This document shows positions 1 through 64,000 of a stretch of 64,000 bases of DNA, in pieces; position 1 is the stretch's first letter; each line of letters opens with the position of its first letter. The notes under the pieces were generated by a model that did not search any database, was not told where the DNA came from, and worked only from the letters and a program-made list of their open reading frames with translations. The DNA lies in NCBI GenBank assembly GCA_017480785.1, contig JAFURZ010000010.1, positions 62,001 to 126,000 on the forward strand, in the 5' to 3' direction. A program made the position numbers and the translations under genes. This stretch comes from Bacteroidales bacterium (lineage in GTDB: Bacteria > Bacteroidota > Bacteroidia > Bacteroidales > P3).

Positions 1-1002
1 CTGCGGCAGGCCGAGGCGGCGGTGGAGGATGCGTCGGACGTCACCTATCGTGAGAAGTACGACCAGTTGAACGAGGTGGTGCAGTGGTCCTACGGCCGTT
101 ACCGCACGTGGACTTGGGGCGTGCTGCTGGGCGTGGTGTTGCTGGCGTTGTTATTGCTTTGGGGACGCAATTCAAACAAGAAAGACGCCGACATGTACAA
201 AGCCTATGCCGCACAGGCCGAGGCCTGGACGCCTTGCGACACCACCATCACATGGGATGCCTGTGAAGCCAATGGGAGCTATTCGTTTGAGAACGAATAT
301 GCCAGTGCCAACAAATGGAAACGCGGCGAGCTTCAACGGTGCAAGAGTATGTATGTTGTCGCCCTGAAGAATATTGAGGATTACCAGCAAAAAGTCGATA
401 CGGCCACGAACAAAGAGGCCAAGGAGAGGTATCTGGAGTCGATAAAACGGAACCAGAAGGATGCGGAGAACGCCCGCCAGCGCTTCGACAGTGTGGCTAA
501 ACTGGACTTTAAGGGAATACAGAATATGGCCAAAGAGAAGGCACAGGATTGGAGCAAATATTCCAGCGAGGATTCGGGTTCATATCTGGGCTGGATGATT
601 TTCTTTGTGGTGCTGGCCGCTTTATACATCTGGACGGGCTATGCCTACGGCTACGAAGTCACACGCCACAAGACGCGTGACAAGGTGCTGGGATGGATAG
701 GCAAGATAGGTTTTTGGCTGGCAGGCGTGTTCTTCGGTAGCGGTTTGCTGATGCAGCTTTTCGCACCCGACAAGCGGGTGGAATACATCTTCAGCAGCGG
801 CCGTCGCGAGACGCACACTGAGTCCGACGTGGCCGGCACCTCGATGAATATCATGCTCAAAGTGGTGCTGATGGTTATTGGTGCCGCCATCTTTATCGGC
901 ATCTCGGTGTTCCTGATGTTCTTTGCCGTCATCGGAGGCATCATCGACAGGATACGCCGTGCCGGGGATGGAAAGGCCGTCAAGTCTGTGACCGAGCAGT
1001 AA
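1..1002 (+). CDS. Multi-pass membrane protein, 5' end outside the window
   Basis: The reading frame is open to the left edge (codons for LRQAEAA precede the first internal GTG at 22), so the true start probably lies outside. Four hydrophobic segments are visible, counting from the GTG: about residues 30-47, 190-212, 224-247 and 278-308. A hydrophilic, lysine-rich and probably coiled region with many Gln, Lys and Glu lies between the first two (about 50-185). I do not recognise a family. The layout, one membrane anchor then a helical soluble domain then three closely spaced segments, suggests an inner-membrane protein. The tail after the last segment is short and basic (DRIRRAGDGKAVKS). A hairpin follows the stop codon. 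Confidence 0.6.
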   Translation: MRQAEAAVEDASDVTYREKYDQLNEVVQWSYGRYRTWTWGVLLGVVLLALLLLWGRNSNKKDADMYKAYAAQAEAWTPCDTTITWDACEANGSYSFENEYASANKWKRGELQRCKSMYVVALKNIEDYQQKVDTATNKEAKERYLESIKRNQKDAENARQRFDSVAKLDFKGIQNMAKEKAQDWSKYSSEDSGSYLGWMIFFVVLAALYIWTGYAYGYEVTRHKTRDKVLGWIGKIGFWLAGVFFGSGLLMQLFAPDKRVEYIFSSGRRETHTESDVAGTSMNIMLKVVLMVIGAAIFIGISVFLMFFAVIGGIIDRIRRAGDGKAVKSVTEQ

Positions 1003-1013
1003 GTGTTAAAAGG

Positions 1014-1071
1014 AAACTCCCGTGCACGACCTTTGTCTCCAAATTGAGAGAAGGGTGGTGCACGGGAGTTT
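1014..1071 (+). terminator. Hairpin after the first gene
   Basis: Two perfect 14-nt arms (1014-1027 and 1058-1071, AAACTCCCGTGCAC and its complement) flank a 30-nt loop, 11 bp after the stop codon at 1002. There is no clear T-run after the stem, so it may be a terminator or an mRNA-stabilising 3' structure. Confidence 0.5.
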
Positions 1072-1118
1072 GAGAGATAGTGAATGATGATTTCGTGCGT
1101 AATAATTAGTGATGTGAT

Positions 1119-1542
1119 ATGAAAAAGTTGTTATTGCTCATATCTTTTTTTGCAATTGGAATTACCATGGCAATGGCCAATCAGTCCTCGGCCTGTGAGA
1201 ACTCGACACCGTCTCTTTATATGAGTAATACTTGTGAAGAGAAGATGGAGTATGATACAATATCCACAACACTTGATGAATGGGGGGGGGGTTATGGATA
1301 AAAAGAGCAAAGAGGGATGGTATTTTAAGGCTCTTATCTATCAGAAGGACAAAGATGTACTTCTTATCATTGAACGGCCGATTCAAGAGAAGGCATCGCC
1401 AGTGTTGTCAAAGATTAATGACTATTTGTATGGATATTCTCCAGACCAGCCTGATTTTATTGAAGACGCCTACTTTGAATCATTGTTGGGTGTGATTCAT
1501 GTTGTAAATAATAAGATTGTGGAGTGGGTTGAAACAAGATAG
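1119..1542 (+). pseudogene. Small exported protein interrupted by a frameshift at a G10 tract
   Basis: The ATG at 1119 opens a typical signal peptide (MKKLLLLISFFAIGITMAMA, cleavage near residue 20). That frame ends at 1301, just after a run of ten G (1282-1291). The +1-shifted frame continues without a stop through the same G-run to 1542 (MDKKSKEGWYFKALIYQKDK, later FIEDAYFESLLGVIHVVNNK). With nine or twelve G the two halves would fuse into one secreted protein of about 140 residues. The second half looks like real coding sequence, with mixed charged and hydrophobic residues and a natural end in KIVEWVETR. The locus is lower in GC than its neighbours. It may be a phase-variable gene, a decayed gene or a homopolymer sequencing error. 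The family is not recognised. Confidence 0.6.
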
Positions 1543-1593
1543 TCATATATGACTATCCGCATCTCCCCACTGCCAATAGGAGATGGGGGGATA
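1540..1593 (+). terminator. Palindrome and hairpin after the frameshifted gene
   Basis: A 16-bp perfect palindrome (1540-1555, TAGTCATATATGACTA) includes the stop codon. It is followed by an imperfect hairpin pairing CATCTCC (about 1560-1566) with GGAGATG (1579-1585). This is probably a transcription end, but it lacks a strong U-tract. Confidence 0.4.
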
Positions 1594-1631
1594 GCATGTA
1601 TTAATCCCGGAATTATTATGTGAGAAAACCT

Positions 1632-1744
1632 GTTTTTCGCCTGTTGGCGGGAAGTGGGCGGAGTGGGTTATTTGGGTACTTTTGTGGGCAAGTTAGGTAC
1701 TTTCGTGGGTCGATTTTGAGCATTTTGGCAAAATGGCCTTATAT
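1632..1744 (-). repeat. Dispersed ~115-bp intergenic repeat, copy 1 (inverted)
   Basis: The reverse complement of this stretch matches 10362-10477 and 57733-57848. Shared landmarks in order are a TAAGGCC and TTTTGCC start, an AAAATCGACCCAC core, two units of about 21 bp of the form CCCACGAAAGTACC plus AACTT, and a CCGCCCACTTCCC end followed by GGCGAAAA. It fills most of the 326-bp gap between the frameshifted gene and the end of the exbD operon. I see nothing else in that gap. Confidence 0.8.
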
Positions 1745-1868
1745 TGATGGCCGACTTCTGATGAGGTCGAGAGTTGTTTGAAATATGGATAAAATGGAAA
1801 TGAAAAAAAGGAAAGCGCCCCGCGGGAGGCGGGGCGCTGTGTGGAGTGTGATGCGGGATAGAGAAAGG

Positions 1869-2342
1869 TTACTTCCTCTTTCCGCCTTTGCTGGCATTGT
1901 AGAAGATTTTGAGGGCACCGGCTTTGCGGAGCTCCTGCTTGATGTCGCTAATCATACCCATGCGCACCTGCTTGTCGGCCTTGATGGCCGTGGTGATGTA
2001 GGGGCGGTCGGCTTCGGGGCGCTGGTTGCGCTCGAGTTCGACGAAGGTGATGATGTCGCTAACCTCGGAAATCTGGTCGTTGAGCTGGATACGGGGTTCG
2101 GTACCGTACTTCTTCTGCTGGTCTTGCAGCGGCACACCGACGTTGATGTAGCTCACGAGGCTCTTCTTTTCCAGTTTGGTGACTTCGGAACCCTGGGGAG
2201 GGATAATCTTCACGTAGAGCGAGCTCTCGCGCATGGTGGTGATGACCATGAAGAAGAACAGCAGCATGAAGATAATGTCGCTCATGGAGCCCATGTTGAG
2301 GGCGGGCGTCTCTTTTGCTTTTTTACCAGTGAAACGTGCCAT
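1869..2342 (-). CDS. exbD: ExbD/TolR-family proton-channel subunit
   Basis: This is the stator subunit of the inner-membrane proton-driven complex that energises TonB-dependent outer-membrane transport. The 157-residue protein has a short cytoplasmic N-terminus, one membrane helix (about 22-37) with the conserved Asp of the SMSD motif (Asp22) at its start, and a periplasmic domain. It is the last gene of a four-gene minus-strand run with exbB first, a membrane protein second and another exbD third (3-bp spacing to the latter). Paired exbD genes behind exbB are normal in Bacteroidetes. No tonB is visible nearby. The lysine-rich end (SKGGKRK) is basic. Confidence 0.9.
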   Translation of the reverse strand: MARFTGKKAKETPALNMGSMSDIIFMLLFFFMVITTMRESSLYVKIIPPQGSEVTKLEKKSLVSYINVGVPLQDQQKKYGTEPRIQLNDQISEVSDIITFVELERNQRPEADRPYITTAIKADKQVRMGMISDIKQELRKAGALKIFYNASKGGKRK

Positions 2343-2345
2343 AGC

Positions 2346-2915
2346 TTATTTTCCTCCTATCTTTGTGGGTTCAGCCTCAGAGATGGCCACGGGGATAGCC
2401 GTCTCGACGGCCTTGCGCTGGTCTTCATTGAGGTCGGCATAGTGTTTTCCGAAGCGGGTAGTGGAGAGTTCGTCGCGCATCTCGTTGATAGCGGCGGTCA
2501 ACTCGTTCTGCACCTGCAGGTACATGTCGTAGGATGTACCACGGTCGTTGCGCAGGGAGATGACACCTTTTGACACAGGGTATATGCCGAGGCCAGGAAT
2601 CTCGGTGTCGGTCTTCTCGGGCAGGTTGGGCAGATTGTTGGGGTTGCCAAGGAACTCCTTGGCACGGTCCTTCAAGTTCTCGATGCGGCCCCATTCGTTG
2701 TTGTAGAGCAGGGCGTCATCTTTGTTGACCATCACGACGAAGATGTTGCGCTCACGAACCTCTGGCGGCTTCACATCTTCCGGCAGGGGTGGCGGAAGAC
2801 GGCGCGCAATGCCCATGTCCGAGTTGATGTTGGAGACCATCAGGAAGAAGGCCAGCAGCAGGAACGAGATGTCGGACATGGAGCTTGTGTTAAGTCCGGG
2901 AGTTTTTCTTGCCAT
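2346..2915 (-). CDS. exbD: ExbD/TolR-family proton-channel subunit, second copy
   Basis: A 189-residue paralog of the following gene. The N-terminus MARKTPGLNTSSMSDISFLL carries the SMSD motif with Asp15 at the start of the only membrane helix (about 15-30), followed by a proline-rich linker (RRLPPPLPEDVKPPE) and a periplasmic domain longer than in the companion copy. It is the third gene of the exbB operon, 5 bp after the membrane-protein gene and 3 bp before the next exbD. The two ExbD proteins probably form the stator heterodimer with ExbB, working with TonB to power nutrient receptors. Confidence 0.9.
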   Translation of the reverse strand: MARKTPGLNTSSMSDISFLLLAFFLMVSNINSDMGIARRLPPPLPEDVKPPEVRERNIFVVMVNKDDALLYNNEWGRIENLKDRAKEFLGNPNNLPNLPEKTDTEIPGLGIYPVSKGVISLRNDRGTSYDMYLQVQNELTAAINEMRDELSTTRFGKHYADLNEDQRKAVETAIPVAISEAEPTKIGGK

Positions 2916-2920
2916 AATGC

Positions 2921-3394
2921 TTATTTCTTTTTAAATAGTTTGGAGACCTCGGAGTAGAGGATGGCCACTGCAGCACCGATGACAAGGATGTAGACCATCC
3001 AGCAGGCGGCGCCGATGAGCTTCGAGGTGCTCTCAGTAATGTTGTTCTTCTCCATCAGGGCCAGCGTCACATCGTTGCCTTTCGAGAGCACATAGCTGAC
3101 GACGACGACGACGACGACGATACCGACCAGCAGGAGGAATTTCTTCCAGTAGCCGGGCTCCTCTTTGAATTTGCCGGCCAGGCGAATCACGAGGAAGAAG
3201 ACGATGGCGGCGATGGCGATGGCCACGAAGCAGATAAGGATCCAATACACGGCGTCAAAGAGGCCGTTGGCCCGTACTGCTGTAAGCTCCTTCACGCCGC
3301 CGTTGTTCATGGCAAACACGATGGCCAGCACGGTGCAGACCACGGCGATGCCCAGACCCAACAGGGTGATGAGTTTATCGGTTTTCTCTTTCAT
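2921..3394 (-). CDS. Four-helix membrane protein of the exbB-exbD operon
   Basis: A 157-residue protein with four hydrophobic segments (about 8-28, 46-70, 86-104 and 127-147). Function is unknown. Its position between exbB and exbD, which to my knowledge recurs in Bacteroidetes, suggests an accessory part of the proton-channel complex. The third helix contains seven consecutive valines encoded by a GAC/GTC trinucleotide run (3098-3120), which could vary in length without breaking the frame. The lysine-rich ends (MKEKTDK, KLFKKK) suggest both termini are cytoplasmic. Confidence 0.75.
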   Translation of the reverse strand: MKEKTDKLITLLGLGIAVVCTVLAIVFAMNNGGVKELTAVRANGLFDAVYWILICFVAIAIAAIVFFLVIRLAGKFKEEPGYWKKFLLLVGIVVVVVVVSYVLSKGNDVTLALMEKNNITESTSKLIGAACWMVYILVIGAAVAILYSEVSKLFKKK

Positions 3395-3413
3395 AATTGT
3401 TTCTCTTTTAGTT

Positions 3414-3448
3414 TTTAGTGTTTAACGTTCAACGTTTCCCGTTCAAAA
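3414..3448. repeat. 7-bp-period array between exbB and the membrane gene
   Basis: Five degenerate heptamers in register (TTTAGTG, TTTAACG, TTCAACG, TTTCCCG, TTCAAAA) occupy the exbB-to-next-gene junction (3395-3458). It belongs to the same class of array found at many other junctions in this window. Confidence 0.7.
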
Positions 3449-3458
3449 GAGAAAGCAA

Positions 3459-4274
3459 TTATTTGTGATACTTCACGAGGATGTCCATGAAGCTGATGCT
3501 GCCGTCTTCCATCTGGTCGACGAGGCTCTCAATCTTGGTGAGGATGTAGTTGTAGAAAATCTGGAGGATGATGGCGACGATCAGACCGAAGATAGTCGTC
3601 AACAGAGCCACTTTCATACCGCCAGCCACGACGGTCGGGCTGATATCACCGGCGACTTCGATGTCATCGAAGGCCTGCACCATGCCGACCACAGTGCCGA
3701 GGAATCCGAACGAAGGAGCCAGGGCGATGAACAGGCCAATCCACGTGAGGTTATTCTCCAGGCGGGCCATCTGCACACCACCATAGCTGGTGACGGCTTT
3801 CTCGACGTTCTCCAGACCCTGGTCGACGCGGTCGAGGCCTTGGTAGAAGATGCTGGCCACGGGGCCACGGGTATTGCGGCAGAGTTCTTTGGCGCCCTCG
3901 TAGTTGCCGCCCTTGACGTTGTCCTCAATGCCTTCGAGGAGCTTCTTGACGTTGGAGGTGGCCATGTTCAGGTAGAGGATGCGCTCGATAACCAGTGCCA
4001 TGCCGAAGATAAGGCAGAGGAGCACGGGGGTCATCCAGCCGGCACCACCCTGGATGTACTTCTCTTTCAGTACCTGGTGGAACGACTTGGTGTCGTCGGC
4101 GGCAGCAGCGGCAGCCTCCTCCACGGGAGCGGCTTCCTCCACAACGGCCTCATCGGTGGCTTCAGCGACCTGTTCTGTAGCTTCGGCAGCGGGTTGATCC
4201 TGTGCCTTCACGTCATTGAAATTGGCAAATGTCAACAGTCCGACTATTGACATCAAAGCAAATACTTTTTTCAT
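3459..4274 (-). CDS. exbB: ExbB/TolQ/MotA-family proton channel
   Basis: The channel-forming subunit that couples proton flow to TonB or Tol motion in the inner membrane. The 271-residue protein has a signal-like N-terminus (1-24, ending DVKA), then an Ala/Glu-rich periplasmic segment (about 26-62). Three membrane segments typical of MotA/TolQ/ExbB follow, near 80-97, 174-200 and 219-243. The region LAPSFGFLGTVVGMVQAF is the conserved channel helix motif of the family. It is the first gene of the operon with a membrane protein and two exbD genes, and it has a good Bacteroidetes promoter upstream. The acidic, alanine-rich extension is longer than in proteobacterial ExbB. Confidence 0.92.
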   Translation of the reverse strand: MKKVFALMSIVGLLTFANFNDVKAQDQPAAEATEQVAEATDEAVVEEAAPVEEAAAAAADDTKSFHQVLKEKYIQGGAGWMTPVLLCLIFGMALVIERILYLNMATSNVKKLLEGIEDNVKGGNYEGAKELCRNTRGPVASIFYQGLDRVDQGLENVEKAVTSYGGVQMARLENNLTWIGLFIALAPSFGFLGTVVGMVQAFDDIEVAGDISPTVVAGGMKVALLTTIFGLIVAIILQIFYNYILTKIESLVDQMEDGSISFMDILVKYHK

Positions 4275-4337
4275 GATGTTTTTAGTGTGTTGATTATTAA
4301 TTTATTGTTTATAATTTACCTATTTTTGTTTGTTGTG

Positions 4338-4369
4338 CAAATATACATCTTTTTTCTTACGTAGTCAAA
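4338..4369 (-). promoter_or_regulatory. Promoter of the exbB operon
   Basis: On the minus strand a -7 box TATATTTG (4338-4345) is preceded by a -33 box TTTG (4366-4369) with a 20-bp spacer, matching the Bacteroidetes sigma-ABfr consensus. Transcription would start roughly 60 bp upstream of the exbB ATG. Confidence 0.75.
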
Positions 4370-4375
4370 AAAAAG

Positions 4376-5359
4376 TTATTTTTTTCTTCCCTGGAGGCTC
4401 TCCAGAAGCTCACGAAGCGGCGCTTTCTTGGCATCGTCGGCATGGATGTCGTCCAAGAGGCGTATGGCGGTATGGAACTCGTCGTCGATGGCTTTCTCCA
4501 CAGCCTGTCGCAGTGCGAGGGTGTCGTATATTGCCATCACGCGCCGTACCTTTTCCTCTTCGTCCATGTTGTCTTTGGCTGCGAATATCGACATCAGTTC
4601 CTGTTTCTGTGAGGCAGACCCGATGGAGCAGGCCAGTAGAGGAAGGAACGACTTTTTGTTGTCGCGTATGTCCTGGCCGGTTTTTTTGCCGAAAACAGCT
4701 GTGTCGCCATAGCCGTCGAGCAGGTCGTCCTGCAGTTGGAAGGCGAGTCCGGTGTGGATGCCGAAGCGGTAAAGCCGTTCGGTCTCGTCGTCAGGAGCAC
4801 CGGCATACAAGGACCCTATCTTGAGCGCGCCGGCCAGCAAGACGGCGGTCTTCTGTCGTATCATATCCATGTAGTCGTCAATCGAGACCTCCTCGAGTGT
4901 CATGTGCTCGAAGTTCATGTCTTTCTGCTGCCCTTCGCACACTTCGATGGCCGTCTCGTTGAAGCATTGCAGTATCACTTGCAGCCGTTGTGACGGTTGG
5001 CGCAGGAAGTAGCGCCATGCCAAGGCGTACATGGTGTCGCCGCTTAGGACGGCTGTGTTCTCGTCCCATTTGGTGTACACCGTGGGCTGTCCGCGGCGCA
5101 GGGGCGAGCGGTCCATCAGGTCGTCGTGCAGCAGGGTGAAGTTGTGGAAGGTCTCTATGCCGAGAGCGGCGTCACGCACTTGTCCCTCGTCGCCGCCAAA
5201 CAGGGCATTGGCCGCCAGCAGCAGGGTGGGGCGGATGCGTTTCCCGCCAAGGTGCAGGGTGTAGTCGATGGGCTCGTAGAGTTCATGGGGTTCAAAGATG
5301 AATTGCTCCTCGTTGAATATCCGCTCCACCTGTGCAAGATAGTATTTCAAACTGCTCAT
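4376..5359 (-). CDS. Polyprenyl (geranylgeranyl/farnesyl-type) diphosphate synthase
   Basis: A trans-isoprenyl diphosphate synthase that condenses isopentenyl diphosphate onto allylic diphosphates, feeding quinone and undecaprenyl carrier synthesis. The 327-residue protein has GGKRIRP (38-44), the first aspartate-rich motif DDLMD (79-83) and the second DDLLD (211-215). The frame is open further upstream, but the ATG at 5359 was chosen because it gives the usual family N-terminus and starts 5 bp after the stop of the upstream TPR gene, implying co-transcription. Product chain length cannot be read with confidence from the sequence. Confidence 0.88.
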   Translation of the reverse strand: MSSLKYYLAQVERIFNEEQFIFEPHELYEPIDYTLHLGGKRIRPTLLLAANALFGGDEGQVRDAALGIETFHNFTLLHDDLMDRSPLRRGQPTVYTKWDENTAVLSGDTMYALAWRYFLRQPSQRLQVILQCFNETAIEVCEGQQKDMNFEHMTLEEVSIDDYMDMIRQKTAVLLAGALKIGSLYAGAPDDETERLYRFGIHTGLAFQLQDDLLDGYGDTAVFGKKTGQDIRDNKKSFLPLLACSIGSASQKQELMSIFAAKDNMDEEEKVRRVMAIYDTLALRQAVEKAIDDEFHTAIRLLDDIHADDAKKAPLRELLESLQGRKK

Positions 5360-5364
5360 AAGTA

Positions 5365-6486
5365 TTATTTTTGGTAAGACACTCCGTGTTTGGTACACCA
5401 TTCACGCGCCTGGGCGTTGCCGAGGCGTGCGGCGCGTTTGTAGTTGGCCTGCTCCCGTTTGGGTTGGTTCTGGCGGGCATAGAGCTCAGCAATACGGCAG
5501 TAGGTGTCCCCGTCCTCTGGATTGATTTCTATGGCTTTCTGGTACTGACGGATGGCCTTGCCGAAGTCGCCCTGTGCGTCATAGGTGCGCCCCAGCAGGC
5601 GGTAGGCCTCGGTGAGCTTGGGGGCGAAATGGATGGCCCGACGGTACTGCTCTGCGGCCCGATTGTACTCGGCGCGTTCATAATATATGTCACCCAACCG
5701 GTTGTAGGCGTTCACATAGGTCGAATCCAGTTCCAATACATTCTGCAGGCATTCGATGGCCCGTTCGTTGTCGCCCTTGAGGAGGTAGGCCCAGCCGAAG
5801 GCATAGAAGAGTTTCACCGACTTGCGGTGGTGCTTCAGCCCGTTCCGCAGCGTGCTGATGGCCATGTCGTAGTTGTTCCGGCGGCAGTAGATGGTGCCCA
5901 GGTTGAAGTGGGCGTCGACGTTTGTCGGGTCAAGCTTCAAGGCTTCGCGAAAGGCTGTGATGGCCTCCTGTTCGTTGCCACGGCTGTAGAGCACCACGCC
6001 GGTAACATTGCGGGCCCGTGCCGACTGCGGCTCCTCTGCCGCGGCCTGACGGGCCCAATGGAGGGCGTTGGTATAGCTTTCTTCGGCGCAATAGACCAAT
6101 GCCAAGGTACCCATGGCGCTCGACCGCACCTCGTGGTCGTCGTTCTCTGCCAGCTCGATGGCCTTCTCGGAAGCCTGCCTGGCTCCCGCCCATTGGCGCA
6201 GCTCGGCCCGGCAGGATGCCAGGTGAGCCATCGCGAGCGCACTGCTGTCTGCCCGCACAAGCCATTGTTCGGCATCGGCAAAGCGCTCTTTCCCCTCCAA
6301 TAACAAACCCAACCGCAGGCGGGCCGTGGCGTTCGTGTCCGCTGCCTCGCGGTAGTACTGCTCCGCAAGGTCGGCCAAGCCTTTCTGCTCTGCATTGACA
6401 CCACGAGCCAAGCTGCCTTGTGCCAGGGTGGCCAGGGGCAGCATCAGCACGGTAATAATGATTGACAACTGTTTCATCGTCTCCAT
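5365..6486 (-). CDS. Exported tetratricopeptide-repeat protein
   Basis: A 373-residue protein with a signal peptide (METMKQLSIIITVLMLPLATLAQG, cleavage near residue 22) followed by about nine TPR units. Clear examples are DAHFNLGTIYCRRNNYDMAI, then AYNRLGDIYYERAEYNRAAE and AYRLLGRTYDAQGDFGKAIR. TPR superhelices bind partner proteins, so a periplasmic scaffold role is likely, but no partner can be named. It lies 5 bp upstream of the polyprenyl synthase gene on the same strand and is divergent from aguB across a 123-bp gap. The last repeat ends with EWCTKHGVSYQK. Confidence 0.8.
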   Translation of the reverse strand: METMKQLSIIITVLMLPLATLAQGSLARGVNAEQKGLADLAEQYYREAADTNATARLRLGLLLEGKERFADAEQWLVRADSSALAMAHLASCRAELRQWAGARQASEKAIELAENDDHEVRSSAMGTLALVYCAEESYTNALHWARQAAAEEPQSARARNVTGVVLYSRGNEQEAITAFREALKLDPTNVDAHFNLGTIYCRRNNYDMAISTLRNGLKHHRKSVKLFYAFGWAYLLKGDNERAIECLQNVLELDSTYVNAYNRLGDIYYERAEYNRAAEQYRRAIHFAPKLTEAYRLLGRTYDAQGDFGKAIRQYQKAIEINPEDGDTYCRIAELYARQNQPKREQANYKRAARLGNAQAREWCTKHGVSYQK

Positions 6487-6562
6487 TAACGAGACGATGT
6501 TTTTTTTATTGTGTCCTCCGACGGAATACTTTTTCCCCTGAACGGAGGCATATTATATATTT

Positions 6563-6596
6563 TTTGTTCCACTATTAATATTTTTTAGTATCTTTG
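6563..6596 (+). promoter_or_regulatory. Promoter of aguB
   Basis: A -7 box TATCTTTG (6589-6596) has a candidate -33 TTTG at 6563-6566 (22-bp spacer, slightly long). It lies just upstream of the aguB ATG at 6610, so the transcript leader is very short. Confidence 0.65.
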
Positions 6597-6609
6597 CACC
6601 CTCAAACCA

Positions 6610-7485
6610 ATGTCCGATATGAACAAAGTGAAAGTGGGAATCGCGCAGATGAGCTGCGTCGAGGATAAGGCGCAAAACATTGAGCGCTATACTGAAAAGG
6701 TGCGTGAATTGGCCGCTGCCGGCGCACAGATTATCTGTCTGCAGGAGCTCTTCGCCTCGCTCTATTTCTGCGACGAAGAACGCTATGAGAACTTCCGTCT
6801 GGCCGAGGCCATCCCCGAAGGCCCCACCACGCAGCACTTCATGGCTTTGGCCAAGGAGCTGGGGGTGGTGCTCGTGTGCTCCATGTTCGAGAAGCGGGCC
6901 GAAGGCCTGTACCACAACACCACGGCCGTCATCGACGCCGACGGCACCTACCTGGGCAAGTACCGCAAGATGCACATCCCCGACGACCCGGGCTACTACG
7001 AGAAGTTCTACTTCACCCCCGGCGACCTGGGCTACCGTGTCTTCAAGACCAAATACGCCACCATTGGAGTCCTCATCTGCTGGGACCAGTGGTACCCCGA
7101 GGCCGCCCGCATCACCGCCCTCATGGGGGCCCAGATTCTCTTCTTCCCCACGGCCATCGGCTGGGACGTGCGCCAGAACGAGCACGACAACCGCGAGCAG
7201 TATGCCGCCTGGCAGACCATCCAGCGCAGCCACGCCGTGGCCAACGGAGTGCCCGTTGTCAGCGTCAATCGCACGGGTAGGGAAGGGGGCATGCAGTTCT
7301 GGGGCGGAAGCTTCGTCGCCAACGCCTTCGGCCGTGTCATCTACCAGGCCCCTCATTACGACGAGGCCATCCATGTCAGCACCCTCGACCTCGACGAGAC
7401 CGACCACTACCGCCGCCACTGGCCCTATCTCCGCGACCGCCGTATCGACTCCTACGGCCCCATCCTCAACCGCTTTATCGACTAA
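6610..7485 (+). CDS. aguB: N-carbamoylputrescine amidase
   Basis: A nitrilase-superfamily amidase that hydrolyses N-carbamoylputrescine to putrescine, CO2 and ammonia, the last step of the agmatine route. The 291-residue protein shows the Glu-Lys-Cys triad: Glu46 in CLQELF, Lys120 in KYRKMHIP and Cys157 in VLICWDQWYPE. The PDDPGYYEKFYFTPGD segment is typical of the AguB subgroup rather than generic nitrilases. The gene precedes agmatine deiminase with a 12-bp gap, which makes the assignment firm. A second in-frame ATG three codons downstream (6619) is a possible alternative start. Confidence 0.93.
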   Translation: MSDMNKVKVGIAQMSCVEDKAQNIERYTEKVRELAAAGAQIICLQELFASLYFCDEERYENFRLAEAIPEGPTTQHFMALAKELGVVLVCSMFEKRAEGLYHNTTAVIDADGTYLGKYRKMHIPDDPGYYEKFYFTPGDLGYRVFKTKYATIGVLICWDQWYPEAARITALMGAQILFFPTAIGWDVRQNEHDNREQYAAWQTIQRSHAVANGVPVVSVNRTGREGGMQFWGGSFVANAFGRVIYQAPHYDEAIHVSTLDLDETDHYRRHWPYLRDRRIDSYGPILNRFID

Positions 7486-7497
7486 CACCTCGCTTTT

Positions 7498-8604
7498 ATG
7501 ACACCCAAAGAACAAGGCTACTACATGCCCGCCGAGTGGACCCGCCACGAGGCCACATGGCTCACCTATCCCAAGAACCCCGACTCGTGGCCGGGCAAGC
7601 TCGAGTCCATCTACCCCTCGTACCACCTCTTCGTGAAGACCCTCGCCGAGGGTGAAATGGTGCACGTCAATGTCGACGACGAGTCCATGCGCACCCATGT
7701 GGCCCGCGAGCTGGAGGCCATCGGCACCGACATGCAGCACATCAGCCTGCACCTCATCCCCAGCAATGACGCCTGGTGCCGCGACCATGGCCCCGCCTTC
7801 CTGCTCAATAGGCAAGACCCTGCACGGCGGGCCATCGTCAACTGGAACCACAACGCCTGGGGCGGCAAATACCCCTACGAGCTGGATACCGAGGTGCCCG
7901 TTCGCATCTTTGAAGAGATTGAAAATTTAAAATTGAAAATTGAAAATTCGGTTGACGCATCAAATAATTTTCAATTCTCAATTTTCAATTTTCAATTGTT
8001 TAACCCCGGTATCGTCATGGAGGGTGGTTCCATCGACGTCAATGGCTGCGGCGACCTGCTGACGACCACCTCCTGCCTCCTCAACCCCAACCGCAACCCC
8101 CAGCTCAACCAGGACCAGATTGAAACCTACCTGCGCGACTACTACGGCGTCGACAACATCATCTGGCTGGGCGACGGCATCGTCGGCGACGACACCGACG
8201 GCCATGTCGACGACCTCAGCCGCTTCGTCGGCGACGACACCATCATCACCGCCGTCGAGGAAGATGTCTGGGACGAGAACTACGAACCCCTGCAGAAAAA
8301 CCTCAAGATGCTGCAGCGCTGCCGCCTTGCCAACGGCAAGCAGCCCACCATCGTCGAGCTCCCCATGCCCGACGTGGTCTTCTACGACGGCCAGCGTCTC
8401 CCCGCCTCCTATGCCAACTTCTACCTGGCCAATGGCAAGGTTATCTTCCCCACCTACCGCTGCCTCACTGACAACGAGGCCGCCTACATCCTCGAAGCCT
8501 GCTTCCCCGACCGCGAGGTCGTCGGCATCGACTCCACCGACATCATCTGGGGCCTCGGCTCCTTCCACTGCCTCAGCCAACAGATGCCGGCGGTTAAGGT
8601 TTAA
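7498..8604 (+). CDS. aguA: Agmatine deiminase with an in-frame repeat insertion
   Basis: A peptidylarginine-deiminase-family enzyme converting agmatine to N-carbamoylputrescine, which the neighbouring AguB then cleaves. Family motifs include NDAWCRDHGPAF (about 88-99), PGIVMEGGSIDVNG (about 170) and the C-terminal GSFHC with the catalytic Cys near 358. At 368 residues it is longer than is usual for the family. The excess is an AT-rich insertion of about 27 residues (roughly 141-167, DNA 7921-7998), made of 7-bp repeats in inverted orientation, just before PGIVMEGGS. The stop codon (8602-8604) lies inside a second heptamer array. The insertion sits in a linker between motifs, so activity is probably kept. 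Confidence 0.92.
   Translation: MTPKEQGYYMPAEWTRHEATWLTYPKNPDSWPGKLESIYPSYHLFVKTLAEGEMVHVNVDDESMRTHVARELEAIGTDMQHISLHLIPSNDAWCRDHGPAFLLNRQDPARRAIVNWNHNAWGGKYPYELDTEVPVRIFEEIENLKLKIENSVDASNNFQFSIFNFQLFNPGIVMEGGSIDVNGCGDLLTTTSCLLNPNRNPQLNQDQIETYLRDYYGVDNIIWLGDGIVGDDTDGHVDDLSRFVGDDTIITAVEEDVWDENYEPLQKNLKMLQRCRLANGKQPTIVELPMPDVVFYDGQRLPASYANFYLANGKVIFPTYRCLTDNEAAYILEACFPDREVVGIDSTDIIWGLGSFHCLSQQMPAVKV
7921..7998. repeat. Intragenic inverted 7-bp-period array in aguA
   Basis: Four heptamers of the GAAAATT type (7921-7948) and four of the TTTTCAA type (7968-7995), separated by 19 bp, form an inverted repeat inside the aguA reading frame. Unit 2 is TAAAATT rather than GAAAATT. In the aguA frame this turns what would be a TGA stop into TTA. 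Confidence 0.85.
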
Positions 8605-8634
8605 AGTTTAAGGTTTAAAGTTTAAGGTTTAAAG
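8593..8634. repeat. 7-bp-period array at the aguA-protease junction
   Basis: Six heptamers alternate TTTAAGG and TTTAAAG. The aguA stop codon (8602-8604) lies in the second unit, and the ATG of the next gene (8638) follows the last unit by 3 bp, so the array is the whole junction. Confidence 0.85.
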
Positions 8635-8637
8635 TCT

Positions 8638-10242
8638 ATGACTATCAAATCTATTGTACGTTTATTTGTCTGCGTCAGCATAATTTTCAATTTTCAATTT
8701 TCAATTCTCAATTCAGCCCAGGCCCAGCGGCCTGTCATTCCCGACACCGTCAGCGCCGGCCAGCTGCGCGTCGACGAAGTGATGCGCCTCATCGACGGCA
8801 ACTACACCGAGACGCCCGACATGGACCGCCTCGGCGAGGAGGCCGTCAAGGCCATGCTCAAAAACCTCGACCCGCACAGCGTCTACATCCCCGCCAAGGA
8901 CGTGGCGCGCGCCAACGAAGGCCTCCAGGGCAACTTCGAGGGCGTAGGCGTCTCGTTCCAGATAGTCAACGACACCATTGTCGTCCAGAGCGTCATCGAC
9001 GGAGGCCCCTCCGAGAAGGTGGGCATTATGATTGGCGACAAGTTCATCCGCATCGACGGCATCGACGCCACCGGCGACAGCGCCCGTAACGACTTCGTCT
9101 TCCGCCACCTGCGCGGCAAGAAAGGCACCACCGTCGTCGTCGACGTCCTGCGCCAGGGAACCGTCTACTCCTTCCACATCGTCCGCGACAAGATACCCCT
9201 CTACAGCATCGACACCTACTTCATGGCCAACGACACCGTGGGCTACATACGCCTCGTCCGCTTCGCCCGTACCTCGGTCGACGAGTTCCGCAAAGCCCTC
9301 CGCAGCCTCCGCAAGCAAGGCATGACGGCCCTCATCCTCGACCTGCGGGGCAACAGCGGCGGCTACCTCGACATCGCCCACGGCCTGGCCAGCGAGTTCC
9401 TCGAGCGCGGCCAGCTCGTCGTCTACCAGGAAGGGCGCCGCACCCCCCGCCAGAACTACCGTGCCCACGGACGCGGCAACTTCCGCGAGGGCTCCCTCGT
9501 CGTCCTCATCGACGAGACCTCCGCCTCGGCCAGCGAAATCGTCAGCGGCGCCATACAGGACTGGGACCGCGGCACCATCGTAGGCCGCCGCTCCTTCGGC
9601 AAAGGACTCGTCCAGCGCATGTTCCCACTCGCCGACGGTGGCCAGGTGCGCCTCACCACGGCCCGCTACTTCACACCCAGCGGCCGCTGCATCCAGCGCC
9701 CCTACGACGACGGTGAAGACGCCTACCGCCAGGACCTCAACAACCGTTACCGTCACGGTGAGCTCGTCAACGCCGACTCCATCCACTTCGCCGACTCCCT
9801 CAGCTTCCGCACCGCCCGCGGCCGTGTCGTCTATGGCGGCGGCGGCATCATGCCCGACGTCTTCGTGCCCATGGACACCATGCGCCTCTCCGACTACTAC
9901 ATCTCCCTGCGCGGCAAGGGGCTCCTCAACAGCTTCCCCCTCCAGTGGGCCGACCAGCACCGCAAAGACCCGCGCGTGAAGTCCTTCGAGCTCTTCCTCG
10001 AGAACTACGACTCCTTCGGCCTCGACAGCCTCCTCACCGCCGCAGCCCTCGAGAAGGGTGTGGTGCGCGACCTGGAGAAGGAAGCCCTCGAGCCCGAACG
10101 CACCGCCCACAGCGACCGCTACCTCTGGCTCATGCTCAAGGCACAGGTGGCCCGCAACCTCTTCGGCGTCGACTACTACTACAAGGTGATGAAAGACATC
10201 GACGACGGCTACCAGACCGCCCTGGAGCAGTTCGCCCGCTAG
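8638..10242 (+). CDS. C-terminal processing protease (S41 family), exported
   Basis: A 534-residue periplasmic serine protease of the Prc/CtpA type. A signal peptide (1 to about 29, ending SAQAQ) is followed by an N-terminal helical region, a PDZ domain (about 85-155, GVGVSFQIVNDTIVVQSVIDG) and the S41 catalytic core. The core has LDLRGNSGGYL, the Ser of the SASASE motif (about 295-299) and Lys322 in RSFGKGLVQ. It would cleave unfolded or tagged proteins from their C-termini. The hydrophobic part of the signal peptide (IIFNFQFSILNS) is encoded by a 7-bp repeat array (8684-8711). It sits 33 bp after aguA, separated only by another array, so it is probably co-transcribed though functionally unrelated. 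Confidence 0.92.
   Translation: MTIKSIVRLFVCVSIIFNFQFSILNSAQAQRPVIPDTVSAGQLRVDEVMRLIDGNYTETPDMDRLGEEAVKAMLKNLDPHSVYIPAKDVARANEGLQGNFEGVGVSFQIVNDTIVVQSVIDGGPSEKVGIMIGDKFIRIDGIDATGDSARNDFVFRHLRGKKGTTVVVDVLRQGTVYSFHIVRDKIPLYSIDTYFMANDTVGYIRLVRFARTSVDEFRKALRSLRKQGMTALILDLRGNSGGYLDIAHGLASEFLERGQLVVYQEGRRTPRQNYRAHGRGNFREGSLVVLIDETSASASEIVSGAIQDWDRGTIVGRRSFGKGLVQRMFPLADGGQVRLTTARYFTPSGRCIQRPYDDGEDAYRQDLNNRYRHGELVNADSIHFADSLSFRTARGRVVYGGGGIMPDVFVPMDTMRLSDYYISLRGKGLLNSFPLQWADQHRKDPRVKSFELFLENYDSFGLDSLLTAAALEKGVVRDLEKEALEPERTAHSDRYLWLMLKAQVARNLFGVDYYYKVMKDIDDGYQTALEQFAR
8684..8711. repeat. 7-bp-period array encoding the protease signal-peptide core
   Basis: Four heptamers (TTTTCAA three times, then TTCTCAA) translate as part of a period-7 peptide FNFQFSI that supplies the hydrophobic core of the downstream protein's export signal. 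The same peptide appears in the aguA insertion. Confidence 0.85.
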
Positions 10243-10361
10243 CGGGGTGTGTTGTCTTTTTTTAGCTTCCTGCGGCGTCCTGACAAGGACGCCGCACTTG
10301 CTTTCCTATCCACTCAATATGTCAAACAACGCTCGTCCGATGTCGTCCACCGGACGGCCTC

Positions 10362-10477
10362 CAATATAAGGCCGTTTTGCCGAAAACCGCAAAATCGACC
10401 CACAATAGTACCCAACTTTCCCACAAAAGTACCTGACTTTCCCACACCGCCCACTTCCCCTCTAGCCGTCGAAAAAG
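10362..10477 (+). repeat. Dispersed ~115-bp intergenic repeat, copy 2
   Basis: Same element as 1632-1744 (inverted) and 57733-57848. It contains GGCCGTTTTGCCGAAAACC, the AAAATCGACCCAC core, two ~21-bp CCCAC-nAAAGTACC units and the CCGCCCACTTCCCC end. It lies in the 431-bp gap before the large T9SS gene. Apart from the promoter the rest of that gap shows nothing recognisable. Confidence 0.85.
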
Positions 10478-10566
10478 CATAATTTCCACTCCCTTTCTGC
10501 GCCAGCCCTCGCCCTTTCTTTCAAAAAAAATGATAAATGAACGACCGCTATATTGATTTTTTTTCA

Positions 10567-10574
10567 TATCTTTG
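10567..10574 (+). promoter_or_regulatory. -7 box upstream of the large T9SS cargo gene
   Basis: TATCTTTG followed by GCACCG matches the Bacteroidetes -7 consensus. No good -33 box is seen at the usual distance. It predicts a leader of about 95 nt before the ATG at 10674. Confidence 0.55.
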
Positions 10575-10673
10575 CACCGTCAAAAACAAAGTGGACGTTC
10601 GGGCATAGGGGTCCTGTACTGATAGTCGCCTAAAAAAGAATCTACGGACCCCACCATAAAAAATAAATAATCT

Positions 10674-13600
10674 ATGAATAGAAAAACTTTCTTTTTGTGT
10701 TTTACCATGCTGGCATCTGTCTATAACGCATTTGCCCAGCGCGCGTGTGATTTGCTGCTTGTCCCTGAGGGCAATAATCTTTGCATTCTGGAAGAGAACA
10801 CGGATGATTTTTCAGTGATTAGGGCCTGCCGGGGAAACACGGTTTTTTACAGAGCCTTTTCGCCATCTGCCATCGGCTATGAGTGGAGTGTGATTGGCGG
10901 CAACTACCAACTGAATGGCGACAGCACAATTTGCCAGGTGACCTGGGGAGAAGACTATAGCGGCATGGTCACCGTAGATGCATTGTTATCAGACAGTAGC
11001 GTTTGCACCAGTCGTATCCAGGTTTTGTTAGAGGACAAACCCGTCGCCGATATTATTTCGATACCCAATTATATCGTCAATGTCAACGATCCGGAAGAAA
11101 AATGGCTAGAGGTATGTGCCGGCGATACTCTTTCATTTATTGACAACAGCACCTCCGAAGAACGTCCGATTGTAGATTATTATTGGGAGTTTCCCTACGG
11201 GATATCGAACAATCGTTCAATCTCGTTTGTCGCCAGAGAGCCTGGCGACTACTCTATCATTCATCGAGTGTACAATGAGTGTGGATGCTATGACGAGGTC
11301 ACCATCAATCTCATCGTAAAAGACGAATGTCCATTGGAATTATCTTGCTACGGGACAGTCTGTGCCTATTCCCAACAATCCTATTCCATGCTATCTCCCA
11401 ACTGTACTGACTACCTATGGAGTGTTCAGGGGGGAACACTTTCAAGTCCGCAACACAACCCTGGCATTTTGGTACAATGGGGTGCACCTGAAAGCGGTTA
11501 CGGCATGATTTACCTTGATGGTGCAAACTGCGAATGCGAATGCAAGTCGCGCAAAAGCATCAGGATTCCCGTTATTTCTGGCAATATCAACATCACAGGA
11601 CCGGACACGCTCTGCATTTACAATCAATATACCTACTCTGTTCCTCTATGGGGTGCCACCCAGTATTCCTGGACGGTAACACCATCTACAGGAGTTACTT
11701 TTGCGGAAAAGAACAACATTCTAACACTGACACCACAACAAAATGGGACATACAATATTTCTGTGACATATTCCTGTGAATTTCTGGGATGCGGACCCTA
11801 TACAGTGACCAAGACGATATACGTCCAGAATCCTCTGGCAGTCACCACTACACCTTCGGAAGAGGAAGTCTGCCTGGCGACAGAACTCTCTTTTGCCACC
11901 AATACAACAGGGGCCAGCCAGTGGACCGTCAGGCTAAACGACAGCATAATCTATACCGGAAGCGCCCCTTCGTTAGCGTACACCTTCAATACAAGCGGAA
12001 CCTATGTCGTCCAGGCGAGGAACGCCAACTACTGCAATGAAGCCACCAAGATTGTGAATGTGAGTGACAATCCGCCAGCTCCCTCCATGATATACGGACC
12101 GGACACCATTTGTCCGTCCTTTTCAGCCGAGTATTCAGCCACGCCGAGCAGCCGGTACAACTACATCCTTTGGGAATGGACAGCAAATGGCGACACACAC
12201 ACTTATCCCGGCAACAAGGTAAACATAACCTTCGGCAACACCGTCGACGACATAAATGTCTACCAGGTTAGCCGTCGGACCGGATGCCGTTCCGAGGCAT
12301 CGGTATATCATGTTTCGCCGTTCCAATTGGCCGATTGGCCATACCATGACACCATACGGGTTTGCCAAGGCCAGAGCATCACGCTTTCCCGCCTTAGAGA
12401 CCAGTCAAACTATGGCGTGTTGTACGAGTGGGAAGCCGTACCTGCCGCACCCTTGTCGATTCAAGACGACCATCTTTCCGCCGAGGTGTCCCTGCTGGCG
12501 AATCACACCGACAATCTGCCCACCACGGTACGGCTCATCCTGAAACGGGTGTATTGCGGTACCTATCAATACGACACCGCTATTGTACGGGTGGGGGAAA
12601 TCGATGCTCCGAGAATCATACACAATCCTGTATGCGCAGGACAAAGCGCATCGTTCTCTGCAATCTCCTCTAGCGAAGCCAATATGGGGGCCACCTATTG
12701 GTATATCGACAGCGAAACAGAATCTCGCGAATATGGTTTGCCCGCAAACCTAGGTTTCGGAAATACCAATACACATACCGTCCATCTTCATTATGTGTCA
12801 ACTACCGGTTGTGCGGTTGATACGTACGACACAGTCACACCCTGTCCTCCGCTTCCCGACATGCACATCGATACAAGTGGCAATATGTTAAGCGTGGTAA
12901 TCAGTGGCGATACCACCGGCTATGGCTATAAATGGATGACCGGTGAAACGACCCCGAGCATTGTAGCTTCGCCCGACAATTACTGGTGCACCATCACCGA
13001 CCCGCATTGCGGCTGCAAAAAAACGATTTCGTATAAAAAACACGAGCATAGGCCTGACTGTGTACAGGTGGATTCCGCATTCAGAATTGTCAACCATTGC
13101 TACAATATTATCAGCATTGCCCAAATCAACGGACCTGGATTGCATTATCCTTATCATGCCCTCCTGTCACAAAACAGCCATCAACTCGACTGCAGTATAA
13201 CGCATCCCGGACAAAGGATAATGGTTCCTGACACTGGCCATTACACCATCACCGTGTCGTGGTCGGCTGGCGACACGTGCTATCAATGTACTGTAAGCGA
13301 TTCCATCGAGCATGCAATTACAATGCAGATAACGCAGAACTGTCGGAGGGAATTAGAAATAGATGGACATCTCGAGGATGGCTCACCATTATTCATCATC
13401 GCGCAAATATATGATTTGTCAGACCACCTTGTCAGCATGAAATCAAGCATTGGCCATGTTGATGTTTCTAAGCCTGACACTGGCTGGCATCGGGCACATG
13501 TAATATTTGGAGACGTAAATTGCTATATTGACAAATCGATTCATTTCGATGCAACACCTACCATACAAAGCATCGATGTCAGAAGTACCATGTGCGAGAA

Positions 13601-15737
13601 AACAGCATTTACTTTCTCTGCCGATGCCACAGGTGAAGACCTGACATATATGTGGAACTTCGGTGACAACTCCTGGAACTATGGTAACGGAATCGGCCAT
13701 GTGTATGGAGGTCCATTCTATCCTCAGGTTACTATAACAGTCACCGACCGGAATGGCTGTTCGGTCAGCGATATGGTCAACGTTGCCGTAAAGGACAATT
13801 ATTTGAAAAGGTATTCATTGGACACAATGTACATCCCGACTTGTCCGGGAGACAGCGCAGTCATACGAACTAGGCTTGATCTCAACAACCTCTATTCCTG
13901 GTATCCTTGCCGTCAGTTCACTGGAAATATAGCAAACGTATATGAGGCGGGGAACTACATGGTGGATATCACCACCATTCTGGAACAGTGCAGGAAACAG
14001 CTTGTAACCAATGTGCCATACCCCAACGAACCTTATGCATCAATCCTGTGCGACAGCACCTATTGCCTGTACGATGTGGCCGAACTGGTTGGCGGTGTCG
14101 GTCCTGAGTACACCTACCAGTGGTATGTTCATTCCCCAAACACCACCTACTCCGCGACCACAGCCACCTTCAACTGCCACCTTGCCGACACCGGACTCCA
14201 TCAGGTCATTCTGCTGGTGTCCGACACTAACGGATGCACCTCGTCCGACACCGCCTGGTTCCGGGTCCATCCCTTGCCCCCCGCCCCCTCATTGCAGTTC
14301 TGTGGCAATCCTTGCATCACCGACGGCCCGGTAGAGATTTGTTCGACAGATGGCAGGGAGCTGCTATGGAGCAATGGCACCAAGGGCTCTTCCGCCTTGT
14401 ATTTCACCGACGGCTCCGCAGTGGCATACTATATCGATGCGACGACCGGATGCAAATCGTATGGTTCCACCCTCTTGATTCCGGAAGCACCCGATTTTGA
14501 CGGGTTGCTGACGGGCTGCTACTGTATTGAAGAGCACCATCTGCCCACTGACCTATCGTTGTACACACTGGGGAATACCAGCAATCTGCCATGGGAATGG
14601 TATCTCGGCGATTCCCCGATAATCAGCGGGACCATCCTTCCCGATCCAAGTCCGCTCCCCATCCTGTCCGAAGGTGAATACCGGCTCCTCGTTCCCGACT
14701 ATGGCATGGGGTGCCGAACAACATCCCCCACACTCACCATTGAAACTCGAGACTGCGAAAACCCAATCAATCCAGAAGAAATACAATCTGTCTGGTTGGA
14801 GATTTTGAAGAAGGATTGCGAACAGAGAGAATGCGAGCTCTATTATGAGCTCTCTGTCAAGCTCTGCAACGATGGAGAAGAGCCTGTCTGCATAGACAAC
14901 ATATATCCGATATTGCCTGTCTCCTATTCGCTCACCGCCAACATGCCTATCATGCTGAATCCAGGAGATTGCCAGGAATTCTCTATCAATGTCGCCTATG
15001 ACTTCTCCTCCTCCGGGGTGTACCTGTTCGCCATGGAGTGTGGAGAAGAGTATGTCGAATACTTTAAGGTAGACCTTTCCGATTGGACGGATTGCGTCAG
15101 GTTCGACACCTGCGTGCTCAATATGACATATTCGTTTGCTCTCAAACAATCGCTCAGTCAACCCAACCAGTCAGCCTTCTTCGACTTTGTATTGACCCTT
15201 CCTTCGCCATCGGGGACCATGATAGCTGTTTGGTGCGACCAAGGTCAGATTATCGACGGACACAACGCGGGAGCATCCTATTCCGGATTGTTGATGATGG
15301 ACTATGGCCTGATGACACAGTCGGTTGTCGCCAACGACGTTTTTTCTTTCCACATCATTTGCTGTGACGAGAACAAAATCTGTGTCAGCGACATCTGTAT
15401 CCCCTACAAGGAGTTGTGGGAGGCATGCAGCCCATTGGGACAAAAAGGGCTCCCGACACCGGGAGACGGCACGGAGGGCAACCTGAGTGACGACAATGAA
15501 ACATTCCTGCTCGTTCCTAATCCGACAACCCGCGTAGTAAGCGTCCTGAGAAAGACAAATGAGACGACAAACAACGAAATACAACTGATTGAAGTCTTCT
15601 CTGTGAATGGGCAGAAGGTCTTGTCTCAGGAATCCTCAAATCAATTCGATGTATCCCGCCTTTCAAAAGGGACTTACATTGTCAAGGTGGTGACGGCAAA
15701 CAACGGCCATGAATATTTGAAATTGATAAAACAATAA
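10674..15737 (+). CDS. Very large T9SS cargo protein with PKD-like repeats
   Basis: A 1687-residue secreted protein. It has a signal peptide (1-21, ending YNAFA), many immunoglobulin-like or PKD-like segments (for example ATGEDLTYMWNFGDNSW near 990), frequent paired cysteines, and a type A T9SS C-terminal sorting domain. The end, VSRLSKGTYIVKVVTANNGH then EYLKLIKQ, has the typical KGTYIVKV and terminal basic strand. It should cross the outer membrane by T9SS and be attached to the surface, possibly as an adhesin. The sorting domain is preceded by a low-complexity linker (TPGDGTEGNLSDDNE). It is followed after 12 bp by a second T9SS gene, so the two probably form an operon. The ligand is unknown. 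Confidence 0.82.
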   Translation: MNRKTFFLCFTMLASVYNAFAQRACDLLLVPEGNNLCILEENTDDFSVIRACRGNTVFYRAFSPSAIGYEWSVIGGNYQLNGDSTICQVTWGEDYSGMVTVDALLSDSSVCTSRIQVLLEDKPVADIISIPNYIVNVNDPEEKWLEVCAGDTLSFIDNSTSEERPIVDYYWEFPYGISNNRSISFVAREPGDYSIIHRVYNECGCYDEVTINLIVKDECPLELSCYGTVCAYSQQSYSMLSPNCTDYLWSVQGGTLSSPQHNPGILVQWGAPESGYGMIYLDGANCECECKSRKSIRIPVISGNINITGPDTLCIYNQYTYSVPLWGATQYSWTVTPSTGVTFAEKNNILTLTPQQNGTYNISVTYSCEFLGCGPYTVTKTIYVQNPLAVTTTPSEEEVCLATELSFATNTTGASQWTVRLNDSIIYTGSAPSLAYTFNTSGTYVVQARNANYCNEATKIVNVSDNPPAPSMIYGPDTICPSFSAEYSATPSSRYNYILWEWTANGDTHTYPGNKVNITFGNTVDDINVYQVSRRTGCRSEASVYHVSPFQLADWPYHDTIRVCQGQSITLSRLRDQSNYGVLYEWEAVPAAPLSIQDDHLSAEVSLLANHTDNLPTTVRLILKRVYCGTYQYDTAIVRVGEIDAPRIIHNPVCAGQSASFSAISSSEANMGATYWYIDSETESREYGLPANLGFGNTNTHTVHLHYVSTTGCAVDTYDTVTPCPPLPDMHIDTSGNMLSVVISGDTTGYGYKWMTGETTPSIVASPDNYWCTITDPHCGCKKTISYKKHEHRPDCVQVDSAFRIVNHCYNIISIAQINGPGLHYPYHALLSQNSHQLDCSITHPGQRIMVPDTGHYTITVSWSAGDTCYQCTVSDSIEHAITMQITQNCRRELEIDGHLEDGSPLFIIAQIYDLSDHLVSMKSSIGHVDVSKPDTGWHRAHVIFGDVNCYIDKSIHFDATPTIQSIDVRSTMCEKTAFTFSADATGEDLTYMWNFGDNSWNYGNGIGHVYGGPFYPQVTITVTDRNGCSVSDMVNVAVKDNYLKRYSLDTMYIPTCPGDSAVIRTRLDLNNLYSWYPCRQFTGNIANVYEAGNYMVDITTILEQCRKQLVTNVPYPNEPYASILCDSTYCLYDVAELVGGVGPEYTYQWYVHSPNTTYSATTATFNCHLADTGLHQVILLVSDTNGCTSSDTAWFRVHPLPPAPSLQFCGNPCITDGPVEICSTDGRELLWSNGTKGSSALYFTDGSAVAYYIDATTGCKSYGSTLLIPEAPDFDGLLTGCYCIEEHHLPTDLSLYTLGNTSNLPWEWYLGDSPIISGTILPDPSPLPILSEGEYRLLVPDYGMGCRTTSPTLTIETRDCENPINPEEIQSVWLEILKKDCEQRECELYYELSVKLCNDGEEPVCIDNIYPILPVSYSLTANMPIMLNPGDCQEFSINVAYDFSSSGVYLFAMECGEEYVEYFKVDLSDWTDCVRFDTCVLNMTYSFALKQSLSQPNQSAFFDFVLTLPSPSGTMIAVWCDQGQIIDGHNAGASYSGLLMMDYGLMTQSVVANDVFSFHIICCDENKICVSDICIPYKELWEACSPLGQKGLPTPGDGTEGNLSDDNETFLLVPNPTTRVVSVLRKTNETTNNEIQLIEVFSVNGQKVLSQESSNQFDVSRLSKGTYIVKVVTANNGHEYLKLIKQ

Positions 15738-15749
15738 AACCAAATAATT

Positions 15750-17978
15750 ATGAGACGATACAGATTTTTCAAAGCATTACTCGTTGGCATACTGCTATGC
15801 TATGCAATGCCCACATACACCGCCCACGCCCAGCAGCAGGGCTTCCGCTGGGGCAAATGGGCTGCAGGTCAATTAAACAGCAACATTCTAATGGACAAAG
15901 TGGTAGACTCCTACATCGACAGTGAAGGAAACACCTATATATGGGGGGGGTGTGGTATGAGTGCCCGACTGGGCGAAAACGGTCCATACATTAACCCTAT
16001 GGATTCTATTCCCGGATACTATCTCGGTAATATCCAGGGTGTTTTTCTGGCAAAGATTGACACACTGGGGAATATTCTCTGGTGCAAGTCTGCACGCGGA
16101 GCAAATGCAAATTCTCCAAGTATTCCATGGCATAACATGGTTGTGAAAGACGATAGAATAACCATCGCGTTTGACTTTCATTGGGGCTCAGGCCCAGGAA
16201 CCTGGTTCTATTTTTTCGACACACTCATTACCACCTCCAACGACATTTTTACAATTAGTAAAGACGCGACCTATTTTGTCACTTTTGATTTGGATGGAAA
16301 CAGGCTCGACTTCCACTGTATTAAGCTGTATGCTTATGAAAGTTGGGACTATATTTATTTTATTCCCCTTCCATTTGGCAATTATAGTAGGGGGTTCGAC
16401 AGTCTTTTTTTGATTGACGAAGATGACAATATCCATCTTTTCACTTGCGGTGATTTCTTTGGGGAAGACTCGCTGCACAAGGCATATATTATTGTGGATG
16501 GCGACACTAACAAAAGATACCCGTTGAATATCAAAACCATGGACGGAAAGACATACTCCACATCTGTGTACTACAAGATGGACAGCAGCTGGAATCTGAT
16601 TGGCTCTAGATTCCTGGTTGACAGCGTCTCGGTGTGGAATCCCACTGGAGAATGTATGGCAAACATTGAATTCCAAAAGGCAATCATTGAAGGCGATGAA
16701 ATCTATGCCAGTTGTATTTTTTATAGCGATGACTATTATTTCAGCCCTGACACGTTGCCTATCAAAGTGTTTCTGGATTCCGTCCACTATTTGAGAATCG
16801 ACAACATGGAAGATTGGCAGACGATGCCCTGCCTGCTGAAACTGAACAGAGACGGCGAGGTGGTATGGGTACAACAACTATATAACGAACAAACCACAAC
16901 TTTACCAGCTAGTTATTTGCCATATGTAAGTGTGGCGGCGGATGAGGAAAATGTGTATGCTTACTATTGGCCTGGATGGCCCAACGTCATCAGGTTCTAC
17001 ATTGACAGTGCACACAACACAATGATTCCAGGAAGTCCAAATGTTACAAATAGTTATAGTTTGTTCGTCTCTTATAATCGCAACACGGGCTCTCCTGTCG
17101 ACTATTACGTTGCGGATACTGTCAACAATAATTCCTCGCATAATTCCTTGGCAGTTGTCGGCGATGAATTGGTGTTAAATGTGGCGTTCGACCTGTTGAA
17201 AAAGACCGAACTATGCCGGATTAACAAGTACACCAAAGAGGTGACTTGGTCGTCGCCGATACATTACAATTTTATTGTTGAATGTAAAAACATGTCGGTC
17301 AATGACCATGGTTGGGTGTTCAGGGGAGAACGTGGCGATGAAACAAGGGTGTATGACAGCATCTTCCTCGGAAACTACCGAGAAGCCTCCATTATGACCC
17401 TCTTCTACGACTCCTCGCTGGATATGCATCGACCGCAGCCCTGCCCGGGCGTGGACTCGCTGTGGTGCGGTGGTGTCATCGGCCATACGGCAACACTCTT
17501 CTGGAGTAGCCGGTTTCCCCACCCCGACTACGAACTGTCCTATATCCCCGAAGGCGGCAGCTGGGACGCCGCCACCACCATACAGATATCCGACACCACG
17601 GCAACCGTCGACCTGCCTGACGGCCGCTGCCACCTGTTCCGCGTCCGCGGCCTGTGCGACGGCCACCGGCGTCCCCACAGCCCCTGGAGCGACACCATCG
17701 CCGTATGCCCCGGAGTGGGCATCGACGCCGCGGACAGCGCCTCTGCCATCTCGCTCTTCCCCAACCCCACCGAGGGAACAGTGGAAATCGTGGGGCTAGC
17801 GGGTGAAGCGGCGACAGTCGAGGTGGTGGATATGGCCGGCCGCGTGGTGCAGACCCACGAAAAGACCGCCTCCTTCAGCGTCGCCGCCCTCCCCGCCGGC
17901 ACCTACATCGTCCGCGTTGTCACCCGCACGGTCGATTCCGTCGACCGGCACCACTACCTAAAACTGGTGAAGAAATAG
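15750..17978 (+). CDS. T9SS cargo protein with beta-propeller-like and FN3-like parts
   Basis: A 742-residue secreted protein. A signal peptide (1-27, ending YTAHA) is followed by a long region with SBBP-like phrases (DSEGNTYIWGG, FLAKIDTLGNILWCKSARG). An FN3-like domain lies near 575-650 (GHTATLFWSSRFPHPDYELSY), and the C-terminus is a type A sorting domain (ISLFPNPTEGTVEIVG, then LPAGTYIVRVVTR, ending LKLVKK). It is co-directional and 12 bp after another T9SS cargo gene. A G8 tract at 15943-15950 lies in frame within the codons for WGG, the same residues as at the frameshift in the small gene near 1290. The N-terminal two thirds is lower in GC than the FN3 and sorting part, which suggests a mosaic origin. 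Confidence 0.82.
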   Translation: MRRYRFFKALLVGILLCYAMPTYTAHAQQQGFRWGKWAAGQLNSNILMDKVVDSYIDSEGNTYIWGGCGMSARLGENGPYINPMDSIPGYYLGNIQGVFLAKIDTLGNILWCKSARGANANSPSIPWHNMVVKDDRITIAFDFHWGSGPGTWFYFFDTLITTSNDIFTISKDATYFVTFDLDGNRLDFHCIKLYAYESWDYIYFIPLPFGNYSRGFDSLFLIDEDDNIHLFTCGDFFGEDSLHKAYIIVDGDTNKRYPLNIKTMDGKTYSTSVYYKMDSSWNLIGSRFLVDSVSVWNPTGECMANIEFQKAIIEGDEIYASCIFYSDDYYFSPDTLPIKVFLDSVHYLRIDNMEDWQTMPCLLKLNRDGEVVWVQQLYNEQTTTLPASYLPYVSVAADEENVYAYYWPGWPNVIRFYIDSAHNTMIPGSPNVTNSYSLFVSYNRNTGSPVDYYVADTVNNNSSHNSLAVVGDELVLNVAFDLLKKTELCRINKYTKEVTWSSPIHYNFIVECKNMSVNDHGWVFRGERGDETRVYDSIFLGNYREASIMTLFYDSSLDMHRPQPCPGVDSLWCGGVIGHTATLFWSSRFPHPDYELSYIPEGGSWDAATTIQISDTTATVDLPDGRCHLFRVRGLCDGHRRPHSPWSDTIAVCPGVGIDAADSASAISLFPNPTEGTVEIVGLAGEAATVEVVDMAGRVVQTHEKTASFSVAALPAGTYIVRVVTRTVDSVDRHHYLKLVKK

Positions 17979-18070
17979 GACGCGGCACGCCGCGTCCCTA
18001 CAGCGGGGGCGATGATACCCCGTAGGGGTATGAGAGGGTGGCCAGCCAATGATTGTCAGCGTGATAACGT

Positions 18071-18125
18071 GCTGTTCTTTTAGAAAAGTAAAAGAACAGT
18101 AAAAGAACAGCAAAAGAACAACCGT
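18071..18125. repeat. Hairpin repeat of 11-bp units (GCTGTTCTTTTA type)
   Basis: GCTGTTCTTTTA (18071-18082) pairs with TAAAAGAACAGC (18100-18111). The unit AAAAGAACAGT/C recurs at 11-bp steps. Related elements are at 47791-47845 and 28835-28887. It lies between the T9SS gene and pruA. Confidence 0.8.
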
Positions 18126-18153
18126 AGTTAATTACCAGAATGTTGGCTTCATT

Positions 18154-18219
18154 TCGACTTGAGTTCGACTTGAACTCAAGTCGAACTCAAGTCGAACTCA
18201 AGTCGAACTCGAGCCGAAC
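18154..18219. repeat. Six-unit 11-bp palindromic repeat (TCGACTTGAAC type)
   Basis: Two 11-bp units in one orientation (TCGACTTGAGT, TCGACTTGAAC) are followed directly by four in the other (TCAAGTCGAAC three times, TCGAGCCGAAC). They can fold into a hairpin or transcribed stem. The rest of the gap up to pruA holds only the promoter. Confidence 0.85.
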
Positions 18220-18312
18220 TCATATAGAAATCAGGGGGTTGGCTGCTGTCGGAGGGAAGCTTGCGGGGAGAGGTTGACGAGTGGTTGAAAACTTTTCGTC
18301 CACGAATGGAAA

Positions 18313-18328
18313 TATATTTGTAAATTTG
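18313..18328 (+). promoter_or_regulatory. Candidate -7 boxes of pruA
   Basis: Two adjacent matches to TAnnTTTG (TATATTTG at 18313-18320, TAAATTTG at 18321-18328) are followed by GCACCC. Either gives a start point 30-40 bp before the ATG at 18363. No convincing -33 box. Confidence 0.6.
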
Positions 18329-18362
18329 CACCCGAAAAAACAATCATTTAAACACATTGTCT

Positions 18363-19997
<1,635 letters not shown>

Positions 19998-20003
19998 ACC
20001 ACC

Positions 20004-20061
20004 CGCCTGCCGAAAAGAAAGACGCCCCTGCATGCAGGGGCGTCTTTCTTTTCGGCAGGCG
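20004..20061. terminator. Perfect 58-bp palindrome, likely bidirectional terminator
   Basis: Two 29-nt arms (20004-20032 and 20033-20061) are exactly complementary with no central spacer. It lies between the convergent genes pruA (stop 19997) and a minus-strand gene (stop 20071). Runs of A (AAAAGAAAGA) in one arm and T in the other would give a terminator-like stem on both strands. It is much longer than a usual intrinsic terminator. Confidence 0.85.
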
Positions 20062-20070
20062 ATGCGTGCC

Positions 20071-20682
20071 TTAGAAGACGAGCGTGAGACCGGCCGAGGT
20101 GGGAGCCACGTTGAGGCTGAGGCCCCAGTCGGGTTCGATGGTGGGCTGCTGGAAGAGGTCGGCATGGCGGCGGCGGGTCTTGCGGTGACCGCTGCGACGG
20201 CCATGGCCGCGACCACGCGAGCTGCCGCCACCGTCGGACGACACGAGCCAGATGCCGGTGCCCACGAGGGCGGCTCCGGCCACGGCACCGACGATGCCGA
20301 TGGTCTTGACGCCATTGCCCATGGTATTCATGGCTTCTTGTCCTTCCTGCATATCGGGGTCGTCGCCCATGGACGAGGCCATATTGTTGAAGATGTCGCC
20401 TCCCAGCCATACGGTGATGCCGCTGACCATCGTCAGGCCGCCGGAGATGATGCAGGCGATGCCCCAGCCCTTGCGCGAGGTGTACTGCTTGGTGTTGAGC
20501 TGATTGCTGACCAGCAGGTCGGATTCGGGCATGGGCACGGTATAGATGCTGCTGTGGTCAGTCTGTTCAGTCAAGCTGAGTTGAAGGGGAGCGACGGGAG
20601 TGGTGGCGAGCGCCAAATCCTGGGCTTGCATTTGGCTGCACATCAGCATTGCAACGGCAATGAGGAGAATGTTTTTTTTCAT
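20071..20682 (-). CDS. Exported small membrane-associated protein
   Basis: A 203-residue protein of unknown function. A signal peptide (1-20, MKKNILLIAVAMLMCSQMQA) is followed by a soluble segment, two hydrophobic stretches (about 73-93, GWGIACIISGGLTMVSGITV, and 127-147, TIGIVGAVAGAALVGTGIWL), then a strongly basic Gly/Arg/His stretch (about 153-173, SSRGRGHGRRSGHRK). The C-terminus SLNVAPTSAGLTLVF ends in Phe like a beta-strand outer-membrane tail. The layout resembles small Bacteroidetes envelope proteins, but I cannot name a family. It has its own -7 box and is convergent with pruA. Confidence 0.65.
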   Translation of the reverse strand: MKKNILLIAVAMLMCSQMQAQDLALATTPVAPLQLSLTEQTDHSSIYTVPMPESDLLVSNQLNTKQYTSRKGWGIACIISGGLTMVSGITVWLGGDIFNNMASSMGDDPDMQEGQEAMNTMGNGVKTIGIVGAVAGAALVGTGIWLVSSDGGGSSRGRGHGRRSGHRKTRRRHADLFQQPTIEPDWGLSLNVAPTSAGLTLVF

Positions 20683-20717
20683 GTTGTCTTTACTTTTATT
20701 TGTGATTAAATCAATTG

Positions 20718-20725
20718 CAAAGGTA
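20718..20725 (-). promoter_or_regulatory. -7 box of the small envelope-protein gene
   Basis: TACCTTTG on the minus strand matches TAnnTTTG, 36 bp upstream of the ATG at 20682. No clear -33 box. The remaining 200 bp up to the porin stop codon show no feature. Confidence 0.5.
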
Positions 20726-20933
20726 CTAATTATTTTTCAATTCTGCGGTATTATTTTTCAACTGGTTTGTATTAAGGCAGTTGTGGTTGTCGTAGTGTGG
20801 TCTGTGGGTGTGTTTTTCTCTCCGCCGGTCGGTGTTTGTTCGAGGGTTTCCGGAAATATAATAACCCGTTTTTTTGACATAGGTCCACACGGGGTGCTTT
20901 TTTAACTTTATTTATGATTTCAGTGGGTGCGCG

Positions 20934-23015
20934 CTAGTCGAAGAAGCACCACGTCAGGCCCCACTGCACTCCGAACTTCTGTCCCGGGTAGTGGGGCAGG
21001 AGGAAGTAGGTGGCGGGATTCTCCCAGAGGGCGTTGATGTGGCCGGCCTTGAGGTAGATGCTGGCGCGTTTCACCTGCATGGTGATGAAGACGTCGGCCC
21101 AGAGGTAGCCGCCCACGGTCAGCTCATCCTGGTGTAGGAAGAGGCCTGTGGCGGGGTCGTAGAGGGGTGCGTGGTAGGGGGTGTGGTAGCGCACGTCGAC
21201 GCCGGTCTGCATCCGCAGGGTGCGGCGGAAGAGTTGGAAGTCGGCATAGAGCGAGTTCTTGCTCATCCAGAGCGGCACCGGCAGTTGGGTCTGGTCGGTG
21301 GAGTGTTGCAGGAGCTGCTGCATGTCGAGATGCATAGGGCCGGCTTTGAGGCGCAGCATCAGTGAGGCTTGCAGGAGCCAGAGGTCGTTGAGGCCTGTGT
21401 GCCATGCCAGTGCCGTGTCAAGCCAGATATTGTGGTTCAGGTGGCTGGCCTTGAGGTCGACGTCTATTGTCTCGCGGTGTTTGAAGCGTAGTGAGTATTG
21501 CTCGGTGACGATGTTCGCCGGTCGAGTGCAAGCGTGTCTTGGATAGACCAATAGCGGGTCGGGCGCCTTGTCCTGCAGGGTGGCGCCGAGTTGGACATAT
21601 GTGAGCGCTGCCGAGTCGAAGGGGAGAAGCAGTGTGGCTGCCAGGCGGCGGTTGCTCCTCTCTGGCCAGAGGTTCTCGTTCTGTTCCCCTTCGAGGGTGA
21701 GGGTGCTGCGCCACAGCGCCACCTCTGCCCGGACGAAGGGATTGAACCAGGAGTAGCTGCGCAGGGTGTCGCCGTAGATGACGGCCCGCAGGTAGCGGGG
21801 CTTCAGTCCGAGGGTCACCTTCAGCGGGTTGCGCCAGCGGTGCGAGGCGTAGGCGTCGTTGGTCCAATAGAGGGTGGCCGTCTGCTCGCGCCAGTGGGTG
21901 CTGTCGACGAAGACGCGCTTCTGCCGGTCGTAGCCGAGCTCCAGTCCCACGATGCCCGGGTTAAGCACATGAGGGCGTCCCAGGGGGATGGTGTCGACGA
22001 TGTCAAGGGTGTCCAGACGTGTGGTGCTGTCGTTGACCTGCACCAGCTGGAGGCTATCGCGGTGGCGGTAGGTGTCGCTTTGCCGCTCGAGGCTGTAGCT
22101 CACGCTGCCCATGGCGGCGAGGTTGCGTTGCAGGCTGCCGCTGTTGCTCAGCACCACAGGGATGCCGGCGCGGTTGCTCTGCAGGCGCAGGGTGAAGATG
22201 CTGTCGTTACTCAGGCCCCCGTTCTCGTCGATGTTGAACGACTGCCAGATGAGCGCCGCCTTGGCCTGCAGACGCGAGTCACGGGAGAAGTAGTTGGTGG
22301 TGGCGGAGAGATAGTTGTTCAGCGCGCCCGACGAGGCATAGACGCCCTCGGGGTTGTAGAGGCGGTAGTTGAATGCGGCGTTCCAGCCGGGCATGATGTT
22401 CTGGGTATGGCTGATGAAGAGACTGTGGTCATCGGCCAGTGAGCCGCCGTAGCTGAGCACGCTGAAGGGCGTGAGCGTCTGGTAGAAGTCAATGTTACGG
22501 AGGGTGTAGGCGTAGCCCTCGTAGAGGTCGGGTTGCAGGCGGGGTTGCAGACCGGCGGCGAGGGTGGGGAAGAGGCCGATGTGGGGGTGACCCAGAGTCC
22601 CTTTGCCGAGGTAGTAGTTGCCGTTGAAGGCATCCAGCGGGTCGTTGAACTGAGCGCCCGTGGGGTCGAGGGTGGGGCTCCACACTTCGTCAATCCACAC
22701 GTGGGTGCTGCGGTGATGGAAGAGGAACACCTTCTGGCGCAGCACCGAATCGGGTACCTCCTTGTGGAAGACAAGGCCCTTGGTGGCCGAGGTGTCGGTC
22801 TGCGAGTAGGTGCTGTCGTTGCCAAACGGGTTGCTGGGCCCCTGGCTTGCGGTGTTTCTGCTGCCGATACTGCCGGACAGGGTCTGAAATCCGGTCGGGT
22901 TGCTCTCGGTACGGGTGGAGCGTACCTGTGCCTGGGCGGAAGGGAAGGAGAACAGGAAGGCAATGCCGACACATATCAGCATCGCTGCTTTGGGCATTCT
23001 GTTCTCCTTCTTCAT
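20934..23015 (-). CDS. Putative outer-membrane porin (Porin_10-like)
   Basis: A 693-residue beta-barrel protein. A signal peptide (to about residue 29, ending SAQA) is followed by a disordered Ser/Thr/Asn-rich stretch and a long region of alternating hydrophobic strands. The segment DPTGAQFNDPLDAFNGNYYL, then LGKGTLGHPHIGLFPTL, is typical of Bacteroidetes putative porins. The protein ends in an aromatic residue context (QWGLTWCFFD), as expected for a barrel. It is the last gene of a probable minus-strand operon, 12 bp after trxB. The substrate is unknown. Assignment rests on the N-terminal pattern and overall composition. Confidence 0.75.
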   Translation of the reverse strand: MKKENRMPKAAMLICVGIAFLFSFPSAQAQVRSTRTESNPTGFQTLSGSIGSRNTASQGPSNPFGNDSTYSQTDTSATKGLVFHKEVPDSVLRQKVFLFHHRSTHVWIDEVWSPTLDPTGAQFNDPLDAFNGNYYLGKGTLGHPHIGLFPTLAAGLQPRLQPDLYEGYAYTLRNIDFYQTLTPFSVLSYGGSLADDHSLFISHTQNIMPGWNAAFNYRLYNPEGVYASSGALNNYLSATTNYFSRDSRLQAKAALIWQSFNIDENGGLSNDSIFTLRLQSNRAGIPVVLSNSGSLQRNLAAMGSVSYSLERQSDTYRHRDSLQLVQVNDSTTRLDTLDIVDTIPLGRPHVLNPGIVGLELGYDRQKRVFVDSTHWREQTATLYWTNDAYASHRWRNPLKVTLGLKPRYLRAVIYGDTLRSYSWFNPFVRAEVALWRSTLTLEGEQNENLWPERSNRRLAATLLLPFDSAALTYVQLGATLQDKAPDPLLVYPRHACTRPANIVTEQYSLRFKHRETIDVDLKASHLNHNIWLDTALAWHTGLNDLWLLQASLMLRLKAGPMHLDMQQLLQHSTDQTQLPVPLWMSKNSLYADFQLFRRTLRMQTGVDVRYHTPYHAPLYDPATGLFLHQDELTVGGYLWADVFITMQVKRASIYLKAGHINALWENPATYFLLPHYPGQKFGVQWGLTWCFFD

Positions 23016-23027
23016 GGTTTGCCGCCG

Positions 23028-23957
23028 CTAGTTCTCCTGGAGGAATCGTTCCACATCCATGGCGGCCGAGGCCCCCTTGCCGGCGGCCACGATGGCCTGA
23101 CGGTAGTTGGGGTCGCACACGTCGCCTGCGGCGAAGACGCCGGGCACGTTGGTGGCCGCCGAGGGATTCTTGACTTTGATATAGCCCTGTCCGTCGAGCT
23201 CCACCTGTCCGCCGAGGAAATCGGTGTTGGGTTTGTGCCCGATGGCGATGAATACTCCCGTCACGTCGATGGTGCGTTTGGCGCCGGTCTTCGTGTCTTC
23301 GAGCTCTACCCCGGTGACGCCATCCAGGTCGGTGCCCAGAATCTGCGCCGGACGCGAGTTCCAGCACATCTCGATTTTGGGATTGGTCAGCACACGGTGT
23401 TGCATCGCTTTCGAGGCGCGCAGCTCGTCGCGACGGTGGATGAGGTACACCTTGGAGCAGAGGGTGGAGAGGTAGTTGGCCTCCTCGCAGGCGGTGTCGC
23501 CGCCGCCCACCACGGCCACCTCCTGGTTGCGATAGAAGTAACCGTCGCAGGTGGCGCAGGCCGACACTCCGGCTCCGTAGAACTGCTTCTCGCTCTCCAT
23601 TCCCAGCCATCGGGCCGAGGCGCCGGTGGCGATGATGACTGTCTCGGCTTCCATCTCGTTGCCGTGGTCGTCCTTGGCATGGAAAGGACGCTGGCCGAGG
23701 TCGATGCTGACGATGTAGCCTGTGCGCACATCACAGCCGAAGCGCTGTGCCTGGCGTCTCAGGTCTTCCATCATGGCGGTACCGCTGATGCCTTCGGGGT
23801 AGCCGGGGAAGTTCTCAATCTCGGTGGTGATGGTCAGCTGGCCGCCCGGCTGCTCCCCTTCATAAAGGATGGGTTTGAGGTCGGCGCGCGAGGTGTAGAT
23901 GCCTGCGGTGTAGCCGGCGGGGCCTGAGCCGATGATAAGACAACGTGTGTGTTCCAT
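23028..23957 (-). CDS. trxB: Thioredoxin-disulfide reductase
   Basis: A flavoenzyme passing electrons from NADPH to thioredoxin. The 309-residue protein has an FAD-binding GSGPAGYTAGIY at the N-terminus, the redox-active CATC (Cys134, Cys137), an NADPH-binding VVGGGDTACEEA next to it, and the C-terminal FAD motif GVFAAGDVCDPNYRQAIVA. Length and motif order are standard for the low-molecular-weight type. It lies between a flippase-like membrane protein gene (37-bp gap) and the porin gene (12-bp gap). Confidence 0.95.
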   Translation of the reverse strand: MEHTRCLIIGSGPAGYTAGIYTSRADLKPILYEGEQPGGQLTITTEIENFPGYPEGISGTAMMEDLRRQAQRFGCDVRTGYIVSIDLGQRPFHAKDDHGNEMEAETVIIATGASARWLGMESEKQFYGAGVSACATCDGYFYRNQEVAVVGGGDTACEEANYLSTLCSKVYLIHRRDELRASKAMQHRVLTNPKIEMCWNSRPAQILGTDLDGVTGVELEDTKTGAKRTIDVTGVFIAIGHKPNTDFLGGQVELDGQGYIKVKNPSAATNVPGVFAAGDVCDPNYRQAIVAAGKGASAAMDVERFLQEN

Positions 23958-23994
23958 GTGTATTATTGCTTGATTGTTTGAATGCTTGAAATTA

Positions 23995-25062
23995 TTACTT
24001 TACTCCTTTACTCCTCTTCTTCAGGCTGAAGTAGATGAGGAATGCCGCACCCACCAGGATGACCACGGCCTGCTGGGACCCCCAGAGGAGCCATCCGCAG
24101 GCTGTGCCCACCTCCATCGGTATGCCGTAGATGTCGAGGGCCAGCTGCACCAGCACGGGATAGACGCCGATGCCGCCCTGAGAGAATGTCATGCCCACCG
24201 AACCGAACAGGTAGACCACGAAGGCCGCCGTGAAGCCCAGCCAGCGGGTCTCCTCGAAGGCATGGAAGATGATGAGGCCGCCGAGGATGTAGAGCAGGTA
24301 GATGAGGATGCTGTAGACGATGAACAGCACGGTGTGGCGGGTGCCGAGGTGGAAGATGCTCTTCACCCCGTCCACCATGCCGCGCAGCAGCTCGTCGAGC
24401 TTGGCAAACAGCTTGATATGCAGCAGCCGCTTCCAGAAGAGCTTGTATGCTACCACTGCCACCACTGCTATCACTACCAATGCTCCCACTATCATGGCCA
24501 TATTGGGCAGATTCTCATACCGCTCCGACAGCGTGTCGTACAGCCAGTCCTTCGCCTTGCCGAACATGGCCAGCATACCGATGACGACAATGAGTCCGAA
24601 TGCCAGCAGGTCAATCAGGCGCTCCGTCACCACGGTGCCCAGCGACTTCTCGACAGGAATGCCCTCGCTCGTCCGCAGCGTGGCGCAGCGCATCACCTCG
24701 CCGGCACGGGGAAAAGCCAGGTTGCCCAGGTAAGCCACCACGACCGAACCGAAGGTGTGCGTCAGCGAGGGACGCAATCCTATCGGATGGAAAAGCAGCT
24801 GCCACCGTAGGGCCCGCACGAAGTGACTCAGCAGCGAGCACAGCATCGCCGCCGCCACCCACCAGTAGTCAGCCCCGAGGAACGACTGCCAGATGGCCGC
24901 CTTCTGCTCCGCGTCCAACTTCAGCAGGAACCAGTAGATGAAAAACACTCCGATGCCGAGGAACACGACGAGCCTCAGCACGTCGCCCCATCGACTTCCC
25001 TTCTTTGTGCTGCTATCGCTCACAGCCGGTTGTTTTGTGGAAATATGACGGTGGGGTGCCAT
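23995..25062 (-). CDS. Multi-pass membrane protein of the LPG-synthase/UPF0104 flippase-like family
   Basis: A 355-residue protein with about eight hydrophobic helices. The pattern [20 protein letters not shown] followed by [20 protein letters not shown], and later [16 protein letters not shown], is characteristic of the lysylphosphatidylglycerol synthase transmembrane (UPF0104) family. Members move or modify lipids in the inner membrane. There is no catalytic aminoacyl-transfer domain, so this is the membrane part alone. The ATG at 25062 overlaps panD by 43 bp. A GTG at 25023 would give a tight GTGA overlap with the panD stop and is a plausible alternative start. Confidence 0.8.
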
Positions 25063-25361
25063 TCGCGCGCCTCTTCGGGCGTCATCTGGGCATAGGAGGC
25101 GATGATGAGCAGGTGGCCTACCATGGCCTTGTGGGCGGCGGCTCCGTTGATGCCAATCACGCCGGTGCCGCGCTCTCCGCGGATGGCATAGGTGGCGAAG
25201 CGTTCTCCGTTGGTGATGTTGTATATCTCCACCTTCTCGTTCTCTATGATGCCGGCGGCTTCCATCAAGGCCTCGTCAATGGTGATGCTGCCTATGTAGT
25301 CCAGGTCGGCTTCGGTCACCGTCACACGGTGTATTTTCGATTTCAGTACTTCGATTGTCAT
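25020..25361 (-). CDS. panD: Aspartate 1-decarboxylase proenzyme
   Basis: Makes beta-alanine from aspartate for pantothenate synthesis. The 113-residue proenzyme has the self-cleavage site Gly24-Ser25 in DYIGSIT, which generates the pyruvoyl group, and the family motifs [10 protein letters not shown] and [12 protein letters not shown]. The ATG at 25361 gives the standard [13 protein letters not shown] start. A longer frame with an extra 11 residues is open upstream but would overlap the previous gene. It sits 4 bp after a small membrane-anchored gene in the same operon. No other pantothenate gene is nearby. Confidence 0.94.
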
Positions 25362-25365
25362 GTCT

Positions 25366-25839
25366 TTAAAACAGTATCCAATAAAGCAGTGCACATACCA
25401 GCAGGGCGTACAGCATGATGCGGCCTGCCGGTATGGGTTTCATGTAGTCGGTGTCGCTCACGTCGAAGCGACGTTTAATCTTGCTCCCTCTCTTCTTGAA
25501 TTCGTTCAGGCGTTCGCCGGTACCCTCCTCGTCGGTCTGGGCGAAGCGAGGCTGGTAGTTGAAGGTGGGCATCTCGCGTTTGCGGAAGGCGTCCTTCCAG
25601 GTGAGCCCCTTGTGCCGTTCCTCGCGGTCCAGTTCACGCACGCGCCGCTCGAAATACTCCAACTCGTCCTCCGTTCTCCGTTCACCGTTCTCCACTCTCC
25701 ACTCTCCACTTTCCGTTTCCCGTTCCCTGTTCTCGTCGGCATACTTCTGCTTCAGCGCCTCCCAACGCTCCTTCTCGGGGTCGTAGAAGCGCGGGCGATA
25801 GCGGAACTGGCGCGGCTTGGGGGTGTAGAACATCGGCAT
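25366..25839 (-). CDS. Hypothetical C-terminally anchored protein with repeat insertion
   Basis: A 157-residue, highly charged protein with one hydrophobic helix at the extreme C-terminus (about 139-157, [19 protein letters not shown]), suggesting a tail-anchored inner-membrane protein. The N-terminus [20 protein letters not shown] and a later NYQPRF repeat share an Arg/Tyr/Pro pattern, as does the small Bacteroidetes family it resembles. The middle (about 36-56) is encoded by nine 7-bp repeats (25671-25733, 63 bp, exactly 21 codons), producing an Arg/Glu-rich segment. It lies between the 5-FTHF cyclo-ligase and panD genes (13-bp and 4-bp gaps). Function unknown. Confidence 0.7.
25671..25733. 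repeat. Intragenic nine-unit 7-bp array
   Basis: Nine degenerate heptamers (CCGTTCT, CCGTTCA, CCACTCT and variants) total 63 bp, an exact multiple of 3, and lie in frame in the hypothetical gene on the minus strand. Confidence 0.85.
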
Positions 25840-25852
25840 AGGCGAGTGGGTT

Positions 25853-26419
25853 TTATTTGTCCCGGTCTTCGGTTATCTGCATCGGTGCGTCTGTCAGCAC
25901 GTGGTCCATCCGCACATCGTGCGGCTCGGTGGGTATGTGGTCGAGCACCTGGAAGTCGTAAGCGAGGCCGATTTTGACAGCATTGGGAGTGGACTTGAGC
26001 AGGCGGTCGTAGAAGCCACGGCCGCGACCCATGCGGTTACCCTCGGGGTCGAATGCCACTCCGGGTACGGCGATGAGCTGCACCGCCTCGAGGTCGGCCC
26101 ACACTGCACCGGTGGGTTCTCCGATGCCGAACTGCTCTCCGCTGACCATGCATTCAGGCCCGGTGTATTGGCGAAGCACAAGGTCGTCGCCCTGCACGCA
26201 GGGCAGCAGCAGGGTCTTCTCGCGGTACCACCGCTCGACGAACTCGTGCGTCTGCACCTCGTCGGCCATCGACCAATAGAGCAGCACCACGCGTGACGCC
26301 GCGAAGTCGGGCGTATGCTCCAGCCGTTGCATAACCACACGGCTGCGACGCAGCTTCTCCTCGGGCGGCACGGCGCGTTTCAGCTCACGTATCCGCTTTC
26401 TGACCTCAGCCTTTTCCAC
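25853..26419 (-). CDS. 5-formyltetrahydrofolate cyclo-ligase
   Basis: Converts 5-formyl-THF to 5,10-methenyl-THF using ATP, rescuing folate from a dead-end form. The 188-residue protein has the N-terminal basic helix with RKRIRELKRAVPPEEKLRRS, a YWSMADEVQT segment and the family's ATP and folate signature GNRMGRGRGFYDRLL. Length fits the family. It is in the minus-strand operon 12 bp after the DUF3127 gene. Confidence 0.92.
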   Translation of the reverse strand: MEKAEVRKRIRELKRAVPPEEKLRRSRVVMQRLEHTPDFAASRVVLLYWSMADEVQTHEFVERWYREKTLLLPCVQGDDLVLRQYTGPECMVSGEQFGIGEPTGAVWADLEAVQLIAVPGVAFDPEGNRMGRGRGFYDRLLKSTPNAVKIGLAYDFQVLDHIPTEPHDVRMDHVLTDAPMQITEDRDK

Positions 26420-26431
26420 CTTAAACCTTGA

Positions 26432-26881
26432 TTAGAAGGGCAGGTCGTCTTCGCCGCTGGCGGGCATGGTGGGCGCCGAGGCGAAGCCGGTGGGTTGGGC
26501 AGGTTGGACGGGTTGGGCAGCGGGAGCGGCAGGCTGCTGGGGAGCAGCGGCGGCAGGCTGGTTGCCGGTCCAGGAATAACCGGTGGCAGGCGAGGGAGGC
26601 ATCTGTCCCGGCACGAAGGGCTGTACGCGGGTGCAGCGCAGGTCGGTGTACCAGCGCTCGTTGAACTCGCGGCTTTCGGGGGTGAAGGTCACCTGCACCA
26701 GCTGGCCCATCGGAATGTTCTTGGCCATAGCCACACGCTCCTCGCCGAAGGCGGTGAACGCCACCTTGCGCGGGTAGTCGTCACCGGTCTCAATCACAAA
26801 TCCTCCGCGTATCCACGGACCACGCTGCGATTCGCCCTGCACATCGGGCATAATCTGAATAAGTTTACCTGTAATTTCCAT
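26432..26881 (-). CDS. DUF3127 protein with an SSB-like C-terminal tip
   Basis: A 149-residue protein. Residues 1 to about 90 (MEITGKLIQIMPDVQGES, then GFVIETGDDYPRKVAFTAFG) form a DUF3127 domain, a small beta-rich fold common in Bacteroidetes and likely OB-like. A Pro/Ala/Gln-rich linker (about 95-140) follows, and the chain ends in EDDLPF, closely resembling the acidic DDIPF tip by which single-stranded DNA-binding proteins recruit partners. A role in nucleic-acid binding is inferred from this layout, not shown. It is the first gene of the run down to the porin. Confidence 0.8.
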   Translation of the reverse strand: MEITGKLIQIMPDVQGESQRGPWIRGGFVIETGDDYPRKVAFTAFGEERVAMAKNIPMGQLVQVTFTPESREFNERWYTDLRCTRVQPFVPGQMPPSPATGYSWTGNQPAAAAPQQPAAPAAQPVQPAQPTGFASAPTMPASGEDDLPF

Positions 26882-27064
26882 TGTTATTTATTATTTATTT
26901 CTAATTACCAACGAATTGTCCCCCTTTTGGGGGGATTTTCAAGTCTACAAAAATAGGAAATAATCCCGACATGGCCAAATATTTTTTATCAACACATCGG
27001 GAAACCGCCATAGGGAGGGCGTGCTCACCTTAACGTATAAACCTCAAACAGTACCCCTTAAACT

Positions 27065-27106
27065 GTAAACCGTAAACCGTAAACGGTAAACAGTAAACGG
27101 TAAACT
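27065..27106. repeat. Six-unit 7-bp array at the end of a T9SS gene
   Basis: Six GTAAACN heptamers directly abut the next gene. The first two bases of the minus-strand stop codon (27105-27107) are the last two bases of the array. The remaining 180 bp up to the DUF3127 gene show nothing clear. Confidence 0.85.
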
Positions 27107-28556
27107 AATATATCAGCAGTCGCTTGTGGGTGGTGCCGTTGTGGGTGTGGATGGCCACGATGTAGGTGCCGGCCCGCAGCCACGACACGTCCACCGTCGC
27201 CTCGTGGCCCGACCACCCGCCGTGGTACACCATCACCCCGTCGACCGTCCAGAGGTCGATGGCCGTAAGGTTGAAGCTCGACGTCACCCGTACCTCGTCC
27301 CTCGCGGGGTTGGGCTGCAGGAAGGTCAGCCGCGAGAGCGTCGTCGTGCCCTCGTCGATGCCTTGCGTGCCGCCGCCCGTGGTGTCGGTCGGGACATAGA
27401 AATACTGCGGCCTGCTCCACGGCGTCTCTTTCTTGCTGATGTCGCACTCGGCCTTCAGCATGACGCCGTAGATGAACGAGGGCGAGAGGTTCGTGAGGGT
27501 GTGCAGCGTGCTGCCCGTCACGTCCACCTCGCGCCACTGCGACTGCGGCTCGTGGCGCAGGCCGTAGCGCAGCAGCATGCGGCTGTAGTTCGGGAAGCCG
27601 TCCCACGTCACCGTGGCCGACGTGCCCGACACCGTCACCTGCACGTTCTGCACCGAGTCGCACGCCCACTCCGGCGGCACCGTCGTATCCACCTCGATGA
27701 TGGGGTAGATGATGGCAGAACCGGTGTTGTTATCAAACCACCTCCAGCCATTCTCTGTAAAAGAGGTATGTGGAAGGTGGGACTGGTCGCATGTACGTCT
27801 CTTTCTTTTGATAGAGGGAAACATACAATGATTATCCGGTCCCCCAGATATTTGGTGTTCAGGGTCACAGGATTGGTTTACCCCATTCATCGCGGCAGCC
27901 CTATATTGGGTGACTAAGTGATTTTGTGGACCTCCATAGGATGGTGTAATACAGCCAAAGTAAGACCCACCCACATAGAACGAGTCGGTAACCCAGATAG
28001 CCGAGTCGAAATAGTATTCCGAGATAGGGATATATTGGTCATAGGGGTTGTAGGTGCAGCAGCTGTCACGCCGGTGGTAATCATGGTGCACCACCACATG
28101 TATGTAGCGCTTGGGGTCGAAGGGGCTCCAACGCGTGGCTGTAAGCTGAGTGAATGCATTCCCGGGGCCGGCCTCGTAGATGTACAAGTATTCTTCCGCT
28201 TCATTGGTATCCAAACTGAACTCGGGAATGGTCTCTACATGCCCCCTGACACAGGAGCCTGCTATGCCGATAATCTTTAAAGGCACAGGGGTGTAGAAAT
28301 ACTGTAATTGGATGGCGGAATCCTCGGAATTTTCCCACATATGAGACCAATCTGTACTTTCAGACGCAGAATACACCATCAGGTTGTTTTGGAAGAAATA
28401 CTCCCATTCCCACCAGGAATAGTAACCTATGCGGGTGTCCCATTCCACGGTGTCGCCCACACGGTGGTAATAATAGTCCGAATACTGCGCCTTCGCCACC
28501 TGAGTTGTGACGGTTAACTGCAGCAACACCACGATAATAAAAGCTCTCGTTCTCAT
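27105..28556 (-). CDS. T9SS cargo protein with FN3-like domain
   Basis: A 483-residue secreted protein. The signal peptide (1-23, ending TQVAKA) is followed by an N-terminal region of unknown fold, an FN3-like domain (about 300-390, SVQNVQVTVSGTSATVTWDG) and a type A sorting domain (LQPNPARDEVRVTS, then LRAGTYIVAIHTH, ending KRLLIY). The N-terminal part shares phrases such as YYFDSAIWVTDSFYVGG with the 58-64 kb cluster (EYYFDTP, TDTFYVG), so it is a distant member of that family. It has a strong promoter and a leader of about 120 nt. The 3' end borders a heptamer array. Confidence 0.8.
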   Translation of the reverse strand: MRTRAFIIVVLLQLTVTTQVAKAQYSDYYYHRVGDTVEWDTRIGYYSWWEWEYFFQNNLMVYSASESTDWSHMWENSEDSAIQLQYFYTPVPLKIIGIAGSCVRGHVETIPEFSLDTNEAEEYLYIYEAGPGNAFTQLTATRWSPFDPKRYIHVVVHHDYHRRDSCCTYNPYDQYIPISEYYFDSAIWVTDSFYVGGSYFGCITPSYGGPQNHLVTQYRAAAMNGVNQSCDPEHQISGGPDNHCMFPSIKRKRRTCDQSHLPHTSFTENGWRWFDNNTGSAIIYPIIEVDTTVPPEWACDSVQNVQVTVSGTSATVTWDGFPNYSRMLLRYGLRHEPQSQWREVDVTGSTLHTLTNLSPSFIYGVMLKAECDISKKETPWSRPQYFYVPTDTTGGGTQGIDEGTTTLSRLTFLQPNPARDEVRVTSSFNLTAIDLWTVDGVMVYHGGWSGHEATVDVSWLRAGTYIVAIHTHNGTTHKRLLIY

Positions 28557-28684
28557 CTTTCCTGAAGTTATAGTTATTGATACTTTTTTCTACATTCCCC
28601 ATATCAATATTGGCGGAAACAGCATGCTGACAATCAATGCAATTTTCTTATTCATAGGACAACTATTTGTTATGGTTACGACTG

Positions 28685-28716
28685 CAAACATACGAAAATT
28701 TTCCGAACTGGGCAAA
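28685..28716 (-). promoter_or_regulatory. Promoter of the 27.1-28.6 kb T9SS gene
   Basis: Minus-strand -7 box TATGTTTG (28685-28692) and -33 box TTTG (28713-28716) are separated by exactly 20 bp, a full match to the Bacteroidetes consensus. The predicted leader is about 120 nt, long enough for a regulatory structure. Confidence 0.75.
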
Positions 28717-28817
28717 TATTTTTACCTAAAAAGTTTAAAATATGTCAAAATCAACAAGTTCTGGCCATGGCGTGAGCTAGGGGGGCTGGCATGATGCTCT
28801 GCCTGTATCCCCCACAT

Positions 28818-28926
28818 CCTCTGGGTTTTCCTTAGCTGTTCTTTTACCGTTTTACGGTAGTATTACGCTTTTTTCCCGAAGAACAGCCGAAGAATAACCG
28901 TAATACTACCGTAGAAATGGCAGAGG
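28818..28926. repeat. Compound hairpin element with interleaved arms
   Basis: GCTGTTCTT (28835-28843) pairs with AAGAACAGC (28879-28887). TACGGTAGTATTACG (28853-28867) pairs with its exact complement at 28899-28913. Outer CCTCTG and CAGAGG also match. The two inner stems interleave. The sequences combine those of the 18.07/47.8 kb and 38.7 kb elements. It lies in the 550-bp gap between divergent genes. Confidence 0.8.
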
Positions 28927-29019
28927 GGGGCTTGCGTGCTTCGGGGGTGGATTCGGGGTGTCGGGAGGCGGAAATCAAATTTATTTTCGGGTGGTGGCAA
29001 TAAAAACCGGAAGGGTGCG

Positions 29020-29061
29020 TTTAATGTTTATTGTTTACGGTTTACTGTTTACTGTTTACGG
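29020..29061. repeat. Six-unit 7-bp array upstream of a hypothetical gene
   Basis: Heptamers TTTAATG, TTTATTG, TTTACGG and TTTACTG in register, 45 bp before the ATG at 29107. The rest of the gap holds the compound hairpin and the divergent promoter. Confidence 0.85.
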
Positions 29062-29106
29062 TTTTAATACAATATAGTTTGAAGTATTAGAAAATCTGGA
29101 TTTGGA

Positions 29107-30075
29107 ATGAGCTATAGAAGGGGTGTTATAATGTTGCTGATGCTGGCGGCGTGCGTGGCTGCGATGGGGCAGGACAAGGGCCGCATGGCTGCGCACGAGC
29201 GGCGCCTGTCGGAGTTGTTGGAACGCACCGCTTCGGCACCGACCGACAACGAGCGCTATCTGGCCTCGGAGGAGGCCGTCGACGCGCTGCGCGACGCGCT
29301 GGACGAGGCCGGGTCGGAGCGCTGGCGGTGGACGCTGCCGCGGTCGGCATCGGTGCTGACGTCGCCCGACGGGCGGCTGCGGGTGTTCACGTGGGCCGTG
29401 GTGCGCGACAACGGCGAGTTTGAGTGCTTCGGGGCCGTGCAGTTCTTCAACGAGCGGACACAGGCCTACGAGTACGAGGTGCTGCACGACAAGAGCGAGG
29501 AGATTATGAACCGCGAGGAGAGCCTGCTCTCGGCCGGCAACTGGCTGGGGGCCATCTATCAGGACATCATACAGACCACGGCGGGCGACCGCACGTACTA
29601 TACGCTCCTGGGCTGGAACGGAGTGGACAACCTGACCGACCGCCGCATCATAGAGCCCGTGATGATGCGGGCCGGGGTGCCGCAGTTCGGTGCGCCGGTG
29701 TTCCGCCGCGAACGCAACCTGCGGCGCGTGGTGCTGGAGTATCGCGGCGACGCGGCGGTGCAGATGGCCTGGGACGAGCAGACGGTGGAGGAGGTGACGC
29801 GCGAGCGGGTGAAGGAGAACGGCCGCTACCGCACCGTGGAGAAGCGCAAGGAGCACAAGGAGAAGGTGATTATCTTCGACGAGGTGGAGCCCCAGATTGA
29901 AGGCATGGAAGGGCTGTTCCAATACTATGTGCCGTCGGGTCTGGAGCTGGGCTATGCCTGGGTGGACGGCAAATGGGAGCTGCGCCACGGGGCGCAGGGT
30001 CGCCTGACCGACAAGAAACTGAACAAGTCTTTCGCGCCGCTGCCGAAGGCTGCGCCAAGTTACGAATATAAGTGA
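29107..30075 (+). CDS. Exported hypothetical protein
   Basis: A 322-residue protein with a signal peptide (1 to about 21, MSYRRGVIMLLMLAACVAAMG). A Cys at 16 sits in LAACVA, so a lipoprotein is conceivable though the lipobox is imperfect. The mature part is hydrophilic, with a helical N-terminal region (about 25-70) and a mixed C-terminal region with phrases such as NWLGAIYQDIIQ and TYYTLLGWNGVDN that recur in Bacteroidales hypothetical proteins. Function unknown. It is co-directional with dxs. The stop codon lies in the first unit of a heptamer array that runs up to the dxs start. Confidence 0.65.
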   Translation: MSYRRGVIMLLMLAACVAAMGQDKGRMAAHERRLSELLERTASAPTDNERYLASEEAVDALRDALDEAGSERWRWTLPRSASVLTSPDGRLRVFTWAVVRDNGEFECFGAVQFFNERTQAYEYEVLHDKSEEIMNREESLLSAGNWLGAIYQDIIQTTAGDRTYYTLLGWNGVDNLTDRRIIEPVMMRAGVPQFGAPVFRRERNLRRVVLEYRGDAAVQMAWDEQTVEEVTRERVKENGRYRTVEKRKEHKEKVIIFDEVEPQIEGMEGLFQYYVPSGLELGYAWVDGKWELRHGAQGRLTDKKLNKSFAPLPKAAPSYEYK

Positions 30076-30151
30076 ATGGTGATTAGTGAATAGTGAAATG
30101 TGAATAGTGATTAGTGAATAGTGAAAAGTGAATAGTGATTAGTGAATAGAG
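30071..30151. repeat. Eleven-unit 7-bp array bridging a stop and the dxs start
   Basis: Eleven heptamers of the AGTGAAT/AGTGATT/AGTGAAA type fill the whole junction. The upstream stop codon (30073-30075) is inside unit 1, and the dxs ATG at 30152 follows the last full unit by 4 bp. Confidence 0.9.
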
Positions 30152-32026
30152 ATGAGACTGAAAGATATTGACTCGCCTGCCGACTTGAAGCGGGTGCCTG
30201 TGGACGAGCTCCAAGGCATCGCCGACGAGCTGCGCGGGTATATTATAGACACCCTCTCGACCCACCCCGGCCATCTGGCTTCGAGCCTCGGGGTGGTGGA
30301 GCTCACGGTGGCGCTGCACTACGTGTTCAACACCCCCGACGACCGCCTGGTGTGGGATGTGGGCCATCAGGCCTACGCCCACAAGATATTGACGGGCCGA
30401 CGGGAGCGCTTCTCGACCATACGCACCTATGGCGGCTTGAGCGGCTTCCCGAAGAGGAGCGAAAGCGAGTATGACGCTTTCGGCACGGGCCACAGCTCGA
30501 CGTCGGTGAGTGCGGCGCTGGGCATGGCCACGGCGAGCCGGCTGCAGGGCGATGTGCACCGCAACCACATTGCCGTCATCGGCGACGGGGCCCTGACGGG
30601 AGGCGAAGCCTTCGAGGCGCTGAACAACGTTGGGCAGTCGAGGGCCAATGTGCTGATTGTGCTGAACGACAACGGCATCTCGATAGACAAGGCTGTGGGG
30701 GGCTTGGACGAGTACCTGACGCGGCTCACCGCCTCGCGGCGCTACAACCGGCTGAAGGCCGAGGTGTGGCGCAAGCTGGACGGCAGCGCCGGCGGCCGGC
30801 GCCACGACCGTTCGCTGGGTTTCTTCCAGCGGATGACCAATATGGCCAAAACCATGTTCGTGGGCGGGAGCAACCTGTTCGAGTCGCTGGGCATCCGCTA
30901 TTTCGGCCCCATCGACGGACACAACCTGCCGCAGCTGGTCGACATGCTGGGGCGGCTGCGCGACCTGGAGGGGCCCAAGCTGCTGCACATCGTCACCACC
31001 AAAGGCAAGGGGTTGCGCCAGGCAGAGCAGAACCCGGTGGTCTACCACGCCCCCGGACGCTACGATGCGCACACGGGTAAGCAAATCGCCACGGCGGTGG
31101 ACGGCTGTCCGCCCCGCTATCAGGAGGTCTTCGGTCACACCCTCGTGGAGCTGGCCGAGCAGAACCCCGCCATTGTGGGCATCACGCCGGCAATGGCCAC
31201 GGGGTGCTCGCTGAACCTGATGATGGAGCGCATGCCCGACCGGACGTTCGACGTGGGCATCGCCGAGCAGCATGCGGTCACGTTCTCCGCGGGACTTGCC
31301 GCGGCGGGGATGCTCCCGTTCTGCAATATCTATTCGTCCTTTGCCCAGCGGGCCTACGACCAGATAATCCACGACGTGGCGCTGCAGCGGCTGCCGGTGG
31401 TGTTCTGCCTCGACCGGGCAGGGCTGGTGGGCGACGACGGACCGACCCATCACGGCCTGTTCGACTTGGCAGCCTTGCGGCCTGTGCCCAACCTCACCGT
31501 ATGTGCTCCGATGGACGAGCACGAGCTGCGCAACATGATGTACACCGCCCAGCTGCCCGAGGGAGGTCCGTGGGTGATACGCTATCCGCGGGGCGCGAGC
31601 GAGCACGCTGACTGGCAGACGCCCTTCGAGACCCTCGCCGTGGGGCGGGGCCGCTGCCTGAGAGAGGGCAGGGGCGAGGTGGCTATTGTCACCCTCGGCA
31701 CCGTGGGCAACGATGCACTGCGAGTGGCCGACGAGGTGGATGCCGCCATGTACGACATGCGCTTCCTGAAGCCGCTCGACACCGGGCTGCTGGACGAGAT
31801 AGCGGCCCGCGGCTACCGTCGCATCGTCACCGTGGAAGACGGCGTGCGCCTCGGCGGCTTCGGCGAGGCGGTGGTGGATTACTTCGCCGCCAGGCACCCG
31901 GAGGTGGTGCAGGCATGCCGCATACTGGCCATCCCCGACGAGTTTGTCACGCACGGCCCTGTGGCACAGCTGAAGCACGACTGTCGCATTGACGCCGACG
32001 CAATCAGGGAAGAGGTTAGGGTTTAA
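30152..32026 (+). CDS. dxs: 1-deoxy-D-xylulose-5-phosphate synthase
   Basis: First enzyme of the MEP isoprenoid pathway, joining pyruvate and glyceraldehyde 3-phosphate with thiamine diphosphate. The 624-residue protein has HPGHLASSLGVVELTVALHY, the ThDP and Mg site GDGALTGGEAFEALNN to LNDNGISID, the transketolase-like middle domain with DRAGLVGDDGPTHHGLFD, and the C-terminal domain. Length is standard. Start and stop are both set in heptamer arrays: the array ahead of it ends 4 bp before the ATG, and the TAA (32024-32026) falls in the array that leads to the carrier gene. It supplies precursors for the polyprenyl synthase at 4.4 kb. Confidence 0.95.
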   Translation: MRLKDIDSPADLKRVPVDELQGIADELRGYIIDTLSTHPGHLASSLGVVELTVALHYVFNTPDDRLVWDVGHQAYAHKILTGRRERFSTIRTYGGLSGFPKRSESEYDAFGTGHSSTSVSAALGMATASRLQGDVHRNHIAVIGDGALTGGEAFEALNNVGQSRANVLIVLNDNGISIDKAVGGLDEYLTRLTASRRYNRLKAEVWRKLDGSAGGRRHDRSLGFFQRMTNMAKTMFVGGSNLFESLGIRYFGPIDGHNLPQLVDMLGRLRDLEGPKLLHIVTTKGKGLRQAEQNPVVYHAPGRYDAHTGKQIATAVDGCPPRYQEVFGHTLVELAEQNPAIVGITPAMATGCSLNLMMERMPDRTFDVGIAEQHAVTFSAGLAAAGMLPFCNIYSSFAQRAYDQIIHDVALQRLPVVFCLDRAGLVGDDGPTHHGLFDLAALRPVPNLTVCAPMDEHELRNMMYTAQLPEGGPWVIRYPRGASEHADWQTPFETLAVGRGRCLREGRGEVAIVTLGTVGNDALRVADEVDAAMYDMRFLKPLDTGLLDEIAARGYRRIVTVEDGVRLGGFGEAVVDYFAARHPEVVQACRILAIPDEFVTHGPVAQLKHDCRIDADAIREEVRV

Positions 32027-32055
32027 GGTTTAAAGTTTAGGGTTTAAAATTAAAG
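32014..32055. repeat. Six-unit 7-bp array bridging dxs stop and the carrier start
   Basis: Heptamers GTTTAAG, GTTTAAA, GTTTAGG and ATTAAAG run in register. The dxs TAA lies inside the second unit and the ATG at 32056 immediately follows the last unit. Confidence 0.9.
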
Positions 32056-33462
32056 ATGAAACGCATCCCCCATACCTTCACCATTGTTTTCGCCCTCATT
32101 GTGCTGGCGGCGGTGCTGACATGGGTGGTGCCGGCGGGTGAGTTCCTGCGTCAAACGGTGGACGGTCGCGAGGTGGTGCTGAACGGGTCGTTTCATCGGG
32201 TCGAGGCGGCACCGCAGACTTGGCAGGTCTTTTCGGCTCTCTTCAACGGCTTTGTCGACAAGGCCGACATCATTGTCTTCATCCTTGTGGTGGGAGGCGC
32301 TTTCTGGATACTTAACAACAGCCACGCTATCGACATCGGCGTGATGGCCTTTCTGCGACGGGTGCAGCGGCTGAGCCGCTACAAGCTGATAAGGAAACTG
32401 GGGGTGGAGAATATCATCATCACCTTCGTTATGCTCCTCTTCAGCCTCTTCGGCGCCCTCTTCGGCATGAGCGAGGAGACGATAGCCTTTGTGGTGGTGT
32501 TCATTCCCCTGGCCATCCAGATGGGCTATGACTCGATAGTGGGTGTGTGCATGTGCTACGTGGCGGCCCATGTGGGGTTCGCCGGTGCCATGCTCAATCC
32601 CTTCACCATTGGCATCGCACAGGGGATTGCCGGTCTGCCGCTCTTTTCGGGACTGGAATATCGCTTCTTCTGCTGGGTGGTGCTGACGGTCATCGGTATT
32701 GCCTTTGTGCTGTGGTATGCCCATCGGGTGAAAGCCAAGCCTGAGCGGTCGCCGGTGTACAAGCTCGACGACTACTGGCGTGGCCGCACCGACGCGACGG
32801 ACGAGTCGCGACTCACCACGCGCCACATCCTGATTCTGCTGCTGCTCTTCCTCACCATCGTCGCCCTTGTGGTCGGCGTGCTGGCGTGGGATTGGTACAT
32901 TGCCGAGATATCGGCCCTCTTCCTCGCCATGGGAATAGTGGCAGGTCTGCTCGACCGGCAGCGTGCCGACGACATTGCCAAGCTCTTTCTGGCCGGCAGC
33001 AAGGACATCCTTTCTGCCGCCCTGGTGGTGGGATTGGCCAGCGGCATCATCATTATCCTCAGGGACGGCCGCATCATCGACACCCTGCTGTACGGCCTCA
33101 CCCGTTCGCTGGCCGGCATGGGCGAGGTGACTTCGCTCGCAGTGATGTACCTCTTCCAGACATTGCTCAACGTGGTGATGCCTTCCGGTTCGGCCAAGGC
33201 GGCTTTGACAATGCCCATTATGACCCAGTTTGCCGACCTCATCAACGTCTCACGCCAGACTACTGTGCTGGCATTCCAGTTCGGCGACGGCTTCACCAAC
33301 ATGCTCACCCCCACCAGCGGCGTACTGATTGGGGTGCTGGGTATGGCCCGCATCCCATACGGCACATGGCTCAAGTGGGTGTGGAAGTTTATCGTCGGAT
33401 TGATAGTTGTCGGTTTCATCCTCATGCTCCCCACATTATGGTTAGACCTGCCTGGATTCTGA
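32056..33462 (+). CDS. YfcC/DcuC-family membrane carrier
   Basis: A 468-residue protein with about twelve membrane helices. The N-terminus (TFTIVFALIVLAAVLTWVVP, then AGEF) and motifs such as FGMSEETIAFVVVFIPLA and NVVMPSGSAKAALTMPIM are typical of the YfcC/C4-dicarboxylate anaerobic carrier family (PF03606). Substrates in this family are poorly known, with dicarboxylates, peptides or amino acids all proposed. It overlaps the following M28 peptidase gene by 25 bp, so peptide or amino-acid export or uptake linked to proteolysis is a reasonable guess only. The gene starts directly after a heptamer array. Confidence 0.85.
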   Translation: MKRIPHTFTIVFALIVLAAVLTWVVPAGEFLRQTVDGREVVLNGSFHRVEAAPQTWQVFSALFNGFVDKADIIVFILVVGGAFWILNNSHAIDIGVMAFLRRVQRLSRYKLIRKLGVENIIITFVMLLFSLFGALFGMSEETIAFVVVFIPLAIQMGYDSIVGVCMCYVAAHVGFAGAMLNPFTIGIAQGIAGLPLFSGLEYRFFCWVVLTVIGIAFVLWYAHRVKAKPERSPVYKLDDYWRGRTDATDESRLTTRHILILLLLFLTIVALVVGVLAWDWYIAEISALFLAMGIVAGLLDRQRADDIAKLFLAGSKDILSAALVVGLASGIIIILRDGRIIDTLLYGLTRSLAGMGEVTSLAVMYLFQTLLNVVMPSGSAKAALTMPIMTQFADLINVSRQTTVLAFQFGDGFTNMLTPTSGVLIGVLGMARIPYGTWLKWVWKFIVGLIVVGFILMLPTLWLDLPGF

Positions 33463-34322
33463 TACTCCTGCTGCTGCCGGCGTCGCTTCATGCGCAGGAC
33501 AGCAGTTATGCGCGGCGCGTTATCCGCGACCTGTCGGCGCCGGAGATGTATGGCCGCGGCATGCAGCACCGGGGCGACTCCATCGCCGCCGACTACCTGC
33601 GCCGCGAGCTGATGGCCAACGGGGTGAAGCCCCTCGGCAAGGACTACTACCAGTACTTCCGTTTCCCGCAGACGCGGACCCGTCCACCCATTGTGCGTGC
33701 CGGCTACCGCTCGCAGAACGTATGCGGCTACATACCGGGCGAGACCGACACCATGGTGGTTTTCACTGCCCACTATGAGCACTTGGGCATGCACGGTGAC
33801 ACACTCTTCCCCGGCGCCCACGACAACGCCAGTGGCACCGCCGCTATAATGGACCTGGCAAGACAACTATCCACTACCCACTCTTCACTACCCACTAAAT
33901 ATACCTATGTCTTCCTGTTCTTCGGAGGCGAGGAGTCGGGGTTGGTGGGCAGCCATTACTTTGCCGACAATCCCCTTGTAAGCTTTGCCAAGGTGAAACT
34001 TCTCGTCAACCTGGACCTCTTCTGCGGTGGCGACGAAGGCTTGATGGTGGTCAATGCCAATGACCGTGAGACACAGCCTTTTGTCGACCTACTGCAACAG
34101 ATTAACGAGCGCGACGGATACACCCCCAAGATAGGGCGTCGCGACAATGCCCCCAACAGCGACCATTACTGGCTCAGCGCCCATTGCCCTGCCATCTTCA
34201 TCTACACCCTCGGCGGCCCCTACGGCGGCTACCACAGCCCCACCGACACCTGCGACGGGTGCGGCCTGGGTAACTACCACCGCCACATGACCCTCCTGCG
34301 GGCTTTCCTGGAACAGCTTTGA
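33438..34322 (+). CDS. Exported M28-family metallopeptidase
   Basis: A zinc aminopeptidase-type enzyme of 294 residues. The ATG at 33438 gives a short signal peptide (MVRPAWILILLLLPASLHAQ, cleavage after HAQ) and overlaps the carrier gene by 25 bp. Two-metal site residues are visible: His in FTAHYEHLGMHG, Asp in GAHDNASGTAA, GluGlu in FGGEESGLVGSHYF, Asp in NLDLF and His in GGYHSPTDT. In-frame 7-bp repeats (33866-33900) encode the segment STTHSSLPTK between the DNASG and GGEES motifs, at a surface loop position. A role in periplasmic peptide degradation is likely. Confidence 0.88.
   Translation: MVRPAWILILLLLPASLHAQDSSYARRVIRDLSAPEMYGRGMQHRGDSIAADYLRRELMANGVKPLGKDYYQYFRFPQTRTRPPIVRAGYRSQNVCGYIPGETDTMVVFTAHYEHLGMHGDTLFPGAHDNASGTAAIMDLARQLSTTHSSLPTKYTYVFLFFGGEESGLVGSHYFADNPLVSFAKVKLLVNLDLFCGGDEGLMVVNANDRETQPFVDLLQQINERDGYTPKIGRRDNAPNSDHYWLSAHCPAIFIYTLGGPYGGYHSPTDTCDGCGLGNYHRHMTLLRAFLEQL
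33866..33900. repeat. Intragenic 7-bp array in the M28 peptidase gene
   Basis: Five heptamers (ACTATCC, ACTACCC, ACTCTTC, ACTACCC, ACTAAAT) translated without stops in the loop between two metal-site motifs. Confidence 0.75.
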
Positions 34323-34910
34323 TTACAGCACCTTGATTAGCTCCACGTCGAAGACGAGGGCGGCATAGGGCGGGATGCTTCCGCCGGCCCCGCGTTCGCC
34401 GTAGGCGAGCTGGTAGGGGATAAAGAAGCGGTATTTGGCCCCCTCTTTCATCAGTTGCACGCCTTCGGTCCAGCCGGCGATGACTTGGTTGAGCGGGAAT
34501 TCGGCGGGCTCGCCGCGGCGGTAGCTCGAGTCGAACACCGTGCCGTCGATGAGCGTGCCCTCATAGTGGCAACGCACCGTGTCGGTGGCCCGGGGACTGC
34601 GGCCATTGCCTTCGGCCAGCACTTCGTACTGCAGGCCGCTGGCGGTGGTGGTCACCTCGGGACGCAGTTTGTTCCTGTTGAGGAAGGCCTCGCCGTCGGA
34701 GCGTGCGGCGGCCTGCTGGCGGGCTTCCATCTCGGTGAAGAAGTGCTCCAACATCTGTTGTGCCTCGCCGGCATCCATCTGTGCAGGATGGTTTTCGAGC
34801 ATGTCGCGTATGGCATTGCCGTAGTCCTCGAGGTCCAGTCGGCCTTGCAGACCCATTTGTTTCAGTTGTTGACCTATATTGAGGCCTAGTGCATAGCTGA
34901 GTTTATCCAT
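34323..34910 (-). CDS. FKBP-type peptidyl-prolyl cis-trans isomerase
   Basis: A 195-residue protein. An N-terminal helical FKBP_N-type domain (about 1-85, SYALGLNIGQQLKQMGL) is followed by the FKBP catalytic fold (about 95-195) with VRCHYEGTLIDGTVFDSSYR, FPLNQVIAGWTEGVQLMKEG and IPYQLAYGERGAGGSIPPYA. It catalyses proline isomerisation and often acts as a chaperone. There is no signal peptide, so it is probably cytoplasmic. It is the last gene of the minus-strand gapA-fabG-BtuF-like run (2-bp gap) and converges with the M28 gene with no spacer between the stops (34322 and 34323). Confidence 0.92.
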   Translation of the reverse strand: MDKLSYALGLNIGQQLKQMGLQGRLDLEDYGNAIRDMLENHPAQMDAGEAQQMLEHFFTEMEARQQAAARSDGEAFLNRNKLRPEVTTTASGLQYEVLAEGNGRSPRATDTVRCHYEGTLIDGTVFDSSYRRGEPAEFPLNQVIAGWTEGVQLMKEGAKYRFFIPYQLAYGERGAGGSIPPYAALVFDVELIKVL

Positions 34911-34912
34911 TT

Positions 34913-35830
34913 TTAATTATTGTTCATTCTTTTTCTGAGGTAAAGGATGGCGTCGATGTTGCGGGGCACCTGCAGGTCGAGGGTGCCGCTGACGATGCCG
35001 ATGACGTGGCCTTCGCGGACAGCGCGGAGGGTGTTGTAGGGCTTCATGCCGACGAATGCCGCCGAGTCCTCACGTCGCACGATGATGTAGTCGGGGTCTT
35101 CCTTGACGAGGGCTTCGAGGCTGTAGCTCCACCCTTCGACCTCCTCGGCGATATTGCGTCCGCCGGCCATGCGGATGATGTCGTTGATGAAGGTATTGCC
35201 GCCGGCGGTGAAGTTGCCGCCGGGGCCGTAGCCCACGACGTAGTAGCAAGAGGCCGGTTGAGAGTTGAAAGTGGATGGCGAGGTGTCGGTCAACAGACTT
35301 TCCACTTTCCGCTTTAAACTTTCCACTAGAGAGTCGGCCTCGCGCTCCTTGCCCACCAGGCGGCCTATGGCACTGATATTGTCGTAGAGGGCGTCGAAAC
35401 GGGGCTTCTCCACCACGCATACCATCGGGGTGCCCATCTGGTCCATCTGGTCGGTCACCTTCTTGCCCACCATCGAGCCGCTGATGACCAGGTCGGGGTT
35501 GAGCGACAGAATCTTTTCAATGTTGAGGTTGCTGATGCCGCCGATGGAAGGGATGCCGGCCGCCTCGGGAGGGAACTCGCAGAAGTCGGTGCGCCCCACG
35601 AGGATGTCGTCGGCCCCGAGGGCGAACATGATTTCCGTCACGGCAGGGGAGAGCGATACCACGCGGGTGGGGGAGGCGGGCACCACCACCGTGCGGCCGT
35701 AGTCGTCGGTGACGGTGTCGGTAGCGGCCTCTTGACGGGGAGCTCCGCCGCAGGCGGCAAACAACAAGGCAATCCCTAACAGAAAAACCGTAAACCGTAA
35801 ACCGTAAACCGTAAACCCTGACTTACGCAT
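34913..35830 (-). CDS. Substrate-binding lipoprotein, BtuF/FepB-like, with repeat-derived signal peptide
   Basis: A periplasmic binding protein of the cobalamin and iron-siderophore class (305 residues). The lipobox LLFAACGG places the lipidated Cys near residue 27. The mature part has the fold's hallmarks: RVVSLSPAVTEIMFALGADD, SNLNIEKILSLNPDLVI and the long central helix, ending in a domain with YIIVRREDSAAF. Most of the signal peptide (FTVYGLRFTVF) is translated from five 7-bp repeats (35784-35818). A second inverted heptamer set (35257-35331) is in frame in the mature part. No permease or ATPase gene is adjacent, so the substrate cannot be assigned. It overlaps fabG by 8 bp. Confidence 0.88.
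   Translation of the reverse strand: MRKSGFTVYGLRFTVFLLGIALLFAACGGAPRQEAATDTVTDDYGRTVVVPASPTRVVSLSPAVTEIMFALGADDILVGRTDFCEFPPEAAGIPSIGGISNLNIEKILSLNPDLVISGSMVGKKVTDQMDQMGTPMVCVVEKPRFDALYDNISAIGRLVGKEREADSLVESLKRKVESLLTDTSPSTFNSQPASCYYVVGYGPGGNFTAGGNTFINDIIRMAGGRNIAEEVEGWSYSLEALVKEDPDYIIVRREDSAAFVGMKPYNTLRAVREGHVIGIVSGTLDLQVPRNIDAILYLRKRMNNN
35257..35331. repeat. Inverted intragenic 7-bp array in the BtuF-like gene
   Basis: Three units of the GTTGAAA/GTGGATG type (35257-35277) and five of the ACTTTCC/GCTTTAA type (35297-35331) lie in opposite orientation around a 19-bp centre, the same design as the aguA insertion. They encode a variable stretch after the central helix. Confidence 0.7.
35784..35818. 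repeat. 7-bp array encoding a lipoprotein signal peptide
   Basis: One AAAAACC and four GTAAACC heptamers. On the coding (minus) strand the unit GGTTTAC has no stop in any frame and gives the period-7 peptide FTVYGLR. Confidence 0.85.
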
Positions 35831-36596
35831 CTTCCATTCCTCCGCAGATGGGCAGCACCACGCTGGTGATGTAGGGGCACATGTCGCTGGCCAGGAAGAG
35901 GCATGCCTGCGCCACCTCGTCGGCCTTGCCGGGACGCTTCATGGGGATGCGGCTGCACCAGGTATCCATCAGCTCTTTCGGTATGTCGGCCGTCATCTCG
36001 GTCTCGACGAAGCCGGGGGCCACCACGTTGACGCGTATGTTACGCGCGGCAAACTCCTTGGCGCAGCTCTTGCTGAAGCCTATGATGGCGGCCTTGGAGG
36101 CGGCATAGTTGGCCTGGTTGTAGTTGCCGGCGATGCCGACCACCGAGCCGATATTCACGATGGAACCGTGCCCCTGGCGCCACATGACGGGTTGCACGGC
36201 TTTGGTCATGCAGAACACCGAGCCGAGGTTGGTGTGCATCACGCGGTCCATCTGTGCCTCGGTCATGCGCTTCACGGCGGCGTCGTCGGTGATGCCGGCG
36301 TTGTTGACCAGTATGTCGATGCCGCCGAAGTCGGCCATCACCTCCTTGACGAAGGCCTGCGCCGAATCATAGTCGGCCACATCGCAGGCGTAGCCCTTGG
36401 CCTTCGGAGTGGCGAGTGGCGAGTGGAGAGCGGAGAGTATGCCGTTCAGCTCCTGCTCCACCGCCTCCATGGCGGCGTTGCGGCTGCGGCCGCAGAAAGC
36501 CACGTTGCAACCCTCGCGGGCGAACCGTACAGCAATAGCGTGACCGATGCCACGAGTGGCACCGGTCACGATTGCAGTCTTATTTTCCAATAGCAT
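35823..36596 (-). CDS. fabG: 3-oxoacyl-[acyl-carrier-protein] reductase
   Basis: A short-chain dehydrogenase of 257 residues for fatty-acid elongation. It has the NADPH motif TGATRGIGHAIA, the NNAGIT motif, Ser in VNIGSVVG and the YAASK active site (NYAASKAAIIGFSK), and a C-terminus with FVETEMT and the typical PITSV-type end. ATG 36596 starts 1 bp from the gapA stop. A longer open frame upstream overlaps gapA and was discarded. An in-frame 7-bp repeat (36408-36442) adds SALHSPLATP between the second beta strand and the CDV motif, making it slightly longer than typical FabG. Confidence 0.92.
   Translation of the reverse strand: MLLENKTAIVTGATRGIGHAIAVRFAREGCNVAFCGRSRNAAMEAVEQELNGILSALHSPLATPKAKGYACDVADYDSAQAFVKEVMADFGGIDILVNNAGITDDAAVKRMTEAQMDRVMHTNLGSVFCMTKAVQPVMWRQGHGSIVNIGSVVGIAGNYNQANYAASKAAIIGFSKSCAKEFAARNIRVNVVAPGFVETEMTADIPKELMDTWCSRIPMKRPGKADEVAQACLFLASDMCPYITSVVLPICGGMEDA
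36408..36442. repeat. Intragenic 7-bp array in fabG
   Basis: AGTGGCG twice, AGTGGAG, AGCGGAG and AGTATGC in register. Read on the minus strand it has no stop and lengthens a loop. Confidence 0.75.
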
Positions 36597-36597
36597 A

Positions 36598-37690
<1,093 letters not shown>

Positions 37691-37745
37691 ATAATTTTAT
37701 ATTCTATGAGTTATCCTTCAGAAGACAAACAATAGGAACCGTGGC

Positions 37746-38648
37746 ATGAAAGACAACTGGAAGCGTAGACGTCGCGACTTCGAGGCCTATCTGCGCCTCG
37801 AGAAAGGCATGGCGGGCAACACCATCGAGGCCTACCTGTGCGACTTCGACCAGCTGGCCCGCTGCCTCGAGGACGTGCCGCCCGAAGAGGTGACCCTCGA
37901 CCAGTTGCAGCAACTGCTGAAAATACTTAACGACAGCGAGATAGCGCCAGCCACCCAACGCCGCGTCGTCAGCGGGTGGCGTGCCTTCTTCAGGATGCTC
38001 GTCGTCGACGACGCCATCAAGGACAACCCCGCCGAGCTGCTCGACATGCCCATGCGCCCCGACCACCTGCCCGATGTGCTGACCGACGACGAAATCACCG
38101 CCCTCCAGGACACCTTCGACCGCAGCACCCCCGAGGGCGAGCGCAACTACGCCATCGTCGAGGTGCTCTACGGCTGCGGCCTCCGTGTGTCGGAACTCGT
38201 CAACCTCAAACTCTCCAACCTCTATCCCGACGAGCTCAGCCTGCGTGTCGTCGGCAAGGGCGACAAAGAGCGCTGGGTGCCCGTCAACCAGCATGCCATG
38301 GACCTCGTGCTGAACTACATACACCACGTCCGCTCGCACCAGACACCCCAACCCGGCGAAGAGAAGATAGTCTTTCTCAACCGCCGCGGCCACCGCCTCT
38401 CGCGGCAGATGGTCTTCATCTTCCTCCAGCGGGCGGCCACGGCGGCCGGCATCATCAAGAACATCAGCCCCCACTCGCTGCGTCACAGCTTCGCCACCGA
38501 GCTCGTCGAGAACGGCGCCGACTTGCGTGCCGTGCAGGAGATGCTGGGCCACGCCTCCATCGCCACCACCGAAATCTACACCCACATCAGCCGCGAGACC
38601 CTCCGCAACACCATCGCCGCCTACCACCCCCACTACGCGCGGCGCTGA
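37746..38648 (+). CDS. xerD: Tyrosine recombinase XerD
   Basis: A site-specific recombinase (300 residues) that with XerC resolves chromosome dimers at dif. An N-terminal SAM-like core-binding domain (1 to about 100) is followed by the catalytic domain with Arg in CGLRVSEL, Lys in GKGDKERWVPV, His-x-x-Arg in HSLRHSFATE, His in LGHASIATTEIYTH and the nucleophile Tyr in that same segment. Length and chromosomal context with metabolic genes, and no adjacent integrase substrate or att-like repeats, argue for housekeeping XerD rather than a mobile-element integrase. Confidence 0.9.
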   Translation: MKDNWKRRRRDFEAYLRLEKGMAGNTIEAYLCDFDQLARCLEDVPPEEVTLDQLQQLLKILNDSEIAPATQRRVVSGWRAFFRMLVVDDAIKDNPAELLDMPMRPDHLPDVLTDDEITALQDTFDRSTPEGERNYAIVEVLYGCGLRVSELVNLKLSNLYPDELSLRVVGKGDKERWVPVNQHAMDLVLNYIHHVRSHQTPQPGEEKIVFLNRRGHRLSRQMVFIFLQRAATAAGIIKNISPHSLRHSFATELVENGADLRAVQEMLGHASIATTEIYTHISRETLRNTIAAYHPHYARR

Positions 38649-38683
38649 CACCCCCTCCCCGGCCCATTGTCCTCCCCCCACAT

Positions 38684-38781
38684 CCTCCGCCATTTTAACG
38701 GTAGTATTACGGTAGTATTACGGTAGTATTACGCTTTTAAAGCGTAATACTACCGTAATACTAGCGTTAAAATGGCGGAGG
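38684..38781. repeat. 98-bp hairpin with 11-bp repeat units between xerD and ppdK
   Basis: Outer arms of about 17 nt (CCTCCGCCATTTTAACG and its complement) enclose three direct 11-bp units (ACGGTAGTATT) on the left, a central ACGCTTTTAAAGCGT palindrome, and two complementary units on the right with one mismatch. It could terminate xerD transcription. Related sequence appears at 28853-28913. Confidence 0.85.
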
Positions 38782-38864
38782 TGAAGCGGAGCTGTCGGGT
38801 GGAAAAAGGGGCGGAAATTGGATGGTTGTGGATATCTTTTTATTCACATATTGAAAAAAAATCG

Positions 38865-38872
38865 TATCTTTG
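38865..38872 (+). promoter_or_regulatory. -7 box of ppdK
   Basis: TATCTTTG followed by GCAC, 59 bp before the ppdK ATG, matches the Bacteroidetes -7 consensus. A TTG occurs 11 bp upstream, too close for a normal -33 box. Confidence 0.6.
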
Positions 38873-38930
38873 CACTTTCAATTTTAGGAAAAATATAAAT
38901 AAATAATTAATAACTAATAAATTATTCAAC

Positions 38931-41654
38931 ATGACGAAGTACGTTTACACTTTCGGAGGCAAGACTGCCGAAGGAAAAGCTGACATGAAGAACCTCCTGG
39001 GCGGCAAGGGAGCCAACCTGGCCGAGATGTGCCTGCTGGGCCTGCCTGTCCCTGCCGGATTGACTATTACTACCGAGTGCTGCACGGCCTACTATGCCAA
39101 CAACTGCGAGCTGCCCAAGGGTTTGATGGACGAGGTGTGGAAAGGCGTGGAGAATATCGAGCGCTTGATGGGTATGAAATATGACGACGCGGAGAACCCC
39201 CTGCTGGTGAGCTGCCGCAGCGGCGCCCGCACCTCGATGCCCGGCATGATGGACACGGTGCTGAACATCGGCCTGTGCAGCAAGACCATCCCCGGCCTCA
39301 TCAAGAAGACCGGCAACCCCCGATTTGTGTACGACTCGTATCGCCGACTGATTATGATGTATGCCGACGTGGTGATGGAGAAGGCCGAGGGCATCGAGCC
39401 CGCCGACGGCAAGGGCATCCGCAAGCAGCTGGACGACATGCTGGACGAGTACAAGGCCCTGAAGGGTTACAAGAACGATACCGAGTTGACGGCCGAGGAA
39501 CTGAAGAACCTGGCCGAAGCCTTCAAGGTGAGGGTCAAAGAGGTGCTCGGCGTGGAGTTCCCCGACGACGCCCGCGCCCAGATGGAGGGCGGCATCAAGG
39601 CCGTCTTCAAGAGCTGGGACGGCAAGAAGGCCGTCAGCTACCGCCGCATCGAGGGCATCCCCGACGACTGGGGCACCGCCGTCAACGTGCAGGCCATGGT
39701 GTTCGGCAACATGGGCGACACCAGCGCCACCGGCGTGGCGTTCACCCGCGACCCGGCCACCGGCGACAACAAGTTCTACGGCGAGTGGCTCATCAACGCC
39801 CAGGGCGAGGATGTGGTGGCCGGTATCCGTACCCCCAACCCCCTCAACGAGGACACCAAGAACGAGCAGAACAAGCACCTCCACTCGATGGAGGACCTGA
39901 TGCCCGACACCTACAAGGAGCTCTTTGAAATCCGCAACATACTGGAGAACCACTACAAGGACATGCTCGACATCGAGTTCACCATTCAGGACGGCAAACT
40001 GTACATGCTGCAATGCCGCGTGGGCAAGCGCACGGGCCGTGCCGCCGTCAGGATGGCGCTCGACATGCTGCACGACGGATGGATTGACGACAAGGAGGCG
40101 GTGCTCCGCGTGCCCGCCGAGAAGATTATCGAGCTCATCCTGCCGGTCCTCGACCCGAGCGTGGAGAAACAGCACAAGTCGATTGCCAAGGGTCTGCCCG
40201 CCGGCCCCGGCGGCTCGGTGGGTCGCATCGCGCTGACCAGCGAGAAGGCCATGGAGTACAAGGCCGCCAAGGTCAGCAACATCCTCGTCCGTGAGGAGAC
40301 GAACCCCGAGGACGTCGAGGGCATGCGTGCCGCCAACGGCATCCTGACCGCCCGTGGCGGTATGACCTCGCACGCCGCCCTCGTGGCCCGCGGATGGGGC
40401 AAGAGCTGCATCGTGGGTTGCTCGGCCGTGCATATCGACATGGAGAAGGGCGAGGTGAAGATAGGGGAGAAGACCTTCCACGAAGGCGACATGCTCTCGC
40501 TCAACGGCACCATGGGCGCCGTCTACGACGTGCAGATGCCTCTCATCATCCCCGAGGTGGAGAAGGACAAGGAGTTCCAGGAGTTCATGGGATACGTCGA
40601 CAAATACCGCAAGATGGGTGTCCGCACCAATGCCGACACGCCGAAGGACGCCACCAACGCCGTGCGCTTCGGCGCCGAGGGTATCGGCCTGTTCCGCATC
40701 GAGCACATGTTCTATGGCGAAGATGGCAAGGAGCCCCTGGTGAAGCTGCGCAACATGATTCTGGCCAACGACACCGTCGAGCGCAAGGCCGCCCTTGACG
40801 AGCTGGAGCCCTACATCCGCGAGAGCGCCAAGGGCACCCTGAAGGTGATGGACGGCAAGCCTCTGACCTTCCGCCTGATGGACCCCCCGCTGCATGAGTT
40901 CGTGCCTCAGGAGGAGGAAAAGCAGGCCGAGCTCGCCAAGGAGCGTGGCATGGAGCTCTCCGAGCTCAAGAAGCGTATCGATGCCCTGCATGAAATCAAC
41001 CCGATGATGGGTCTGCGCGGCGTGCGTCTGGGCATTGTCTATCCCGAAATCACCGAGACCCAGTTCCGTGCCCTCTTCCAGGCTACCGCCGAGTTGAAGA
41101 AGGAAGGCTTCGACCCGCACCTCGAGATTATGGTGCCGCTGACCATCAACGTCAAGGAGCTCGAACACCAGAAAGCCATTGCCGACCGGGTGAAGAAAGA
41201 GGTCGAGGCCAAGATAGGCGTCGAAATCGACTACCTCTACGGCACGATGATTGAGATACCGCGCGCCACCCTCGTGGCCGACAAGATTGCCAAGGTGGCC
41301 CAGTTCTTCAGCTTCGGCACCAACGACCTCACCCAGATGACCTTCGGCTTCAGCCGTGACGACGTCAACAAGATAGTCAAGACCTATACCGAGGGCGGCA
41401 TCATCCCCGCCGACCCGTTCAACACGCTCGACCAGGAAGGCGTAGGCCAGCTGGTGGAGAAGGGTGTGACGTTGGGCCGTGGCACCCGCGAGAACCTGAA
41501 GTGCGGTGTCTGTGGTGAGCATGGCGGCGACCCCGAGTCGGTGAAGTTCTTCTACCGTACGGGTCTCAACTATGTCAGCTGCTCGCCGTTCCGCGTGCCG
41601 GTGGCCCGCCTCGCCGCCGCCCAGGCCGCCATCAAGGAAAGCAGAGAGAAGTAA
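38931..41654 (+). CDS. ppdK: Pyruvate, phosphate dikinase
   Basis: Interconverts pyruvate, ATP and phosphate with PEP, AMP and pyrophosphate. The 907-residue protein has the N-terminal nucleotide-binding domain ([10 protein letters not shown], later [19 protein letters not shown]), the central phosphohistidine domain with [19 protein letters not shown], and the C-terminal PEP/pyruvate barrel with [12 protein letters not shown] and [17 protein letters not shown]. It is followed after 16 bp by pckA, so PEP can be drawn from or fed to pyruvate and oxaloacetate by neighbouring genes, as expected in a fermenting Bacteroidales. Confidence 0.96.
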
Positions 41655-41670
41655 ACAAAACAAAATAACT

Positions 41671-43296
41671 ATGAACGACAAGATATTGAAAGACCTCGAA
41701 GCACTCGGTATCACCGACGTGAAGTGCCTTCACCACAACCCCTCCTACGAGGAGCTGTTCAAGATGGAAATGGACCCCAGCCTGACGGGCTACGACAAAG
41801 GCCAGCTCACCGAGCTGGATGCCGTCAACGTGATGACGGGCATTTTCACCGGCCGTTCGCCCAAGGACAAATACATCGTCATGGACGAGAAGTCGAAGGA
41901 CACCGTGTGGTGGAATAGTCCTGAGTATCCCAACGACAATCACCCGATGAGCGAGGAGGTGTGGGCCCAGATGAAGCAGCTGGCCGTGAAGGAACTCTGC
42001 GGCAAGGAGCTCTATGTTTACGATGCCTTCTGCGGAGCCAACAAGGACACCCGCATCGCCGTCCGTTTCATTGTCGAGGTGGCTTGGCAGGCACACTTCG
42101 TGGCCAATATGTTCATCAAGCCTACCGACGAGGAGCTGAAGAACTTCACCCCCGACTTTGTAATCTACAACGCCTCCAAGGCCAAGGTGGAGAACTACAA
42201 GGAACTAGGCCTCAACAGCGAGACATGTGTGGCCTTCAACGTCAGCAGTCGTGAGCAGGTCATCCTCAACACCTGGTACGGCGGTGAGATGAAGAAGGGT
42301 ATGTTCAGCATGATGAACTACTACCTGCCTTTGAAGGGTATCGCCTCGATGCACTGCTCGGCCAACACCGATATGGAGGGTAAGCACACGGCTATCTTCT
42401 TTGGCCTGAGCGGCACCGGCAAGACCACGCTCAGCACCGACCCCAAGCGCCTGCTTATCGGCGACGACGAGCATGGCTGGGACGACGAGGGTGTGTTCAA
42501 CTTCGAGGGTGGCTGCTATGCCAAGGTCATCAACCTCGACAAGGAGAGCGAGCCCGACATCTATAACGCCATCAAGCGTAATGCCTTGCTGGAGAACGTC
42601 ACCGTCGATGCCCAGGGAAAGATTAACTTTGCCGACAAGAGCGTTACGGAGAACACCCGGGTGAGCTATCCGATTGACCACATTGAGAAGATAGTGCTGC
42701 CGGTGCACGGCAAGAGTGCCGGCCCCGTGGCCGACAATGTCATCTTCCTCTCGGCCGATGCCTTCGGCGTGTTGCCTCCGGTGAGCATCCTCACTCCCGA
42801 CCAGTGCAAGTACTACTTCCTCAGCGGCTTCACCGCCAAGTTGGCCGGCACCGAGCGTGGCATCACCGAGCCTACGCCTACCTTCAGCGCCTGCTTCGGC
42901 CAGGCTTTCCTCGAGTTGCATCCGACGAAGTATGCCGAGGAGCTGGTGAAGCGCATGGAGAAGAGCGGCGCCAAGGCCTACCTTGTCAATACAGGCTGGA
43001 ACGGCACTGGCAAGCGCATCAGCATCAAGGATACCCGTGGCATCATCGACGCCATCCTCGACGGAAGCATCCTCAAGGCTCCCACCAAGAAGATACCTTA
43101 CTTCGACTTCGAGGTGCCCACGGCGCTGCCGGGCGTGGACCCGAAGATTCTCGACCCGCGCGACACCTATGCCGACGCAGCCCAGTGGGAAGTCAAAGCC
43201 CGCGACCTGGCCGACCGCTTTGTGAAGAACTTTGTCAAGTTCACCCATAACGAGGCCGGCAAAGCACTGGTGTCCGCCGGCCCCTGTGTGAAATAA
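41671..43296 (+). CDS. pckA: Phosphoenolpyruvate carboxykinase (ATP)
   Basis: Catalyses PEP + CO2 + ADP to oxaloacetate + ATP, in Bacteroidales often run toward oxaloacetate in succinate fermentation. The 541-residue protein has the P-loop [13 protein letters not shown] (about 245-257), the kinase-2 motif [20 protein letters not shown] and upstream [10 protein letters not shown]. The ATG at 41671 was chosen because the longer frame overlaps ppdK. It is co-transcribed with ppdK and followed after 9 bp by an LRR surface-protein gene. Confidence 0.96.
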
Positions 43297-43305
43297 TAGG
43301 ACAAC

Positions 43306-44814
43306 ATGAAACGTCTTTTAATTGTATTAATGATGTTGGGCATAGCCCTTCCGATGAGCGCCTTCGACTTCGAGAGCGCCCGGCCGGAGGGCTATACCCT
43401 CTACTTCAACATCCTTGACGACGACGAGGAGAACGTGGTGGAGGTGACCTATCCCGCCACTACCGGAGCCAGCCGTTGGCAAGGACACAAGACCCCTTGG
43501 GGCGAATTGGTCATCCCCGCCGAGGTGGAGCATGACGGTATCACCTATACTGTCGTATCCATCGGCCCGCGCGCCTTCTCGGGATGCAAGGAGATAACCT
43601 CCCTTTCCATCGCCCCTACGGTGGCAGAGATTGGTGCCTATGCCTTCTATCAGTGCACAGGCATCCAGGGCGAGGTGACCATTGGCGAGAACATCGTCAG
43701 CATCGGTCGCTCGGCCTTCTATGGCTGTAGCGGCATCACGTCAGTCCGTTTCGACGCCGTGAAGTGCGAGAGCATGGGAGGCACGCGCAGCTCTACGGCC
43801 TTCGGCGGCTGCCGTTCGCTGAAGACCATCGTCTTCGGCCCACAGGTGACGCGCATCCCCGACTATGCCTTTGTCGGCATGGACGGCCTGCGTTTCGAGT
43901 GGAACCTCTCTGACGCGTTGGAGTATATCGGTGAGTTCGCCTTCGCCTATTGCAGCAACATCAGCGGTGCCCTGAAAGTGCCATCGCACGTCAAGCACAT
44001 CGGCTCCTATGCCTTCGCCCAGTGCCATGCCATCACGGCCATCGAGCTGCCCAAGAAGATAGAGCGCATCGACAACCGCGCTTTCTACCAGTGCATTGGA
44101 GTAAAGGAGGTTGATGTCAAGGCCCTGACCCCGCCAGCCCTGGGTAGCGAAGTCTTTGCAGGCCTCAAGACCAGCGTGGTCTACAACGTGCCCTGCATCG
44201 CCATTGACCGCTACAAGGATGCCCCGCAGTGGAAACGCCAACGTAACCTGCGCATCACCTATCCCTGCAAGCTCGACCTCGTGGTCGAGGTCAACGACCC
44301 GCAGGCCGGCTCTATCATTGGCGGCGGCGCCTACAACATGGGCGAACAGGTTCCTTTGACGGTTGTTTGCAATGCCGGCTACGGCTTCCGTAGCTGGAGT
44401 GACGGCAACACCGACAATCCCCGCACCGTCACCGTCAACGACACGGTTTCCTACACTGCCATCTTGCAGGCCGCCGAGATTATCCACGAGGTGAAGTACA
44501 TCCACGACACAGTCTACAAAGACGGTCGTGACACCCTCGTCGAGTACTATGAAATCAACGATGTCGCCGAGCCCATCAACTCGCAGGAAGGCATCGTCTA
44601 CAATCGCGACAAACGTCGCATCGAGGTGCCCCTCGACAAAGGCGACATCGTCGAGGTGGCCCTCTACAATGATGCCGGACAGTGTGTACTCACCGGCATG
44701 CCACGTCACGGCCATATCAATATGCGCCGTTTTCCGACGGGCAACTACATCGTTCGCGTCACCACCATCTATGAGGAGATAGTGGTGCGCTTCTTCCATG
44801 TTAGAAAAAGATAA
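43306..44814 (+). CDS. BspA-like leucine-rich-repeat surface protein with T9SS-like tail
   Basis: A 502-residue exported protein. The signal peptide (1-19, MKRLLIVLMMLGIALPMSA) is followed by about six LRR_5 repeats (about 85-290, consensus IGxxAFxxCxxI, for example IGAYAFYQCTGI and IGSYAFAQCHAI). A divergent InlB-type B-repeat follows (about 325-390, GYGFRSWSDGNTDNPRTVTV), then a C-terminal region ending RRFPTGNYIVRVTT plus VRFFHVRKR that resembles a type A sorting domain. Such proteins mediate adhesion. It lies between pckA and gcvP with short gaps (9 and 21 bp), an unusual place for a surface protein. Confidence 0.82.
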   Translation: MKRLLIVLMMLGIALPMSAFDFESARPEGYTLYFNILDDDEENVVEVTYPATTGASRWQGHKTPWGELVIPAEVEHDGITYTVVSIGPRAFSGCKEITSLSIAPTVAEIGAYAFYQCTGIQGEVTIGENIVSIGRSAFYGCSGITSVRFDAVKCESMGGTRSSTAFGGCRSLKTIVFGPQVTRIPDYAFVGMDGLRFEWNLSDALEYIGEFAFAYCSNISGALKVPSHVKHIGSYAFAQCHAITAIELPKKIERIDNRAFYQCIGVKEVDVKALTPPALGSEVFAGLKTSVVYNVPCIAIDRYKDAPQWKRQRNLRITYPCKLDLVVEVNDPQAGSIIGGGAYNMGEQVPLTVVCNAGYGFRSWSDGNTDNPRTVTVNDTVSYTAILQAAEIIHEVKYIHDTVYKDGRDTLVEYYEINDVAEPINSQEGIVYNRDKRRIEVPLDKGDIVEVALYNDAGQCVLTGMPRHGHINMRRFPTGNYIVRVTTIYEEIVVRFFHVRKR

Positions 44815-44835
44815 TAAACAATAATATATATACAC

Positions 44836-47685
44836 ATGACAAACCACAATTTCGTTTCGCGCCACAACGGCGTCTCGAAAGAAGCCGACGTGCAGAAAAT
44901 GCTTCACACCATCGGAGTCAACTCCATGGACGAACTGATTGAAAAGACCGTCCCCGCGGCCATCCGTCTGCCTGAGCCCCTGGCCCTCGAAGACGGCATG
45001 GGCGAGTACGACTTCCTCAACCATTGCCGCGCGCTGGCAAAGAAAAACAAGCTCTACCGTTCCTATATCGGCATGGGTTACTACGGCACCGTCACCCCTG
45101 CTGTCATCATGCGCAACGTGTTTGAGAATGCCGGCTGGTACACCTCCTATACCCCCTACCAGACCGAGATTTCGCAGGGTCGTCTTGAAGCCCTGATGAA
45201 CTACCAGACCATGATTGCCTCCATGACCGGCATGCCGCTCAGCAACGCCAGCCTCCTTGACGAGGCCACCGCTGCCGGCGAGGCCATGATTATGTTCTTC
45301 AACAGCCGCTCGCGCCAGGCCGTCAAAGACGGTGTCTGCAAGGTCTTCGTCGACGAAGGCATCCTCCCGCAGACACTTGCCGTCATGCAGACCAACGCCG
45401 CCCCACGCGGTATCCAGATAGTCACCGGCAAGGCTGCCCAGACCGAGCTCGACGGCTCCTTCTTTGCTGCCTTTGTCCAGTACCCCAACCAGTTCGGCGA
45501 GGCCCAGGATTGGACCGACTTCATCGCCCGCTGCCACGAGAAGGGCATCTTCGTCTGCATGGCCACCGACCTCATGGCCCTGGCCCTGATGAAGACCCCC
45601 GGTGAGATGGGTGCCGACTGCACCGTTGGCAACGCCCAGCGCTTCGGCCTCCCCATGGGCTTCGGCGGCCCCCACGCCGGTTTCTTCGCCTTCACCGATG
45701 CCTTCAAGCGTGCCTTCCCCGGCCGCATCATCGGCTGGAGCGTCGACGCCAAGGGCAACCCCGCCCTCCGCATGGCCCTCGGCATGCGTGAGCAGCACAT
45801 CAAGCGCGACAAAGCCACCTCCAACATCTGCACCGCCGCTGCCCTCGTGGCCAACATGAGCGGCTTCTACGCCGTCTGGCACGGTCCCGAAGGCATCCGC
45901 GACATTGCCGTCCGCATCTGCGCCCGTGCCCACCGCCTGGCCGCCGAGCTGGAGCAGTACGGATACAAGCAGTGGAACAAGGTGTTCTTCGACACCCTCG
46001 CCCTCCAGTGCCCCGTGCCCACCGCCAAAGTGCGCGAAGTGGCCCTCAAGCACCAGATTAACTTCCGTTACATCTGCGAAGAGTGCATCGGCATCTCCAT
46101 CGACGAAACCACCTGCAAGGCCGACCTCGACGCCATCGTGGCCTGCCTCGCCGAAGCCGCCGGCAAGGAGGGCAAAGCCATCGAGTGCAAGGGCTGCTGC
46201 AGCCAGTTTGCCGACGAGGCTATCCCCGCCGCCCTCAAGCGCAACGGCGCCTTCCTCACCCAGAAGGTCTTCAACCAGTATCACGACGAGACCTCCATGA
46301 TGCGCTACATCAAGCGCCTCGAGGAGAAGGACCTCTCCCTCAACCGCGCCATGATTCCACTGGGCTCCTGCACCATGAAGCTCAACGCTGCCGCCGAGAT
46401 GATGCCCCTCTCCTGGAGCCACTTCACCGGCATACACCCCTTCGTCCCTGCCGACCAGGCCGAGGGTTACCTCGAGATGATTCACGACATCGAGCACCGG
46501 CTCGCCGTCATCACCGGTTTCGCTGGCTGTTCTCTCCAGCCCAACTCCGGCGCCTACGGCGAATACAGCGGCCTCACGGTCATCCGCAACTACCACATCG
46601 CCAACGGACAGCCGCAGCGTAACGTCTGTCTCATCCCCGCCTCGGCCCATGGCACCAACCCCGCCTCGGCCGCCAAGGCCGGCATGGTGGTGGTCGTCGT
46701 CAAGTGCAACGAGCGCGGCGATGTCGACATTGACGACCTCCGCGCCAAAGCCGAGCAGTACAAGGACACCCTCAGCTGCCTGATGATAACCTATCCTTCC
46801 ACCCATGGTGCCTTCGAGGAAGGCATCCTCGACATTATCAACATCATCCACTCCATGGGTGCGCTCGTCTACATGGACGGTGCCAACATGAACGCCCAGG
46901 TGGGCCTCACCAGCCCCGGACACATGGGAGCCGACGTGTGCCACCTCAACCTCCACAAGACGTTTGCCATGCCTCACGGCGGCGGCGGTCCCGGCGTAGG
47001 CCCCATCTGCGTCAGCCAGACGCTGGTCGACTACCTGCCTACACATCCCGTCGTCGAAGTCGGCGGCAGCAAGGGCAACACCATGGCTGCGGCCCCCTAC
47101 GGCAGCGCCATGCTCCTGCCCATCACCTATGGCTACCTCCTCATGCTCGGCGGCTGCGGCCTCACTGATGTCACCAAGCACGCTATCCTCAATGCCAACT
47201 ACCTCCGCGCCCGCTTGCAGAAGTACTACAAGATTCTCTACACGGGCAAGAACGGCATGTGCGGCCATGAGATGATTGTCGACTTCAGCGAGTTCAGCCT
47301 CAAGGTCAGCGTCGGCGACGTTGCCAAGCGCCTGATGGACTATGGCTTCCACGCACCTACCGTCGCATTCCCTGTGCACAACACCCTCATGGTGGAACCC
47401 ACCGAGAGCGAGCCCCTCAGCGAACTTGACCGTTTCTGCGACGCCATGATTGCCATCCGCCAGGAAATCGACGACATTATGACCGGCAAGAGCGACGAGA
47501 AGTGCAACCCCATCTGCAACGCCCCGCACACCATGCAGGTCGTCTGCGCCGACGAGTGGACGCTGCCCTACAGCCGCCAGAAAGCCGCCTTCCCGCAGCC
47601 TCACTGCGAGAAGTACTGGCCCACCATCAGCAAAATCGACGACGCCTACGGCGACCGCAACCTGCAGGCTGTCTGGGCTGAGTAA
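44836..47685 (+). CDS. gcvP: Glycine dehydrogenase (decarboxylating), P protein
   Basis: The PLP-dependent subunit of the glycine cleavage system, releasing CO2 from glycine and passing the aminomethyl group to lipoyl-H protein. The 949-residue single-chain form joins the two halves that are separate in some bacteria. N-terminal FVSRHNGVSKEADVQKML and SYIGMGYYGTVTP, the PLP lysine (Lys708) in LHKTFAMPHGGGGPGVGP, and EPTESEPLSELDRFCDAMI near the end are all present. gcvT and gcvH are not in the window. A strong terminator follows. No glycine riboswitch fits the 21-bp gap upstream. Confidence 0.96.
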   Translation: MTNHNFVSRHNGVSKEADVQKMLHTIGVNSMDELIEKTVPAAIRLPEPLALEDGMGEYDFLNHCRALAKKNKLYRSYIGMGYYGTVTPAVIMRNVFENAGWYTSYTPYQTEISQGRLEALMNYQTMIASMTGMPLSNASLLDEATAAGEAMIMFFNSRSRQAVKDGVCKVFVDEGILPQTLAVMQTNAAPRGIQIVTGKAAQTELDGSFFAAFVQYPNQFGEAQDWTDFIARCHEKGIFVCMATDLMALALMKTPGEMGADCTVGNAQRFGLPMGFGGPHAGFFAFTDAFKRAFPGRIIGWSVDAKGNPALRMALGMREQHIKRDKATSNICTAAALVANMSGFYAVWHGPEGIRDIAVRICARAHRLAAELEQYGYKQWNKVFFDTLALQCPVPTAKVREVALKHQINFRYICEECIGISIDETTCKADLDAIVACLAEAAGKEGKAIECKGCCSQFADEAIPAALKRNGAFLTQKVFNQYHDETSMMRYIKRLEEKDLSLNRAMIPLGSCTMKLNAAAEMMPLSWSHFTGIHPFVPADQAEGYLEMIHDIEHRLAVITGFAGCSLQPNSGAYGEYSGLTVIRNYHIANGQPQRNVCLIPASAHGTNPASAAKAGMVVVVVKCNERGDVDIDDLRAKAEQYKDTLSCLMITYPSTHGAFEEGILDIINIIHSMGALVYMDGANMNAQVGLTSPGHMGADVCHLNLHKTFAMPHGGGGPGVGPICVSQTLVDYLPTHPVVEVGGSKGNTMAAAPYGSAMLLPITYGYLLMLGGCGLTDVTKHAILNANYLRARLQKYYKILYTGKNGMCGHEMIVDFSEFSLKVSVGDVAKRLMDYGFHAPTVAFPVHNTLMVEPTESEPLSELDRFCDAMIAIRQEIDDIMTGKSDEKCNPICNAPHTMQVVCADEWTLPYSRQKAAFPQPHCEKYWPTISKIDDAYGDRNLQAVWAE

Positions 47686-47704
47686 CCGCTGCTTCAACTA
47701 TCAA

Positions 47705-47736
47705 AGAAGGCCGTGATTGCGAAATCACGGCCTTCT
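47705..47736 (+). terminator. Intrinsic terminator of gcvP
   Basis: Perfect 14-bp stem (AGAAGGCCGTGATT, 47705-47718, with its complement 47723-47736) closed by a GCGA tetraloop and followed by CTTTTCTTG. It starts 20 bp after the gcvP stop. Confidence 0.9.
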
Positions 47737-47790
47737 CTTTTCTTGTCTTTCCCTTGCTGAAAACCACTCCTGATTATCAGCTGTTTAAAT

Positions 47791-47845
47791 GCTGTTCTTT
47801 TACTTTTCTAAAAGAACAGTAAAAGAACAGCAGAAGAATAGTAAA
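47791..47845. repeat. Hairpin repeat of 11-bp units (GCTGTTCTTTTA type), second copy
   Basis: GCTGTTCTTTTA (47791-47802) pairs with TAAAAGAACAGC (47820-47831). Sequence closely matches 18071-18125. It lies between convergent gcvP and the SUI1 gene. Confidence 0.8.
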
Positions 47846-47895
47846 TGAATTGCTTGATAGACAGCGGTCTGAGATACCATGAAAAGGGGTGTCCG

Positions 47896-48222
47896 TCAGC
47901 AGCGGTAGCCGGCGGCAAGGAGGGCGGCACGCACTTTCTCCTGCTGGTCGCCCTGGATGATGATTTCGCCGTCCTTGGCCGAGCCGCCGACGCCGCATTT
48001 GCCCTTGAGCATGCGGCCCAGGGCCTGAAGGTCGTCGTCGGAGCCGACGAAGCCGGTGACAAGGGTGACGGTCTTGCCGCCGCGGTGATGGCGCTCCAGG
48101 CTGATGCGCAGGCGCTGCTTACCGGGAGCCAGGGTCTCGGCCTCGGGCTCGTCGTCGTATTGGTACTCGTAGTCGGGGTTGGTGCTGTAGACCACCCCGA
48201 CGGTGTGCTTCTTCTTGCTCAT
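47896..48222 (-). CDS. SUI1/YciH-family translation factor homolog
   Basis: A 108-residue protein of the SUI1 fold (eIF1/YciH family), thought to tune initiation fidelity. The basic loop HHRGGKTVTLVTGFVG and the end KCGVGGSAKDGEIIIQGDQQ are the family core. The N-terminal 30 residues are acidic and Tyr-rich (STNPDYEYQYDDEPEAE). The ATG at 48222 overlaps the stop of the lipid kinase gene by 4 bp (ATGA), so the two are translationally coupled. Confidence 0.9.
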   Translation of the reverse strand: MSKKKHTVGVVYSTNPDYEYQYDDEPEAETLAPGKQRLRISLERHHRGGKTVTLVTGFVGSDDDLQALGRMLKGKCGVGGSAKDGEIIIQGDQQEKVRAALLAAGYRC

Positions 48223-49178
48223 ATACGTGGAAGGGTTATGGGCTCGCCGGAGGGCTTGCGGACGATGAGTAGCTGGTTGAGGTCGCGTGCAAATACTTTG
48301 ACGGACTTGGGCTGGTTGACGAAGCGGACGGTGCGCCCCAGGTTGATGCCCTCGCCGTCGATGTCGACCCAACGGTCGGCGTTGCCCTCGATGACGACCT
48401 CGGTGGAGCGGAACATCTCGACATGCTGCGAGAGCTGCAGGTGGTTCGTGAGCAGCAACGGGGCGGTGAGGGGAAGGTGGTCGACGGGTATCTTGTCGAC
48501 GATGCTGATGTCGATGATGCCGTCGTCGAGGCGTGCAGTGGGCGACACGGGCATGCCGTATCCGATGCGGTCGCTGTTCTGCAGCGCTATAATCCAGGCT
48601 GTGCGGTGAAGGGTGCGGTTGTTGAGGTGGAGGGTGTAGTCCGTCTCGCGGTAGTTGTTGTAGGCCCGCAGGACGATGTTCGTGTAGCCCGTGAGGCCTC
48701 GCGTCTTGGCGGCCTGCATGAGTCGCGACACGTGCGCGTCGAACCCCACGCCGGCGGCGCCCACACACACGTACTGGGGGCTGTCGGCCTCGTCGCCGCT
48801 GATGAGGATGGAGTCGATGGTGAGCCGGTGTTGCTGGTTGAGGGCGCGGATGGCGAGCCAGGGCTGCATGGGGAGCTTGAGGGTGTAGGCCAAGCCGTTG
48901 CCGGAACCGCAGGGAATGATGCCGAGGGTGCAGTCCGTGCCGCGCAGCCCCTGGATGACGTCGTTGACCGAGCCGTCGCCACCCACGGCGACGACACAGT
49001 CGTAGCCCTGCATGGCTGCCTCGCGGGCCAGCTCGGTGCCGTGGTGGATGCGTTCGGTGTAGCGCACCTCGTAGTCGAACAGGTCGTGGTCGAGGTTCTG
49101 CTTCAGCAGCGTCTCTATCTTCTTCTGCTTGCCGACGCCCGAGATAGGGTTGACTATAAAGAGGGTCTTGGTTTTCAA
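48219..49178 (-). CDS. Diacylglycerol/lipid kinase family protein
   Basis: A 319-residue DAGK_cat-type kinase (YegS/DgkB family) that phosphorylates a lipid or sphingoid substrate. N-terminal FIVNPISGVGKQKKIE, the catalytic GGDGSVNDVIQGL and PCGSGNGLAYTL motifs, and the C-terminal domain with DDGIIDISIVDK are all family features. Bacteroidales make sphingolipids, so a sphingoid-base kinase is possible, but this sequence alone does not decide. The gene starts right after a heptamer array and is coupled to the SUI1 gene by a 4-bp overlap. Confidence 0.9.
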   Translation of the reverse strand: MKTKTLFIVNPISGVGKQKKIETLLKQNLDHDLFDYEVRYTERIHHGTELAREAAMQGYDCVVAVGGDGSVNDVIQGLRGTDCTLGIIPCGSGNGLAYTLKLPMQPWLAIRALNQQHRLTIDSILISGDEADSPQYVCVGAAGVGFDAHVSRLMQAAKTRGLTGYTNIVLRAYNNYRETDYTLHLNNRTLHRTAWIIALQNSDRIGYGMPVSPTARLDDGIIDISIVDKIPVDHLPLTAPLLLTNHLQLSQHVEMFRSTEVVIEGNADRWVDIDGEGINLGRTVRFVNQPKSVKVFARDLNQLLIVRKPSGEPITLPRI

Positions 49179-49182
49179 AATC

Positions 49183-49238
49183 TGTTTACTGTTTACTGTT
49201 TACTGTTTACGGTTCTCCGTTCTCCGTTTTCCGTTGTT
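49183..49238. repeat. Eight-unit 7-bp array between two genes
   Basis: TGTTTAC four times, then GGTTCTC, CGTTCTC, CGTTTTC and CGTTGTT, in register. It fills the junction. The last unit touches the stop codon of the GldB-like gene (49238-49240) and the lipid-kinase ATG (49178) is 5 bp from the first unit. Confidence 0.9.
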
Positions 49239-50206
49239 CAGGGACGCCAGGCTGAGGTGGAGAGTATCTTCTGGCTCTCCGTGTCGGCCATGAGCTCATC
49301 CAGCGTGGCGCCGCTCTTCTTCATGTAGGCGCGCACTATCTGCCAGCCGATGTAGGCGGCGACGCGCGGTGCCGACTCGTTGCCGAAGGCGTTGGTGTGC
49401 GGCGCTTCGCCGAGGAGGTTGCGCCAGGCGCTTTGGTCGGTGGAATAGAGCAGCTTGTTCTGTATCAGCCAGCCCCATACGTTCTTCTCGTTGTCCTTCA
49501 TCCACTTGAGCTGGTCAACGGTGTAGTGCAGCAGGAGGGTGTCGGCGATGCCGGGCATGGTCTTCTCCATGAAGTAGAGCTTCTTCCCCTCGGCAACGGC
49601 ATAGTCGAGCAGAGTCAGGTCGCCATCGGGTGCTTCCAGGTAGAGTCCGGCCAGGGTGTACATACAGTCTGGCACGATGTATTCGCGTGCGAGCGTGCGA
49701 ACCAGATAGGATGGGAAGCCGAAGTATTGGTACTTCTCCATTGCCCCCAAGGCATATTGGTCGAGGCAGACGCAGAGGTCGCCGCAGTTGGAAAACACTC
49801 GGAAGTTGTAGTTGAAGTCGCCGGTGGCCATGGTGTAGAATCGTTCCACATGCCACATCTTCGGGCAGAGCTTGTAGGCGCGCCCCAGGGCACGCCCCAA
49901 CTGGCGCTCCACGTCCGACAGGTCGTGATACATGCTGTCGGTGATGCGGTAGATGTCGCGCATCACAGGGTCGGCGACAAACTCCTGAGTCATCTCTATG
50001 AACTCCGGCTCGTCGGGATATAACACGATGAGTTCGGAATTGTATTCTGCCTGATGTTCTTTCATCTCGGCCTGCAGCCGGTTGACCGGGGTGTCGAAGA
50101 GCAGGTGCTCGAAACGGTGGAATTGCACGGGCTCGGAGCGGTGGCACCCGGAGAGGAGGAGTGCTGCAACAATGATGCAGAGACACACGGGGGCGTGTCT
50201 CTGCAT
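49238..50206 (-). CDS. GldB-like lipoprotein
   Basis: A 322-residue protein with the start chosen at 50206, which gives a compact lipoprotein signal (MQRHAPVCLCIIVAALLLSGC, lipidated Cys at 21). An ATG 11 codons upstream overlaps the previous gene. Motifs FHRFEHLLFDTP, YNFRVFSNCGDLCVCLDQY and AAYIGWQIVRAYMKKS match the gliding-motility lipoprotein GldB family. GldB is needed for gliding in Flavobacterium. In non-gliding Bacteroidales its role is unclear but probably envelope-related, and it fits the many T9SS cargo genes nearby. The stop abuts a heptamer array. Confidence 0.8.
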   Translation of the reverse strand: MQRHAPVCLCIIVAALLLSGCHRSEPVQFHRFEHLLFDTPVNRLQAEMKEHQAEYNSELIVLYPDEPEFIEMTQEFVADPVMRDIYRITDSMYHDLSDVERQLGRALGRAYKLCPKMWHVERFYTMATGDFNYNFRVFSNCGDLCVCLDQYALGAMEKYQYFGFPSYLVRTLAREYIVPDCMYTLAGLYLEAPDGDLTLLDYAVAEGKKLYFMEKTMPGIADTLLLHYTVDQLKWMKDNEKNVWGWLIQNKLLYSTDQSAWRNLLGEAPHTNAFGNESAPRVAAYIGWQIVRAYMKKSGATLDELMADTESQKILSTSAWRP

Positions 50207-50228
50207 GAGGTTGAGGGTGTGTGGATTG

Positions 50229-52130
50229 TTATTCGGCATTGCTTTTTTCTTGGTTCTTCTCCTGCTCGTCGAGGATGCGGAGCTTGGCCTGCAGGAGTGC
50301 TATCTGCTGGCGTGCGCCCTGCATTTTCTTCTCGAACTCCTGTTTCAGGAGGTCGGCCTGTTTGCTGGAGGCGAGGAAACCGAGGTTGTTTTCCCACAGG
50401 TTGAGGTCGTTGCGGAGTTTCTCGATTTTGTCGTGCAACTCCTGCCGTTCGTTGTTGACGAAGCGCTTGGCGTCGCCCCCGATGTTGCGTAGCCGCTCGC
50501 GGTAGGCGGTCTCTTCGGCTTCGCGGGCCGATATCTTGAGTTGCTCGAAGATGCGGTTTATTTCGGCGCGGAACTCTTTGCCGAGGCGCTCTTTGTCGGC
50601 CATGGGAACGAAGCCGACTTCGGCCCAGCGGCGCTGGAAGTCCTTGATGACAGAGAGGTTCTCGGCGCGGTCGTCGCCGAAGATGTGGGTTTTGAGTTCG
50701 CCGAGGATGGTCTCTTTCTTGGCGAGGTTTTCGCTCTCGGAGGAGCGGCGTTCCTTGAAGAAGGAGCCTTTCTTGTCGAAGAAGGTGTCGCAGGCGCCAC
50801 GGAAGCGGTGCCAGAGTTTGTCGCTGACTTTGCGGCTGACGGCGCCAATTTCTTTCCATTCCTGCTGGAGCTGGAGGAGTTCTTCGGTGGCTTTCTTCCA
50901 GTCCTCGCGCTGTGCGATGGCTTCGGCCTTGAGGCAAAGCTCGACTTTCTTCTGGTAGTTGGCTTCCTGCTCGTCGCGGATTGAGGAGAAGTATTCTTTT
51001 TTCTCGGCGTAGTGGCGGTCGATCATGCCCTTGAACTTGGTCCATATTTCCTCGTTGACTTCACGGGGGACGGGGCCGATGGTTTTCCACACTTTGAGGA
51101 GTTCGTCGAGTGCGGCGGTGAGTTCGTTCCACTGGCGGGTGTTCTCAGGCCGCGTGGCGGTGAGTTCGGTGGCTTTGTCGATGAGAGCCTGTTTGGCGAG
51201 AAGGTTGTTGTCGAATTCTTCTTTGCGCTGTTCGTAGTATTCTTTCCTGCGGTCGTCGATTTGGTTGGCGGCGTTTTGGAAGCGCTGCCATATTTCCTCG
51301 TTCTGCTCGGCGGGGACGGGGCCAATCTCTTTCCATTGGGCGCGGAGGTCCTGGAGAGCTTTGAAGGCTTTGGTGACAGAGGGCTCCATGATGAGTTCCT
51401 CGGCGTGTTCGCAGAGGGTTATCTTCTGGTCGAGGTTGCGCTTCTGGTCGAGCGCACGTAGTTCGCGGTTTATTTTGAGTTTGTTGAAAAACTGTTCTAT
51501 CTGGAAGTGGTAGTTCTGCCAGAGGTCGTTCATTTTGTCGCGCGGCACTTCGCCGATGGCTTTCCAGCGTTCCTGGATTTCGTTGAAGCGGTCGAGTGCG
51601 GTGCGCACCTGCTCTTCCTCGCTGTCGACGAGGGTGCGGAGTTCGTCGAGAAGGGTCTGCTTGGCCTCGAGGTTTTTCTTTTTTTGTTCTTCGAGGTCTT
51701 CGAGGTACTTCTGGCGACGGGCGCGGTAGCGGTCATAGAGGGAGTAGAACTGCTCGGCGATGTTGTCGTTCTGGGCTTGGTAGTCGTCCTTGTTGCCACC
51801 GTCGGCCAAGAAGGCCTCGAAGGCGGCTTTCTGCACTTCGTGGTTGAGCTCGTTGAAGCGAGTGCGGATGGCTTGGGCACGTCCTTTGATTTGCTGCACT
51901 TCCTCGGACATGAGTTGCTCGAGTGCTTCGAGCAGCTCGTGACGGTCGAGGGCGCTGTAGTCGATTTCGGGCTCAGCGGTTTCTTCGGCCGCGTGGGCTT
52001 CGGGAGCGGCAGGTTCAACGGGTTGGTTGTCGGTCGTAGCCTCGACGGGGTTTTCCACGACGGGAGCCTCGGCGGCTTGGTTCTGCAGTTCCTCGTTCTC
52101 GGTGGGCTGCATGGGGGTGTTCTCTTCCAT
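50229..52130 (-). CDS. DUF349-repeat protein
   Basis: A 633-residue, highly charged helical protein. An acidic, Ala/Glu/Pro-rich N-terminus (about 1-60) is followed by six to seven DUF349 repeats of about 70 residues, each with a phrase such as RWKAIGEVPRDKMNDLWQNY, QWKEIGPVPAEQNEEIWQRF or VWKTIGPVPREVNEEIWTKF, and a C-terminal coiled coil (about 570-633) rich in Lys, Gln and Glu. The function of DUF349 proteins is not established. A -7 box lies 78 bp upstream. Confidence 0.9.
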   Translation of the reverse strand: MEENTPMQPTENEELQNQAAEAPVVENPVEATTDNQPVEPAAPEAHAAEETAEPEIDYSALDRHELLEALEQLMSEEVQQIKGRAQAIRTRFNELNHEVQKAAFEAFLADGGNKDDYQAQNDNIAEQFYSLYDRYRARRQKYLEDLEEQKKKNLEAKQTLLDELRTLVDSEEEQVRTALDRFNEIQERWKAIGEVPRDKMNDLWQNYHFQIEQFFNKLKINRELRALDQKRNLDQKITLCEHAEELIMEPSVTKAFKALQDLRAQWKEIGPVPAEQNEEIWQRFQNAANQIDDRRKEYYEQRKEEFDNNLLAKQALIDKATELTATRPENTRQWNELTAALDELLKVWKTIGPVPREVNEEIWTKFKGMIDRHYAEKKEYFSSIRDEQEANYQKKVELCLKAEAIAQREDWKKATEELLQLQQEWKEIGAVSRKVSDKLWHRFRGACDTFFDKKGSFFKERRSSESENLAKKETILGELKTHIFGDDRAENLSVIKDFQRRWAEVGFVPMADKERLGKEFRAEINRIFEQLKISAREAEETAYRERLRNIGGDAKRFVNNERQELHDKIEKLRNDLNLWENNLGFLASSKQADLLKQEFEKKMQGARQQIALLQAKLRILDEQEKNQEKSNAE

Positions 52131-52207
52131 GATTAGAAGTTTTTTGTTAAGGATTACTGTTTGAAATACAGGTTGTTTTGTCTCTCTTTCCCTTGCGGGG
52201 TGATATG

Positions 52208-52215
52208 CAAAAATA
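52208..52215 (-). promoter_or_regulatory. -7 box of the DUF349 gene
   Basis: TATTTTTG on the minus strand followed by GCATATC. No TTTG at the standard -33 distance, so a moderate call. Confidence 0.5.
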
Positions 52216-52231
52216 CTATTTTTTTTTGATA

Positions 52232-53020
52232 TTACTTTATTTCAATGAAAGGAACGCTGTTGCCGAGCATGTATTGGGGCATCTTGCCGTCCCATTTCAG
52301 CACGGCCTCGTAGTTGACGAGTTTGGGGTTACGCTCGAGGGCGTTGGCCTTGATGCGCATGGCTTCGGCCTCGGCTTCGGCGGCGATTTTGGTCTGCTTG
52401 GCCTTCTCTTCCACTTGAATGGTGACGTTCTTGGCCTTGAGTGCTTCCTGTTCGGCGACCTGTTTCTCCTTGATGGCGTTCTCGAATTGGTCGTCGAAGT
52501 CGATGTCGACCAGCTGGAACTGGATGTTCATGAAGTAGTTGCTGTCGAGGGTATGGCGCAGCGTGTTCTCAATCTCACGTCGGACGGCATCACGATTCTC
52601 CACGATTTCGGTGGCTGCAAAGTTGCCGAAAGCCTCTTTCATGGCTGAGCGCACAAAGGGGACGACAATGCGGTTGTGGTAGTCCATGCCGACGTTGCGG
52701 TAGAGCTTGTTGACATTGGAGCGCACGAGGTCGTAGTTGATGGTGTAGTCCACCTCCGAGGTCTGCACGTCGCGGGTGTAGGAGTTCTCGTGCCCGTCGA
52801 ACTTTTTCTGCTGGATGTTGATCTTCTTGACGGTCTGGATGAAGGGAATCTTCACATGCAGGCCGTCATCGATGGTGTTTTCCGATATGCGTCCGAAAGT
52901 GCTGAGGATGCCGCGCTCGGTCGATTTGATGGTGTAGAACGATGAGGATGCCACGATGAGCAGCGCGAAGGCCACCACGATGAGGGTGACGACTTTTTTG
53001 GTTTCTCCGAAGAAATTCAT
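52232..53020 (-). CDS. SPFH/prohibitin-family membrane protein
   Basis: A 262-residue protein with one N-terminal membrane helix (about 9-29, VVTLIVVAFALLIVASSSF) followed by a SPFH (band 7) domain (IKSTERGILSTFGRISENTI, DVQTSEVDYTINYDLV) and a C-terminal helical part rich in Glu, Ala and Lys (about 185-235, VEEKAKQTKIAAEAEAEAM). Such proteins form ring scaffolds in the inner membrane and guard membrane protease or chaperone function. The ATG at 53020 was chosen over one 17 codons upstream because it puts the signal helix at the start. It sits between the Usp-like and DUF349 genes. Confidence 0.88.
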   Translation of the reverse strand: MNFFGETKKVVTLIVVAFALLIVASSSFYTIKSTERGILSTFGRISENTIDDGLHVKIPFIQTVKKINIQQKKFDGHENSYTRDVQTSEVDYTINYDLVRSNVNKLYRNVGMDYHNRIVVPFVRSAMKEAFGNFAATEIVENRDAVRREIENTLRHTLDSNYFMNIQFQLVDIDFDDQFENAIKEKQVAEQEALKAKNVTIQVEEKAKQTKIAAEAEAEAMRIKANALERNPKLVNYEAVLKWDGKMPQYMLGNSVPFIEIK

Positions 53021-53083
53021 TGTGTGTTGTATTTGATTGTTATTATTTCGTCCATGCAAAAAGAGTGCCAAACTGACGGATTG

Positions 53084-53863
53084 TCAGTCGCAGAGTATGT
53101 ATAAGTCGTCGCGAGGATTGAGGAAAAGGATAGGGGTGTGCGAAGGGTGGGAGAGTAGCCGGTATTCGGGAAGTGGCAGTAGCAGGTCGAAGAGGTCGCG
53201 CTCGCGGGCGTCGGTGGTGCGTGCAATGAGCAGGTCGGGTTGCAGAGCCTCCAGGTTCTTCAGGTCGGTGCCGAAAGCGGTAGCGTTGGTGTAATTGATG
53301 CCGAAGGGGACGAACATCTTGTCTACAAACCGCATGTTGTTACGCCATCGCATGCGCAGGTCTGCGTCGCGATAGTCAGGGTGTGCGATGGTGATGTGGC
53401 TGCCCAGGAAGCGGGCCAGATAGGAGGCCCACACGAGCGTCTCCTTGCCTTCCCTCCGGTGGGTCATGGTGAGGAGGGACGCCTGTGGCCACACCGCCTT
53501 TCCTGCGGGGAAGTGCCCTCCGACGGCGAGGTATGCTGTCTTGCAGTTCTTGAATTCGTGCAGCAGTGTCTTGGGGTGGGTGAGGGAGGACCGTCTGGCA
53601 GCGGTGTTGACGGCCGTCACGGCCAGGATGCCATTGAACGCCGTGGGGATGCCTTCGATGGCAGTGCTCCAGCTGCCACGCATGCTGACATAGGGCACGT
53701 CCAGCGCTTTCAGCCAGCTGTCGTCTGCGTCGTCCTTCGACACGTGTAGCATCATCAGCCCCTTGTGGTTGAGACACTCGGCAAAGTGGCGCGCCCAGGG
53801 GAGCACGATGGCGGCATTCTCGGCCGACTCGACACAGGCTATGACAAACTGGTCCTTGCTCAT
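53084..53863 (-). CDS. Universal-stress-protein-like two-domain protein
   Basis: A 259-residue cytoplasmic protein starting MSKDQFVIACVESAENAAIV. The pattern of an N-terminal beta strand, then helices and later YLAVGGHFPAGKAVW and DLLIARTTDARERDLFDLLL, is consistent with two Usp-type alpha/beta domains, but the ATP-binding GxxG motif is not clear, so this is a moderate call. The ATG at 53863 overlaps the stop of the type B T9SS gene by 4 bp (ATGA), linking it to that operon. Confidence 0.55.
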   Translation of the reverse strand: MSKDQFVIACVESAENAAIVLPWARHFAECLNHKGLMMLHVSKDDADDSWLKALDVPYVSMRGSWSTAIEGIPTAFNGILAVTAVNTAARRSSLTHPKTLLHEFKNCKTAYLAVGGHFPAGKAVWPQASLLTMTHRREGKETLVWASYLARFLGSHITIAHPDYRDADLRMRWRNNMRFVDKMFVPFGINYTNATAFGTDLKNLEALQPDLLIARTTDARERDLFDLLLPLPEYRLLSHPSHTPILFLNPRDDLYILCD

Positions 53864-56800
53864 CGTATCAGGGTTATATCTCCTTTGAAGTTGTTCTCCA
53901 CCCCGTTGTGGCAGCGGATGTGGCAGGTGTAGGTGTAGACGCCGCCGAGGGCAGGAGCGTCGTGGAAAGTGCCGTCCCAGCACTCGGAGGCATCGTCGCT
54001 ACGGTAGACACACTGACCCCAGCGGTTGAAGATGGCAATACTGAATTCGGAGAGAATCTCGGTGTTGAAGCAGAGCCTGTCGTTCATTCCGTCGCCGTTG
54101 GGAGTGAAGGCATTGGGTATGACGAATTCGGGAGCGCCGCAGATGACATCGGTGCAATGGATGCAGACGGTGTCGGAGCGCGAGCAGCCGTTGGTGGAGG
54201 TGGCGACGACGGTGTAGCATACGGCGGTGTCGGAGGGCGTCGCCGTGGGGTGCTGGCTGTTGAGCCGGTCGAGGTCGTCGTCGGGGCTCCAGAGGTACAG
54301 CTCCGCGCCGTTGCTGGCATGCAGCTGCACGCTCTCACCAAGGTATATCTCCGTCTGGTCGGCCCAGGCATGCAGGCTGTCAAGCGAGTGGTCGCGCACG
54401 ATGACGCTGGTATCCACAAGCGGGCACCCCAGCACCATGAGCCGTGTGATGTAGGTGCCGGGGCATAGCCCGTCGATGAGGGTGTCCTGCACAGACTCTT
54501 CAGGTATGGCGCTAAAGTTGTACCTTATATGGATACTGCCGATGCAGCTGTCGTTGCAGAGTGCAGAGGTGAACTCTTTCGTATAGTAGGGTGCCGGTGG
54601 GTTGGCCAGGTGCACCGATTGGGCATAGGAACAACCGTAACCCTCGATGCTTACCTGATAGGTGACGTCCGGCATCAGGCTGTCGACATAAATAAAGGTA
54701 CGTCCGCCGGAGGTGTAGAAGGGACTCACGGGTCGGCCGGGAACGACGCTGATGCTGAGCGAGTCGGGGTCGACTCCCAGTCCGAGCCGGAACACCGCAC
54801 GCCCGTCGGTGCTGTCGTGACAGCTGACAGCCGTCGGCTGCCATAGGTCGACAAGGGTGTAGTTCCTCACGTGGAACGTATCGGTCTGGGCGCATCCCAT
54901 GGCGTTGGTATGGAGGATGTAGGTACCGGTCGTGTCGACCCATGGGTTGGCCACGGTGGCGTCGCTCACGGGGTCGCCGCTCCAGAGGTAGGTGGTGCCC
55001 AAGGCGGGCTGCAACCCTATCTGCATCCGGCTCTTGTTGCATACAATCTCGGGGAAGTGGGTGATGGCGGTATCGCTGAGCACCTGCACCACATGGCGTT
55101 GGGTGTCGGCGGTGGAGCATCCGTTGGGCATGTAGGCGATAAGGGTGACGGTATAGGTGCCGGTGGCGGTATAGGTGTGGGTCGGGCTGAAGTCGGTACT
55201 GGTGGTGCCGTCGCCGAAGTCCCAGAGGAACGAACTGCCGCGGCTGCTGTTGTTGAATTGCAGCGTGTAAGGGGCGCAGCCCGACTGCGGGATGGCGAAC
55301 TCGGCCACCGGGAAGTCGTCGGTCACGTTGAAGCGGAACAGAGCGTTGTTGCAGTTGCTCGACCGGTTGCTGTCGCTCCAGGCTCCCGCGGTGGTGGGGA
55401 ACCCTTGCGTGCCGCCGCACGAGGCGCACACCGACTGGTAAAGGGTGCCCATACGGTCGAATCGCGAGGTGCCTCCGTCCACGTGGTCGGCGCCGTTGTA
55501 GCTTGAGCCGCTCACATGCTGCTGCCCGAAGAAGGTGGCGTACTCCAGTTGGCTGGCATCGGCGGCCAGGGTGATGATGTAGAAGTCCTGTCCGTCGGTG
55601 ATGCTGCTGTAGGCGTCGGGGGTGGTCTCCATGCCCGTGGTGCCGGCGGAATACCAGTCGGCCATATAGGGCACAAAGTCGCGTCCCCATCCGGCGGCAT
55701 AGATGCGGTTGCAGATGTCGGCGGCAAAGGCCGTGGGCGAGAGGTTGATGCGCCCCGGGGTGCCGAACAGGGTGCTCCAGCGCATCGTCGTCAGGTCGGG
55801 CGAGAGGTGGACCAGCAGCATGCCGGCATTGGTTATTCCGTAGGCCGCATTGTAGATAAACGACGTGCCGGGATTCTTCGTCTGGCCGAAGAGGAACACC
55901 TCGTCGTGACGTCCCACGCGCACGAAGTACAGCTGGTCGTAGTTGCTGCGCCCCAGATAGGTCGAGGCCATCAGCCGGTCGCCATTGTAGGAAATCTTGC
56001 ACACGAAACCGTCTGCCGTGCCGCCCCCGAAGGTGGGTTGCAGACAGCCGTCGCTGACGGGGAAGTTCTGGCTGCTCGTACCCCCGCAGGCCAGCAGGTT
56101 ATAGGCCGAGTCCACGTCGATGCTGTACACCGCGTCGTCGTTCATACCGCCCAGGTAGGTGCTCCACAGCAGGGTGCGCATATTGTGGTCCAGCTTGAAC
56201 ACCACCCCCTCCTGCCGCCCGCCCGACACCGGCTGCACACAGCCCTCGGTGGTGGGGAAGTCGCTGCTGAAAGTGGTGCTGCCGATATAGATATTGTTCA
56301 GGTTGTCGGTGATGAGCTCGCCACGGGCGCCGTCGCCATAGTTGTAGTAGAGCGTGTCGTTGCCGCTCATGCTGGTGTTGCCGTTGTTGAAACTCGGCTT
56401 GTAGTTCAGGCCGTCGTTGCCGCTGCCGCCCACATAGGTCGAGGCCATCAGCTGGCTCCCGTCGGCGCTGAAGCGGCTCACGAAGATGTCGCTCCCCTGC
56501 GGGAAGGCTATCCGGTTCGCCCCCTCATAGTGCAGGTTCTGTCCGCCGGCATGGAAGCTCTGGTAGGCCCCTGCCGTCGTGGGGAAGTTGGTCGACCCTG
56601 TGGTGCCGAAGATGAGCAGCTCGTCGAAGCTGTTGACGAACAGGCTGTGCGGCATGTCGGCCTGCGCACCGCCCAGGTAGGTGGCATAGAGGCGTTGGCT
56701 GCCGGTGGGGTCGAATTTGAAGATGCCTATGTCGCAGTTGCCGTTCAGCGTGGTCTGGTAGGCACCGAGCGACACAGGATAGCCCACATCGAGCACCAGT

Positions 56801-57621
56801 CCGGCGGTGTACACGTTCTTCTGCGAGTCATAGGTGGCCGTGGTGCCCCAGTTGTCGCCTGTCGAGCCAGTGTAGGTCGAGAATATCAGCACCGGGTCAA
56901 TCACCAGGTCGCGGCTGTGGTCGTAAGGCTCCAACTCTATCGTGGCGCGGTAGCGGCCCGCTTTCGTCCGCGTCACGCGCCAGCGGCTCTTCACCTCCAC
57001 CTCTTCGCCGCCGACTCCCGTCTGGTACACGTAGGGCTTCATCTCCACAATGTCCCTCACCGTCGTCCTGACCGTCAGGTTGCCCGTCGCATCCACCGTC
57101 ACGCCGTCGGTGCCCTCATACTCGATGGCCACCTGCGAGGCATCAGCCCCGGCATGCACGATGAAGTTGTACTTCAGGGCCTGCTGGCCGCCGTACACCT
57201 CCAGGTCTATTCCGTCGTAGAGGTTCGCATAGCGCACCGCGTCATACAGCGGCACCCCGCGCTGCCAGCGCGACGGGTCGGACCCGAGGTAGTAGTTGTT
57301 GTATGTCGGCCGGGGGAGGAACCCCTCGGGCAAGGCGTCCGAGCTGCCGGCGAAGTGCATCCGGTAGGCATGTCCGCGCGGGGCGGCAGCCCGCGGGGCA
57401 GGGTGGGGCAGCGCCTCTTGCAGCGCCACCGTGATGCTCCCCTCCGCGAGGAAGAGCGCCGCGTCGTGCAGCTGAGCCTCGTAGCGGAACGGATGCTCCC
57501 ACTGGCCGCGGTTCTCGACAAAAGCCACCGCCGCACCCACACCCAGTGTGTCGCGCTCCTGGCGTGCCATCGCGCTGCAACACAGTACTATCGACATTAC
57601 TATCAACCACAGTCGCTTCAT
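53860..57621 (-). CDS. Large T9SS type B cargo protein with SBBP repeats and a PKD domain
   Basis: A 1253-residue secreted protein. The signal peptide (MKRLWLIVMSIVLCCSAMA) is followed by a DUF7948-like N-terminal domain (FVENRGQWEHPFRYEAQL), SBBP beta-propeller repeats (about 230-710, for example LLWSTYLGGMNDDAVYSIDV), a PKD domain (about 790-850, FLWDFGDGTTSTDFSPTHTY) and a C-terminal type B (CHU_C) sorting domain (NAFTPNGDGMNDRLCF, IFNRWGQCVYRSDD, ending GDITLIR). Type B cargo is exported by T9SS and kept at the surface. The start is ATG 57621, or 57624 one codon up. The longer open frame contains the promoter and is not used. Confidence 0.9.
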   Translation of the reverse strand: MKRLWLIVMSIVLCCSAMARQERDTLGVGAAVAFVENRGQWEHPFRYEAQLHDAALFLAEGSITVALQEALPHPAPRAAAPRGHAYRMHFAGSSDALPEGFLPRPTYNNYYLGSDPSRWQRGVPLYDAVRYANLYDGIDLEVYGGQQALKYNFIVHAGADASQVAIEYEGTDGVTVDATGNLTVRTTVRDIVEMKPYVYQTGVGGEEVEVKSRWRVTRTKAGRYRATIELEPYDHSRDLVIDPVLIFSTYTGSTGDNWGTTATYDSQKNVYTAGLVLDVGYPVSLGAYQTTLNGNCDIGIFKFDPTGSQRLYATYLGGAQADMPHSLFVNSFDELLIFGTTGSTNFPTTAGAYQSFHAGGQNLHYEGANRIAFPQGSDIFVSRFSADGSQLMASTYVGGSGNDGLNYKPSFNNGNTSMSGNDTLYYNYGDGARGELITDNLNNIYIGSTTFSSDFPTTEGCVQPVSGGRQEGVVFKLDHNMRTLLWSTYLGGMNDDAVYSIDVDSAYNLLACGGTSSQNFPVSDGCLQPTFGGGTADGFVCKISYNGDRLMASTYLGRSNYDQLYFVRVGRHDEVFLFGQTKNPGTSFIYNAAYGITNAGMLLVHLSPDLTTMRWSTLFGTPGRINLSPTAFAADICNRIYAAGWGRDFVPYMADWYSAGTTGMETTPDAYSSITDGQDFYIITLAADASQLEYATFFGQQHVSGSSYNGADHVDGGTSRFDRMGTLYQSVCASCGGTQGFPTTAGAWSDSNRSSNCNNALFRFNVTDDFPVAEFAIPQSGCAPYTLQFNNSSRGSSFLWDFGDGTTSTDFSPTHTYTATGTYTVTLIAYMPNGCSTADTQRHVVQVLSDTAITHFPEIVCNKSRMQIGLQPALGTTYLWSGDPVSDATVANPWVDTTGTYILHTNAMGCAQTDTFHVRNYTLVDLWQPTAVSCHDSTDGRAVFRLGLGVDPDSLSISVVPGRPVSPFYTSGGRTFIYVDSLMPDVTYQVSIEGYGCSYAQSVHLANPPAPYYTKEFTSALCNDSCIGSIHIRYNFSAIPEESVQDTLIDGLCPGTYITRLMVLGCPLVDTSVIVRDHSLDSLHAWADQTEIYLGESVQLHASNGAELYLWSPDDDLDRLNSQHPTATPSDTAVCYTVVATSTNGCSRSDTVCIHCTDVICGAPEFVIPNAFTPNGDGMNDRLCFNTEILSEFSIAIFNRWGQCVYRSDDASECWDGTFHDAPALGGVYTYTCHIRCHNGVENNFKGDITLIR

Positions 57622-57645
57622 CATTGTACCATTCCTTACAAGGTG

Positions 57646-57676
57646 CAAAAATACGGAATATTTACGACATGACAAA
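57646..57676 (-). promoter_or_regulatory. Promoter of the type B T9SS operon
   Basis: Minus-strand -7 box TATTTTTG (57646-57653) and -33 TTTG (57673-57676) with a 19-bp spacer. It also shows that the start codon must lie downstream, near 57621. Confidence 0.75.
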
Positions 57677-57732
57677 ATTTTTATCATGCTACACCATTCC
57701 AGTATCGGTGCACCGGCATGTTTTTTCGGCCT

Positions 57733-57848
57733 CTAAAATAAGGCCGTTTTGCCGAAAACCTCAAAATCGACCCACGAAAGTACCCATCTTTCCCACGAAA
57801 GAACCCAACTTGCCCACTCCGCCCACTTCCCCCGAAACGGCGAAAAGA
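57733..57848 (+). repeat. Dispersed ~115-bp intergenic repeat, copy 3
   Basis: Same element as 10362-10477 and the inverse of 1632-1744: TAAGGCCGTTTTGCCGAAAAC, AAAATCGACCCACGAAAG, two 21-bp CCCACGAAAGTACC-type units, and CCGCCCACTTCCCC with GGCGAAAAG. It lies in the 454-bp gap before the T9SS cluster. The rest of that gap is the 84-bp repeat and unremarkable AT-rich DNA. Confidence 0.85.
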
Positions 57849-57997
57849 CTCCTTTTTGAACGGCGAATTACTCGAATTGTAAGAATCAATTCCCGGCAAT
57901 TCATGTTCAGAGGAACCGCACAGCGGAAAGATCTACTGGATTTATAGATTTCGCTCGCGCAGCGAGCAGGCGAACAAAGAAACACGAATTCCCGCTA

Positions 57998-58082
57998 ATA
58001 GCCACGAATATTCAAGAATGTTTTTTTGACAATTCATGGACGTTCGTGGCAATTTGTGTGGAAAAAAACGAATGTCTACCGC
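57998..58082. repeat. 84-bp repeat, single copy, 3' of a T9SS gene
   Basis: One copy of the unit with CACGAATATTCAAGAATG, GACAATTCATGGACGTTCGT and GGCAATTTGTGTGG. It runs into the stop codon of the 58076 gene. The same unit occurs three times at about 60932-61178 and twice at 62647-62800. Confidence 0.8.
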
Positions 58083-59338
58083 GTCACTACTACGCGGCGG
58101 TGGCGGTTGTACTGCTGTGTGCGGAGCGTGTAGACGCCCTGCGGCAGTGGGGCGGTGCTGCCGTCGGCCTCCAGCAGCGCCACGCGGCAACCCTTCATGT
58201 CGTACACCTCGGCCTGCTCGCCGGCGGCGAGGCCCTGCACCGCGATGCAGCCCGCCTGCACGGTCACCCGCAGGCCGCCGTCGTCCACCTCGTCAATACC
58301 CACCGAGGCGCGGAAGACCAGCGGCTGGCTCCAGTCGCTCCACACCAGCGTGTCGTAGCCCGCCGTGGTGTAGCGGCAGGCCTTGCGCACCCAGGCTTGG
58401 TAGATGGTGTCGGGTTGCAGGCCGGTGAAGGTGTGGAACGTGTCGGCTGGCGTCACCAGCAGCCCCGAGTCGGGGTTGCTGCCGTAGGTCCCCAGCGCGA
58501 GCTGGTAGGCTTCGCCCGCCTCCGCCTGCCACCAGCTCACCGTCGCCGCATTCCCCTCGCGCCCCACGAAACACAGGTGCGGCGCCGTGCACCGCAGGTT
58601 GATGATGGGGAAAATAAATGCCCATGAATACCTAGGTTGTGTGGAGGGGGGCTCATTAGGGTAGAACCCCCAAAAGCCGTTATCAGTGGTGGCATACCAA
58701 CCCCAGGGGGGAGGAATATTGCCATCATGTTCATATATGGCTCGTACTGGCATCATCCATTTTTCATGACTGCGCTGTGCTGCAGTGTCAAACCACCATA
58801 AATAGTTTAGGCTGCGGTCGCTTGGGAAATAGTACCCTACGTAAAATGTGTCCGTTGGTAGACTGAAGGAGTGTGGCGTATCGAAATAGTATTCGTAGCT
58901 TGGAACAAAGTGTGTCTCTCCGTTGTACAGTTGATACGTGAATCTGCTTTCTCTCATCACTCCCAGCACATTGGTGGAGTCAACCAGTGAAAAAACTGGT
59001 GGATTCCCGCTGGCCACCTGGGTGACTAATGTGACTGTCGGTGTCATACGGATTGCATCAAACTGCCTATCCTCCTCCATGGGTAAAAAATGCAAAGTCA
59101 TGGCTATACCATACACATTGATTGTGGTGCTGTCTTTGCCATAATACTGCAAAATTGAATGCCCAATCGCAAGCCCGGTCAAATCCGGACCCACCCATCC
59201 GTCAATATCACCGATTACTTGAGTTATATTGCCATGAGGCAGAAACATATACCACCGATTGTCTTCACTTATAGTGTCCTGTGCTGTCGCCGCTAGGGCG
59301 GAAAGAATCAGTAGGACGATTGCTATGTTTTTATTCAT
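58076..59338 (-). CDS. T9SS cargo protein, cluster member 1
   Basis: A 420-residue secreted protein. A signal peptide (1-19, MNKNIAIVLLILSALAATA) is followed by a variable N-terminal domain (about 20-250, phrases YEYYFDTPHSFSLPTDTFYV), then from about 255 an FN3-like domain (REGNAATVSWWQAEAGEAYQ, then ADTFHTFTGLQPDTIYQAW) and a type A sorting domain (GLAAGEQAEVYDMKGCRVAL, LPQGVYTLRTQQYNRHRRVV). The last ~165 residues differ from cluster members 2 and 3 at only about six to eleven positions, while the N-terminal half is clearly diverged. It is 39 bp after a co-directional secreted-protein gene. Function unknown, probably surface-exposed. Confidence 0.82.
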   Translation of the reverse strand: MNKNIAIVLLILSALAATAQDTISEDNRWYMFLPHGNITQVIGDIDGWVGPDLTGLAIGHSILQYYGKDSTTINVYGIAMTLHFLPMEEDRQFDAIRMTPTVTLVTQVASGNPPVFSLVDSTNVLGVMRESRFTYQLYNGETHFVPSYEYYFDTPHSFSLPTDTFYVGYYFPSDRSLNYLWWFDTAAQRSHEKWMMPVRAIYEHDGNIPPPWGWYATTDNGFWGFYPNEPPSTQPRYSWAFIFPIINLRCTAPHLCFVGREGNAATVSWWQAEAGEAYQLALGTYGSNPDSGLLVTPADTFHTFTGLQPDTIYQAWVRKACRYTTAGYDTLVWSDWSQPLVFRASVGIDEVDDGGLRVTVQAGCIAVQGLAAGEQAEVYDMKGCRVALLEADGSTAPLPQGVYTLRTQQYNRHRRVVVTR

Positions 59339-59346
59339 TTCTTTAT

Positions 59347-59394
59347 GTTATGATTATTCAGAAACGTATTGTTATGATTATTTAGAAACGCATA
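59347..59394. repeat. 24-bp tandem duplication over the end of a gene
   Basis: GTTATGATTATTCAGAAACG plus four bases (59347-59370) is followed directly by a near copy (59371-59394). The second copy includes the stop codon (59378-59380) of the next gene. Confidence 0.8.
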
Positions 59395-60790
59395 TTACAG
59401 GTAGTGTACAACTGATAACATTCCCTATAGGATAGACAACAATCGATATTGGCATTTCAAGAATAAGATTGTTGGGCAAAGATGTTTTTTTTAAATGTGG
59501 AATAATATCCACCTCCAGCCCACTGTGATTAATACAGTTGTTGGTGTTTACCCCGGAAATGTATGATACCTGGTCAGCCACTTGGAACGTCCAGCGATCC
59601 TCTTGTGTGGAGATAAATTGATGACCGGAGATAGTGTCAAGGTAGTGATGATAATTATTGGCATCTTGTAAGGTTAGGGCTGCATAGGGAGTCGTATTCA
59701 GCGGATGGGTAAAGACGAACCGTGAAGTGATGCCATCCGGCTCCAACACAGTTAGTGTTTCTCCCTTTCTGTTGTAGACCATCTCGTACATGCCCAACTT
59801 GTTGTATATGGGGTATTCCTGTGATACAATGTTATCCATATTGCTATCGAACACCCTTACTCTTCTTGTTGAAACGCCGGTAGATAGTTCTGTGTTGGTA
59901 TAGCCAATGACAAATGTCTGTCCATCAATAGGCTTGGCTTGTATGCGGCTGTTTCGTTCGTCTTCCGGCAAGGGGCCTGTCGCCGTCTGATAATAAATGA
60001 AGTCAAGTTGAGGGTCGTTAATACCCAGTGCCTTGTCCACCCACCGCATCTTGATGGGACCCCAGCAGGGGTAGGGAGGGGAAGGTGGAGTTGTTAAGAG
60101 ATGAGAACCGACAAACACCACCTTGTCGTCAAGGATAACAATGTCGTCAAAGAATCCGTTACCGGGATTCTGTTGGGAGATGGGGTCGTGTTTAATTGTG
60201 TATCCTGAAGCCGTAGGCGGGTCGTCCACTTCAAGAATGGCGTAGTAATCATTTGTGTCAACGAGGTTCTGTTTAAAAAAGTAGTATCCCAGCGCAAAAA
60301 CCTTAAACCCATGGTCGTCTTTGAACCCCTCTATTTTTTCAATGACGAAATCATCAATTTGCATGAGTTTAAAATTCACAGTCGTACCAGACATCAGTTC
60401 CGAGAGTTTGAAAAAGCCGAAGAAATCTGTCGTGAAATGGGGTGGATAGAGTGTGGCACTCGGTCCACCAAAGCATACATAATCCCCAATGATACGGAAG
60501 TCCCCTATGCCTTTCAACTGTGCGGGAAGGGGTACGCAAAAGAGAGGAAACGATGGCGTGGGTGCTCCGGATGTATAGTCATCGTACTTCATCGCACAAA
60601 ACGCCGCCTTGCCGGAAGGCCCGTAAGTGTAGGTCACTGTAATGTTTCTTCTGGTACAGTTCCGAACCGCATATGTTGTGGATAAATCAGGAAAGCATGC
60701 CCCGATTTTTTCGGTCACCACTGTTGTATATTGCGCATAAACAAACAAGGGAATTAATTCTAAAATACTAATAAACAATAACTTTTTCAT
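59378..60790 (-). CDS. Secreted hypothetical protein without a visible sorting domain
   Basis: A 470-residue protein with a signal peptide (1-19, MKKLLFISILELIPLFVYA) and a long region of probable beta strands (GIGDFRIIGDYVCFGG, DDIVILDDKVVFVGS) that may form a beta-propeller. Unlike its neighbours it has no GTYIV-type end: it stops with CTLPVICVSK. It is clearly lower in GC than the flanking cluster genes, suggesting a different origin. The promoter and first codons share sequence with cluster member 2 (see findings). Function unknown. Confidence 0.65.
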   Translation of the reverse strand: MKKLLFISILELIPLFVYAQYTTVVTEKIGACFPDLSTTYAVRNCTRRNITVTYTYGPSGKAAFCAMKYDDYTSGAPTPSFPLFCVPLPAQLKGIGDFRIIGDYVCFGGPSATLYPPHFTTDFFGFFKLSELMSGTTVNFKLMQIDDFVIEKIEGFKDDHGFKVFALGYYFFKQNLVDTNDYYAILEVDDPPTASGYTIKHDPISQQNPGNGFFDDIVILDDKVVFVGSHLLTTPPSPPYPCWGPIKMRWVDKALGINDPQLDFIYYQTATGPLPEDERNSRIQAKPIDGQTFVIGYTNTELSTGVSTRRVRVFDSNMDNIVSQEYPIYNKLGMYEMVYNRKGETLTVLEPDGITSRFVFTHPLNTTPYAALTLQDANNYHHYLDTISGHQFISTQEDRWTFQVADQVSYISGVNTNNCINHSGLEVDIIPHLKKTSLPNNLILEMPISIVVYPIGNVISCTLPVICVSK

Positions 60791-60856
60791 AACCCGTCAG
60801 CTTTTGGATGAATATTATCGACTGCAAATATACACAAATTTTCCATACTTGAAAGT
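60781..60856 (-). promoter_or_regulatory. Leader and promoter of the secreted hypothetical gene, shared with cluster member 2
   Basis: A -7 box TATATTTG (60825-60832, minus strand) is followed by a leader containing CTGACGGGTTAT. The stretch from the first codons to beyond the -7 box is almost identical to 62541-62616. No TTTG -33 box. Confidence 0.65.
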
Positions 60857-60931
60857 TTTTTTTACGGCGAATTACTCGAATTATGCGAATGCTACGCAGG
60901 TCAATCAAACGGCGAATTACTCGAATTACGC

Positions 60932-61178
60932 TCAAGAATGAATTTATGACAATTCACGGATATTCATGGCAATTTGTGTGAAAAAACATGAATGCCCACG
61001 AAATACCACGAATATTCAAGAATGAATTTATGACAATTCACGGACGTTCGTGGCAATTTGTGTGGAAAAACATGAATGCCCACGAAATACCGCGAATATT
61101 CAAGAATGTTTTTTTGACAATTCACGGACGTTCGTGGCAATTTGTGTGGAAAAAAACGAATGTCTACCGTGTCACCAC
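60932..61178. repeat. 84-bp tandem repeat, three copies
   Basis: Units begin at 60932, 61016 and 61100 (TCAAGAATG, then GACAATTCACGGA and GGCAATTTGTGTG). They are near-identical with a period of exactly 84 bp. The last copy runs into the stop codon of cluster member 2. The 372-bp gap also contains short GAATTACTCGAATTA repeats and the promoter of the preceding gene. Confidence 0.88.
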
Positions 61179-62549
61179 CACGCGGCGGTGGCGGTTGTAC
61201 TGCTGTGTGCGGAGCGTGTAGACGCCCTGCGGCAGTGGGGCGGTGCTGCCGTCGGCCGCCAGCAGTGCCACGCGGCAGCCCTTCATGTCGTACACCTCGG
61301 CCCGCTCGCCGGCGGCGAGGCCCTGCACCGCGATGCAGCCCGCCTGCACGGTCACCCGCAGGCCGCCGTCGTCCACCTCGTCGATACCCACCGAGGCGCG
61401 GAAGACCAGCGGCTGGCTCCAGTCGCTCCACACCAGCGTGTCGTAGCCCGCCGTGGTGTAGCGGCAGGCCTTGCGCACCCAGGCCTGGTAGATGGTGTCG
61501 GGCTGCAGGCCGGTGAAGGTGTGGAACGTGTCGGCCGGCGTCACCAGCATCCCCGAGTCGGGGTTGCTGCCATAGGTGCCCAGCGCAAGCTGATATGCTT
61601 CGCCTGCCTCCGCCTGCCACCAGCTCACCGTCGCCGCATTTCCCTCGCGCCCAGCAAGGTACAGATGTGGCGACGTGCACCGCAGGTTTTTTATCGGGAA
61701 AATGCAGCCCCAGAATGCACGTGGGGCTGTATAACCACTCGGAGACATGTAGTCGGAATAGTTCAAAGCAACTCTGTTATAGCTTCCAGTTTCCCATACT
61801 TCGTCGGTTCCCAATATGGCCGGTTCAAAAGTAAGACTCGAAGGGAGCGCTGTTGTATGTGCCACGATAGGCCGCATAAGACAGTCTATTAAACCTTGAC
61901 TGGAACAATTCTCCGATATCCAATTCCAATACCTTTGTTTGCGGCTATCGGTCCAGCATAGGGAAAGGAAGATGGTGTCGGGCAGAGAGTCCCTGCGGTA
62001 GGGGGTGTCGAAATACAGTTCCGTCGTTGGAACAACAATGTGGGTGTCGGGCTTCCCAAACGGACCTAGTTCATAGTCGAAGTAGCAGTCCCTGCGTACA
62101 TTGGTCACGGACAACGAGTCGTATATCCGTACCGGGGTCCATCCTGGTTCTCTCATTGTGGAGTCGTTCACCACATACAACCCCATAATGGGCATCATGT
62201 CTTGCCCATCCACAGGTACTGGAAAGTTATACGCAGTGACGGCAATGCCATACAAGAATTCCTCATCATTTTGGATTACGCTCATTTTAAAGTGGTCATC
62301 AAGTGTTCCACGATTGGCATAATATGAGTATAATCCACTCCTACTAAAAAAACCACCACAATACACAAACCCGTGGGTTATATCATACAATCTCTCCAGC
62401 GGGTTGCTATCCTCCGAGGAATACCACGGGTCCGCCCGTCGCACTGTATCCTGGGCTCTTGCCGCCAGGGTCGAGAAAAAGAATAATGCAGCAACGAAAT
62501 GCTTGGTGTTAATATGTGATAAACCAATGATAGGCAATAACTTTTTCAT
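61164..62549 (-). CDS. T9SS cargo protein, cluster member 2
   Basis: A 461-residue secreted protein. The N-terminus (MKKLLPIIGLSHINTKHFVA) leads into a second hydrophobic run (ALFFFSTLAARAQ), with cleavage likely after AAR-A. The variable N-terminal domain (about 40-285) shares many phrases with cluster member 3, such as HIVVPTTELYFDTPYRRDSL and PDTIFLSLCW. The C-terminal ~165 residues (FN3-like and type A sorting domain) are nearly the same as in members 1 and 3. A slightly different start codon cannot be excluded. The promoter is at 62584-62591. Confidence 0.82.
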   Translation of the reverse strand: MKKLLPIIGLSHINTKHFVAALFFFSTLAARAQDTVRRADPWYSSEDSNPLERLYDITHGFVYCGGFFSRSGLYSYYANRGTLDDHFKMSVIQNDEEFLYGIAVTAYNFPVPVDGQDMMPIMGLYVVNDSTMREPGWTPVRIYDSLSVTNVRRDCYFDYELGPFGKPDTHIVVPTTELYFDTPYRRDSLPDTIFLSLCWTDSRKQRYWNWISENCSSQGLIDCLMRPIVAHTTALPSSLTFEPAILGTDEVWETGSYNRVALNYSDYMSPSGYTAPRAFWGCIFPIKNLRCTSPHLYLAGREGNAATVSWWQAEAGEAYQLALGTYGSNPDSGMLVTPADTFHTFTGLQPDTIYQAWVRKACRYTTAGYDTLVWSDWSQPLVFRASVGIDEVDDGGLRVTVQAGCIAVQGLAAGERAEVYDMKGCRVALLAADGSTAPLPQGVYTLRTQQYNRHRRVVVTR

Positions 62550-62616
62550 AACCCGTCAGCTTTTGGATGAATATTATCGACTGCAAATATACACAATTTT
62601 TCCATACTTGAAAGAT
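62541..62616 (-). promoter_or_regulatory. Leader and promoter of cluster member 2
   Basis: A -7 box TATATTTG (62584-62591, minus strand) within a stretch that matches 60781-60856 almost base for base, including the first codons (MKKLL). Confidence 0.65.
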
Positions 62617-62646
62617 TATTTTTACGGCGAATTACTCGAATTACGC

Positions 62647-62800
62647 TCAAGAATGAATTTATGACAATTCACGGATATTCATGGCAATTTGTGTGAAAAA
62701 ACATGAATGCCCACGAAATACCACGAATATTCAAGAATGAATTTATGATATTTTACGGATATTCGTGGCAATTTGTGTGGAAAAAAACGAATGTCTACCG
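62647..62800. repeat. 84-bp tandem repeat, two copies
   Basis: Units begin at 62647 and 62731 with the same sequence as at 60932-61178. The second copy runs into the stop codon of cluster member 3. Copy numbers next to the three paralogs are 1, 3 and 2. Confidence 0.85.
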
Positions 62801-64000
62801 CGTCACTACCACGCGGCGGTGGCGGTGGTACTGCTGTGTGCGGAGCGTGTAGACGCCCTGCGGCAGTGGGGCGGTGCTGCCGTCGGCCTCCAGCAGTGCC
62901 ACGCGGCAGCCCTTCATGTCGTACACCTCGGCCCGCTCGCCGGCGGCGAGGCCCTGCACCGCGATGCAGCCCGCCTGCACGGTCACCCGCAGGCCTCCGT
63001 CGTCCACCTCGTCGATACCCACCGAGGCGCGGAAGACCAGCGGCTGGCTCCAGTCGCTCCACACCAACGTGTCGTAGCCCGCCGTGGTGTAGCGGCAGGC
63101 CTTGCGCACCCAGGCCTGGTAGATGGCGTCGGGCTGCAGGCCGCTGAAGGTGTGGAACGTGTCGGCCGGCGTCACCAGCAGCCCCGAGTCGGGGTTGCCG
63201 CCGTAGGTCCCCAGCGCAAGCTGATATGCTTCGCCTGCCTCCGCCTGCCACCAGCTCACCGTCGCCGCATTCCCCTCGCGCCCAGCAAGGTACAGATGTG
63301 GCGACGTGCACCGCAGGTTCTTTATCGGGAAAATGCAGCCCCAATAGGCTCTAGTACCATCTGGATATCCGGTCGGATTTAGTAGTCCATCATATTCCAA
63401 TCGGACTTTGTTGTAGCTATAACTCAGACTTGGTATGTTGGGGTCGGAGGGTGTACCATTATAGTCGGAATCCCAGATTTCTATTACATCAGTGTACATC
63501 ACGGGCACTCCAAACCAAAGACTTGTCGGGAGCGATGGCCCAAAGGCTACTACAGGCTGCATCATGCAATCTATTGGGTCCACAGAGGGACATTGGTTCG
63601 CCATCCAGTTTATGTACTGTTGCTTTCGCTCGTTAGTCCAGTTAAGGGAAAGGAAAATTGTATCGGGAAGGGAATCTCTGTGGTAGGGTGTGTCAAAATA
63701 TAGTTCTGTCGTTGGAACAACAATGTGGGTGTCGGGCTTTTCCGGATGGCCTAGTTCATAGTCAAAAAAGCAGTCTTTGCGCATGTTGAACACAGTCAAT
63801 GAGTCGTATATATTTACCGCTGTTCCTGCAAATCCAATACTATTAGTTCTTGGAAAGGAATCGTTCACCACATACAATCCCATAATGGGCGTCATATCTT
63901 GCCCTTCTACAGGTACCGGGAAGTTATACGCGGTAACTGCAATGCCATATATATAATCTTCGTCATTCTGAGGAACGCACGCTTTGAAAAAATCATCCCA
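62795..64000 (-). CDS. T9SS cargo protein, cluster member 3, 5' end outside the window
   Basis: The frame stays open from the stop at 62795 to the right edge (401 codons visible), and the extra codons before the first visible Met (63895) encode DFFKACVPQNDEDYIYGIAV then TAYNFPVPVEGQD. These match cluster member 2 (YGIAVTAYNFPVPVDGQDM), so the gene starts beyond 64000. The variable N-terminal domain has IVVPTTELYFDTPYHRDSL. The C-terminal FN3-like and sorting domains nearly equal those of members 1 and 2. The signal peptide is not visible. Confidence 0.85.
   Translation of the reverse strand, partial: WDDFFKACVPQNDEDYIYGIAVTAYNFPVPVEGQDMTPIMGLYVVNDSFPRTNSIGFAGTAVNIYDSLTVFNMRKDCFFDYELGHPEKPDTHIVVPTTELYFDTPYHRDSLPDTIFLSLNWTNERKQQYINWMANQCPSVDPIDCMMQPVVAFGPSLPTSLWFGVPVMYTDVIEIWDSDYNGTPSDPNIPSLSYSYNKVRLEYDGLLNPTGYPDGTRAYWGCIFPIKNLRCTSPHLYLAGREGNAATVSWWQAEAGEAYQLALGTYGGNPDSGLLVTPADTFHTFSGLQPDAIYQAWVRKACRYTTAGYDTLVWSDWSQPLVFRASVGIDEVDDGGLRVTVQAGCIAVQGLAAGERAEVYDMKGCRVALLEADGSTAPLPQGVYTLRTQQYHRHRRVVVTR

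Follow-up and report, generated by a model that had tools for sequence, protein, structure and literature searches.

Heptanucleotide repeats of cyanobacteria are known as STRR. Comparable repeats have been described elsewhere, including the LSSR of Mrazek 2007 (as cited by PMC4679880), the GGGAATC heptamers of Xanthomonas, some of which form pairs in opposite orientation (PMC4692102), and the TAACTGA heptamer repeats of Beggiatoaceae and five Bacteroidetes, Paludibacter included (PMC4679880); these and all sources below are cited from excerpts of their text. A second group of repeats lies within coding DNA. Rickettsia palindromic elements (RPE) and the coding palindromes of Wolbachia are short hairpins inserted into unrelated conserved genes so that the frame is kept (PMC2229807, PMC10969869, PMC2996958), and the excerpted PMC3733652 mentions smaller kinds of RPE. 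The same source describes intragenic GTAG/CGTC REPs as inserts of 20-30 amino acids, often dimers, whose hosts are uvrA, uvrB, UvrD-type, tRNA synthetase and pseudouridine synthase genes, and it records different REPs near the same recB site in two Xanthomonas as well as CGTC repeats from Bacteroidetes. PARCEL repeats, also palindromic protein-coding DNA, are 25-residue repeats arranged in tandem tracts and are associated with membrane proteins (PMC2996958).

Here we follow up fourteen arrays read in a 64,000-nucleotide stretch of a Bacteroidales genome (the window). The original prediction was that all have a period of exactly 7 bp and derive from a common process rather than from one transposed sequence, and its author knew of no equivalent in Bacteroidales; a heptamer excess there had already been reported (excerpt of PMC4679880). 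We find the observation partly confirmed and the interpretation partly supported.

Methods

Arrays in the window were identified by direct reading, by a period scan (cut-off score of at least 14) run against 10 dinucleotide shuffles, and by TRF. The own-genome sample comprised 818,655 of 2,250,901 bases, the window included; the source is a rumen-type gut bacterium. Relatives were other species of the genus, one genome per species. The F1 family defined below was searched for in 99 genus genomes (own included) and in 295 genomes of the order, and its host families were assigned by profile.

Results

The period scan returned 13 period-7 segments in the window and none in any of the 10 shuffles; periods 5, 8, 10 and 13 gave no segments in the same scan, and four arrays of period 11 were found. 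The 818,655-base sample contained 99 period-7 and 94 period-11 arrays, 14 of period 9 and 10 of period 18, with at most six for each remaining period outside multiples of 7 or 11, and three first-order Markov sequences of 818,655 bases each contained no array of period 7 or 11. Chance and composition are thus rejected by the shuffled and Markov sequences, and coding periodicity is rejected because the favoured periods are not multiples of 3. In 1.41 Mb from 80 other Bacteroidota loci there were 34 period-7 arrays compared with 12 for period 8, and 5 of the 31 period-7 clusters lay inside ORFs. As to the arrays originally listed, 12 of the 14 coincide with scan segments, and the other two are weak: 33866-33900 has a match fraction of 0.64 and no scan segment, and 35257-35331 has a match fraction of 0.51, TRF detecting just 35297-35327. 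Two that had been read as single are composite, since 7921-7998 consists of two arrays in opposite orientation (7918-7948 and 7966-7997) flanking 17 bp, and 49183-49238 of two abutting arrays with different units. The statement that the period is always 7 is true of the listed arrays but overlooked the period-11 class. Arrays outside the region of 7498-8714 are as follows.

3406..3436, +: period-7 array between ORF 2921-3394 (-) and an ExbB-type gene, 3459-4274 (-) (period scan)
18082..18221, +: two period-11 arrays between ORFs, one of TAAAAGAACAG type and one a GTTCGACTTGA hairpin (period scan)
25665..25732, -: CCACTCT/CGTTCTC array within ORF 25366-25839 (-) (period scan)
27059..27105, +: TAAACCG array at the 3' end of the T9SS-tail gene 27105-28556 (-) (period scan)
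29019..29064, +: GTTTACT array 5' of ORF 29107-30075 (+) (period scan)
30072..30152, +: AGTGAAT array occupying the junction up to the dxs start (period scan, relatives)
32016..32046, +: GTTTAAG array across the dxs stop and the junction to the DcuC gene (period scan, relatives)
33866..33900, +: weak ACTACCC array within an M28 peptidase gene (direct reading, relatives)
35297..35327, +: weak period-7 stretch within a periplasmic binding protein gene (TRF)
35785..35817, -: AAACCGT array in the periplasmic binding protein gene, in an N-terminal region that by eye resembles a lipoprotein signal (MRKSGFTVYGLRFTVFLL)
36407..36437, -: GAGTGGC array within a short-chain dehydrogenase gene (period scan, relatives)
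38698..38767, +: period-11 hairpin with ACGGTAGTATT arms, member of a dispersed family (TRF)
47809..47850, +: period-11 TAAAAGAACAG array 5' of ORF 47845-48609, touching its listed start (period scan)
49182..49235, +: CTGTTTA then CGTTCTC arrays directly 3' of the gldB stop (TRF, period scan)

The ORF hosting the CCACTCT/CGTTCTC array at 25665-25732 is kept in relatives. At the dxs start, other heptads occur in G067, G046 and G092 and none is marked in the remaining relatives listed, and at the dxs/DcuC junction different heptads occur in G064, G068, G062 and G010. Within genes, the M28 peptidase site exceeds that of all 5 relatives listed by 12 bp, and the short-chain dehydrogenase site exceeds that of all 3 relatives listed by 27 bp.

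The most complete element in the window lies in a gene for a Porphyromonas-type peptidyl-arginine deiminase (PAD).

7498..8604, +: host gene, PAD (protein match, DNA alignment)
7918..7948, +: left heptad arm of the hairpin insert, ATTGAAA units (TRF, period scan, alignment)
7949..7965, +: core of the insert, CGGTTGACGCATCAAAT (alignment)
7966..7997, +: right heptad arm, AATTTTC units, inverse of the left arm (TRF, period scan, fold)
8594..8638, +: TTTAAGG array across the PAD stop codon and the junction to the S41 peptidase gene (period scan, relatives)
8682..8714, +: AATTTTC array in the N-terminal, signal-peptide-like region (by eye) of the S41 peptidase gene

The PAD hairpin has a folding energy of -24.1 kcal/mol (z -6.4), and one unit of its left arm reads ATTTAAA at the position where TGA would be in frame. 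The insert is missing in 13 of 13 relatives by protein match. The gain is in frame; it amounts to 63 bp for 11 of the 12 relatives in the DNA alignment and to 66 bp in the comparison with G064 (G048, the thirteenth, has no upstream flank match and was left out of the DNA alignment). Part of the core, GGTTGACGCAT, is found again in a dihydroorotase insert of G002. G062 and G067 have arrays similar to that in the S41 peptidase gene at the same place.

Many period-7 arrays are, like those in PAD, one half of an inverted pair flanking a short core, and the underlying unit of these arrays is a hairpin. The 20 pair calls represent 18 places (two places were counted twice), 13 of them inside ORFs, and the paired elements span 67-129 bp as called; single period-7 arrays lie inside open frames in 31 of 65 cases and would be tied to the paired elements through common units. 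The cores GGTTGACGCAT and TGCGTCAGCC occur again with different arms. One own-genome pair with about 150 bp between its members (C1:6161/6342) was considered as an invertible (phase-switch) segment.

The 99 arrays fall into 28 unit classes, against about 93 expected for random heptamers, and single-base steps connect 27 of the 28 by 40 edges (null mean 12.4, maximum 20). Variation at orthologous loci is strong between species, arrays at orthologous sites being built of different units. Neither of the two outcomes that were named beforehand as speaking against the original prediction, no excess over shuffled sequence and orthologous loci that never vary, is therefore what we observe. The idea of one process acting on many unit sequences is borne out by these observations. 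Its corollary, that no single transposed sequence is involved, does not stand, because one subset consists of dispersed copies of a single 25-codon sequence that share a core, and because many arrays are hairpin arms, not produced by tandem growth alone.

This subset, F1, has AGTGGGT arms and spans 25 codons (75-76 bp); its ends are AGTG/CACT, and its outer heptads, AGTGGGT/ACCCACT, form terminal inverted repeats. The F1 peptide occurs at 19 sense places in the own genome, all stop-free and in open frames of 252-1869 aa, with hosts including radA, uvrA, uvrC, ileS, leuS, valS, truA and dapF. Of the named hosts, 11 of 19 are DNA-repair or tRNA genes, a count made without a background set and including PF02390, which we take to be a tRNA methyltransferase. 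Arms and core are common to copies in unrelated genes and species. The copy in nrdD folds as a hairpin with a z of -6.3, and two single arms gave no fold (0 and -0.1 kcal/mol). G000, G068, G018, G045 and G072 are rich in F1. F1 was found in 13 of the 99 genus genomes and in 1 of the 295 order-wide genomes, the own genome only; the family is either narrow or under the search threshold elsewhere.

A perfect F1 array would carry TAG, and copies in open frames are without it while copies outside retain a stop. Across the 99 genus genomes at E 1e-5 (59 sense rows; 4 antisense rows of 63 were set aside), 50 of 50 stop-free rows lay within open frames of at least 188 aa and 9 of 9 rows with a stop lay in frames of at most 47 aa. 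A looser search of the own genome gave 29 places (22 in ORFs, 3 outside and 4 antisense views), with the right arm in the same frame at 21 of the 22 ORF places, the exception being L202. Codon 5, where a perfect array has TAG, reads GAG in 19 of 29 distinct ORF copies and CAG in the other 10, and an A stands before it in all 29; because this set was prefiltered for stop-free frames of 60 aa on both sides, the tally cannot show a stop, and the stop contrast rests on the row counts. In the same filtered set the arms pair at 22-29 of 30 positions. Ribosomal bypass of the hairpin was considered for F1 and rejected, as genic copies are in frame and stop-free, neither of which bypass would need.

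DNA alignments of 10 loci, in which two uvrC rows begin farther upstream than the rest, show the F1 sites empty in many relatives, and every length difference listed is divisible by 3. At nrdD the difference is exactly 75 bp in 4 of 4 relatives. Several sites fell short of a 75-bp gain, ileS with 57 bp among them, so that clean insertion was not the rule everywhere. The same loop holds other heptamers in other species in pyrC, the gene at C11:2568, truA, ileS and metK (where rows are out of codon register and DNA alone was used), and these loops also contain other kinds of repeat. F1 itself stands at the same sites in G068 (radA, pyrC, truA) and at the same dihydroorotase site in G024, three closer relatives being without it; because G024 is filled while closer relatives are empty, a simple single-insertion history does not fit. 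No transposition event was seen among these relatives, which are too diverged for a target duplication to be readable.

Discussion

We think it probable that the period-7 arrays belong to a family of small dispersed hairpins, each with a short core between a heptad arm and its inverse, that have been copied to many sites in the genomes of one Bacteroidales genus; copies of one family, F1, stand in unrelated genes and nearly always in one frame. Insertions into genes would persist only where the insert has no stop, keeps the frame and falls in a loop that tolerates it. The arrays may then alter by slippage in 7-nt steps, by which the unit sequence would drift and come to occupy the entire array, with period and pairing preserved. 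Lone junction arrays could be single halves of such elements, what is left of them, or arrays grown locally out of this pool. As candidates for the copying agent we consider a transposase that acts in trans, or replication forks at which the hairpin itself mediates the copying. More tentatively, these elements might constitute a distinct class of DNA that disperses itself and passes on its geometry but not its sequence. Such a palindrome, its arms built on 7 bases, would replace its own unit through concerted slippage and would settle time and again, across species, in the same permissive loops of essential enzymes, many of them DNA-repair and tRNA enzymes. A period of 7 would suit this mode of spread: as 7 is prime to 3, each reading frame of an array meets an identical set of seven codons, and a single substitution can rid a frame of its stop.

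Local replication slippage alone, with 7-nt steps favoured as in long simple sequence repeats of the STRR kind and with the inverted pairs and common units due to chance or composition, is the alternative that fares best, and we regard it as unlikely. It would accommodate a heptamer excess that is general in Bacteroidota and mostly outside ORFs, and junction arrays that differ in unit between species at the same place; the excerpts of PMC4679880 and PMC4692102 cite a 7-nt slippage hypothesis. However, it leaves unexplained why unrelated genes and species have the arms and core of the 25-codon F1 in common, why unit classes are so much fewer than expected at random, and why the same cores reappear with different arms.

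Dispersal as REP-like elements mobilised by a RAYT (Y1 transposase) appears less probable still. There are three Y1_Tnp places in the own genome, the locus of one Y1 gene of G002 (L279) has five period-7 arrays, all within some 1.5 kb of the gene to one side or the other, and a Y1 locus of G092 (L277) has one, GTAG is seen by eye at every AGTGGGT junction, and intragenic REPs in repair and tRNA genes are on record (excerpt of PMC3733652). However, none of the three own Y1 loci has period-7 arrays (2 of 5 do in relatives), and presence of the transposase does not follow that of the arrays: Y1_Tnp was unmatched in G064, G008, G061 and G093 (drafts 74-94% complete), whose stretch has period-7 arrays, and matched in G046, G048, G092 and G065, whose stretch has none. 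Single arms are also unfolded, and F1 ends in AGTG/CACT rather than GTAG.

We give little credence to selection for function, whether as sites for a heptamer-binding protein at junctions or as useful loops in repair and tRNA enzymes. Mismatches within arrays do favour a small number of phases (the maxima sum to 96, against a null of 76.8, SD 3.5, maximum 90), a bias also expected from slippage spreading variants, and the N/S ratio across F1 copies, which are not independent, is 0.59 of expectation (p 0.0015). The share of repair and tRNA genes among F1 hosts points the same way, but sites are empty in many relatives and units are unlike at the same site. An assembly artefact is scarcely credible, for although the genus genomes are split over many contigs and several own contigs end near arrays, separate genomes have the same elements in frame at the same sites (radA, pyrC and truA in G068; pyrC in G024).

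A genus with at least 99 genomes allows the movement and the tolerance of coding palindromes to be approached gene by gene, with filled, empty and refilled sites compared in housekeeping proteins that have solved homologues. Dispersed heptad hairpins would also join two separate puzzles, the bacterial heptanucleotide-repeat excess and in-frame hairpin inserts.

Compared with described systems, the elements share with LSSR and STRR 7-bp tandem units far over chance, many at gene junctions and some in ORFs. Unlike the heptamer studies, which concern one unit type, mainly intergenic, we find many units that grade into one another and, in coding DNA, a defined hairpin built around a core. The terminal inverted repeats of F1 are MITE-like. 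PARCEL repeats are likewise coding palindromic DNA, but form tandem tracts, whereas ours are single inserts in enzymes. The elements behave like RPE and intragenic REPs, from which they differ in being heptad-built and without the end tags. As with RPE, the whole element folds as a hairpin (nrdD and PAD) and in-frame inserts in unrelated conserved genes are missing from homologues. RPE are longer than F1 (105-146 bp according to the excerpt of PMC2229807) and, by the description in the excerpt of PMC3733652, carry CGTC at one end, a motif that we found only within AATTGAA/AGTGGAA elements, in their core. A further difference is that our elements have heptad arms, and that at one and the same site these arms are made of different units in different species. 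Like intragenic REPs, the inserts are short, lie in repair, tRNA-synthetase and pseudouridine-synthase-type genes, and occupy refilled sites, but F1 has no terminal GTAG, a single arm forms no hairpin, and a RAYT link, which finds no support at the own Y1 loci, is a weak candidate. Coding palindromes have been described in Rickettsia, in Wolbachia and in certain REP-rich genomes, and a few queries of the open-licence literature found no account of elements like ours from Bacteroidales.

Results

The original prediction listed 14 arrays with an exact 7-bp period in the window; 12 of these hold on scoring, and those at 33866-33900 and 35257-35331 are weak. Its expectation that such runs exceed those of shuffled sequence was borne out, as a period scan returned 13 period-7 segments at threshold vs. 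none in 10 dinucleotide shuffles, along with four period-11 segments. In an 818,655-base sample of the own genome (a draft of 2,250,901 bases in 19 contigs, 92% complete, in which the window is C1:62001-126000), arrays numbered 99 at period 7, 94 at period 11, and 14 at period 9; leaving aside multiples of 7 and 11, no other period had more than 10. Thirty genus loci (one own) yielded 20 arrays of period 7, 15 of period 11, and three of period 10 (others ≤2, multiples aside), and stretches from 20 genus genomes, one each, yielded 45, 30, 13, 4, and 4 of periods 7, 11, 8, 9, and 10, respectively. Peaks at periods 7 and 11 are common to the own genome and the genus samples. Six of the 20 genomes (G046, G048, G028, G092, G066, and G065) had period 11 and no period 7 in their stretches, and the G015 stretch had neither. 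In other Bacteroidota (80 loci, 1.41 Mb), the commonest period was again 7 (34 arrays), at a density per base about five times lower than in the own genome, and period 11 was rare (6). Some genus genomes favored other periods (stretches L137, L149, and L154): four period-8 arrays each in G067 and G035, and four period-10 arrays in G086.

When arrays were inspected with their flanks, many proved to be one half of an inverted pair; single arms showed no folding in the fold computation. Pairs of period 11 make up long hairpins, for example one of three ACGGTAGTATT units, CTTTAAAAG, and the inverse (−65.5 kcal/mol). This palindrome has 17 full and two partial copies in the 819-kb sample, most with outer CCTCCGCCATTTTA...TAAAATGGCGGAGG, and most copies with a G-to-C change in one arm mirror it in the other. 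None of 20 period-11 pairs lay within an open frame that continued for 50 aa each way, vs. 14 of 20 period-7 pair calls (13 of 18 places); for single arrays the figures were 5 of 55 and 31 of 65, respectively, and for random 80-bp intervals 300 of 400. The period-7 elements are therefore the ones found in genes, yet no more often than random DNA.

Repeat features of the window and of one Y1 transposase locus
7921-7998: hairpin array within the gene for a Porphyromonas-type peptidyl-arginine deiminase (PAD)
38698-38767: dispersed period-11 palindrome, three ACGGTAGTATT units, loop, and inverse; own-genome copies at C1:10004, C4:9946, C8:19836, and others
1663-1710, 10399-10446, and 57771-57817: 21-bp repeat unit (CCCACAAAAGTACCCAACTTT type) at distant places, in both orientations
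60932-61162: 84-bp tandem repeat, 2.8 copies, 93% matches
L279 (G002), 330-1153: neighborhood of a Y1 transposase gene, with five period-7 arrays and one of period 11

The PAD gene was found by protein search in 14 of 14 genomes (own and 13 relatives), and the insert segment was absent from all 13 relatives. DNA alignment with 12 of the 13 gave an in-frame gain of 63 bp (66 bp against G064), translated as IENLKLKIENSVDASNNFQFSIFNFQ; in the first arm, ATTTAAA replaces ATTGAAA where an in-frame TGA would fall. The match to the best solved homologue, 1xkn, flanks the insert on both sides and does not cross it. Among the relatives listed, the own short-chain dehydrogenase gene is 27 bp longer than three of three at its array and the M28 peptidase gene 12 bp longer than five of five. 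Further arrays lie in N-terminal regions of the S41 peptidase and binding protein genes.

The best-defined family, F1, has AGTGGGT arms and a core of about CGNGGTCAA. A 32-residue query matched the own genome 142 times, with many places counted more than once through other frames or the antisense strand. With a 25-residue query (E 1e-5), there were 63 rows in 13 of the 99 genus genomes, own included; of 295 genomes searched across the order, the own one alone had a match. After four antisense rows were set aside, 50 rows (19 from the own genome) were stop-free, every one in an open frame of 188-1869 aa, and nine bore stops, in open frames of ≤47 aa. Five of these nine were read out and keep TAG at codon 5 or nearby; the ORF copies carry GAG or CAG instead. 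A looser search of the own-genome sequence sampled put 22 places within ORFs and 3 outside them, with 4 more seen in antisense; 21 of the 22 ORF places share one reading frame for the right arm. Across 29 distinct ORF copies from nine genomes, the unit is 25 codons, with consensus V[GDC]SG[EQ][CW]VV[DG]S[TS]RGQ.LPTTHYPLPT, always preceded by A (29 of 29), and with 22-29 of 30 arm positions paired. Codon changes (87 N, 65 S) lean synonymous, the ratio being 0.59 of that expected (p 0.0015), although the copies, sharing history, are not independent. In an own rarA-type gene (L127:769-895), the insert is enlarged by a partial self tandem duplication (17 codons by peptide) and is still in frame.

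Hosts of F1 and related inserts above curated profile cut-offs are RadA, DapF, RdgB/HAM1, LeuS, NrdD, UvrC, IleS, MetK, dihydroorotase, MiaA, TruA, and ValS. Weaker matches are a RarA-type ATPase and TcdA/ThiF-type, below NCBIfam cut-offs, and UvrA (partial sequence) and LacZ-type, also below cut-offs; UvrD/PcrA-type, Methyltransf_4, PNGase F-type, A2M-type, and radical SAM were likewise matched weakly or at the Pfam level. The MetK and TcdA inserts are not F1, having heptads AGTGGAA and AATTGAA and core TGCGTCAGCC/GGCTGACGCA. The 19 named F1 hosts include five DNA-repair and six tRNA genes, as raw counts, one of the six through PF02390, which we take to be a tRNA methyltransferase family. The IleS insert sits in a gap of the alignment to 8c8w, and the MetK match to 7r2w stops on either side of the insert. 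A second kind of insert, read LTPGPSPNGEG or LTSGPSPMGEG, lies near F1 in uvrA (C7:18548, L123; in DNA a CCCCTCTCC...GGAGAGGGG palindrome) and radA (C7:59259, L124).

DNA alignment at 10 loci, with four to six relatives each, showed the own genome to be longer than all relatives except G068 at radA (equal length, insert shared) and at ileS (G068 24 bp longer, with an insert of its own). Every length difference was divisible by 3. The own gene exceeds four of four relatives by 75 bp at nrdD, four of five by 75 bp at rdgB, four of six by 72 bp at uvrC (as printed), and four of five by 57 bp at ileS; gains below 75 bp imply the loss of some host bases or a loop that differs in length anyway. Six loops were compared across species, together with two gene junctions.

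Contents of the same sites in the own genome and its relatives
ileS loop: AGTGGGT in own; AGTGTTC in G068; half element in G022; 9-bp repeats in G002 and G045; another repeat in G024; empty in G010, G072, G067, G018, G046, and G064
Dihydroorotase loop: F1 in own, G068, and G024; AGTGATG arms with GGTTGACGCAT core in G002; empty in G067 and G045
Gene at own C11:2568 (no profile name): AGTGGAA in own; F1 in G022, G072, and G018; CAGCTNC heptads in G010; ACCTTTC in G045; none in G064
metK loop: heptads of three sequences in own, G068, and G024; different palindrome in G072; none in five
truA loop: F1-type in own and G068; AGTGTTT in G002; no clear element in G010, G067, and G018
valS loop: filled in own; empty in G022 and G064
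dxs-dcuC junction: TTTAAGG in own; other heptads in G068, G062, G010, and G064; no heptads in G028 and G046; other sequence in G048
PAD-S41 junction: arrays in G072, G062, and G067; none marked in ten relatives

The palindrome of G072 metK (L309; GAGCCGTTTCATGAAACGGCTC) and the 9-bp repeats of G045 and G002 ileS (L307 and L308; KDLKDAKDLKDM) lie in loops holding heptad inserts elsewhere; such loops seem open to several kinds of repeated DNA. DXS identity places G024 (76%) farther from the own genome than G064, G067, and G010 (83-85%), so its shared F1 in dihydroorotase implies allele transfer, site reuse, or repeated loss.

Among named records, the own DXS protein is closest to those of draft Bacteroidales/Bacteroidetes genomes, of which one from roe deer rumen ranks first (71% identity) and RUG13410 second (66%), which suggests a bacterium of "rumen type"; Type IX secretion tails and GldB in the window are consistent with Bacteroidales. 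Ends of several own-genome contigs lie close to heptad arrays (L119:51-190, L129:79-111, and both ends of L127), and the flank TCCTGAGCCAGGATCAAACTCTTC of the arrays in L119 and L129 resembles the start of a 16S rRNA gene.

Discussion

The heptad elements are dispersed as a defined sequence with hairpin geometry, occur in genes as in-frame, stop-free copies, and vary between species. They may insert at many places, with selection removing insertions that break genes and the units drifting through 7-base slippage. The 99 period-7 arrays fall in 28 unit classes vs. ∼93 expected (AAAATTG and ACCCACT being commonest, 19 times each), and 27 of the 28 are linked by single changes, with 40 edges vs. 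a shuffled mean of 12.4 (maximum 20) under a within-unit shuffle that controls unit composition bias only partly. Mismatches also gather in few phases (96 vs. 76.8, sd 3.5; 36 arrays of at least 5 units). Network and phase bias fit descent with variants spreading through arrays.

Y1 transposases, a possible mover, do not track the arrays closely. Of 20 genus genomes, 13 had a Y1 match; none was found in G064, G008, G061, and G093, whose stretches have period-7 arrays, though these drafts are only 74-94% complete. The three own Y1 loci have one period-11 array and no period-7 array; among five Y1 loci of relatives, the G002 locus has five period-7 arrays and the G092 locus one.

Heptamer arrays as such are already known, as described in PMC4679880 and PMC4692102 and in Mrazek 2007 as cited there. 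A few queries of open-licence literature found no report of coding hairpins that have heptad arms and whose units change while the loop they occupy stays the same. In size and end tag, F1 does not match Rickettsia palindromic elements or intragenic REPs and is therefore classed as neither, but the heptad elements work like both, the latter being, in PMC3733652, 20-30-residue inserts found likewise in Uvr proteins and UvrD and in tRNA synthetases and pseudouridine synthases.
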